Source: a virus. Taken from it: DNA of 26,610 nucleotides. The notes beneath the pieces are model-generated. The model ran no database searches and was not told where the DNA came from. It was given only the letters and a program-made list of their open reading frames with translations. A program made the translations under genes and the position numbers. Numbering within the stretch: position 1 is the first letter of the stretch; the number at the start of each line of letters is the position of its first letter. Shown in pieces: positions 1-26,610 of this stretch. The stretch lies in IMG/VR virus record IMGVR_UViG_3300048924_000080, positions 1-26,610 of that record; one strand, given 5' to 3'.

Positions 1-71
1 AAAACTGTAAACGGTGGCGTCAACGGCGCTGGTTTTGCCGCTTGCTCAAACCGCTAAGTGTTTGATTTATT
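1..71. other. Flanking DNA left of the prophage end
   Basis: This short stretch lies just beyond the 3' CCA end of the tRNA-Lys fragment and is probably host chromosome downstream of the original tRNA gene. No gene is visible. A TTGACG hexamer on the minus strand (18-23) resembles the phage promoter element, but it lacks the GCGG extension and its -10 position falls at the window edge. A weak inverted repeat (ggttt/aaacc) is present without a T-run, so I do not call a terminator. Confidence 0.4.
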
Positions 72-116
72 TGGTGGGCGCACCAGGGCTCGAACCTGGG
101 ACCCGCTGATTAAGAG
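72..116 (-). other. attL candidate: 3' fragment of tRNA-Lys(CTT)
   Basis: Read on the minus strand, this is the 3' half of a tRNA-Lys. It contains the anticodon loop CTCTTAA (116-110, anticodon CTT), the 3' strand of the anticodon stem, a perfect T-stem around TTCGAGC, the 3' acceptor strand TGCGCCC, discriminator A and an encoded CCA (74-72). The bases that should form the 5' anticodon stem (121-117) do not pair, so the tRNA identity stops exactly at the anticodon loop. This is the classic footprint of a tyrosine recombinase that integrates into a tRNA and leaves a 3' duplicate. The intact tRNA should sit at the other prophage end, outside the window. Confidence 0.8.
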
Positions 117-148
117 CTACGTCTTTTCACCTGTTCTCAATGACTTAG

Positions 149-212
149 GTGTCGCACGCTGGGGAGAACACGGGGTGAACTGTGGGGTCTCTGTGGGCCC
201 GTGTCGCACGCT
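149..212. repeat. 12-bp direct repeat next to attL
   Basis: The 12-mer gtgtcgcacgct occurs at 149-160 and again at 201-212, 52 bp apart. A second element, ctcaatg, occurs at 136-142 and 211-217. An inverted pair, tgttctc (132-138) and gagaaca (164-170), flanks the first 12-mer. This lies just inside the prophage end, where integrase arm-type sites are usually found. The arm-site role is inferred from position only. Confidence 0.4.
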
Positions 213-592
213 CAATGCAGCGGCGGTTTCGGCCCGATCGTGATCCAGTTCGCCAGCATCCAGCCCAGCGCACCGCCGCCGGCCGCAAGACCAGCCCAGA
301 TCCATTTGCCGAGCTTCTGGGCGCCCACGGCCTGCGCCTTGGCAGTCTCGAACGCCTCGACCGACGGCTTGATGTCGGTGATGTCAGCGATCGCCGTGTC
401 GACCTTGGCGCTGAGGCTCGACACCTTCTCCGACAGCGCGTCGAACTTGAAATGCAGATCGCGCCGGCCCTGGGAGGCTGACGCTTCCTGCGATTGCCAT
501 GTGCTCACCAGCGTCTTGACGGTGCTTTCCAGTCCGCCGATCGACCGGCTCATCTCGCGCAAAGCTGCTTCGGTCGTGGCGTCCGTCATCAC
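212..592 (-). CDS. Coiled-coil protein with C-terminal membrane segment (DUF1515/XhlA-like, holin candidate)
   Basis: A protein of 126 aa. Residues about 5-95 are predicted coiled coil with heptad-like Leu/Val/Ile spacing (SIGGLEST, KFDALSEKVSSLSAKVDTAIADI). Residues about 95-120 are one Gly/Ala/Trp-rich membrane segment (LGKWIWAGLAAGGGALGW), followed by a short tail. This architecture matches small rhizobial phage proteins annotated DUF1515 and, more loosely, XhlA. It is the last gene of the lysis cassette, directly after the spanins, so a role as holin or holin partner is reasonable but unproven. The start is GTG at 592, in a GTGA overlap with the o-spanin stop; ATG at 589 is one codon further in and equally possible. 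Confidence 0.7.
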   Translation of the reverse strand: MMTDATTEAALREMSRSIGGLESTVKTLVSTWQSQEASASQGRRDLHFKFDALSEKVSSLSAKVDTAIADITDIKPSVEAFETAKAQAVGAQKLGKWIWAGLAAGGGALGWMLANWITIGPKPPLH

Positions 593-897
593 CGGCCCTT
601 CGCTACCCGCTGGCGCTGGCTCACCTGACAGTCCCGCGTCGCGTCGAGATTGTCGTTGGCCTCACCGAGCGCCACCTTGTATTCGCCGACGGCGAGCTTG
701 GGATCCGTGTTGACCGTGATCGTGCCGGCGTCCTGGGGATCAACCACGTTCGCGGCCAATTGTTCACAGGCGCGCGAGAGCTGATAGCCCTGGTTACCGA
801 CGCTTGGCGCGGCCGAGTGCGCGCAGCCGCTCAAGATCATCAGCATTAAAGGCGCACACAGCCTCCGGCCTGTCGCCGAACCTCTTGCGGAAATCAT
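589..897 (-). CDS. Outer-membrane spanin lipoprotein (Rz1-like), nested start
   Basis: A protein of 102 aa with a lipoprotein signal: an Arg-containing n-region, a hydrophobic stretch (LCAPLMLMIL) and a lipobox LSGC, with acylated Cys at residue 25. The mature part is about 78 aa with two further Cys. Its first 104 bases lie inside the inner-membrane spanin gene in another frame, then it runs past that gene's stop. Overlapping i-spanin/o-spanin pairs of this kind are known from lambda and many Gram-negative phages. The o-spanin bridges the periplasm with its partner to disrupt the outer membrane in the last step of lysis. It is assigned from the lipobox and overlap, since o-spanins have little sequence conservation. 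Confidence 0.72.
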   Translation of the reverse strand: MISARGSATGRRLCAPLMLMILSGCAHSAAPSVGNQGYQLSRACEQLAANVVDPQDAGTITVNTDPKLAVGEYKVALGEANDNLDATRDCQVSQRQRVAKGR

Positions 898-1252
898 CGA
901 GTTTTTCCTTCGCCTCGTCGGCCTTCGCTTCAGCTTCTGCCTTCAGCCGCTCGGCCTCCTTGGCCGTGGCCTCGCTGTTTTCGATCTGGATTTCTTTGAA
1001 CGTCAGATCGTTCTTCAGCTGCCGGGTCTCGGCGCGCTCGTCGGCAACGCGAAAGCCCACCAGGAAGAACAGCAGCGCGGCCGCCAGTACCTGCACCAGC
1101 GCGGCCGCCTTGGCGTAGACATAGGCCTGCGGCCAGACGCGCTCGACGATCCCGGGGACATGCGCGACGAGGAAGGCGGCCAGCAGCACGAGGCCGACCA
1201 GCGAGAGGGTGACGGTCGACGTCGCCGCGTTCCAGAACAGATCGGTCATCAT
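794..1252 (-). CDS. Inner-membrane spanin candidate (Rz-like) with two membrane segments
   Basis: A protein of 152 aa with two hydrophobic segments (about residues 13-31 and 47-67), then a long charged Glu/Lys/Ala coiled coil (about 70-125) and a basic C-terminus. The periplasmic coiled coil plus the overlapping lipoprotein gene identify it as the i-spanin partner. Classic i-spanins have one N-terminal anchor, so the second segment is unusual and could reflect a fused holin-like hairpin. The start is the first of two tandem ATGs, in an ATGA overlap with the endolysin stop, so it should be translated by coupling. Confidence 0.7.
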   Translation of the reverse strand: MMTDLFWNAATSTVTLSLVGLVLLAAFLVAHVPGIVERVWPQAYVYAKAAALVQVLAAALLFFLVGFRVADERAETRQLKNDLTFKEIQIENSEATAKEAERLKAEAEAKADEAKEKLDDFRKRFGDRPEAVCAFNADDLERLRALGRAKRR

Positions 1253-2067
1253 GCGACGTGCTTTCGCACCCAGACCCTGACAGGCTCGGCGCCGAAGAAG
1301 CAGATGATGAACGTCACCAGGCAGACGGCCGAGAGGAAGATGAACGCGAGCAGCGCCGCCGCGATCTGCCAGTCGGTCAGCGCACCGAGGCCGCCGAACC
1401 CGATGCTGGAGCCCGCCGCAACGACCCAGTTGCGCGCGCGGCTGAAGAAGCCGGATGCCGAGGGCGCCGGCCCCGGAGGGCTGCCAGGCGGCCCCTGATC
1501 CTCGTGCCCAGCCTCTTGGGTGCTCTCCTGAACGTCGCTGTCTCCATCCGCCTGCACGTCACCGAGGAGGCCTACAGGGCGTGCCACGGGCTCACGCGAG
1601 CAGAACTCGAAGTGCATGGGATCGGTGCGACCCCGATAGTCGCCGCCCCACAGCGCGCCCTGGCGCTTGAACGCGTCGATCACGATCTGCGGCATGGTAC
1701 CATGGCCGGTGCCAAAACCGTTGTTCTCGGCATCGAAGTCGATCGCAGCCCCGTAAGCATGGTTCGACCAGCGCGTCGCCGAGCCACGGATCAGGCGATG
1801 GTTGTAGGCGCCCGAATAGTGCGAGATCCGCAAGCGGTCGATCTTGGCTTGGTCGCGGCCGCAACGCTCCCAGATCTCGTCGAGCGCCGCCTTCAATGCG
1901 CCGGCGGCCTTGCGGTGAAACTGGATCTGCCGCACCGGCTTGCCGTCGTAATACATCTGGAACGGCGGAACGACCGGGACGAGATACTTGCCGGGCTCGT
2001 CCTTCGCGGGATCACCATAGAACGCCGCGAGCGACGCCGGATCATCGTGAGGCCAGCGCGTCGACAT
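1249..2067 (-). CDS. M15-family peptidase endolysin with C-terminal membrane anchor
   Basis: A protein of 272 aa. The N-terminal 160 residues form an M15 (VanY/DD- or L-Ala-D-Glu-type) zinc peptidase domain. The core motif is SNHAYGAAIDFD, with zinc ligands H103 and D110, and the third ligand is H152 in DPMHFEF. A Pro/Gly/Asp-rich linker (about 165-205) leads to a strong membrane segment (about 233-259) and a short basic tail. It should cleave peptide cross-links or stems in peptidoglycan. No signal peptide is visible, so access depends on a holin or on the C-terminal anchor. It overlaps the RlpA-like gene by one base (TGATG). Which bond is cut cannot be decided from the sequence. Confidence 0.85.
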   Translation of the reverse strand: MSTRWPHDDPASLAAFYGDPAKDEPGKYLVPVVPPFQMYYDGKPVRQIQFHRKAAGALKAALDEIWERCGRDQAKIDRLRISHYSGAYNHRLIRGSATRWSNHAYGAAIDFDAENNGFGTGHGTMPQIVIDAFKRQGALWGGDYRGRTDPMHFEFCSREPVARPVGLLGDVQADGDSDVQESTQEAGHEDQGPPGSPPGPAPSASGFFSRARNWVVAAGSSIGFGGLGALTDWQIAAALLAFIFLSAVCLVTFIICFFGAEPVRVWVRKHVA

Positions 2068-2405
2068 CAGTCAATCCTTTCGATGGTGACGCGGCCGACG
2101 CCGGCATCGAGCATGCCGATCGCGCGCGCTGCGCCGAGTGAGAGATCGATGCTCCGCCCGGTCCATTTTGCCGGGCCGCGATCGTTGACGCGGCAGATCA
2201 CGTCCCGACCGCGATAGCTGACCCGGAGCTTCGTTCCGAACGCCATTGCGCGATGCGCGCAGGTCATGCCATGCGGGTTGAAGCGCTCGCCGCTCGCGGT
2301 CCGGGTGCCGCTTTCGAAGCCGTACCAAGACGCGAGAACAGCCTCCCCGGCACGGGCACGCACCGGGGAGACCAGGAGCAGACAAAGGAGGAGAACACGC
2401 ATCAT
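2067..2405 (-). CDS. RlpA-like secreted lytic transglycosylase
   Basis: A protein of 112 aa: a signal peptide (MMRVLLLCLLLVSPVRARA), then a single double-psi beta-barrel of the RlpA family. Visible motifs are ASWYG, TASGERF, TCAHR, FGTKLRV, VNDRGP and IDLS. Residues E40, H51 and D75 align by motif with those important in Pseudomonas RlpA. No SPOR domain is present, so it lacks the usual septal targeting and is much shorter than cellular RlpA. In the lysis cassette it probably acts as a secreted peptidoglycan-cleaving enzyme beside the M15 endolysin. It has no Shine-Dalgarno; the promoter element ends 7 nt before the first ATG, suggesting a leaderless message. ATG at 2402 is an alternative start. 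Confidence 0.85.
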   Translation of the reverse strand: MMRVLLLCLLLVSPVRARAGEAVLASWYGFESGTRTASGERFNPHGMTCAHRAMAFGTKLRVSYRGRDVICRVNDRGPAKWTGRSIDLSLGAARAIGMLDAGVGRVTIERID

Positions 2406-2412
2406 GGCCGCG

Positions 2413-2443
2413 ACAATGCGGCCAGAGGGTCTACGTCAACCGC
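2413..2443 (-). promoter_or_regulatory. Late promoter element P7 (lysis)
   Basis: On the minus strand: GCGGTTGACG, 15 bp, then CATTGT, followed 7 nt later by the RlpA-like ATG. The TGA inside TTGACG is also the stop codon of the preceding 163-aa gene. Its -10 is the weakest of the set at the first base, but the GCGGTTGAC block and spacing match the others exactly. Confidence 0.65.
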
Positions 2444-2927
2444 TCGTTGTATCCGAGGAGCCGGTCGACGCCTCGGTAGGGCTGTTGGTGATCTGCCCGA
2501 GCGCGGCCTCGATATCGTCGGCCACTTTGCGGATATCCGCACCGTGCGCGCGAAACTTGCCGATCGCAGCCTGGGCGCGATCGTGGGCCTCCTGGATCTC
2601 GTCGGCGACCTTGTCGGCCTCGGCATCCATGTTCTTGACGAGATCCTGCGTGAGAAACGCCAGGCGCTGCATGCCGCGCATCTTGGGAGGCCCTTCCTTG
2701 GGTGGGGTGAATTCCGCGATCGCCGCGGCCAGATGATCATCGAGATGCTTGCTGGCGGTGCCCGACCACACGGCCATGATTTCATCTGCGCTCGGCTCGC
2801 CACCGACCGCGTCGACGAAATAATCGCGTCCCTCGATCGACACCGGCCCGTAGCGCACGGCGCCGGGCTGCTGGTCGCTCGCCGGGAAGTTCGGCGGTTG
2901 ATTATAGACGCAGCAGATCCGGCTCAC
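2436..2927 (-). CDS. Hypothetical protein after tail fibre (possible fibre-associated protein)
   Basis: A protein of 163 aa that I do not recognise. The first 60 residues look folded (CCVYNQPP, VSIEGRDYFVDAVGGEPSADEIMAVW). Residues about 85-145 are predicted helix or coiled coil (LTQDLVKNMDAEADKVADEIQEAHDRAQ), and the tail is Ser/Thr-rich. It starts with GTG in a GTGA overlap with the fibre stop and is preceded by GGGAG at useful distance, so it is co-translated with the fibre. Position suggests a fibre assembly chaperone or accessory subunit, but nothing in the sequence proves it. Its stop codon is embedded in the lysis promoter. Confidence 0.8.
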   Translation of the reverse strand: MSRICCVYNQPPNFPASDQQPGAVRYGPVSIEGRDYFVDAVGGEPSADEIMAVWSGTASKHLDDHLAAAIAEFTPPKEGPPKMRGMQRLAFLTQDLVKNMDAEADKVADEIQEAHDRAQAAIGKFRAHGADIRKVADDIEAALGQITNSPTEASTGSSDTTSG

Positions 2928-4999
2928 GCCATCAGCTCCCGCGCTTCCATGAAGCTGTTCATCGCGCCGCCCATCAGCCGCGCGCTGCTCTGCCCGTTGA
3001 AAGTGATCGTCGCCGCAGCCGCAGGGCCAACGCGTAGCTTGAACGTCGTTTGAGCGATCGATGCGGCCAGGGCGGTATAGTCAAGATTACGCTGCTGGAT
3101 GACGTTTGCAGCAAAGAACTGGCCGCAGTTTGCCGTCACCGCGCTGGCCGCGCTGTCACGGAAGAGCGCCAACGTCGCGCCGGACCCGACCGAGTGCGCA
3201 ACGAACGCCGAGGCCGTCACCTTCAGCAGGTTCGCCGCCGACGTCGGTGTAATCGCGAGCGACATGTACTGATCACCCTCCGTATTCTGCGGAATGGTGT
3301 CGTCGAACGGCGTGATCGTCGTCCCCGTCGCCATCGCACCGGTGTCGGAGCGCTGCAGCTGGATGTCCTGCCCCGGCAGCGGGCTACCGGGTTCGAACAG
3401 CTGCGTGCGCGTCGGGCCCGCGGACCAGGTGCCTGCCGTGGCAAGACCGGTTTCCCAGCTCATATAGCCAAGAACCTGATAGGGCTTCGACGTCGGCGGC
3501 ACCGTCGTGTAGAACACCTGCGCGATGTTGCCCGTCACGGTCCCGGAAGCTATCGGAAACTGCCCGAGGGGATAGATGCTGTTGCCCGACAGGCAGTTGA
3601 TCACGCTCAGACGCAGGGTCCCTGCATCGTTGAACGCCACCAGCCAGATCCGGAATGGTGTGCCGTTCAGTGCGCCGAGCGTGCTTCCGACACCGATGAA
3701 GAGCGACGTCGCCGCGGTCAACGGCATCACCGTGAAGTCGCCGCTGCCCGCCGTCGCATTGCGGACGATGACATAGACCGGATCGGACGGCGACGGATCG
3801 TTGCCCGCAAGCGTCTTGATCGCGATCTGCAGCACGTTGCTCGAAACGCTCGGCACGATCGTGCCGTTGATCAGCGGCGAAGCCAGGTTGCGGATCTGGG
3901 CGGCGACGCCGCGACCCGGCAGCGGCACGGCCGCATGGTAGAGCTGCAGCGTCGTTGGCGATACCGACCAGGCGCCGGCGCTGGCAAGGCCAGCCGGATA
4001 GTCGGCAAACCCGAGCACCGCATAGGGCTTCGATGTCACCGCCGCGCCAGTGTAGAACGTCAGCGCGCTGTCGGCATTGCCGGCGCCACCTTCCGCCGTC
4101 GATGATGCCGGCTGGTCCGGCGTGAGCAGCAGCTGCGCCAGCAGCCCGTCAAGCGGGTTGATGATACCGAGGCGGAACGTGCCGGCATCGTTGAACCCGA
4201 CCAGCCACACCTTGAACGCCGCGCTGTTGGTGGTGCCAAGCGAGGATCCCGACGATACCGTGATCGAGGTGGCCGACGTCAGCGTCATCACTGTGTAGTC
4301 GCCGGTCGCAAGCGTGCCGTTGCGCACCAGCACCAGAACGGGATCGCCGGTCGAGGGATCATTGCCGGTGAGCGTCTTGATCGCGAACGTCACCGCGCCG
4401 CCGGTGTGGCTTTCGACGATCGTGCCGTTGATCATCGAGAACCCCTGCGACGACGCTGCAAGCGTCCGCGCGATCACTGCCTGTGCCGCCACGGCCGCGC
4501 CGGCCGTTTGCGCCACCATCTCCCAGCGGTTGAGGCTGCCGGAGGTGCGGTAGCGCAGCGTCGCGCTTGCTTTCGGCGTCATCACGATGTCGGCGCCGCC
4601 GAGGTCGAAACGGTTAGCCACGCTCGATGATGCGCTCTGATCCTTCAGCGTAAGGTTGAAGCTGCCACCGTTGTAGACCGTGAGCTCCCGCCCATCCGTT
4701 GCATCCGTCACGGTCGACGGCACGATGCCGGTCAGATCGCGCGCCGCATCGGTCGACATGACGAGCACACTGGCGTGCTTCATGCCCGCCGGATTGTAGT
4801 CGTTGGTGTTGGCGGAGATCTGCGCCGGCACCAGGATCTCGCGGATATGCTTCTTGGCGAGACGAATGCCGCCGGCGGTCGCACCGTCGCCGATATGCGG
4901 CTCCTTCTTCGTGGTGTCGAAGCCGAGCTCGGCCGGGAGCGGGGTGACGCCCTCGATTTCGGTGGTGGTACCGCGAATATGCTGGACCCGGGTGCTCAT
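2924..4999 (-). CDS. Tail fibre / receptor-binding protein with Mtd-like N-terminus and internal duplication
   Basis: A protein of 691 aa. Residues 5-50 (IRGTTTEIEG, AELGFDTTKKEPHIGDG) match the N-terminal knob motif of phage major tropism determinant and other fibres. Residues about 50-185 form a linker domain. Two homologous repeats follow, about 189-364 and 376-545, sharing INGTIV, IKTL.GNDPS, F..WLV.FNDAGT.RL..IN and TSKPY.VLG. The C-terminal domain (about 546-691) carries QNTEGDQYMSLAITPTSAAN, a type common in fibre tips. It overlaps the adaptor gene by ATGA. Its likely role is host-surface recognition from the tail. No reverse transcriptase or template repeat is present, so tropism switching is not indicated. 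Confidence 0.82.
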   Translation of the reverse strand: MSTRVQHIRGTTTEIEGVTPLPAELGFDTTKKEPHIGDGATAGGIRLAKKHIREILVPAQISANTNDYNPAGMKHASVLVMSTDAARDLTGIVPSTVTDATDGRELTVYNGGSFNLTLKDQSASSSVANRFDLGGADIVMTPKASATLRYRTSGSLNRWEMVAQTAGAAVAAQAVIARTLAASSQGFSMINGTIVESHTGGAVTFAIKTLTGNDPSTGDPVLVLVRNGTLATGDYTVMTLTSATSITVSSGSSLGTTNSAAFKVWLVGFNDAGTFRLGIINPLDGLLAQLLLTPDQPASSTAEGGAGNADSALTFYTGAAVTSKPYAVLGFADYPAGLASAGAWSVSPTTLQLYHAAVPLPGRGVAAQIRNLASPLINGTIVPSVSSNVLQIAIKTLAGNDPSPSDPVYVIVRNATAGSGDFTVMPLTAATSLFIGVGSTLGALNGTPFRIWLVAFNDAGTLRLSVINCLSGNSIYPLGQFPIASGTVTGNIAQVFYTTVPPTSKPYQVLGYMSWETGLATAGTWSAGPTRTQLFEPGSPLPGQDIQLQRSDTGAMATGTTITPFDDTIPQNTEGDQYMSLAITPTSAANLLKVTASAFVAHSVGSGATLALFRDSAASAVTANCGQFFAANVIQQRNLDYTALAASIAQTTFKLRVGPAAAATITFNGQSSARLMGGAMNSFMEARELMA
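3365..4435 (-). repeat. Internal tandem duplication in the tail fibre gene
   Basis: This region encodes two related blocks of about 170 residues: 3908-4435 (residues 189-364) and 3365-3874 (residues 376-545). Conserved anchors are spaced almost identically in both. The DNA has diverged well beyond recent duplication, which suggests an old event kept by selection on the protein. Confidence 0.8.
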
Positions 5000-5691
5000 A
5001 CGTATGTTCCGTAGTCGCGCGAGGTTGAGGTGACGTCGGTGTAGAATTGATAGTCGGGATTGCCGAGGATGGCGGCATAGGTCGAGGCCAAGCCCGCGGC
5101 GCCGGTGGCGATGCCGGCTTGCGTCGTCGCCGTCGCCGCGGCGCCGACCGCGATATCGCGCGCGGCTTCAGCGCCGGCCTGCGCGCTCGATCCCGACACC
5201 GTGTCGGCATAGGCTTTGGTGGCAAGGTCACTGTCGTCGATCGGCTCGGCCGCCCGCACCGTGCGCGGCCGGAAGTCGACGACGCCGATCGAGGCCGAGA
5301 ACGGTGTGACGGTTCGGTTCTGCCGGTTGCGCAGCTCGGCGTCGCGCATCGCATCCGCATCCGCGATCCGCTCGTGCACGGACGGGTCGAAGCGCGCGAG
5401 GTTGACGAAATCGACGCCCTGGGTCGCCGGCGTCACCCGCTCGATCGCGATCCTGACAGGCGCGTCGGCCGAGGCCGACGGAAACGCAATCCGCGTGACG
5501 GTCGCCGCGCCGCCAGCGTCGAGCGAGGCCGAATAATGCAGGCCGAAAGTCAGCGCGATCAGCAGCCCGCTGCCGTCGAAATACCCGACATGGACATGCT
5601 CCGCCGCCTGCGCCGAGAAGCCCGCCGGAAAGCTGCTCTCGGCCCCGGTGTAGAGGAATTCGGAATAGCTGGCTTCGGTTGCGACCGTCAT
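4996..5691 (-). CDS. Tail fibre adaptor, T7 gp17-like N-terminal domain
   Basis: A protein of 231 aa. Residues about 1-145 resemble the N-terminal domain of T7-type fibres that docks on the tail (YTGAESSFPAGF, EHVHVGYFDGSG, RIAIERVTP, NLARFDPSVHERIADADAMRDAELRNRQNRT). The motif IDDSDLATKAYAD resembles the linker seen in many fibres. An Ala-rich helix and a short Tyr-rich end follow. It probably links the following 691-aa fibre to the tail tube. The chosen start is ATG at 5691, because the promoter's -10 ends 7 nt before it; TTG at 5700 would lie inside the -10. No Shine-Dalgarno is present, so it should be leaderless. Confidence 0.82.
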   Translation of the reverse strand: MTVATEASYSEFLYTGAESSFPAGFSAQAAEHVHVGYFDGSGLLIALTFGLHYSASLDAGGAATVTRIAFPSASADAPVRIAIERVTPATQGVDFVNLARFDPSVHERIADADAMRDAELRNRQNRTVTPFSASIGVVDFRPRTVRAAEPIDDSDLATKAYADTVSGSSAQAGAEAARDIAVGAAATATTQAGIATGAAGLASTYAAILGNPDYQFYTDVTSTSRDYGTYV

Positions 5692-5698
5692 GGCGGGC

Positions 5699-5729
5699 AA
5701 GGTAGGCCGGTGTCGGCCGCGTCAACCGC
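5699..5729 (-). promoter_or_regulatory. Late promoter element P6 (tail fibre)
   Basis: On the minus strand: GCGGTTGACG, 15 bp, then TACCTT, with the fibre-adaptor ATG 7 nt further. There is no ribosome binding site between, so transcription would begin at or within a base or two of the ATG. Confidence 0.75.
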
Positions 5730-5897
5730 CAGCCCCTCCCTTGAAGGGGAGTGGACTAGGCCTAGACCCTGGCGAGCCCGTTCCCCTTTTGGGCGTTGTT
5801 CTTCACGGGCCAATGCATTGAGAACGGCGTCCGGACAGACTGGCAACATCTCCATGCGCTGCCTTGAAGGGAGTGGACGATGCGCCCTGAGGAAGCG
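5730..5897. other. Non-coding gap with imperfect direct repeat
   Basis: Between the SGNH gene and the fibre promoter, no supportable ORF is seen. An 18-nt element (ccttgaaggggagtggac, 5739-5756) recurs at 5862-5878 with one base missing. A 10-bp palindrome, ctaggcctag, lies at 5756-5765. The reading frame that ends in the promoter's TGA has no start codon. The gap may be scar tissue from module exchange. Confidence 0.5.
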
Positions 5898-7301
5898 CTA
5901 CGGCAATGGCCCGCTAGGCAACGGGCCTTCACTGACCTTTATCTGCTGCACCCATGCGGACCCACTAACTGGGGTCGTGGGAAAGTTCGGATACAAGTTG
6001 ATCGACGCGCTCGCCCCGAGCGCTGAGCCAATTTGAATTCCCGGAAGCACCGACAAGTACCAGTTGTCCGCAACAGGCTGTTGCGTGCTTCCTTGAATCC
6101 ACTGGATCGGTCCCGGGCTCGCCTGAGCCAGGTTGTCTACAATAAGAACGGAGTAAAACGGAATTGCTCCACCCGCTCCCGCAGCCGTCGTGCGAAATAG
6201 AACCCACACACTCACAAGTTTGTTGATAAGCGCGGCCTTCTCTACCGCATCAAACGAGTAACGCAGACTGCCGAATTGGCTCACACAGGGCATCTGCATC
6301 GAATACGGCGCGGCGCCGTACTTAACCGCAGCGTCCTTGATCGCGGTCTGGCTGTTGAACGCCGTCACATTGCGGGGGAAGGTCCCCGTCCAATCGGAGA
6401 AGTCGCCATTCGTGAGCAAATTCGTTCCGCTCTGCGCGGGCCAGCTCGTTGTCGAATATGCGCCGGGAGTGCTCAAATTGTACGCGCCCATGAGGCGGTT
6501 TGCTTGCAGCGCGCCCCCGTCGAAGTTTCCCGCCCCAGACGAGTCACTCGGATGCACGCCCGTCGGATCACTCCCAGCCGGACGGAAAAGTCGCGTAGCT
6601 TTCCCGAGAGCAATGAAGTCCTTATACGTGTCGACGAACCCCAGGGTGGGCATCACGCTTTTGACACCCAAGTACGCCCCGTACATATTGTTCATATTGG
6701 TATCGGCGCGATTGGGGTTCTGCGTCGTCATGATCTGCGGCACATCAGGCCATTGCAGCGAGAGCATACCGATTGCCGCAAGCAATAGACCACGCCCCGT
6801 CGGAAGATTGTCTCCAGTTGGGTTCACAGTCGCCGTCACGTTGAACGACGCAAAATTGTGACCTTGATGCAGGCGAATCAAGTCCGGCGTGCTCACACCA
6901 TCGAGCGCCGCCGCCTTGCGGCTCGTGTCCCACGCGAACGATGCCATCGAGCCCGGCAGAGCGCAAAGCCAGAGCGTAATGAGTGGGCCGGCCCCGTATA
7001 CTGTATCGACCGCCACATTGTACGACTTAGGACCGGTGGGCAAACCCGTTCCTGCATTCCATTCACCCCAGAGCCGTATACGCGCCGTTCCCGAATATTT
7101 TTGGGCCAGCGCCTGAACGAACAACTGGTCCGGTCCGAACGCCGAGTAATCCGTACTGTCACCAAGGGAGAAGATCGAAACCGGCTGGTTGGCCTCCAAT
7201 TTCTGCTTCAGCGGCCCCATCGCCGCTACCGCCTGGAACGGTGGCAGCCCCGCTGACCCAAGGGGATCGAACACAGGCCCTACGAGGCTGGGACCGAACA
7301 T
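5898..7301 (-). CDS. SGNH/GDSL-type hydrolase with C-terminal binding domain (virion esterase)
   Basis: A protein of 467 aa. SGNH motifs are visible in order: SLGDST (nucleophile S49), QGHN (G147, N149), and DPTGVHPS (D245, H250). After about residue 290 a beta-rich module opens with LLTNGDFSDWTGTFP, which resembles carbohydrate-binding domains in phage receptor proteins. The predicted role is removal of acyl groups from surface polysaccharide during adsorption. It is translated just after the spike-base-like gene (TGA-G-ATG), so it may be the spike fibre itself. The DNA is visibly more AT-rich than its neighbours and ends in a non-coding gap with repeats, suggesting recent acquisition. Confidence 0.82.
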   Translation of the reverse strand: MFGPSLVGPVFDPLGSAGLPPFQAVAAMGPLKQKLEANQPVSIFSLGDSTDYSAFGPDQLFVQALAQKYSGTARIRLWGEWNAGTGLPTGPKSYNVAVDTVYGAGPLITLWLCALPGSMASFAWDTSRKAAALDGVSTPDLIRLHQGHNFASFNVTATVNPTGDNLPTGRGLLLAAIGMLSLQWPDVPQIMTTQNPNRADTNMNNMYGAYLGVKSVMPTLGFVDTYKDFIALGKATRLFRPAGSDPTGVHPSDSSGAGNFDGGALQANRLMGAYNLSTPGAYSTTSWPAQSGTNLLTNGDFSDWTGTFPRNVTAFNSQTAIKDAAVKYGAAPYSMQMPCVSQFGSLRYSFDAVEKAALINKLVSVWVLFRTTAAGAGGAIPFYSVLIVDNLAQASPGPIQWIQGSTQQPVADNWYLSVLPGIQIGSALGASASINLYPNFPTTPVSGSAWVQQIKVSEGPLPSGPLP

Positions 7302-7302
7302 C

Positions 7303-7560
7303 TCAGCGCAGCGCGACGATCGTGGTCGCCGTCGTCCCTGTTTTGTAGATCTTCTTGACCTTGTGGCCGTGCGAAACGCCTGCGGCTAACGCTGGCAGGG
7401 TTACAGTTGAGCCGTCGACATAATCGACTTTGACGTCACCCGAGACACCCACGACAAAACCGCGGATGGCCTGGGACGGCACATAGTCCGTACTTGATAG
7501 ATCGACGGTCTCGCCGCCGGTCGCAGATGCGAGCGAAGCGATTTCACGTTCAACACCCAT
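7303..7560 (-). CDS. Head spike base-like small protein (RCAP_Rcc01079-like)
   Basis: A protein of 85 aa. The C-terminal half (FVVGVSGDVKVDYVDGSTVTLPALAAG, then VKKIYKTGTTATTIVAL) follows the pattern of a small phage family that includes the head-spike base of the Rhodobacter gene transfer agent. By that analogy it attaches the next gene product, the SGNH protein, to the virion. The start is ATG at 7560: AGGAG (7567-7571) sits 6 nt upstream. The in-frame ATG at 7566 directly abuts the AGGAG and is a poor choice. It is the first gene after a promoter element. Confidence 0.75.
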   Translation of the reverse strand: MGVEREIASLASATGGETVDLSSTDYVPSQAIRGFVVGVSGDVKVDYVDGSTVTLPALAAGVSHGHKVKKIYKTGTTATTIVALR

Positions 7561-7584
7561 GGCCATCTCCTGACAGGTGGCCCG

Positions 7585-7615
7585 ACCCTACGAGCGCCAG
7601 CCGCCCGTCAACCGC
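7585..7615 (-). promoter_or_regulatory. Late promoter element P5 (spike)
   Basis: On the minus strand: GCGGTTGACG, 15 bp, TAGGGTCGG. The ATG of the 85-aa gene is 24 nt after the -10 hexamer, with an AGGAG ribosome site between. The TGA in TTGACG is the stop codon of the 809-aa gene. Confidence 0.78.
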
Positions 7616-10037
7616 CGCCGAACGCCGCCCCGAGGTTCGGCGCGCGCGCCGGCGCCGTCTCGCCCTGCCCCCACCAATAGCCCTGCCCGTACTCCTTCTG
7701 CGCGCGCTGGGCGCGCCTGGCGAAGGACTGCGAATAGGTCGGGTCGATCGCCCGGTGCAGCTGGTCGAAGATCAGCCGGTCTGTCGCGAGCCGGGAGAAC
7801 CACAGGTTTGATCCCGGGGTGAGATGCTTGACGAGCTCGATGCCCTGCCCGATCGCGCCGGGCTGGCCCTTGACGGCGGCGGCGCCGAACCGGCCGGCAT
7901 CGTCGATGAAGCCGCCGATCGGACCTGAAAACTTGCCGATGACGCTGCGGTCGGCCGCCTGCGACACGCCGCCGACCAGATCGCCGAAATAGCCGGCGCC
8001 GCCGCCCTGGATCGCTGCCTGCCCCCAGAATTTCGGATGGTGCATGTCGATGGGATCGCGGCCCGACAGTATCTGGCGGGCCTGGATGATGCCGGCGCCG
8101 GCCAGCAGATGCAGGCCGTAGAACAGCGCGTTGTTCATGGCCTTGTTGCCGGCGACGCCGTCCTTGATCGCGAGCGCCGTCATGTGGGTGGCGATCATCG
8201 TCATCGAGAACGATTGGAACATCGTCGCGGTGCGCGCCACTTCGCCCATGAAGGTGCCGGCCTGGGCGCCCTGCGTGGTGACGTTGCGGATCCGCGCGTC
8301 GGGCTCCAGCACGGCCAGCGCCCGCTCCTGCAGCACGCCCTCGTACAGCTTGCGCACGGTCTCGTCGGATGCGGCCTTTGAGCTGTCGAAGAACTTGGCG
8401 CCACGGAAATCGAACTGCGGCAGCGACCGCAACTTGTCCCATTCGGCCGCCGTGATGCCGTAGCGCTTCAGGAAACTCTGCAGCGGCCCATCGAGATCGC
8501 CAAGCGCCCGGTCCGAGTTGCGGGCGATGTAGCCCAGCATCTCCATTGTGAACGCCTTCTTGATGCCCTCGGTCCATGCGTTGAGGCCGGAGGCGCGGAT
8601 CACGAAGTCGGACGTTTTCTTGATCAGCTCCGGCGTAAACATCTGGTCGGCATAACGGAAGGTCGAAACCGCGTGGTCGCTCATGGCATGCCCGGTCACC
8701 AGCAGCCGCGCGGCGTCCTCCTGCATCTTGGGATTTTCGGCGAAGATGGTCTCGATCGCGCGGGACAACACCTTGCCGCCGTCCATGCCATTGTAGCGCG
8801 CGGCCAGCAGCGCCGTGATGCTGTCGCCGATCGAGGCCGACACCGTCGCAGAGCCCAGCGATGAGGCCGCCATCAGCGAGCGCGCCGAGCCGAGCACGCC
8901 GCCCCACATCGCGTTTTCGACGCCATTGGCACGCCCGGACAGCACGGAATAGGTGCGGTCGATCGCGCCGCCGCTCTCCATCCCCATCATGCGGGCTGCC
9001 CGCAGCCGTGCCGAACCTGGCCGGCCCAGCTTCTCCCAGGCGCGCGCATTCTTCGCCAGCATCGCCACGGTCACCGCGTGCTGCGGACCGAGCACGTCGA
9101 CCAGCGCGCTTTCGCGGGCCATGGCGCCGAGGTGGCCGGTCAGGGTCGAGAAGATGTCCGAGCCCGAGCCGTACTTCTCCTGCAGTGTCATGAAGGCGTT
9201 GAGACCGTCGCGGCCGTCCTGAAATTGGAACGTGCGCATTTCCTTGGAGAACGCCGGCGCCGCACCCGCCTCGGTGATGATGTCGCGTGCGGCCTTGTCG
9301 ATCAGCGCCGAGATCCGCGCGGGATTGGTCGCGAGCTCGAGGCGCTCCTTGTCGAAGATCTTGAGCCCGCCGGTCGCGATCGCGTTGGAGAGGTCGCGGC
9401 GGAATTCGTCACCCATCCCGAAACGGCGGACGCGGTCCGCCGACCAGAACTGTGGCAGGCGCCAGTTTTCGGCCTCCTCGAATATCTTGCCGGCAGACTG
9501 GACGAACTTGACGCCCCACTCGGTCGCGTCCTTCCAGCCCGCGGCGGCAGCCTTGGCAACCGCATCACCGCTGTCGACGTTGAACAGCTCGGCGATCAGG
9601 TTGCGGGCGCCAGCCGTGTTCTGCTTCAGGCCCGCCATTTGCGACTTGTAGGCCTCGAAGCCGGCATTGAACTTGGAGAACAGGATCTCGCGCAGCGTCT
9701 GCGCCCGCGTGTCGACGTTCTGCGTTCCCGTCCGGTAGATGTCGCGCGTCAGCACCGCCATGCCGCCGGCGGCCGGCCCCCACGGGTGCGCCTGGGCGAT
9801 CTGCTCGGCCGAGGTTTGGCGCTGCACCTGCAGCGCCACCGCATTCTTTTGCTGCCGCGACGTCGCCATCATCTGCCGCGCCGCCTGCAGCGCGGCCGCG
9901 GCATCGGCCTTTGCGGCCGGCATGTCGAGCGAAAACTTGTTTTGGTAACGCCGCCACAGCGCATCGGCGGCATCGGCCTGCGCGCGTGTGATCTTGCCCG
10001 TCTTCTGCAGTTTTGTGAGGCAATCCTTGACGCTCAT
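7608..10037 (-). CDS. Large internal virion / DNA-ejection protein
   Basis: A protein of 809 aa. Long helical stretches alternate with Gly/Ala-rich hydrophobic segments (about residues 375-425, 595-665 and 690-735). The C-terminus has the arrangement LTPGSNLWFSRLATDRLIFDQLHRAIDP, then a basic Arg-rich stretch and GYWWGQGE, which is recurrent in large internal virion proteins of podoviruses. It ends in GGG. It probably rides in the capsid and is injected to build a channel for genome entry, the role of T7 gp16. The start is ATG at 10037, overlapping the previous stop by ATGA; the frame extends upstream, but only through the preceding gene. Confidence 0.75.
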   Translation of the reverse strand: MSVKDCLTKLQKTGKITRAQADAADALWRRYQNKFSLDMPAAKADAAAALQAARQMMATSRQQKNAVALQVQRQTSAEQIAQAHPWGPAAGGMAVLTRDIYRTGTQNVDTRAQTLREILFSKFNAGFEAYKSQMAGLKQNTAGARNLIAELFNVDSGDAVAKAAAAGWKDATEWGVKFVQSAGKIFEEAENWRLPQFWSADRVRRFGMGDEFRRDLSNAIATGGLKIFDKERLELATNPARISALIDKAARDIITEAGAAPAFSKEMRTFQFQDGRDGLNAFMTLQEKYGSGSDIFSTLTGHLGAMARESALVDVLGPQHAVTVAMLAKNARAWEKLGRPGSARLRAARMMGMESGGAIDRTYSVLSGRANGVENAMWGGVLGSARSLMAASSLGSATVSASIGDSITALLAARYNGMDGGKVLSRAIETIFAENPKMQEDAARLLVTGHAMSDHAVSTFRYADQMFTPELIKKTSDFVIRASGLNAWTEGIKKAFTMEMLGYIARNSDRALGDLDGPLQSFLKRYGITAAEWDKLRSLPQFDFRGAKFFDSSKAASDETVRKLYEGVLQERALAVLEPDARIRNVTTQGAQAGTFMGEVARTATMFQSFSMTMIATHMTALAIKDGVAGNKAMNNALFYGLHLLAGAGIIQARQILSGRDPIDMHHPKFWGQAAIQGGGAGYFGDLVGGVSQAADRSVIGKFSGPIGGFIDDAGRFGAAAVKGQPGAIGQGIELVKHLTPGSNLWFSRLATDRLIFDQLHRAIDPTYSQSFARRAQRAQKEYGQGYWWGQGETAPARAPNLGAAFGGG

Positions 10038-10288
10038 GTTTGACCTTTCAACGCGGGATCGTGGCCCCACACGATCGAACAGCCGCGGCTCTCGATCGCC
10101 TGCGCCAGCCCCTCGGCACGCGCGACGCAATTCCGACCGCTGTTGCGGGCGCAACGCACCACACCGGACATTTTGCCTTCAACAAAGACCGGGCTGCAAA
10201 AGCCGTTGGTCAGATCGGTCGAACAGAGATGCTCGGCCATGGCGCCGATCGCGCGCCGCCGATGCTTTTTCTTCAGATCTTCGCTCAC
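10034..10288 (-). CDS. Hypothetical Cys-rich small protein
   Basis: A protein of 84 aa, not recognised. It has a basic N-terminus (KKKHRRR) and five Cys (residues 22, 31, 46, 54 and 70), many for a phage cytoplasmic protein and suggestive of metal binding or disulfides. It starts at GTG in a GTGA overlap with the 541-aa gene and ends in an ATGA overlap with the 809-aa gene, so it is tightly coupled to two ejection proteins. Confidence 0.72.
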   Translation of the reverse strand: MSEDLKKKHRRRAIGAMAEHLCSTDLTNGFCSPVFVEGKMSGVVRCARNSGRNCVARAEGLAQAIESRGCSIVWGHDPALKGQT

Positions 10289-11910
10289 TCTGCGGCCTCC
10301 AGACCGATGATGCAGGCCTCAAGCTCCTTGCCGGCTCGCTCGAATTCGTCGAGCTCCTTGACGACGTCCGAGAGCTTTTGCGTGTTGAACGCATAGGTGC
10401 CGTCGGGCAGCCGGGTTTGCGTGGTGAACTCGGCTTCCGGATTGGCGGTGAGGATGTGGTCGAGATCGTGCACGGCGGCATCGAACGTCTTGGGATCGGC
10501 CTCAAGGGCCGAGATTTGCGCCGGCGCCAGATCGGGCGCCGAGACAGCGCGGGCCTCTATGGCGTCCTGGACCGCGTAGGCCTCCTTGCGGGTCAAGAAC
10601 CGGCCGTCTGTCGTCACGAAGCCGTCGAGGCCGACATTGTCGCGCCCTTCGAGCTGGGCCAGAAACTCCTCCGGAGAGATCTTCATATCCTTGGCGGCAC
10701 GATCGAGCGCGTGAGTGTGGTTCTCGCCGCGGTAGATCTTGTCGCCAATCTTGATCGCAGCGCCGTCGATCTTTTCGCCCGGGTCAAGGACGACCAACGG
10801 TTCATCCGTTGCACCCAGCGCCGCCCGTTCCTCCGGCGACGCCGACGCGAGCCGACTTTCCCAATAGCTGGCCGCATCATCGGTCTCGCCCGGCATCCGC
10901 TCGAAGCGCTCGACGTCGGGCACCTGGTCGAAGGTCTCCGGCCGCAGATGCTTCTCGCCGGCCAGGGCGAGATCCTCGGGCGTTTGCGACTTGGCAGCTA
11001 ACGCATAATCAGCCACATGCTCCGGCGGAAAGCTGTCACCCGACCGGACCGGCTCGCCACGCACCGCCGACCTGGTCGCGTCGATCGTCGCATCGCGCGC
11101 GGCTGCCTCGCCTGCCGCGGTCGGGAACGGGTTGGTCAGGTTCAGCTGCGCTTCCGAGGTGGCCGCGTTAACCTCATCGCGCACGGTCACCGGCAGCGCC
11201 CGCGCACCCGTGCCCATCAGCTTCTGCAGGCCGCCGAGGCCGGCGCCGAAGACCCCGCCGAACAGCGCGGCCGAGGCAAGCTCGCCCGGGACTTCCTTCA
11301 TCAGCGAGCCCGGCACGGCCCGCTCGCGCGACGGGCCGCCGGCGCCGGCAATCACCGCCTCGGTGCCGCCGCCGATCAGCGCGAATTCCAGCGCCCTCAG
11401 TGCAATGCCGGCCTGGCCGGCGCCGCCGAGCGGCAGCGTCGCGATCGCGACCGGATCGGAGACGCCAGCGGCAAGCGTACCCGTGATGGTGCCGAGCGTG
11501 CCGCCCCATGTGGTCTCCCGGCGCGCAAAGGCCGCCTGATCGTCATGGGCGCGCCGCATGCGCGTCAGCGCCATGGTGTCGATGTCGTTCTCCGACAGCG
11601 GCCGATAGCTCTGCTCCGGCTGGTTCGGATCCTGCGGCAGTTTGGTGATGGCGTCGTTGAGCTCGTCGAGCGTCACGTTGCCGCCCATGCCGTAGAGCGG
11701 CAGCTGCACGCCGGTCTTGGCCTTGACGTCGTCATAGAGCGTCGCCAACGCATGATCGCGGGCGTTCGAATAGTTGACCGAGGAATTCCATTCGGTCATG
11801 GCCCGGGTCGAGACGTCGAAGGCTTCCGAGAAGTCGGCCGGGATCTCGCGCGCCAGATTGGTTTGTGCGTTCTGCAGCGCCGGCAACGGGTCGAACAGGT
11901 CGAGGCTCAT
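10285..11910 (-). CDS. Internal virion protein candidate with hydrophobic Gly/Ala core
   Basis: A protein of 541 aa. The N-terminal 130 residues are charged and helical. Residues about 133-235 are Gly/Ala-rich and hydrophobic (GTLGTITGTLAAG, GGAGQAGIALRALEFALIGGG, LFGGVFGAGLGGL), resembling membrane-inserting segments of ejected phage proteins. The remainder is acidic and soluble. Position, between the transglycosylase and the 809-aa protein, fits the T7 gp15/gp16 slot. I do not recognise a named family. Its ATG (11910) lies 6 nt after a promoter -10 hexamer and has no ribosome site, predicting a leaderless start. Confidence 0.75.
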   Translation of the reverse strand: MSLDLFDPLPALQNAQTNLAREIPADFSEAFDVSTRAMTEWNSSVNYSNARDHALATLYDDVKAKTGVQLPLYGMGGNVTLDELNDAITKLPQDPNQPEQSYRPLSENDIDTMALTRMRRAHDDQAAFARRETTWGGTLGTITGTLAAGVSDPVAIATLPLGGAGQAGIALRALEFALIGGGTEAVIAGAGGPSRERAVPGSLMKEVPGELASAALFGGVFGAGLGGLQKLMGTGARALPVTVRDEVNAATSEAQLNLTNPFPTAAGEAAARDATIDATRSAVRGEPVRSGDSFPPEHVADYALAAKSQTPEDLALAGEKHLRPETFDQVPDVERFERMPGETDDAASYWESRLASASPEERAALGATDEPLVVLDPGEKIDGAAIKIGDKIYRGENHTHALDRAAKDMKISPEEFLAQLEGRDNVGLDGFVTTDGRFLTRKEAYAVQDAIEARAVSAPDLAPAQISALEADPKTFDAAVHDLDHILTANPEAEFTTQTRLPDGTYAFNTQKLSDVVKELDEFERAGKELEACIIGLEAAE

Positions 11911-11916
11911 CGTGCG

Positions 11917-11947
11917 AGCCTACGAAGATGCCGGCAGGGTCAACCGC
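11917..11947 (-). promoter_or_regulatory. Late promoter element P4 (ejection proteins)
   Basis: On the minus strand: GCGGTTGACC, 15 bp, TAGGCTCG, with ATG of the 541-aa gene 6 nt after the -10 hexamer. The TGA within TTGACC is the stop of a 39-aa membrane peptide gene. Confidence 0.75.
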
Positions 11948-12059
11948 CGAAGCTGATCAATCCCGGCCAGATCCTCGACACCAGCCAGACCACTATGCCG
12001 ACGCAGGCCCAAATGCCCATCATCAGCAGCACGGCGCGCGGGTCCCGGAACAGCATCAT
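11940..12059 (-). CDS. Small single-span membrane protein (39 aa)
   Basis: A 39-aa peptide beginning MMLFRDPRAV, with a hydrophobic span (about residues 9-28, VLLMMGIWACVGIVVWLV) and ending ISFGG. Codon third positions are almost all G or C, as in the neighbouring genes. The competing frame, which overlaps the transglycosylase stop through ATGA (12078), has many third-position A/T codons and looks like a shadow. It sits 15 nt after the transglycosylase stop, and its own stop lies in a promoter element. The function is unknown; possibilities are a holin-like peptide or a membrane helper for ejection. The ribosome site is weak. Confidence 0.6.
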   Translation of the reverse strand: MMLFRDPRAVLLMMGIWACVGIVVWLVSRIWPGLISFGG

Positions 12060-12074
12060 GCCGCAGCATACCAC

Positions 12075-14780
12075 TCATGGCAGAGCCCCGGATAGCGCGA
12101 ATGGATCGACCGACGCCACCGGGGCCGGCTGCCGCCCGCGGAGATCCAGCACAAAGGGCTTGCCGTCGGTTGTCGCCGCATATTGCGGGTTGCCATCGTC
12201 ACGGTTGACCTGGACGATGTAGCGGCCGTCGGCGACCGCCTGCAGCTTGGCGCTCGACTTCAGGAATGCCGCATCGATCGCCTTTCCCGACGTCGTCTGC
12301 GCGCCCTTCAGGTCCGCGTCTGTGATGCTCCACATCACGCCATCGAACTGCGCCTGGCTCATCCCGCGCGCCGGCGCGATCACGGGCGAGCCGTTGTGCG
12401 TCAGCACGCCGCCGGTCACGTCCGTCACCGCTTGCTGCAACCGCGAACTGCTGAGGTTGCCGCTGCTGTCCTTGGCCTGCGCCGACAGGAAGGCATAACG
12501 CGCGTCGATCGCGTCCTGCATGGACGCATACGACCCGCGCGGATCAGTGCGCGAGGCGACGTTGAAGGCTGCGGCAGGCAGATAGGTGGCGCGCGAGGTG
12601 TCGTAGGTCTGCCGGTTCGTCCCGGCCGGCACATACTTCTCGTCCGTCTTCTGGGCGTCGATGCCCTGCAGGATGGAGCCGGCGACCTCCGGCGCCTGAC
12701 CGTAGAGACCGGCCGCCATCGTGATCGCCGGCCGGTCGTTCTTCGCGCTCGTCCCGGACACCACCTGCGGCAGCGCGGCTGCGAAGGTCGACGGCGAAAG
12801 CCCCTTGGCAAGCTGGCCGAGGAGCGCCGCACGATCGGCCGGAGGCGCGTCGGTATATCGCTGATGCCAGCCCTCCGCTTCCTGCACCGTGAACGGCGAG
12901 CCGGAGCCGCCATAGACGCGATGCGCAATCTGCGCCTGGGCGTCGCGGTTCCGCAGCGAGGACACCAAGGTATCATCGAGCGCGCCATTCGGGTCGATGG
13001 GCTGCAAGGCGTAATAGCGGCCGCCATCGGCGCCGCCGAGCGTCACCGGCTCGCTGTCGCGCCGCTTGACCTGGTCGTCGCGCACCGCCTTGAAGGCCTT
13101 GAGCATGTTGACGCCGGTCTGTGTCGCGCTCGCCCCAGGCGAGGACAGATCCGCCTCCATTTGCTTGATCCCGGCATCGAGCAGCGCCGGCGGCGTCGAC
13201 CAGGCCTGCCGGATGAACGGCTGCGCCTTCTCGGCATAGTCGAGATCACGCAGCCGGCCGGCGGCAGCGGCATCGCCTTTCATCGCGGAGGCGGTCTGGG
13301 TCGCCCGATAGCTTGCGATCCGCTGCGGGTCGACCTCGAAACCGGCTTTGACCAAGCTGGGGATCGGATCACTGGTATCGACGGCGGCCGCCTGCGTCGT
13401 CAGCAGATGCTTCTCGCGTGCATCCTGCTGTTGCAACACGGCGCCGACAGCTGCGGTTGCCTGCAGCGTCGCCGAGGGCGAGGAGAATTGCACGTCCATC
13501 GGCGCGTTGAAACGCGCGTAGAGCTTGCCGAGATAGTCCCGGGTTTCCTTGATGTCGACGATCGAGGCAAGCTGCCCCGGCGAGAACCCGGCGCCGAACT
13601 TCGTTTCCGCCTGCGCCTTCCACGCGTCGGCACGGCCGGGACCGGCATTGTAGGCTGCGGCCGCCAGCGTCACGTTGCCGTCATAGCGGGTGACCATCTG
13701 TTGCCAGTAGGCGCGGCCGAGCTGCAGGTTCAGCGGCTGATCCGACAGCAACCGCTTTTTCAGCTCGTCATCGGACAGCGCAGCGACGTCCTTGAGGCCC
13801 AATGCGGTTGCGACGTCGCGCGCCGTCCCCGGCAGGATCTGCGAGGTTCCCAGCGCGCCCTTGGGCGACACGGCCGAATTGTCGCCGCCGCTCTCGATCG
13901 ACACGATGCCGTTGTCGAAGATCTTTTGCGCGTGATCCGGCGCAACGACGCGGCCGATCGAGAGCGTTGCCGCCTCCGGATGGAACGCCGCCGCGTTCAC
14001 GATCGCGGCCTGCGAATTGCCGTCGAGCCTGCCTTGCGCCGCGACCTTCAGGCTTTCCCGCCGCACGGGGTCCAGCGTGGCAAAAACGCCGGGCGTATCG
14101 AGGGCCTTGATCGCCTGGGCCGGATTACTTTGAACCAACCCCATCGCGTCGGCCTGGTCGAGCTGGCCGGAGAACGACTTGAAGCGCCCGACAGCCGTCT
14201 GGCTGTCGATCCAGCCGGCATCATGCAGCCGCTTCAAATCGGCGCTGTAGCGATCGATTGCGGCCGCCCGTGCCTCGGGGGATGGCGCCGTTGCCGCCTC
14301 CGTTAGAGACGACATGCCCAACGTGTCGTTGGCGGCGACGTTGATGTCTTTTTGCCGCCCGAACTGCGCAGTGCGAACCTCGTTCGTCGCCGTGAGCGAC
14401 GATCGCGTCATCTCCAGCGAGGCCTTGGCCCGCAGCGACGGATCGGAAATGTTGGCGAGATTGTCGAGCTGCGCCTTGTTGAGATCGTCCCGCGCTTTCT
14501 CCTCGGCATTCTCGTAGTCGGGATCCTTGGTGTATTTATCCTTGATCTCGTCGCGCGCGACCAGGAAGCCTTCCATCCCCTGCGACACGGCGGTCTGCTG
14601 CTGGCCATGCTGCAGCTTGGTGTTGACCGCAGCGAGCTCGGCCCCGAAGGAGCCGACCGCTTTGCTGATGGCCGATGTATCCGGCGCCACCGGGATCGAC
14701 GGCGCCTGCACTCCACGCAAGCCAGGCGTAGGCCCGCTGCCGAGCTGCTCGCGCATCTGATATTCGGGAGGCCCTGCCAT
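12075..14780 (-). CDS. Internal virion lytic transglycosylase (SLT domain)
   Basis: A protein of 901 aa. A helical N-terminal region (1-285) precedes a soluble lytic transglycosylase domain (about 288-425): catalytic Glu296 in SIESGG, then SPKGALGTSQILPGTA, LGRAYW, and AAAAYNAGPG with ETRDYLGKLY. A long helical C-terminal half follows. Large structural proteins with an embedded SLT domain are known in podoviruses, where they open the peptidoglycan locally during genome entry (T7 gp16 carries such a domain). Here the enzyme is separate from the 809-aa ejection protein. It starts 12 nt after the gp14-like gene with GAGG upstream. Confidence 0.88.
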   Translation of the reverse strand: MAGPPEYQMREQLGSGPTPGLRGVQAPSIPVAPDTSAISKAVGSFGAELAAVNTKLQHGQQQTAVSQGMEGFLVARDEIKDKYTKDPDYENAEEKARDDLNKAQLDNLANISDPSLRAKASLEMTRSSLTATNEVRTAQFGRQKDINVAANDTLGMSSLTEAATAPSPEARAAAIDRYSADLKRLHDAGWIDSQTAVGRFKSFSGQLDQADAMGLVQSNPAQAIKALDTPGVFATLDPVRRESLKVAAQGRLDGNSQAAIVNAAAFHPEAATLSIGRVVAPDHAQKIFDNGIVSIESGGDNSAVSPKGALGTSQILPGTARDVATALGLKDVAALSDDELKKRLLSDQPLNLQLGRAYWQQMVTRYDGNVTLAAAAYNAGPGRADAWKAQAETKFGAGFSPGQLASIVDIKETRDYLGKLYARFNAPMDVQFSSPSATLQATAAVGAVLQQQDAREKHLLTTQAAAVDTSDPIPSLVKAGFEVDPQRIASYRATQTASAMKGDAAAAGRLRDLDYAEKAQPFIRQAWSTPPALLDAGIKQMEADLSSPGASATQTGVNMLKAFKAVRDDQVKRRDSEPVTLGGADGGRYYALQPIDPNGALDDTLVSSLRNRDAQAQIAHRVYGGSGSPFTVQEAEGWHQRYTDAPPADRAALLGQLAKGLSPSTFAAALPQVVSGTSAKNDRPAITMAAGLYGQAPEVAGSILQGIDAQKTDEKYVPAGTNRQTYDTSRATYLPAAAFNVASRTDPRGSYASMQDAIDARYAFLSAQAKDSSGNLSSSRLQQAVTDVTGGVLTHNGSPVIAPARGMSQAQFDGVMWSITDADLKGAQTTSGKAIDAAFLKSSAKLQAVADGRYIVQVNRDDGNPQYAATTDGKPFVLDLRGRQPAPVASVDPFALSGALP

Positions 14781-14792
14781 CGTCGGAAATCC

Positions 14793-15431
14793 TCAACCGT
14801 ATGCGGGGAAAAGCTGGCTGCCGACCTGCATGGTGCCGAGCGCGCCACCGCCGCCGCTGAAGCCGCCGCCGCTCATCGAGCCGACGCCCGACAGCAGCGA
14901 CGTGCCGGCGCCGAGGAAGCCGGAAATCATGTCGGCGTCGCCCTTGTCGCGCAGCGCCGAGGCGCTGGCGCGGTCGCTTCCGGCCTGCAGCGTCGCGCTG
15001 TAGCTCTGGCCGCGCAGATTGGCCTCGGTCGTCAGCGCGTCCGCCTTGCTGATGGCGAACGACGCTTTCGCGATCTCCGCATCCGTCGATACGCGCCCTG
15101 CGGTGACGGCCTGCACCAGCAACGGCGAACCGAACGTCGGGTCGAGGTTGCCGCCCGCGAAATACGATCGCTGCGCCGCCAGCGTCTGCCGGCCGGCCTC
15201 GAATACCTTGCCGAGCTCGGTCCGCTCTTTCGACGCCGCGAAGTCGACGCCGAGATGGGCGACGTCGGCTTGTGTGCCGTAAAGCATCGCGTTGAAATCG
15301 TCGATCCCGGCGCGGCGGTCATAGGAGGCCGCCTGCGCCTCGTCCGCGGCGCTGGCCGAGGATCCGCCGAACAGCTTGCCAACGACGTTGATCGCCGTTG
15401 AGCCGAGCGCCGCGATGGTGAAGGGATCCAT
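14793..15431 (-). CDS. Internal virion protein, T7 gp14-like position
   Basis: A protein of 212 aa. A short hydrophobic N-terminal segment (MDPFTIAALGSTAINVVGKLFGG) leads into a long Ala-rich helix (about 30-170), and the C-terminus is Gly/Ser-rich (FLGAGTSLLSGVGSMSGGG). Size, hydrophobic N-terminus and location directly after tail tubular protein B match the T7 gp14 class, which inserts in the outer membrane during ejection. Sequence-level homology cannot be confirmed by eye. It starts with ATG 3 nt after the upstream stop. Confidence 0.72.
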   Translation of the reverse strand: MDPFTIAALGSTAINVVGKLFGGSSASAADEAQAASYDRRAGIDDFNAMLYGTQADVAHLGVDFAASKERTELGKVFEAGRQTLAAQRSYFAGGNLDPTFGSPLLVQAVTAGRVSTDAEIAKASFAISKADALTTEANLRGQSYSATLQAGSDRASASALRDKGDADMISGFLGAGTSLLSGVGSMSGGGFSGGGGALGTMQVGSQLFPAYG

Positions 15432-15434
15432 GCC

Positions 15435-17663
15435 TCAGGTCTCCGCGACGGCTATTTTGGGCGACAGCGCCAGCACCGTGCAGGGCATGGCGTCGTCGCA
15501 CTCGAATTCCAGCTGGGCTTCGTCGGACCACGCGCCCTCGACGGTGAGCTTGCGCTGGCCGGAGAACAGCGGCGGCAGTGCCGAATAATCGTAGGCGCCG
15601 GTCTCGATCAGCGGCTCCCAGAGATCCGCATTGTCTTCCTCGGCGCTGTAAACACGGAGGCGTCCGCCGCCGGCGTAGAGCACCCGCACCAGCGCCTCGT
15701 GGACCGTCTTCTGGTCGCCCGCGGTCGTGCCGCCTGCCGTTGCATTGAAGTTGCGCGGCAGATCGCGGATGTAGGCCCGCACAGGCAACCCGACGAGAAT
15801 GTCATCGGACGGCCGGTCGAGTGTGATCGCGCCGCCCGTGACCGTCTTGCGCTTCTGCATCGCGCCGTCGGCAAATACGGCGACCTCCTGCCCTTCGAGA
15901 TGCCCGAGCTGGGTGATGGTGGTGAGGCCGCTGCCGGTGACGCGCAATGCGCAGTCGAGGAACCAGGCGCCGGCCGCGGTCGGCGCCGAGAGATCCTGCG
16001 GCGCCTGGAAATACTCCGCCATCTGCTCGACATAGCGCCGGGTCTGGCCGTTGATGGTCCGACGCACGATCAGATAAACCTCGTCGGTGCCAGACGACAC
16101 CGACGGGATGCAGCACATATCCTCGACGAAGGCATTTTGGCGCGGATGCCGGCAAAACGCCGCGACCTGCTGCTCTGGCATGAAGGTGAGCGAGGCGATC
16201 GAGCCGTCGGCAAACCACATCCAGAACACCCGGAACGGATCGCGCTGCCAGCAACCGCCGACCATGCCCGGCGCAAAGATGTGCTCGGCCATGACCGAGA
16301 GCTCCTGGCTCGCGAGCTGCTGCGACTGGCTGGCCGGGTCGATCTTGGTGTAATGCAGCCGCTTTGTGGTTCTCCCTAAAAACATCACCCCGCCGTCGAT
16401 CGCGGTGGCGATCTGCGGCGCTGATCCGTCCGAGCCCATCGCAAACGGTCGTGCGGTTTTCGGCGTCAGCGCATCGAAGGCCGACGGCCCGCGCACCACC
16501 CATTCGATGTCGCTGGTGCCGAGCAGCAGCATGCCGGACGACGGCAGCGCCCATTTGATCTCGACGAGCGAACCGTCGGGCGGAATGACGCGGCCGGCAA
16601 TGGCATCGGTATCGTCGGCGAGGCCGAGGTCGAAGTTCTGAACATCGTCGTCACCTGTCAGCCAGTAGATGTTGCCGCGGTACCAGCCGAGCCGCGGAAA
16701 GTCGTATGCGACAAGCTCCGGAAAGCCCTTGCTCGTCGTCCACGCCGGCGCCGACCAGCGATAGGTTGCGCCCGACACCACCGTTGCCGGCAACTGGCTC
16801 AGCACCGTCCCGGCAGCATTGTTGGCATCGATATAGGCCGTGATCCGCACATAGCCGTAGCCGGGATGCAGAAATCGCCACGTCTGTTTGTTCTGCCCGG
16901 CCGAGACGTCGCCTGAGGTGTGGATCGGCGGGTTCGGCCCGGCGTCGAGGCCGGTGCCCATGGCCTGGTAGACGTTGCCGTTCCAGCGCCGCTGCGAATT
17001 CACCGCGATCGCCGTCTCCGTCGTCGACCATTCCGGCGTCAGCGACAGGTCGCGATCGTCGAGACGCATCACGCCACCGACCATCTCAGCCGCAAACGGC
17101 CCATTCGCTCCCGTCAGATTGACCGCGCCGGTGACGGCACTGGCCTGCACCGTGATCGAGGTGTCGACGTTCTGACTATCGACCGGGCCGGACGGCGCCG
17201 TGTAGTCGGCGCAGCTCCAGCTCAAATTGCCGGCACGCGTGATGGTCTGCGGTTTCTTGGTGCCCGACGCCACAAAGATCGAATTGCCGGCCTGGGCGGC
17301 GCGCAAAGCGCCGAGATCCGCGCCGACCCACGGCACAGCCATCTCGTAAGGCGTGGTGTCCGGGTTTTGCAGAAATCCGCCCTGCCGCACGAAGCGCGAC
17401 GCGCCGCCGTTGATGACCAGGGCGTAATAATCGGTCGAGGTGCGCCGGAACGGGATCAGCTTGCCGCGCTGGGACTGATCCTTGAGCTCGAGCACGAAGC
17501 GCGTGCCAGGTGCGCGCGTGGCACCGCCACCCTTCATGACGATGAAGTTTTCCATCTTCTCGACGGCAATCTGGTACTTCGCCGTGTCGGCGCGGGCTAC
17601 CAGCTGCTGGCCGAGCTCGCCGCCGGCAAAGGTGACCCGATCGACCTTGGACGCGACCGTCAC
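15435..17663 (-). CDS. Tail tubular protein B-like (gp12 type) nozzle protein
   Basis: A protein of 742 aa. The N-terminus has the family pattern: FAGGELGQQLVARADTAKY, then MENFIVMKGGGATRAPGTRFV and RGKLIPFRR, found in large podovirus tail proteins near the tail tubular genes. The rest is beta-rich, as expected for a propeller-containing nozzle. The family is widespread and variably named, so 'tail tubular B-like' rests on motif plus position after tail tubular A. The start is GTG at 17663, with GAGG 8 nt upstream and 4 nt after the tail tubular A stop; a nearby ATG meets a stop one codon later. Confidence 0.82.
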   Translation of the reverse strand: MTVASKVDRVTFAGGELGQQLVARADTAKYQIAVEKMENFIVMKGGGATRAPGTRFVLELKDQSQRGKLIPFRRTSTDYYALVINGGASRFVRQGGFLQNPDTTPYEMAVPWVGADLGALRAAQAGNSIFVASGTKKPQTITRAGNLSWSCADYTAPSGPVDSQNVDTSITVQASAVTGAVNLTGANGPFAAEMVGGVMRLDDRDLSLTPEWSTTETAIAVNSQRRWNGNVYQAMGTGLDAGPNPPIHTSGDVSAGQNKQTWRFLHPGYGYVRITAYIDANNAAGTVLSQLPATVVSGATYRWSAPAWTTSKGFPELVAYDFPRLGWYRGNIYWLTGDDDVQNFDLGLADDTDAIAGRVIPPDGSLVEIKWALPSSGMLLLGTSDIEWVVRGPSAFDALTPKTARPFAMGSDGSAPQIATAIDGGVMFLGRTTKRLHYTKIDPASQSQQLASQELSVMAEHIFAPGMVGGCWQRDPFRVFWMWFADGSIASLTFMPEQQVAAFCRHPRQNAFVEDMCCIPSVSSGTDEVYLIVRRTINGQTRRYVEQMAEYFQAPQDLSAPTAAGAWFLDCALRVTGSGLTTITQLGHLEGQEVAVFADGAMQKRKTVTGGAITLDRPSDDILVGLPVRAYIRDLPRNFNATAGGTTAGDQKTVHEALVRVLYAGGGRLRVYSAEEDNADLWEPLIETGAYDYSALPPLFSGQRKLTVEGAWSDEAQLEFECDDAMPCTVLALSPKIAVAET

Positions 17664-17667
17664 GGCA

Positions 17668-18306
17668 TCACCTCAAGAAACGGCCGGAGAAGCCACGGCC
17701 GCGACGCGTCGTCTCCCATGACGTTTCCGGGCGATGGCGCTGGCGCCGTTCCTTGGCGTCGACAGAAGCCGTTTCGGAAATCATCTGCTCCGCGCGCTGC
17801 CGCATCTCGGCGCCGAGCTCGCGCGAGCGGCCGAGGCTCTCGGCCATGTAGCCGGCGAGCTCGAGGCCGAAGGCGTCGAGAAACAGGCTGTCCCACAGCC
17901 GCGGCGCCTTGACGTCTCGGGTGTAGCAGACCGTCGGGCCCGAGATGTTGGTGACCAGGATCATCACCTCGACGTCGACGCCGGCGACACCGGCCGCCCC
18001 GGTCTCGACATCCCATTCGCGCCGGTTGTCGCCCTTGATGTAGCGCACGCGCAGGCAATCTGCCGGCAAGGGAAAGCGCAGCTTCAGATGCCCCAGCGAC
18101 TGCACGGGATCCTGCGCCGGCTCGATCCACGCCGTTGCGAAATTCCACGGCTTGCGCCGCAGCAGCGCCTGGCGCGCGGTTGGAAAAAACATCCTGGCCT
18201 TGCGCGCGCGCGTCGTGGTGTCGAGCATGGACGCTATCTCGGGCTGGCCAAGATGGCCGAGTGCGAGATTTGCCGCATATTCTTCCGTGCCGATCGCTGC
18301 CGTCAT
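17668..18306 (-). CDS. Tail tubular protein A-like (gp11 type) head-tail adaptor
   Basis: A protein of 212 aa. The N-terminal half fits the tail tubular A family: EEYAANLALGHLGQPEIASMLDTTTRARKA, then FPTARQALLRRKPWNFA, then LPADCLRVRYI. It should form the ring between the portal and the nozzle. The start is ATG at 18306, with a GGGGCGG purine stretch just upstream; the same frame extends further but only through the preceding gene and its hairpin. The C-terminus is strongly basic. It lies downstream of a perfect hairpin that separates it from the capsid genes. Confidence 0.83.
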   Translation of the reverse strand: MTAAIGTEEYAANLALGHLGQPEIASMLDTTTRARKARMFFPTARQALLRRKPWNFATAWIEPAQDPVQSLGHLKLRFPLPADCLRVRYIKGDNRREWDVETGAAGVAGVDVEVMILVTNISGPTVCYTRDVKAPRLWDSLFLDAFGLELAGYMAESLGRSRELGAEMRQRAEQMISETASVDAKERRQRHRPETSWETTRRGRGFSGRFLR

Positions 18307-18331
18307 CACCGCCCCGGGAACGCAGGAGAGT

Positions 18332-18355
18332 GCCGCGCGGATGGATCCGCGCGGC
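18332..18355 (-). terminator. Strong hairpin between capsid and tail genes
   Basis: A perfect inverted repeat, GCCGCGCGGAT/ATCCGCGCGGC, with a 2-base centre (a 10-bp stem with a 4-base loop). It starts about 10 nt after the stop of the decoration-like gene. No T-run follows on the minus strand, so it is not a standard intrinsic terminator. It occupies the same place as T7's late terminator, after capsid and before gp11, and may attenuate, protect or process the mRNA. Confidence 0.5.
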
Positions 18356-18365
18356 GAGGTTTGGC

Positions 18366-18866
18366 TTAGACGCCCTTGGCGTAGGATCCTTCGAGGAACA
18401 CCGAACCTGCCGCGCTGGCATCGGCCGCCGTCGTCAGGACGATGTCGAGCTCGCCCCCGGGATCGGCGGACAGGCCAGCCAGCTGCCAGACATACTTGTC
18501 GATGTTGGTGGGCGTGGCCACGCCGGAGTTGGCTGCAGCAAACAGCGTCAGCGCCGCCGCCGACGCCAACGTCTGCGCGCTGAACAGCGCGGTGTCGAGC
18601 ACGGCGGCGCCGCCGTTCGGATAGTAGAAGCCGAGCTTGGCGGAGCTCACGCCAGTGATCGCCGTGGTGTACAGCGTTGCACCTGGATTGATCTTCGCAT
18701 TGGTCGGCACCGACCCGAGATAATATTTCGAGCCGGAATTGTCGCCGTTGGCGATGGCAGCGAGCGACTTGATGACGCGCAACTCGGCGCCGCGATTGAT
18801 GCCGTCGATCGCCTTGAGTGAGGACGGATCCTTGTAGCCCGTGCCGTATTTGGTAACGACTGCCAT
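18366..18866 (-). CDS. Capsid-associated (decoration-like) protein
   Basis: A protein of 166 aa. Conserved features include TKYGTGYKDPSS, ANGDNSGSKYYLGSVP and ITGVSSAKLGFYYPNGGAAVLD, seen in small head proteins next to the major capsid gene in related podoviral prophages. The function is probably capsid decoration or head stabilisation, inferred mainly from position. The start is ATG at 18866 with GGAG 7 nt upstream; the upstream extension of the frame covers a hairpin and part of the capsid gene and is rejected. Confidence 0.8.
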   Translation of the reverse strand: MAVVTKYGTGYKDPSSLKAIDGINRGAELRVIKSLAAIANGDNSGSKYYLGSVPTNAKINPGATLYTTAITGVSSAKLGFYYPNGGAAVLDTALFSAQTLASAAALTLFAAANSGVATPTNIDKYVWQLAGLSADPGGELDIVLTTAADASAAGSVFLEGSYAKGV

Positions 18867-18894
18867 GGTGGTCTCCAGTTGGCGGTTGATGATG

Positions 18895-18922
18895 GATGCG
18901 CCGGCACTGATGCCAGCGCATC
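18895..18922 (-). other. Hairpin just after the major capsid stop
   Basis: The inverted repeat GATGCGC/GCGCATC, with an inner GGCA/TGCC pair, one mismatch and a 4-base loop, lies between the capsid stop (18926) and the ribosome site of the decoration gene. It may stabilise or cut the capsid mRNA. No T-run follows. Confidence 0.5.
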
Positions 18923-18925
18923 GCG

Positions 18926-19834
18926 TCAGATCTTGGTGAGGACCTTCACGACCTTTGCATCTTCGGTTCGGGTCGCGCCCAGCCACTGCTCCATCTGCGG
19001 ATGCGGCCGCATCATCTTGTCCGGCCGCAGCGGCACATTGATCGTGAGCGGATCGAATTCACCCCAGCGCATGCCGGATTTGCAGAACAGCGCGGAGGTG
19101 TAGGTCGACCCGTCATAGTTCGCGAGACCGGCCGCGCCGTCGTTGGCGCGCAGGATATGCACGTTGAGGATCATCTGCTCCTCGTCGGGCGTCTCCAGCG
19201 GCTTGGAGCTGCGATAGTCCCGGCTGATGAACGTGATGTCGCGAAACAACTCTTCGATCTGCTGCGCGTTGCCGGTGTAGAACAGCTCCTCGTCGCCGGT
19301 CTCGACCTGCCCGGCCTGAAGATACCGGCGGCCACGCAACAGCTTGCGCACGTTCATGCCGGTTGCCGTCGTGTCGTCGGTCGCACTCGCGCCGACGCCG
19401 ACGCCGACCGTCTGGCCGGCCCAGGCCGAGGTCGATGTGCCGTCCGCGCCGATGATGCGGTTGGCAAAGACCGATTGCGCCAGGATGGTGTCCTTGCCGC
19501 GAACCATGGCCGCGGCGCCGGCCTGGGTGAAGTCGCCCTGATAGTCGGTCAACGCCTTGATGGCGTCCTCCTTCTCGATCAGCTTGCCCCAGGCGAGCTG
19601 GCGCGGGCGGATCCAGACCGGCTCGATCTGGTTGTCGATGTCGGGCGTGTCGGCCTTACGGCCGAGGTCGATGACGGCCGACGTCGAGCCGATCAGCTCC
19701 AGAATGGTCATCTGGCGGCCGGACAGGCCGGACTGATAGGTGAACGCCATATCGAGACGCGAGCGCCGCTGCTGCACGGCAAGCTGCACGTTCGCGATGT
19801 AAGTGAGTTTATGTGTGTCGGTAATCGGTCCCAC
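18926..19834 (-). CDS. Major capsid protein (Phage_capsid_2-like)
   Basis: A protein of 302 aa. It matches a capsid family found in many proteobacterial prophages, recognised from RKADTPDIDNQIEPVW, RQLAWGKLIEKEDAI and FTQAGAAAMVRGKDTILAQSVFANR, and it is expected to have the HK97 fold. Position after the scaffold candidate and before the decoration and tail tubular genes supports it. The start is GTG at 19834, set by a strong AGGAGG 7 nt upstream. Transcription from its own promoter element gives a leader of about 250 nt. Confidence 0.85.
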   Translation of the reverse strand: MGPITDTHKLTYIANVQLAVQQRRSRLDMAFTYQSGLSGRQMTILELIGSTSAVIDLGRKADTPDIDNQIEPVWIRPRQLAWGKLIEKEDAIKALTDYQGDFTQAGAAAMVRGKDTILAQSVFANRIIGADGTSTSAWAGQTVGVGVGASATDDTTATGMNVRKLLRGRRYLQAGQVETGDEELFYTGNAQQIEELFRDITFISRDYRSSKPLETPDEEQMILNVHILRANDGAAGLANYDGSTYTSALFCKSGMRWGEFDPLTINVPLRPDKMMRPHPQMEQWLGATRTEDAKVVKVLTKI

Positions 19835-20089
19835 GGGACGACCTCCTGTCGAAGCAGAGGAAAAGTTTCGGGTTGCTTCGTCAGGGTGCGGCTCCGGATC
19901 GGGAGCGGGCCTGGCTATCGTTTAACGCCCGCGATCGGCGGAGCGGCTTTCGCTCAGGTCAGGCGGGCCCCGCATGGCTCAGGTAAGCGAAGCGGGGGTG
20001 CGGCCGAACCCAGAAATGGGGCCGCTTGCGAACAAGCGGCCCAAGTCTAGGGAGGAAACGCCCCAACTAGGGACAACTCAACGAGCGCG
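19835..20089 (-). promoter_or_regulatory. Long structured leader of the capsid gene
   Basis: This stretch of 255 nt between the promoter element and the capsid GTG has no convincing coding frame. It contains a perfect 10-bp hairpin with a TTCG loop (20019-20042), a CTAGGGA direct repeat at 20047-20053 and 20067-20073, a gctcaggt direct repeat, and a weaker GCTTTCGCT/AGCGAAGC pair. It ends in AGGAGG. A mRNA-stability or translational-control role is inferred. No known riboswitch was recognised. Confidence 0.5.
20019..20042 (-). other. Perfect hairpin with TTCG loop in capsid leader
   Basis: On the minus strand: GGGCCGCTTG, TTCG, CAAGCGGCCC. The 10-bp stem has no mismatch. The bases after it (CATTTCTGGG) lack a T-run, so it is more likely a stability or regulatory element than a terminator. 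Confidence 0.6.
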
Positions 20090-20120
20090 AACATAGGTCG
20101 GCGGCGAGGGCGTCAACCGC
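20090..20120 (-). promoter_or_regulatory. Late promoter element P3 (capsid)
   Basis: On the minus strand: GCGGTTGACG, 15 bp, TATGTTCG. It begins a few bases after the stop of the 176-aa gene and drives the long capsid leader. TATGTT is among the closest of the set to the TATAAT consensus. Confidence 0.78.
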
Positions 20121-20124
20121 ACCT

Positions 20125-20655
20125 TCAGTCGACCTGCACGACCTTGTCACCGCCCCACTTGTTCTCGGGACGAGCATTGAACGCTCGGATCAGGCGCTTG
20201 CCCTTGATCTCGAACACCCATTCGGAGCCGAGCACGCGATAGATCCCGTTCGCCACGGCATATTCTCCGCCGAACTCGCCTTCATCCGCGGTCGGCTCGT
20301 AGGCGCCGGCCCGGGCTTCTTCCGGCATGTCCCGACAAAAGCTCGCATTGAGGGCGCGGATAATCCGCGCGCTGGCCGGCCTGGCTTCCTCGGTCGCCAT
20401 GACACGCTGGCTCTCGCTCTCGGCCATCTCGCGCAACTCGACCTTGCCAGCGGCAAAATCCGCCGAGGCCTTCTCCTTGATGGCCGCGATGAGATCATCC
20501 CGCTTCGGATACTTGGATGCGTCGACATCGGCGCGCTTGGCCAGCAGACCAAGCTCGGTATCGTCCATCGCCGCGATCTCCGCAGCGAGGTCGGTGTTGT
20601 ACTTCTCCAGCTCAGCACGCTCGCCCTGCGTCAGCTTTTCCAACATTTCCTTCAT
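20125..20655 (-). CDS. Hypothetical head-region protein with Rho_N/HeH-like helix pair
   Basis: A protein of 176 aa. A helical N-terminus (MKEMLEKLTQGERAELEKY) is followed by residues about 35-62 (LGLLAKRADVDASKYPKRDDLIAAIKEK), resembling the small Rho_N/HeH/SAP-like helical fold often used to contact nucleic acid or protein. The C-terminus is mixed (GIYRVLGSEWVFEIKGKRLIRAF). No known name. It lies between the scaffold candidate and the capsid gene. The start is ATG at 20655 with GAGGAGAG upstream; the longer frame reads into the scaffold gene. Confidence 0.75.
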   Translation of the reverse strand: MKEMLEKLTQGERAELEKYNTDLAAEIAAMDDTELGLLAKRADVDASKYPKRDDLIAAIKEKASADFAAGKVELREMAESESQRVMATEEARPASARIIRALNASFCRDMPEEARAGAYEPTADEGEFGGEYAVANGIYRVLGSEWVFEIKGKRLIRAFNARPENKWGGDKVVQVD

Positions 20656-20668
20656 GGTCCGTCTCTCC

Positions 20669-21646
20669 TCAGGTTCTCGCCTCGATCGCCAACAGATCGG
20701 CGCGCTGCTTGATGTAGTCCTTGTTCTGCGGGTGCCGCGCATCGCGGAATACCTTCAGCCACTCCGCGTCGCCCTCCAGCTTCATCCGCTCGGCACGCGC
20801 CTGCGCCGGCGTCTTCTGGCCGAAGCTGCCGCCGCTCTGTCCAATGAGCTTGTCCTCACCCATCGCCGAGCCGATCTTCTCGAACAGCTCGACCATGGCT
20901 GCCGAGCCCATGACCTGGTCCATCTGGGCGCCGGTGATCGCATCCGGCTTGAAGAAACCGAACGCGCGCTTGGCGAGCTCGACGTTCTGATCGTACTTGT
21001 CGCCCCAGGAGCCCTTGAGCTTTTCCGTCAACTCTCGGTTTGCGGTGGCGCCGGCATCGCGCAGCGATTTGAGGCTGTCGTTGGTGTGCTTGTGCAAGCC
21101 GTCATACAGCGCCTTGGCCTGCCAGGGCGCGATCCGCGCGTCATGCGCCAGGTCGCTGAACTTGGCGAAGGCCTTCTCGTCATGGACCTCGCCATCGCCG
21201 ACTTTTGGCGCCTCGATCTTGTAGGCTTGCCGATCGGGCGTCCAGCCGAGCTCGGTGTAACCGTTCCAGCCCTTCAGATTGGTGGCGTCGGGCTTGCTGA
21301 TGACGTTGCGGCTGCGCGCCATCTCATCGGCCTGACGTGCCGATGACAGCGCTGTGCCGATGTCAGGAAAATTCTTGCCGTCGAGATATTTGACGGTGTC
21401 GCCGTCCAAGCCCTTGTAGCTCTCGGCGCGCCACCAGCCTTGATCGTTGGACGCGCCGCCAGCACCCGCTCCGGCTCCGGCTCCGGTACCGGCACCGGTA
21501 CCTGCACCTGCGCCGGCGCCGGCTCCGGCTCCGCCGCCACCAGCACCTGCTCCAGCACCTGCTCCAGCGCCGCCAGCTGCACCGCCGGTGCCGCTTGCGT
21601 TTTCGTCGAACAGGAACGGCCGACGATACCGATCAAAAATATTCAC
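20669..21646 (-). CDS. Scaffolding protein candidate with Gly/Ala repeat region
   Basis: A protein of 325 aa. After a short N-terminus (MNIFDRYRRPFLFDE), residues 19-65 are almost pure Gly/Ala with a few Thr. The rest is charged and helical (DLAHDARIAPWQAKALYDGLHKHTND, NRELTEKLKGSWGDKY, FFEKIG-like segments), with a basic end. Size, helix content and its place between portal and capsid fit a scaffolding protein. The start is GTG at 21646, with a near-perfect AAGGAGG 6 nt upstream and a GTGA overlap with the preceding gene. It could instead be a minor head protein. Confidence 0.75.
   Translation of the reverse strand: MNIFDRYRRPFLFDENASGTGGAAGGAGAGAGAGAGGGGAGAGAGAGAGTGAGTGAGAGAGAGGASNDQGWWRAESYKGLDGDTVKYLDGKNFPDIGTALSSARQADEMARSRNVISKPDATNLKGWNGYTELGWTPDRQAYKIEAPKVGDGEVHDEKAFAKFSDLAHDARIAPWQAKALYDGLHKHTNDSLKSLRDAGATANRELTEKLKGSWGDKYDQNVELAKRAFGFFKPDAITGAQMDQVMGSAAMVELFEKIGSAMGEDKLIGQSGGSFGQKTPAQARAERMKLEGDAEWLKVFRDARHPQNKDYIKQRADLLAIEART
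21452..21592 (-). repeat. Gly/Ala-coding low-complexity repeat in scaffold gene
   Basis: This stretch of about 140 bp is built of degenerate GGTGCN/GGAGCC/GGCGCC-type hexamers that encode alternating Gly and Ala. Short perfect repeats (ggctcc, cagcacctgct, ggtaccggcac) suggest slippage. Length variation between related phages is likely. Confidence 0.8.
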
Positions 21647-21969
21647 TTCTTGCCTCCTTGCGTGCGGTCGATTTTGGTCAGCTCAAACAGCGATGCGATG
21701 TCGACGCTGGCGAGCTTGAAGATCTCCAGCGCGCATTGCCGGCGCCCTTCGGCGATCGCCGCGAGATGCGGATCGGGTTCGTTGATCGGCGCGAACACAT
21801 TGTTGCGCAACGCGATGTCGGCCAGCGCCAGACGGGCACGCCGATCCAATTCGCTATATCTGGCCGCCTTGAAGGCGGCATAGCCGCGCAGCACTTCCAT
21901 GCGGCGCTGGTCGTCGCCCCAGACGGTGCGGAACCAGTGCGGCCAATTCTCGTACTTGATCCGCCTCAT
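21643..21969 (-). CDS. Small protein, Bbp19-like
   Basis: A protein of 108 aa. The pattern WPHWFRTVWGDDQRRMEVLRGYAAF followed by AAIAEGRRQCALEIFKLAS resembles the small Bordetella phage Bbp19-type family, which lies next to the portal gene in podoviruses. The role is unknown. It overlaps the portal stop by ATGA and the scaffold start by GTGA. The family call is from memory of the motif, so moderate to low confidence; the gene itself is firm. Confidence 0.8.
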   Translation of the reverse strand: MRRIKYENWPHWFRTVWGDDQRRMEVLRGYAAFKAARYSELDRRARLALADIALRNNVFAPINEPDPHLAAIAEGRRQCALEIFKLASVDIASLFELTKIDRTQGGKK

Positions 21970-23591
21970 CTTGCCGCCCGCCCCTTCGCCAATGTCTTGG
22001 CCTGGTCGGCATGCGAGACGTCGGCATAGATCGACGCGGCCTGCTCCTGCTGGGCGAGCTGGACCTGCGCAGCCTGTGCCTGGGCGCGGGCCTGGCGCTT
22101 CTGCTCGACCACGCGCGGATCGAGCTTGATCGAGGGCACTCCGGATTGCGCATCATGCAGCAGCGCCGAGACGCCATCGACATCGATGTCGTCGAGCCAC
22201 TCCTCGCGCTGCGTCGCCTCGAACAACTGTACCTTGCGGCTGACCCAGCCCATGGCGCCGTTGGCTACGTCGGCCTTCTGCGCCTTGACGAACGGCGAGA
22301 CGAACGTCGGCGTCACCGATGCGCGCAACAGCTCCGGCGGCGGCGGCCCGATGGTACGCATCACCACGCCCATGCGATCGAGCAGCTGGGCGCGGCGCCG
22401 GATGAACCCGCCAAGCCCGCGCTGGATCCGGACAAGGTTGGGCGCCAGCGATTTCAATTCGTCCTGGCTGTAGGCTTGCACCTCCTCAGCCGTCATCTGC
22501 GGCCGCGAGGCCAACACCTGCGACAGCGAGAAACGGAACGCGCGGCGCACCTGGTTGCGGAGATCGTTCTGCAGCTGCAGCGGCAATGAGAGTTGCTTCG
22601 CGCGTTCGAGGATCTGCGCCGGCGGCTTGCCGCCCGTGCTTTCGCCGTAGAGCACATTGCCCGGCACGATGTCGGCCGTGGTCATCACGTCCTCGTCGGC
22701 CGCCCACCACATCGGCTCGGCATCGAACTGGATCCCGACCATGGTGGAGCGCGCGACCTCATCGAGTGACGACATGTCCGGCAGCGCGTTGTGGGCGATG
22801 CCGCGGGCCCAGGTCCGGCCGGAGCGCATCGACCATTCGATCTGATGCACCGGCAGATCGAAATAGCCGCTCTCGGTGTAGAAGTCGGTCTTGTCCGGCG
22901 AAACGTAGCAGGACTTGAATGGCATGTACTTCGCAAACCGGCTGCCCTGGCGGTGGTTCGGATTGGGCGAGATCGCGTGGACGAACGCGATCTCTTCGTC
23001 GTCGCGCGCCGTCGGCGCACGATCGCCGAACTTGCCTTTGGCCTGCCGGCCGGTCAGTCGGAATTCGCGATGGAAGGTGTCGAGATCGCCGTTGGCGTCG
23101 ACGTCCTTGTAGCAGCCGGAGAGCGCTAGGTTTGGCGTGACGATGCGCCCCTGCCCGACCATCTCCTCCTGCCACAGGAAGCCCGTCGCGAACATGCCGA
23201 CATCGCCGAACCAGGCCGGCGCGTTGAGATAGAAATTGTCGATGGTCGGATCGAGCGAGGCTAGGATGATGCTGGTGTAGCTCCAGAGATAGTCCTTGGC
23301 CGGCTTCCAGTTGGCGAGATCCGGATCGGTCGGCACGCCCCAGGAGAACCAGCGCTCGGCGGGATTGACCGCCTTGGAGAACATGCCACCGACAAAATCA
23401 TCGCACGCGTAGAGCGGCGTGCTATCGAACGGATCATCACCATTTGGCTGCCGCTGGTCGTTACGGTTGCCGCCCGAGATATCCTCGTCGCTCTGCATCA
23501 GCCGCGCAATCTCGCGCCAGCGCGGCTCCTCGAGCGCGCGCTTCTTCTTTACCTCGGCGTGACGCGGCTCGATCTCGGACCAGGCAGACAT
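21966..23591 (-). CDS. Head-tail connector (portal), T7 gp8 type
   Basis: A protein of 541 aa, close to the 536 aa of T7 gp8. N-terminal features match the bacteriophage head-to-tail connector family: RHAEVKKKRALEEPRWREIARLM, then a central segment with FVGGMFSKAVNPAERWFSWG and DNFYLNAPAWFGDVGMFATG. The C-terminal third is Gln/Ala-rich helix, as in portal barrels. It forms the dodecameric entry ring used in packaging and ejection. It starts directly after the preceding stop (TGA-ATG), so is probably translationally coupled to the 98-aa gene. Confidence 0.88.
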   Translation of the reverse strand: MSAWSEIEPRHAEVKKKRALEEPRWREIARLMQSDEDISGGNRNDQRQPNGDDPFDSTPLYACDDFVGGMFSKAVNPAERWFSWGVPTDPDLANWKPAKDYLWSYTSIILASLDPTIDNFYLNAPAWFGDVGMFATGFLWQEEMVGQGRIVTPNLALSGCYKDVDANGDLDTFHREFRLTGRQAKGKFGDRAPTARDDEEIAFVHAISPNPNHRQGSRFAKYMPFKSCYVSPDKTDFYTESGYFDLPVHQIEWSMRSGRTWARGIAHNALPDMSSLDEVARSTMVGIQFDAEPMWWAADEDVMTTADIVPGNVLYGESTGGKPPAQILERAKQLSLPLQLQNDLRNQVRRAFRFSLSQVLASRPQMTAEEVQAYSQDELKSLAPNLVRIQRGLGGFIRRRAQLLDRMGVVMRTIGPPPPELLRASVTPTFVSPFVKAQKADVANGAMGWVSRKVQLFEATQREEWLDDIDVDGVSALLHDAQSGVPSIKLDPRVVEQKRQARAQAQAAQVQLAQQEQAASIYADVSHADQAKTLAKGRAAR

Positions 23592-23888
23592 TCACTGCCC
23601 CGACAGCATGCGGAAACCGACCGGCGGCGCGCCCAGCTGCGTCTGCAGCCCGATCCCGAAATTGGATCCCTGCGTCAGCCGGCGCCGCTGATCGTCAGAT
23701 GCGGCCCGCGCGCTCTCGCTGTCCTGTTGCGGAACAGACGCCGCGGCCGCGATGGCATTGGCATCCTTCTGCGCCTGGACCGAGGCCTGCAGCGCCACGG
23801 TGAAGGGATCAGCCTGCTGTTGCCTGCCAAGCATGGCGGCGAACGGGCCGCCGACCTGACTGAAAAAGTCCTGCGAGGAAAACGCCAT
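23592..23888 (-). CDS. Hypothetical small protein upstream of portal
   Basis: A protein of 98 aa, not recognised. Gln/Ala-rich and probably helical in the middle (LQASVQAQKDANAIAAAASVPQQ), with a Gly-containing C-terminus (FGIGLQTQLGAPPVGF). It is the first gene after promoter P2 and abuts the portal gene. It may be a head-completion or regulatory protein. No ribosome site is obvious (CCTCTCC precedes the ATG), although the promoter leaves a leader of about 22 nt. Confidence 0.7.
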   Translation of the reverse strand: MAFSSQDFFSQVGGPFAAMLGRQQQADPFTVALQASVQAQKDANAIAAAASVPQQDSESARAASDDQRRRLTQGSNFGIGLQTQLGAPPVGFRMLSGQ

Positions 23889-23918
23889 GGAGAGGTCTGC
23901 CGGGTTTCGAGGTTGCCG

Positions 23919-23949
23919 ACCCTACGGGCGAGCCATCGGCGTCAACCGC
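23919..23949 (-). promoter_or_regulatory. Late promoter element P2 (portal module)
   Basis: On the minus strand: GCGGTTGACG, 15 bp, TAGGGTCGG, in the 66-bp gap between the large terminase stop and the 98-aa gene. The ATG lies 30 nt after the -10 hexamer. Its -10 and flank are identical to P5. Confidence 0.78.
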
Positions 23950-23954
23950 GGACT

Positions 23955-25568
23955 TCAGGCCCTTTTTCGCTTGATCGGATTGTAGCGGCCGGCGCCGCGG
24001 GCTTCCTCGCGGCGCTTGGCGCGGCTGGCCGCAGCCGCGCCGACCCGACGCTTGGCTTCCGAGCTGCCGCAGGCCAGCGCGCCATACTCCGCCGCCTCGC
24101 AGGTGTGACCGTCCTTGGTCTTGGCGACAGAGCCGAGATCGTCGGTGCCGGCGATGTGCTTGAAGTGGTAGGTCTGCGCCGCACCGCGGCGGATCGTCTT
24201 ACAGCTGGGATCCACAATCAGACCAGGCTCGCCGGCCTCGCAGGTATGCCGCAGCTTCGACTTGATCGCCTCATGACGTGTCGTCGGGTTGTTCGTTGGC
24301 GCAGGGTGGACCTTTCGCCCCAAGAATTTTCCGAGGTTCTGCCGATCTGATCCTGCTTCGAGATCTTCGCCCGCGCACATCGCCGGATCGCACAACGACA
24401 GGAACTCGCAGCCTTCAAACCGCGTCGCCTCCAGCTGCAGCATCGCGGTCGCGAGCTCCTGCATGCCGCCACGCTCCAGCGGGCATTCGGCCAGGATCCG
24501 CAGCTGGCCGTTGGATTTCTCCTGCATGTAGACGGTCGTTGGCGTGAGACCGCCGTCGGTCCCGGTGATGACAGGCAACTCCTTGATCACCGGGATGGGA
24601 TGCTTCGCCATGTTGCGATCTTCATCCCACTCAGGCCAGACCGGGTTGTTTGCGCGGGTGAAGCCCGGCCGCGCGTGGATCATGCGCTTGATCCACCACG
24701 GCCGATGCGAGTTCATCATCGCGGAGTTTTCGTAATAGCCGCGGCCCATCGCCTCGATGTTCTCGGCGTTCTCCGCCAATCCGGACGGCTGTTCGTGCAG
24801 CACATGGCCCGGCTTTTTGTTCTCATAGAAGTCGCGGTAGATGAAATGCAGCACGTCCGGGGCGTTGCCGTCGCCGTAGAAGCGACCAGCGCGCTTGATG
24901 ATCTCGCGCGGCGGCTCGCGGCCGACGCGGTCGACCAAAGCAGAGCACAGCTCCTCCGGCAGCGTCGGCCATTCGTTGAAATAGCAATCGGTGAATTCGT
25001 TGCCGAGGATGTCGTCAGGATCCATGGTCTCGCCGAAGGCGCGGAAACGATTGATCAGAGCGATGCGGCCGAATTCGTCCTCAAACGTCAGCGCGTGCTC
25101 GGCTTCGCGCGGGCTGGCGCCGGTCCACTTCGATCCCGGCAAATCCTTGGGAAAAAGTTTCCACCAGGAGGGGATTGTCGCCTTCCAGATATTCACGTAC
25201 TTCTGTCGCCATGTGCCGAGCACGTATCGGCGCACCCCGTCCGCACCGGGAAAAATCCTTTGGGCCTCGACCAGCGCTTTCTTGCCACTCGCGATCGTCT
25301 TGCCGGATCCGCCGGGACCAATGATCAGGTCCGCCGGGTTGTGCGAGAGGATGTAGCGATCGCTGATGGGACCCGCGCTCCGCATCAGGTTCACCGTCCC
25401 CGTCTTGTCCTGCTTGTGCAGCTGGTCGACGACGTCCGGAAACTGCTTTCGGAATTCGTCGTCGGCCTCGACGTGGCTCATCTGATTTTTATACGGGTCC
25501 GCCGATCCCAGAACATCGGCGAGCGAGGTCTGCTCGAGCAGCGCCTGCGGGCTTGACGCGTCGCTCAC
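23955..25568 (-). CDS. Terminase large subunit
   Basis: A protein of 537 aa. The ATPase domain has Walker A GPGGSGKT (residues 84-91). The region expected to hold Walker B reads TDCYFNEWPTL (193-203), with Glu199 as candidate catalytic residue but Asn in place of the usual Asp. The nuclease domain has GTDGG (D338), SLCDPAM (D394) and GHTCEAAEYGAL, where E491 stands where many terminases have Asp. It packages DNA through the portal. The start is GTG at 25568, 7 nt after GGGGGGA. An upstream ATG (25676) would add 36 residues translated from the hairpin-rich gap and is less likely. Confidence 0.88.
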   Translation of the reverse strand: MSDASSPQALLEQTSLADVLGSADPYKNQMSHVEADDEFRKQFPDVVDQLHKQDKTGTVNLMRSAGPISDRYILSHNPADLIIGPGGSGKTIASGKKALVEAQRIFPGADGVRRYVLGTWRQKYVNIWKATIPSWWKLFPKDLPGSKWTGASPREAEHALTFEDEFGRIALINRFRAFGETMDPDDILGNEFTDCYFNEWPTLPEELCSALVDRVGREPPREIIKRAGRFYGDGNAPDVLHFIYRDFYENKKPGHVLHEQPSGLAENAENIEAMGRGYYENSAMMNSHRPWWIKRMIHARPGFTRANNPVWPEWDEDRNMAKHPIPVIKELPVITGTDGGLTPTTVYMQEKSNGQLRILAECPLERGGMQELATAMLQLEATRFEGCEFLSLCDPAMCAGEDLEAGSDRQNLGKFLGRKVHPAPTNNPTTRHEAIKSKLRHTCEAGEPGLIVDPSCKTIRRGAAQTYHFKHIAGTDDLGSVAKTKDGHTCEAAEYGALACGSSEAKRRVGAAAASRAKRREEARGAGRYNPIKRKRA

Positions 25569-25895
25569 GCGAAATCCCCCCGCCCCGTTTCGACTTCGGA
25601 AATTTCGCGCACCTTGGCTGAGACCTGATCGCTGACAGCGCAGGGGCGCGAAAAAAATCGCGCGATGCGGGGGCACGGGCTGTCGAGGTTTGGTTTTGGG
25701 GGTACCGCCCCCCGGCCGTCCCGGGGGGGTGCACCCCTGAAAACTCGGCCGCAGGCCTCCGCATTGCTGCGGCGCCTGCGGCCAGGTCGACGCGAGATCC
25801 GCACGATCCGCGTCGACGTCACCGGCCTTGAAGGCCTCGCGGCCGGTGATTTGGGAGTAGCTGCCCTACAGCCACAAGCCCTTGAGAATGCTGCG
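25569..25895. other. Hairpin array between terminase genes
   Basis: A gap of 327 bp with five strong inverted repeats and no convincing gene. H1: GGCCGCAGGC/GCCTGCGGCC (747-756/774-783, adding 25,000) with an inner CCGCA/TGCGG stem. H2: GTCGACGCG/CGCGTCGAC (786-794/809-817) with inner GATC pairs. H3: TCACCGGCC/GGCCGGTGA (819-827/841-849). H4: CCCCCCGG/CCGGGGGG (708-715/721-728), overlapping a GGGGTGCACCCC palindrome (726-737) and a GGGGG that can pair alternatively. H5: GCGCGA/TCGCGC with a six-A loop (646-663). Candidate roles are a packaging (cos/pac) site, attenuator, structured RNA, or host palindromic repeat. Confidence 0.65.
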
Positions 25896-26465
25896 CTAGT
25901 CGTCACCGTGCGACACGTCACCGTGCGACACGTTCTGCTCCGGTGCGCTAAGCGCTTGATTTTCCTGTGTTTGTTCAATGTACATCCAAGGCGGCCGAAC
26001 CGAGCCATCCGAGCCCAGCGCCGGCGCAGACTGCCCTGGAAACACCATCGTCAACCGAGGTGCGACCGCGTTGCCGCTGGCATCGACCTGGCCGAGCTGG
26101 GCGTAGAAGTACCGCGCGAGCTCGCTCCACATGCGATCGAGGCGATCGAACGCCTCCAGCTTGGTGCAGCCGAGCTCGATCGCGAGCGTCTCAGGCGTGT
26201 GCATCGCATAGCGAAAACGCCGCTCCAGCGGATCTCCGCAGAGTTTCCGCACGAATTCGAGCATCTCGCGCGTCGCCTTATTCTGTGCGCCTGGCGGACG
26301 GCCGCGCCGATCGGCCTTGATCGCGGTCTCGACGCGCTCGACCTGGCTGTCGGTAAGGCTCGGCCGCATCGCCGGCATGAGCTCGAGCTGCTCGATGGCC
26401 GCGGGCGCCGGCGCCGCCGCCGCAATCACCTCCGCGATCGCGGCCTTCTGTGCCTTCTTCGCCAT
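25896..26465 (-). CDS. Terminase small subunit (putative)
   Basis: A protein of 189 aa. An Ala-rich N-terminus and a linker precede ADRRGRPPGAQNKATREMLEFVRKLCGDPLERRF, whose GRP.G..NK pattern is common in small terminase subunits, then helical segments (ELGCTKLEAFDRLDRMWSELARYFYAQLG). The C-terminus is a duplicated short motif (VSHGD). The position directly upstream of the large subunit supports the call. It should bind the packaging site and load the large subunit. The start is ATG at 26465, with GAGG 13 nt upstream and promoter P1 about 30 nt upstream. Confidence 0.75.
   Translation of the reverse strand: MAKKAQKAAIAEVIAAAAPAPAAIEQLELMPAMRPSLTDSQVERVETAIKADRRGRPPGAQNKATREMLEFVRKLCGDPLERRFRYAMHTPETLAIELGCTKLEAFDRLDRMWSELARYFYAQLGQVDASGNAVAPRLTMVFPGQSAPALGSDGSVRPPWMYIEQTQENQALSAPEQNVSHGDVSHGDD
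25901..25930. repeat. Perfect tandem 15-bp duplication in small terminase 3' end
   Basis: The 15-mer cgtcaccgtgcgaca occurs twice back to back (25901-25915, 25916-25930). In frame it encodes VSHGD twice at the C-terminus. Recent slippage is likely, because the copies are identical. Confidence 0.9.
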
Positions 26466-26496
26466 GCTCGGCGCTACCTCGCTGAATTTCCGGCCA

Positions 26497-26527
26497 TATT
26501 TAATTCACCGCCGCGAGCGGCAACCGC
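26497..26527 (-). promoter_or_regulatory. Late promoter element P1 (terminase), variant
   Basis: On the minus strand: GCGGTTGCCG, 15 bp, TAAATA, then 31 nt to the small terminase ATG. It differs from the others by one base in the -35 block and by a more AT-rich -10. A 5-bp inverted repeat (GCCGC/GCGGC, 26510-26521) overlaps the -35 and could be an operator. It is the likely start of the late transcription unit. Confidence 0.6.
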
Positions 26528-26540
26528 TGGCTCCCGCGCC

Positions 26541-26609
26541 TCACTGTCTGGACTGTCTAATCATCTGTCTGGTCATAAACCCATGAACTACCTTTCCTTT
26601 TTCAATTCT
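26541..26609 (-). CDS. Possible C-terminal end of an upstream gene (partial)
   Basis: An open frame enters from the right window edge and stops at TGA (26541-26543), 22 codons in. It ends GFMTRQMIRQSRQ and contains a threefold AGACAG repeat in frame. Too little is visible to name it. It may equally be non-coding sequence upstream of the terminase genes. Confidence 0.3.
   Translation of the reverse strand, partial: RIEKGKVVHGFMTRQMIRQSRQ
26543..26572 (-). repeat. Three AGACAG repeats upstream of the small terminase
   Basis: On the minus strand, AGACAG occurs three times with starts 12 and 9 bp apart (CCAGACAG, TTAGACAG, TCCAGACAG), about 20 bp upstream of promoter P1. The iterated short motif could bind a regulator or the small terminase; alternatively it is repetition inside a coding end. 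Confidence 0.45.
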
Positions 26610-26610
26610 T

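Follow-up and report, generated by a model that had tools for sequence, protein, structure and literature searches.

How does a phage translate genes whose start codons lie 6 or 7 nt behind a promoter -10 hexamer, with no Shine-Dalgarno (SD) sequence between the two? This question arises at three modules of the window, the whole stretch of 26,610 bases analyzed here, which is an entire IMG/VR record with a G+C content of about 65%. The window carries minus-strand genes for portal, capsid, virion proteins, fibre, and RlpA-like and M15 enzymes, and a first-pass annotation had predicted leaderless mRNAs at the gene for an internal virion protein, the gene for a fibre adaptor and the lysis module.

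Three start codons abut a -10 hexamer

The three promoters and the genes behind them are as follows.

11917..11946, minus strand: promoter P4, CGGTTGACC-N15-TAGGCT, 6 nt before ATG 11910 of the 541-aa virion protein gene (boxes GTTGAC 11944-11939 and TAGGCT 11922-11917)
10285..11910, minus strand: gene for the 541-aa internal virion protein (phrog_342), predicted leaderless start at ATG 11910
5699..5728, minus strand: promoter P6, CGGTTGACG-N15-TACCTT, 7 nt before ATG 5691 of the fibre adaptor gene (boxes GTTGAC 5726-5721 and TACCTT 5704-5699)
4996..5691, minus strand: gene for the 231-aa fibre adaptor (phrog_5510, matched from residue 1), predicted leaderless
2413..2442, minus strand: promoter P7, CGGTTGACG-N15-CATTGT, 7 nt before ATG 2405 of the lysis module (boxes GTTGAC 2440-2435 and CATTGT 2418-2413; the -10 is CANNNT rather than TANNNT)
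2067..2405, minus strand: gene for a 112-aa RlpA-like enzyme (Pfam DPBB_1, E 3.7e-20), predicted leaderless

Direct reading of the sequence, together with pairing energies, confirmed the annotated arrangement of -10 hexamers 6, 7 and 7 nt ahead of ATGs 11910, 5691 and 2405 with SD sequences absent. Upstream of these starts the 16S tail is predicted to pair at -2.6, -1.7 and -1.5 kcal/mol, whereas the other window starts have a median of -6.0 kcal/mol. The accepted sign of bacterial leaderless genes is a TANNNT about 12 nt before the start (PMC3160421). The first T lies 12 nt before the start at P4 and 13 nt at P6, the CANNNT of P7 at 13 nt is a partial match, and all three starts share the lack of an SD that goes with such genes.

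The short-gap promoters belong to a rigid phage promoter family

P4, P6 and P7 are members of a promoter family, CGGTTGACG-N15-YANNNT, with seven sites at fixed spacing in the window. The pattern GTTGAC-N16-YANNNT occurs at seven sites on the gene strand and none on the antisense strand, where 0.04 per strand would be expected from dinucleotide-based random sequence, and an ATG at a gap of 6-7 nt behind three of the seven has a p of about 8e-4 from ATG density alone. These counts bear out the earlier judgement that chance was unlikely; the sites form a phage-specific promoter array for which chance is ruled out. The remaining members are listed here.

26029..26058, minus strand: motif copy in the small-terminase reading frame, CGGTTGACG-N15-CAGTCT, a candidate promoter
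23919..23948, minus strand: promoter P2, CGGTTGACG-N15-TAGGGT, 30 nt before ATG 23888 of the 98-aa gene after the large terminase
20090..20119, minus strand: promoter P3, CGGTTGACG-N15-TATGTT, upstream of a suhB-type sRNA, with the capsid start GTG 19834 a further 255 nt on
7585..7614, minus strand: promoter P5, CGGTTGACG-N15-TAGGGT, 24 nt before ATG 7560, with AGGAG in the leader, a led control within the promoter family

The copy in the small-terminase frame is kept in G001, G002 and G393 (genomes defined below), but was not counted as a promoter because a conserved peptide could explain its conservation.

The promoter family is also present in four related phages or prophages, which were found through an 848-aa protein and through the capsid leader; three of the four reside in bacterial genomes belonging to the Rhodopseudomonas family. 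These are L016/G001 (92% in the 848-aa protein relative to the window), L017/G002 with its viral record L006 (Rhodopseudomonas sp. AAP120; 75%), G255 (76%) and G393 (IMG/VR 3300047571). The motif is absent from G211, G151, G153 and G167, which reach about 40% or less in the 848-aa protein, so promoter conservation is not traceable beyond the closer relatives; among phage records the window has no near DNA match. L016/G001 is titled Frankia sp. RB7, a name that looks wrong for a genome holding three suhB sRNAs, an alphaproteobacterial family, along with the prophage. At the left end of the window, positions 62-140 (minus strand) resemble a tRNA gene reduced to its 3' half (GGTTCGAGCCCTGGTGCGCCCACCA), such as is found where prophages attach; no complete tRNA was detected there by ARAGORN.

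Across the window and three relatives, 21 sites have a spacing of 16, one has 15 and none has 14 or 17-20, with the reservation that orthologous promoter sites are not fully independent. The TTGAC box that served as the seed of the search extends to CGGTTGACG in nearly all 21 sites, with the C kept in 20, the G in 21 and the final G in 20. The -10 reads TANNNT in 12 of the 21 and CANNNT in nine, its three inner positions carrying little information. In each of the five phages the lysis promoter carries CANNNT and, provided that the usual rules apply, would be weaker for it. The window and its 92% relative share an identical -35 box in all five orthologous pairs, while only 8-12 of the 15 spacer bases are kept. 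The 7.4-Mb genome G001 has nine copies of the GG-prefixed spacing-16 form, of which seven lie in the prophage contig, and G002 has five, all on its prophage contig; the remaining matches in both genomes have spacing 15 or 17. A generic E. coli sigma-70 scan missed these sites because the inter-hexamer spacer is 15 and the -10 is degenerate. Judged by their conservation, the view that these elements act like real promoters is supported.

The short gap is conserved at the fibre and lysis modules

The distance from -10 to start codon is itself conserved. At the fibre gene the gap is 7, 7, 7 and 7 nt in the window, G001, G255 and G393, and 19 nt with a GGAG SD in G002. Compared with the window, fibre protein identity is 57% in G001 and 50% in G255, so the 7-nt distance has outlasted much sequence change. 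At the lysis module the gap is 7 nt before RlpA in the window, 6 nt before RlpA in G001 and 7 nt before an M15 peptidase in G255, and thus the short gap persists although the first gene differs; it is 20 nt in G002 and 25 nt in G393, each time before another gene. Homology supports the ATGs as true starts: the 541-aa and fibre proteins have homologues that align from residue 1, as in G001 for the 541-aa protein, and the fibre adaptor start aligns in four relatives. The RlpA start at ATG 2405 is kept in G001 and is directly followed by a signal-peptide-like stretch.

Other members of the family precede leaders of ordinary length. The accessory gene behind the 848-aa gene has gaps of 24, 24 and 23 nt with an SD in the window (P5), G001 and G393, the last with AGGAGG, and the gaps for the gene behind the large terminase are 30, 29, 31 and 28 nt. 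Overall the gaps are bimodal, being either 6-7 nt or 19 nt and more, with none between 8 and 18. All eight short-gap starts are ATG without an SD, and pairing is weaker at the seven short-gap starts for which it was measured than at other starts (p = 3e-4, with orthologues not independent).

The G+C content drops around the 467-aa tail gene at 5898-7301 (minus strand), to 0.588 at 6001-7000, and tblastn gave no counterpart of this gene in the relatives; it appears to be a recent acquisition, made along with P5 or placed behind it. Between the tail gene and P6, at 5729-5883, the sequences CCTTGAAGGG and GGGAGTGGAC form imperfect direct repeats spaced by about 122 nt. Accessory genes at this repeat site vary among the relatives, and G255 and G002 have no genes inserted there.

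An inserted cassette carries the promoter of the 541-aa gene

The history of P4 is different. In G001, G002 and G255 the homologues of the 541-aa gene begin inside the stop codon of the preceding gene (GTGA/ATGA overlap) and have no promoter of the CGGTTGACG-N15-YANNNT family. In the window, about 165 nt holding P4 and a small reading frame separate the preceding gene from the 541-aa gene and end exactly at its ATG.

11938..12056, minus strand: orf38, a 38-aa hydrophobic peptide within the P4-carrying cassette, its TGA stop overlapping the -35 box

By tblastn, orf38 has no homologue in the relatives, and the 541-aa protein has no relatives in viral_contigs or phage records. The cassette in the window and the overlap in the relatives indicate that the leaderless start of the 541-aa gene was gained by insertion and is not conserved. 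The three cases that the first-pass annotation had treated as independent instances of one geometry do share that geometry, but they are unequal, the 541-aa case being private to the window. Comparing the -10 to ATG distance in relatives, the check it had proposed, likewise gave a split result: the distance is kept at the fibre gene (four of five phages) and the lysis module (three phages), and not at the 541-aa gene.

These distances bear on the alternative that the promoters are real while translation proceeds mainly from longer read-through mRNAs, independently of an SD or by reinitiation, the short gap then reflecting compact packing. We regard this as unlikely. The modules share one direction, which makes read-through itself likely, the upstream stops lie 27-31 nt from two of the starts, and the 541-aa gene is expressed without a promoter of its own in the relatives. 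Set against these points, the gaps fall into two separate classes and the 7-nt gap is kept over deep divergence; a read-through mRNA would offer no SD either, and the gene preceding the fibre gene ends about 200 nt upstream. Transcripts reading through from promoters further up would nevertheless include these genes and may add to their expression.

A suhB-type sRNA suggests where transcription starts

An sRNA in the capsid gene leader gives an estimate of where transcription begins. Directly behind P3, at 20005-20081 (minus strand), the covariance model of suhB/mmgR (RF00519) detects a homologue scoring 48.5 bits against a curated cut-off of 41, with a terminator-like hairpin whose T run is poor. 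In two related hosts the chromosome holds 2-3 suhB copies, and the leader in the G001 prophage holds a similar, weaker version. Counted from the -10 of P3, the suhB model begins 8 nt downstream, and in three host suhB copies a TAGCGC box can be made out by eye 5-7 nt upstream of the aligned start. This calibration, which comes from homology rather than measurement, agrees with a transcription start about 6-9 nt behind the -10, that is, at or beside the short-gap ATGs.

The same calibration leaves some room for transcription to begin 2-5 nt up- or downstream of the ATG, giving a tiny leader or a start within the codon and a near-leaderless message. The suhB model start falls one or two nt beyond the ATG position, and start-site choice generally varies by a few nt. 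We nevertheless consider such an offset quite improbable, as each of the eight short-gap sites has a purine, the A of its ATG, at position 7 or 8, and a start past this A would destroy the gene.

Alphaproteobacterial housekeeping promoters of the Caulobacter consensus accommodate TTGACG with a TANNNT at such a distance, and an N15 spacing after TTGACG, short for E. coli, lies within the Caulobacter range. That the motif is instead a recombination or module-border sequence and no promoter, an idea suggested by its place at module borders, its unusually invariant -35-like part, its fixed spacing and the near confinement of spacing-16 copies to prophages, has a negligible chance of being right given this fit to housekeeping promoters, the reading of all copies along the genes and the position of P3 exactly where an sRNA promoter is expected.

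The capsid leader contains a second conserved element at about 19870-19975 (minus strand), GCCGA..GC.GGCG..AAACGATAG.C.GGCCCG, which is common to the window, G001 and G002 and is also present in five further viral contigs. It has no Rfam match, and its single sequence folds only slightly better than shuffles.

Leaderless geometry is enriched in the host family

Pattern counts in 41 genomes of the family of G001 place the phage arrangement in a host context. TTGAC-N16-19-TANNNT followed by an ATG at 6-7 nt occurs 189 times against 65 in the reversed control, compared with 77 against 59 at a gap of 12-13 nt and 115 against 67 at 26-27 nt. The excess peaks at the leaderless distance and is nearly gone at the distance that suits neither leaderless initiation nor an SD. 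In Bradyrhizobium japonicum, dRNA-seq located 320 gene starts no more than 10 nt from the start codon, of which 192 coincide with it exactly. The same study described TTG-N-TATA and GCTATA motifs (PMC4842269), in keeping with the fit of the phage element to housekeeping promoters.

A proposed late promoter set with leaderless and led genes

On the sequence evidence, leaderless initiation is the best reading of the three starts. We infer that the promoter family is a late promoter set of temperate podoviruses and that genes of the P4, P6 and P7 type are probably made as leaderless mRNAs. The initial prediction gains from the conserved promoters, from a geometry that four of the five phages share at the fibre gene and three at the lysis module, and from the enrichment in the host family; it is narrowed by the G002 fibre promoter, whose 19-nt leader with an SD indicates that leaderlessness is not required. 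We propose that temperate podoviruses of soil bacteria in the Rhodopseudomonas/Bradyrhizobium family would use the rigid set CGGTTGACG-N15-YANNNT late in infection. In front of the fibre gene and the lysis module, and of the 541-aa gene in the window phage only, the promoter would be positioned for RNA polymerase to begin at the first base of the ATG; a ribosome with its initiator tRNA would then bind the leaderless mRNA directly, without an SD. At other modules the same promoter would give an mRNA leader of 19-31 nt, or of 200-300 nt for the capsid gene. The polymerase probably uses host RpoD. As the first-pass annotation suggested, leaderless translation might give these genes an advantage late in infection or keep their level below that of the capsid gene.

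Recognition by a dedicated phage factor would likewise be compatible with the fixed spacing, the degenerate -10 and the nine bases that hardly vary. Such a factor might read CGGTTGACG-N15-YANNNT and switch on a dispersed late regulon with leaderless fibre and lysis genes and led capsid and accessory genes, so that the two groups could be translated differently as ribosomes and initiation factors change during infection; we put this forward tentatively, as a possibility that we doubt. No sigma factor or RNA polymerase was recognized among the G001 early genes. A conserved 232-aa early protein was considered as a late activator and rejected, as it bears a closer resemblance to a replication initiator whose gene contains repeats; its HTH match is weak. 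This 232-272-aa protein, encoded at L088 (G001:C4) 11704-12402 (minus strand) with homologues in L132 and L133, has HTH-like ends and repeats that differ between phages (TPGELST three times, GIHSST four times, DLST twice), a layout that we liken to a lambda O-type replication initiator with iterons inside its gene.

With one gene behind one promoter predicted to be leaderless in four sister phages and SD-led in the fifth, these phages offer a natural comparison for the role of leaderless translation in alphaproteobacterial viruses. The promoter set also provides a simple sequence handle to locate late modules in a poorly known prophage group.

Comparison with known leaderless genes and promoters

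The window sites resemble TA-led genes (PMC3160421) and the -10-adjacent ORFs of Deinococcus-Thermus (PMC12340547) in having TANNNT about 12 nt upstream of an ATG and no SD. They differ in always having a strong, invariant -35 box at fixed spacing and in being part of a single phage promoter set, other members of which drive led genes. The leaderless mRNAs of B. japonicum (PMC4842269) come from the same bacterial family, in which leaderless starts are common, and share an RpoD-like motif; they represent host genes with varied promoters, and the published leaderless motif contains TGnTA, not the CGGTTGACG box. For lambda cI (lambda is named in PMC3160421) and Thermus phage phiYS40 (cited in PMC4842269), as these papers mention them, a promoter likewise abuts a phage start codon, whereas those phages are unrelated and, in the present group, a gene predicted to be leaderless in some sister phages is led in another. 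Alphaproteobacterial RpoD promoters share the TTGACG-like -35 and may also agree in the -10, TATAAT-like or GCTATA-like in those promoters and TANNNT here, and in a permitted distance between the boxes. The phage set differs from host promoters in keeping to a single spacing value and in having nine bases that are invariant, and in 9 of 21 sites a C replaces the first -10 T. Compared with these systems, the leaderless start is of a known but unusual kind, and the rigid phage-specific promoter set is the newer part.

Follow-up and report, generated by a model that had tools for sequence, protein, structure and literature searches.

Phage promoters with known or proposed dedicated activators

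Activator-dependent systems with multiple promoters are exemplified, among phages, by the late promoters of P2 (Ogr) and Mu (C) and by the middle promoters of T4 (MotA/AsiA). What the element described below has in common with these systems is one phage-specific element per operon, recognition of a host-type -10 and a phage DNA-binding protein, here suspected, in place of the contact of sigma with the -35. Among replication initiators, DnaA doubles as a transcription factor (e.g. in Caulobacter, PMC3193534), its domain IV reading a short box both at a gene or origin and at promoters, and the lambda O-type initiators have binding sites within their own genes (in lambda O, the origin iterons). 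Activation of the late promoter is not known for lambda O; lambda has a single late promoter and the antiterminator Q.

The stretch of DNA considered here (the window) comprises 26,610 nt of the IMG/VR virus record IMGVR_UViG_3300048924_000080, with the late genes on the minus strand. It shares the late gene order with the epsilon15/BcepC6B/BPP-1 podoviruses, and its portal, terminase and tail proteins are homologous to theirs. Before each late operon, we find a repeated element, as is typical of activator-dependent late promoters, but the box, the spacing and the candidate reader all differ from those of P2 Ogr, Mu C and T4 MotA/AsiA. The candidate reader, an early protein that we call c11, has a domain resembling DnaA domain IV and is encoded in the replication module. 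No account of this element, or of a phage late activator with a DnaA domain, was found in the literature searched, which lacked most subscription journals.

The element and its sites in the window

On the late strand, the element consists of the box CGGTTGAC followed by YAnnnT at a fixed spacing of 15 bp, the gap being measured between TTGACN and YAnnnT. The sites, along with two further features of the window, are as follows (promoter function and lateness are inferred throughout).

26497..26527, minus strand: degenerate copy of the late promoter, upstream of the small terminase gene, GCGGTTGCCG-N15-TAAATA
26028..26057, minus strand: eighth site, within the small terminase gene and upstream of the large terminase gene, CGGTTGACG-N15-CAGTCT
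23919..23949, minus strand: late promoter of the portal operon, which holds a 98-aa gene and the portal gene, TAGGGT class
20090..20120, minus strand: late promoter of the capsid operon, TATGTT, kept in relatives
20005..20081, minus strand: RNA of the suhB/mmgR family (RF00519), immediately 3' of the capsid promoter, 48.5 bits (gathering threshold 41)
11917..11947, minus strand: late promoter before the gene of the 541-aa ejection protein, TAGGCT, ATG starting 6 nt past the -10
7585..7615, minus strand: late promoter serving the 87-aa and 467-aa genes of the spike/tail-fibre module, TAGGGT
5699..5729, minus strand: late promoter before the second fibre gene, TACCTT, with the ATG 7 nt past the -10 (leaderless geometry)
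2413..2443, minus strand: late promoter before the lysis module, CATTGT, with the ATG 7 nt past the -10
72..116, no strand assigned: attachment core of 45 bp at the prophage end, identical to the 3' end of tRNA-Lys(CTT)

The pattern GCGGTTGAC-N16-TANNNT has five exact matches in the window, all on the late strand, while 100 dinucleotide shuffles gave no match; the relaxed pattern CGGTTGAC-N16-YANNNT has seven (shuffle mean 0.00), namely the five perfect sites, the lysis site and the eighth site.

The original prediction, made from the sequence alone, placed seven copies of the element on the coding strand, with an exact 15-bp gap and varying spacer bases. All seven locations do carry the element on the minus strand, and the gap holds when counted from TTGACN to YAnnnT. 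The described composition (five perfect copies, one with CATTGT and one with a C in the -35) held only in part: the site at 26497 reads TTGCCG-N15-TAAATA and so lacks not only the A of the -35 but also TAnnnT. Its counterparts before the small terminase gene read CGGTTGACG-N15-CATGGT in the relative G001 and CGGTTGACG-N15-CAGTTT in G002. The count of seven was incomplete, the site at 26028-26057 having been overlooked.

Spacing and conservation among relatives

The fixed spacing is a property of the whole group. In 22 promoter-bearing phages and prophages, the late strand has TTGAC followed by YAnnnT at a spacing of 15 bp 95 times, as against 2-15 times at each other spacing and 10 times at 15 bp on the opposite strand. 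When 100 late-strand boxes were picked without reference to the -10, 70 had YAnnnT at 15 bp, with 0-2 at any other spacing; among opposite-strand boxes the fraction was 1/73. Where junctions are orthologous between the window, G001 and G002, identity is 55% in the spacer and about 45% in the flanks, while the box and the Y, A and T of the -10 are kept; the identity of the box and of these -10 bases is in part a product of site selection. This variable spacer does not fit the contiguous conserved promoter of a single-subunit phage RNA polymerase, and a Pfam scan of the G001 prophage, restricted to ten early proteins rather than all ORFs, yielded no RNA polymerase.

Individual sites are retained as well. 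The portal-operon promoter is kept in G001, G002, L007, L008, G197, G237, G033 and G100, the CAnnnT class of the lysis junction is preserved in seven relatives, and the eighth site occupies the equivalent position in G001, G002, G197, G237, G033 and G223. Because the eighth site lies inside the small terminase gene, its conservation might partly reflect coding constraint, and this is the one point in favor of attributing the element to chance or base composition. Such an explanation can be all but ruled out, given shuffle counts of zero against five and seven matches observed and, in the relatives, 95 sites against a background of about 9.

The suggested GCGG extension of the -35 is not universal: depending on the lineage, relatives read CGG, CGC, CGA or TGA before the core, and three G197-type phages have CTTGAC as the -35. 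Relatives that retain the modules without the element had been named in advance as a refuting case. Most relatives, however, carry the element at the same junctions, and the five promoter-less ones for which the early region was found all have an altered form of c11; the remaining element-less relatives are partial or too distant for judgement. Neither epsilon15, BcepC6B nor a spring-water podovirus yielded the element when it was sought; BcepC6B and epsilon15 show no excess of TTGAC and YAnnnT at 15 bp, unlike the group of the window. A search for an alternative dyad in the promoter-less phages also found none.

Comparison with host promoters

Could the host RNA polymerase, with the housekeeping or another host sigma, simply use these sites directly, the 15-bp spacer being a mere habit of the phage? 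The sequence lends this reading some credence. TTGAC is the housekeeping -35 core, and the key sigma-70 contacts within the -10 are its second base, A, and its sixth, T. The rhizobial RpoD promoters (PMC4842269) share the TTGAC core and the minimal -10, and the CTTGAC of the G197-type phages resembles rhizobial -35 boxes. Nevertheless, we consider this explanation unlikely. Host RpoD promoters follow TTG-N(16-18)-TATA (PMC4842269), whereas all sites here, despite their TTGAC-type -35, have a spacer of 15; a sigma-70 scan of the late region at spacings of 16-18 returned a single promoter-like site, fewer than in the average shuffle, and this site lies on the opposite strand. Further differences from the rhizobial promoters are the constrained base before TTGAC, the G-rich or CAnnnT -10 and the lack of chromosomal copies: the element was not found in 400 kb of host chromosome, and in 397 genomes of the order scattered matches were fewer than those of a reversed-pattern control, with clusters only in prophages. 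Finally, the base before TTGAC switches jointly at all late promoters and c11 boxes, within the phages of one host family. The ordinary host sigma-70 class was rejected on spacing and on absence from chromosomes.

Since the element is absent from host chromosomes as a promoter class, it is, most probably, a phage-specific late promoter. The predicted non-sigma-70 late promoter with a phage-encoded factor is thus supported, as the element is restricted to a phage group, its spacer stays rigid while the bases drift, and it forms no promoter class on host chromosomes; in the absence of transcript data, "late" and "activator" remain inferences.

A candidate reader in the replication module

An activator gene had been surmised elsewhere in the prophage; the candidate, c11, indeed sits in the early region, outside the window, which stops before the c11 gene, so that c11 is known from relatives only. 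It is an early protein of about 190-250 aa, whose gene sits shortly before those of the phage primase and helicase, and in it a Cro/CI-like helix-turn-helix (HTH) is followed by a DnaA-domain-IV-like HTH. In an AlphaFold (AF2) model compared using Foldseek, the C-terminal domain resembles DnaA domain IV (TM-scores of 0.75 to 3pvp and 0.69 to 1j1v), and the N-terminal HTH resembles C.AhdI (0.77). Despite these good domain TM-scores, Foldseek gave only weak E-values, the best being 0.017, and none reached 0.001; a sequence profile comparison against the PDB matched domain IV at an E-value of 0.025. Neither sequence nor model shows a match to an AAA+ domain. Compared with DnaA, c11 would make a similar use of a domain-IV-like helix but has a Cro/CI-like HTH and no visible AAA+ domain, and the box is CGGTTGAC rather than TTATCCACA.

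The distribution of c11 follows that of the element. It is found in every promoter-bearing phage whose early region is seen, although split into two ORFs in G491/G444. Among the promoter-less phages, c11 lacks the DnaA-like domain in G634, G537 and G386 and the middle HTH in G057 and G082. A class-wide search recovered, besides G001, only chromosomal DnaA-IV-like proteins. Primase and helicase were rejected as readers because promoter-less phages have them too, and the shared small early genes c18, c27, c30 and c28 proved too patchy for a common factor.

In nearly every promoter-bearing phage, the c11 gene itself holds boxes of the CGGTTGAC type, usually one to four and in antisense orientation (in the c11 genes of V1063 and V1065 no box is recognisable). 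With late-promoter-type boxes in its own gene, beside replication genes, c11 conforms to the lambda O-type arrangement; binding and replication initiation are inferred.

The base before TTGAC follows residue 7 of the c11 recognition helix: G with Lys, A with Gln, C with Phe/Tyr. This base covaries between the c11-gene boxes and the late promoters (11 lineages, permutation p 0.003), and with residue 7 both at late promoters (p 0.001) and in gene boxes (p 0.0005); the residue-7 column gives the strongest association in the C-terminal alignment. These p-values are optimistic since they ignore descent and rest on only about 2-3 evolutionary switches, and residue 7 was picked post hoc. G004 is an exception, with a Gln helix and A in its gene boxes but G in its late promoters; G672 and V1064 give a mixed picture.

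A model for late gene activation

Whereas the element, its spacing, distribution and conservation, its co-occurrence with c11 and the covariation are shown, the mechanism is inferred. As the probable scenario, we propose that c11 is an initiator-like activator: bound to the -35 box, it would bring the host RNA polymerase to every late module. YAnnnT would be a minimal -10 recognised by the host sigma subunit, and C-G-[G/A/C]-TTGAC would be the site of c11, which would substitute for, or aid, the sigma contact at the -35. The geometry of the c11-polymerase complex would set the 15-bp spacer, and therefore host polymerase alone would use these promoters poorly. Direct contact of sigma with TTGAC cannot be excluded, as this is also the sigma-70 -35 consensus. 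The DnaA-like helix would read the box, and c11 would therefore act both at its own gene, probably at a replication origin or in autoregulation, and at every late operon, so that its accumulation would jointly turn on the genes for packaging, head, ejection, fibre and lysis.

Alternatively, another phage protein could activate the late promoters, c11 being a mere replication initiator with look-alike boxes. The early regions do contain further small HTH or uncharacterised proteins, and there is no evidence that c11 contacts RNA polymerase. We find this improbable: among the widely shared early genes (primase, helicase and c11), only two-domain c11 separates promoter-bearing from promoter-less phages, and the box variants follow the c11 helix. 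Still less plausible is c11 as a repressor of the late -35, titrated away as gene boxes or origins multiply during replication. The overlap of the box with the -35 would suit a classical repressor, as would the Cro/CI-like N-terminal domain, but the non-host 15-bp spacer would leave the freed promoters poor, and in phages that have no full c11 the element is missing too, rather than persisting in an unrepressed version.

A bolder version of the c11-activator model equates the replication initiator with the master late activator: one DnaA-domain-IV-like helix would read the same box of 8-9 bp both at the origin, located within the initiator gene itself, and at every late -35, helix and boxes having changed together by lineage, and late transcription would therefore be wired to replication. 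We lean slightly against taking the model this far. T4 couples its late genes to replication via the sliding clamp; if true, the bolder version would represent a second, genetically simple coupling of late expression to genome replication in a DNA virus, through a single protein of about 230 residues. The model predicts a reader, a box and a one-residue specificity code, all testable; specifically, the CGG boxes of the window predict Lys at residue 7 of its own c11. The element also offers a clean marker by which late operons could be annotated across a large set of uncultured prophages.

Gene starts, the mmgR-type RNA and the prophage end

At the second-fibre junction of G001, G002, G197, G237 and G033, the ATG likewise lies 6-7 nt past the -10. 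The mmgR-type RNA of the window begins 9 nt past the -10 of the capsid promoter and follows the equivalent promoter in G197, G237 and G033 too. In the absence of RNA data, the leaderless geometry and the start of this RNA are indirect hints on transcription starts. The 45-bp attachment core is present at both ends of the G001 prophage.

The window and its prophage

The window is a complete viral contig from IMG/VR (26,610 bp, 65% GC) and spans the late half of a podovirus-like prophage. Its genes lie almost all on the minus strand, in the order small terminase, large terminase, portal, protease/scaffold, major capsid, tail tubes, ejection proteins, spike/fibres and lysis, the same late gene order as in phages BcepC6B and epsilon15. 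At its left end, 45 bp match the 3' terminus of tRNA-Lys(CTT) exactly. Among relatives found in genome assemblies, G001 is the closest (portal 87% identical); its 41-kb prophage has this 45-bp core at both ends and an integrase adjoining the tRNA. The G001 host assembly (L016 / G001:C4) bears the title 'Frankia sp. RB7', which names an actinomycete; the prophage's group otherwise looks alphaproteobacterial, and the assembly or its title might be wrong.

A rigidly spaced, phage-specific element

The original prediction was of a late promoter system of seven copies, each a TTGAC box followed at 15 bp by a -10-like hexamer. All seven are present; the count was incomplete, as relaxing the pattern reveals another site, at 26028-26057 within the small-terminase gene. 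The pattern GCGGTTGAC-N16-TANNNT is matched perfectly 5 times, and the looser CGGTTGAC-N16-YANNNT has 7, with none expected from shuffles in either case. The copy at 26497 is degenerate (TTGCCG, TAAATA); relatives have good copies at the same junction.

Across 12 phage-containing stretches, TTGAC/TAnnnT pairs peak only at spacer 15 (33 matches versus 0-2 elsewhere); no spacer-15 pair was found in 400 kb of the host chromosome of G197, another relative. An unbiased dyad count ranks TTGAC-N16-TAnnnT first. In an enlarged set of 22 phages, spacer 15 occurs 95 times on the late strand, versus 2-15 for each other spacer and 10 on the opposite strand. Among 100 late-strand boxes chosen irrespective of the -10, 70 have YAnnnT at 15 (any other spacing, 0-2); on the opposite strand, 1 of 73 does. 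A scan of 397 genomes of the order gave fewer matches to CGSTTGACG-N15-TANNNT than to its reversed control, with clustering confined to prophages. Mapped Bradyrhizobium RpoD promoters have spacers of 16-18 bp (PMC4842269). The element is phage-specific and rigidly spaced.

Promoter-like behavior

Judged from sequence, the element behaves as a promoter; lateness and activation, with no transcript data behind them, are inferences. Comparing orthologous junctions between the window, G001 and G002 shows preserved boxes amid drifted sequence, with identity of 55% in the spacer and about 45% in the flanks; since pattern matching selected the sites, these two percentages, unlike box conservation, are free of selection bias. 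In the window (site 5699), G001, G002, G197, G237 and G033, the ATG at the fibre junction comes 6-7 nt downstream of the -10, and the window's ejection (11917) and lysis (2413) junctions show this geometry too. Therefore, +1 would fall at or adjacent to the start codon, and the fibre, lysis and ejection mRNAs would, judging from this position, be leaderless or nearly so.

The -10 class is junction-specific and conserved across divergent phages: TAnnnT at portal, capsid, spike and fibre, CAnnnT at the small terminase, the terminase-internal site (26028) and lysis (2413). Possibly, this split tunes strength or timing.

Downstream of the capsid promoter lies an mmgR/suhB-family RNA, whose start is 9 nt past the -10 in the window and 26-28 nt past it in G197, G237 and G033. 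It might be a late-made sRNA or a capsid mRNA leader.

mmgR/suhB-family sRNA (RF00519) between capsid promoter and capsid gene, in at least four of these phages
Window 20005-20081, minus strand
Relative L031, 4615-4686
Relative L034, 4393-4465
Relative L036, 17755-17828

c11, a candidate reader

Clustering of the proteins of the first prophages revealed three early genes common to every one with an early region: helicase, primase and c11 (roughly 230 aa). In a wider set of promoter-bearing and promoter-less relatives, full-length c11 marks the promoter-bearing phages; primase and helicase, found both with and without promoters, are ruled out as the distinguishing factor. In three promoter-less relatives (G634, G537, G386) the c11 position holds nothing but a small HTH protein; in two more (G057, G082) the C-terminal domain is there, but its helix differs and the middle HTH is absent. 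G491 and G444 each have two good sites and encode the C-terminal domain in a separate ORF. The other promoter-less records, G641, G338, G494 and G351, being partial or too distant, give no basis for judging c11.

The AlphaFold model of c11 predicts two helical domains (mean pLDDT 81). In Foldseek searches, with weak E-values, the first resembles Cro/CI-type controllers (C.AhdI, TM 0.77) and the second DNA-bound DnaA domain IV (3pvp, 0.75; 1j1v, 0.69).

In nearly every promoter-bearing phage, 1-4 box copies lie near the 5' end of the c11 gene; V1063 and V1065 have c11 and no recognisable box inside its gene.

Examples of boxes inside the c11 gene, all antisense to it
G001: TGGTTGACAACTC, three copies
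G197 and G033: CGCTTGACGAAGC-type, three copies
G223: CGGTTGACGAATGG, three to four copies
G514: CGGTTGACAAAAGACCGGTCTTTT

A 14-16 bp palindrome of lineage-specific sequence comes after the box in many phages with a single copy, and is perfect in G514, G472, G631, G549, G265, G211, G219 and G672; it could serve as operator for the Cro/CI-like domain.

A possible specificity code

Position -1 of the box, the base preceding TTGAC, is G in most lineages, with C in G197, G237 and G033 and A in V1061 and V1062; it matches between boxes in the c11 gene and late promoters (11 lineages, permutation p 0.003). Of all columns in the C-terminal alignment, residue 7 of the DnaA-like recognition helix shows the strongest association: it is Lys with G, Gln with A and Phe/Tyr with C (late sites, p 0.001; gene boxes, p 0.0005).

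Base before TTGAC at late sites, by residue 7
Lys: 52 G, 5 A
Gln: 15 A, 8 G
Phe/Tyr: 18 C

G004 is an exception, and G672 and V1064 are mixed. Residue 7 was chosen post hoc, upon inspection, and the p-values take no account of descent: two to three switches on the tree suffice for the pattern, which thus represents few coordinated changes at many sites, not many independent events.

Proposed mechanism

Host sigma alone does not account for the odd spacer together with the coordinated -1 switches. On the simplest reading, for which there are no binding data, the DnaA-like helix of c11 would bind the box at -35, and c11 would bring host polymerase to a -10 whose only retained bases are the A and T flipped out by sigma. 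That c11 is an activator rather than a repressor, and that it acts late, are both inferred and need experiment. The window itself is without c11, and the link to its phage is inferred from relatives with portals 87-89% identical and an identical box type.

Since c11 adjoins primase and helicase and has boxes within its own gene, it may also start replication; lambda O, likewise with boxes inside its own gene, resembles it in this respect. Separately, G197, G237, G033 and G223 have, ahead of the helicase, a conserved protein of roughly 75 aa (cluster c28) that, judged by eye, possibly resembles the DUF2312/GapR nucleoid protein.
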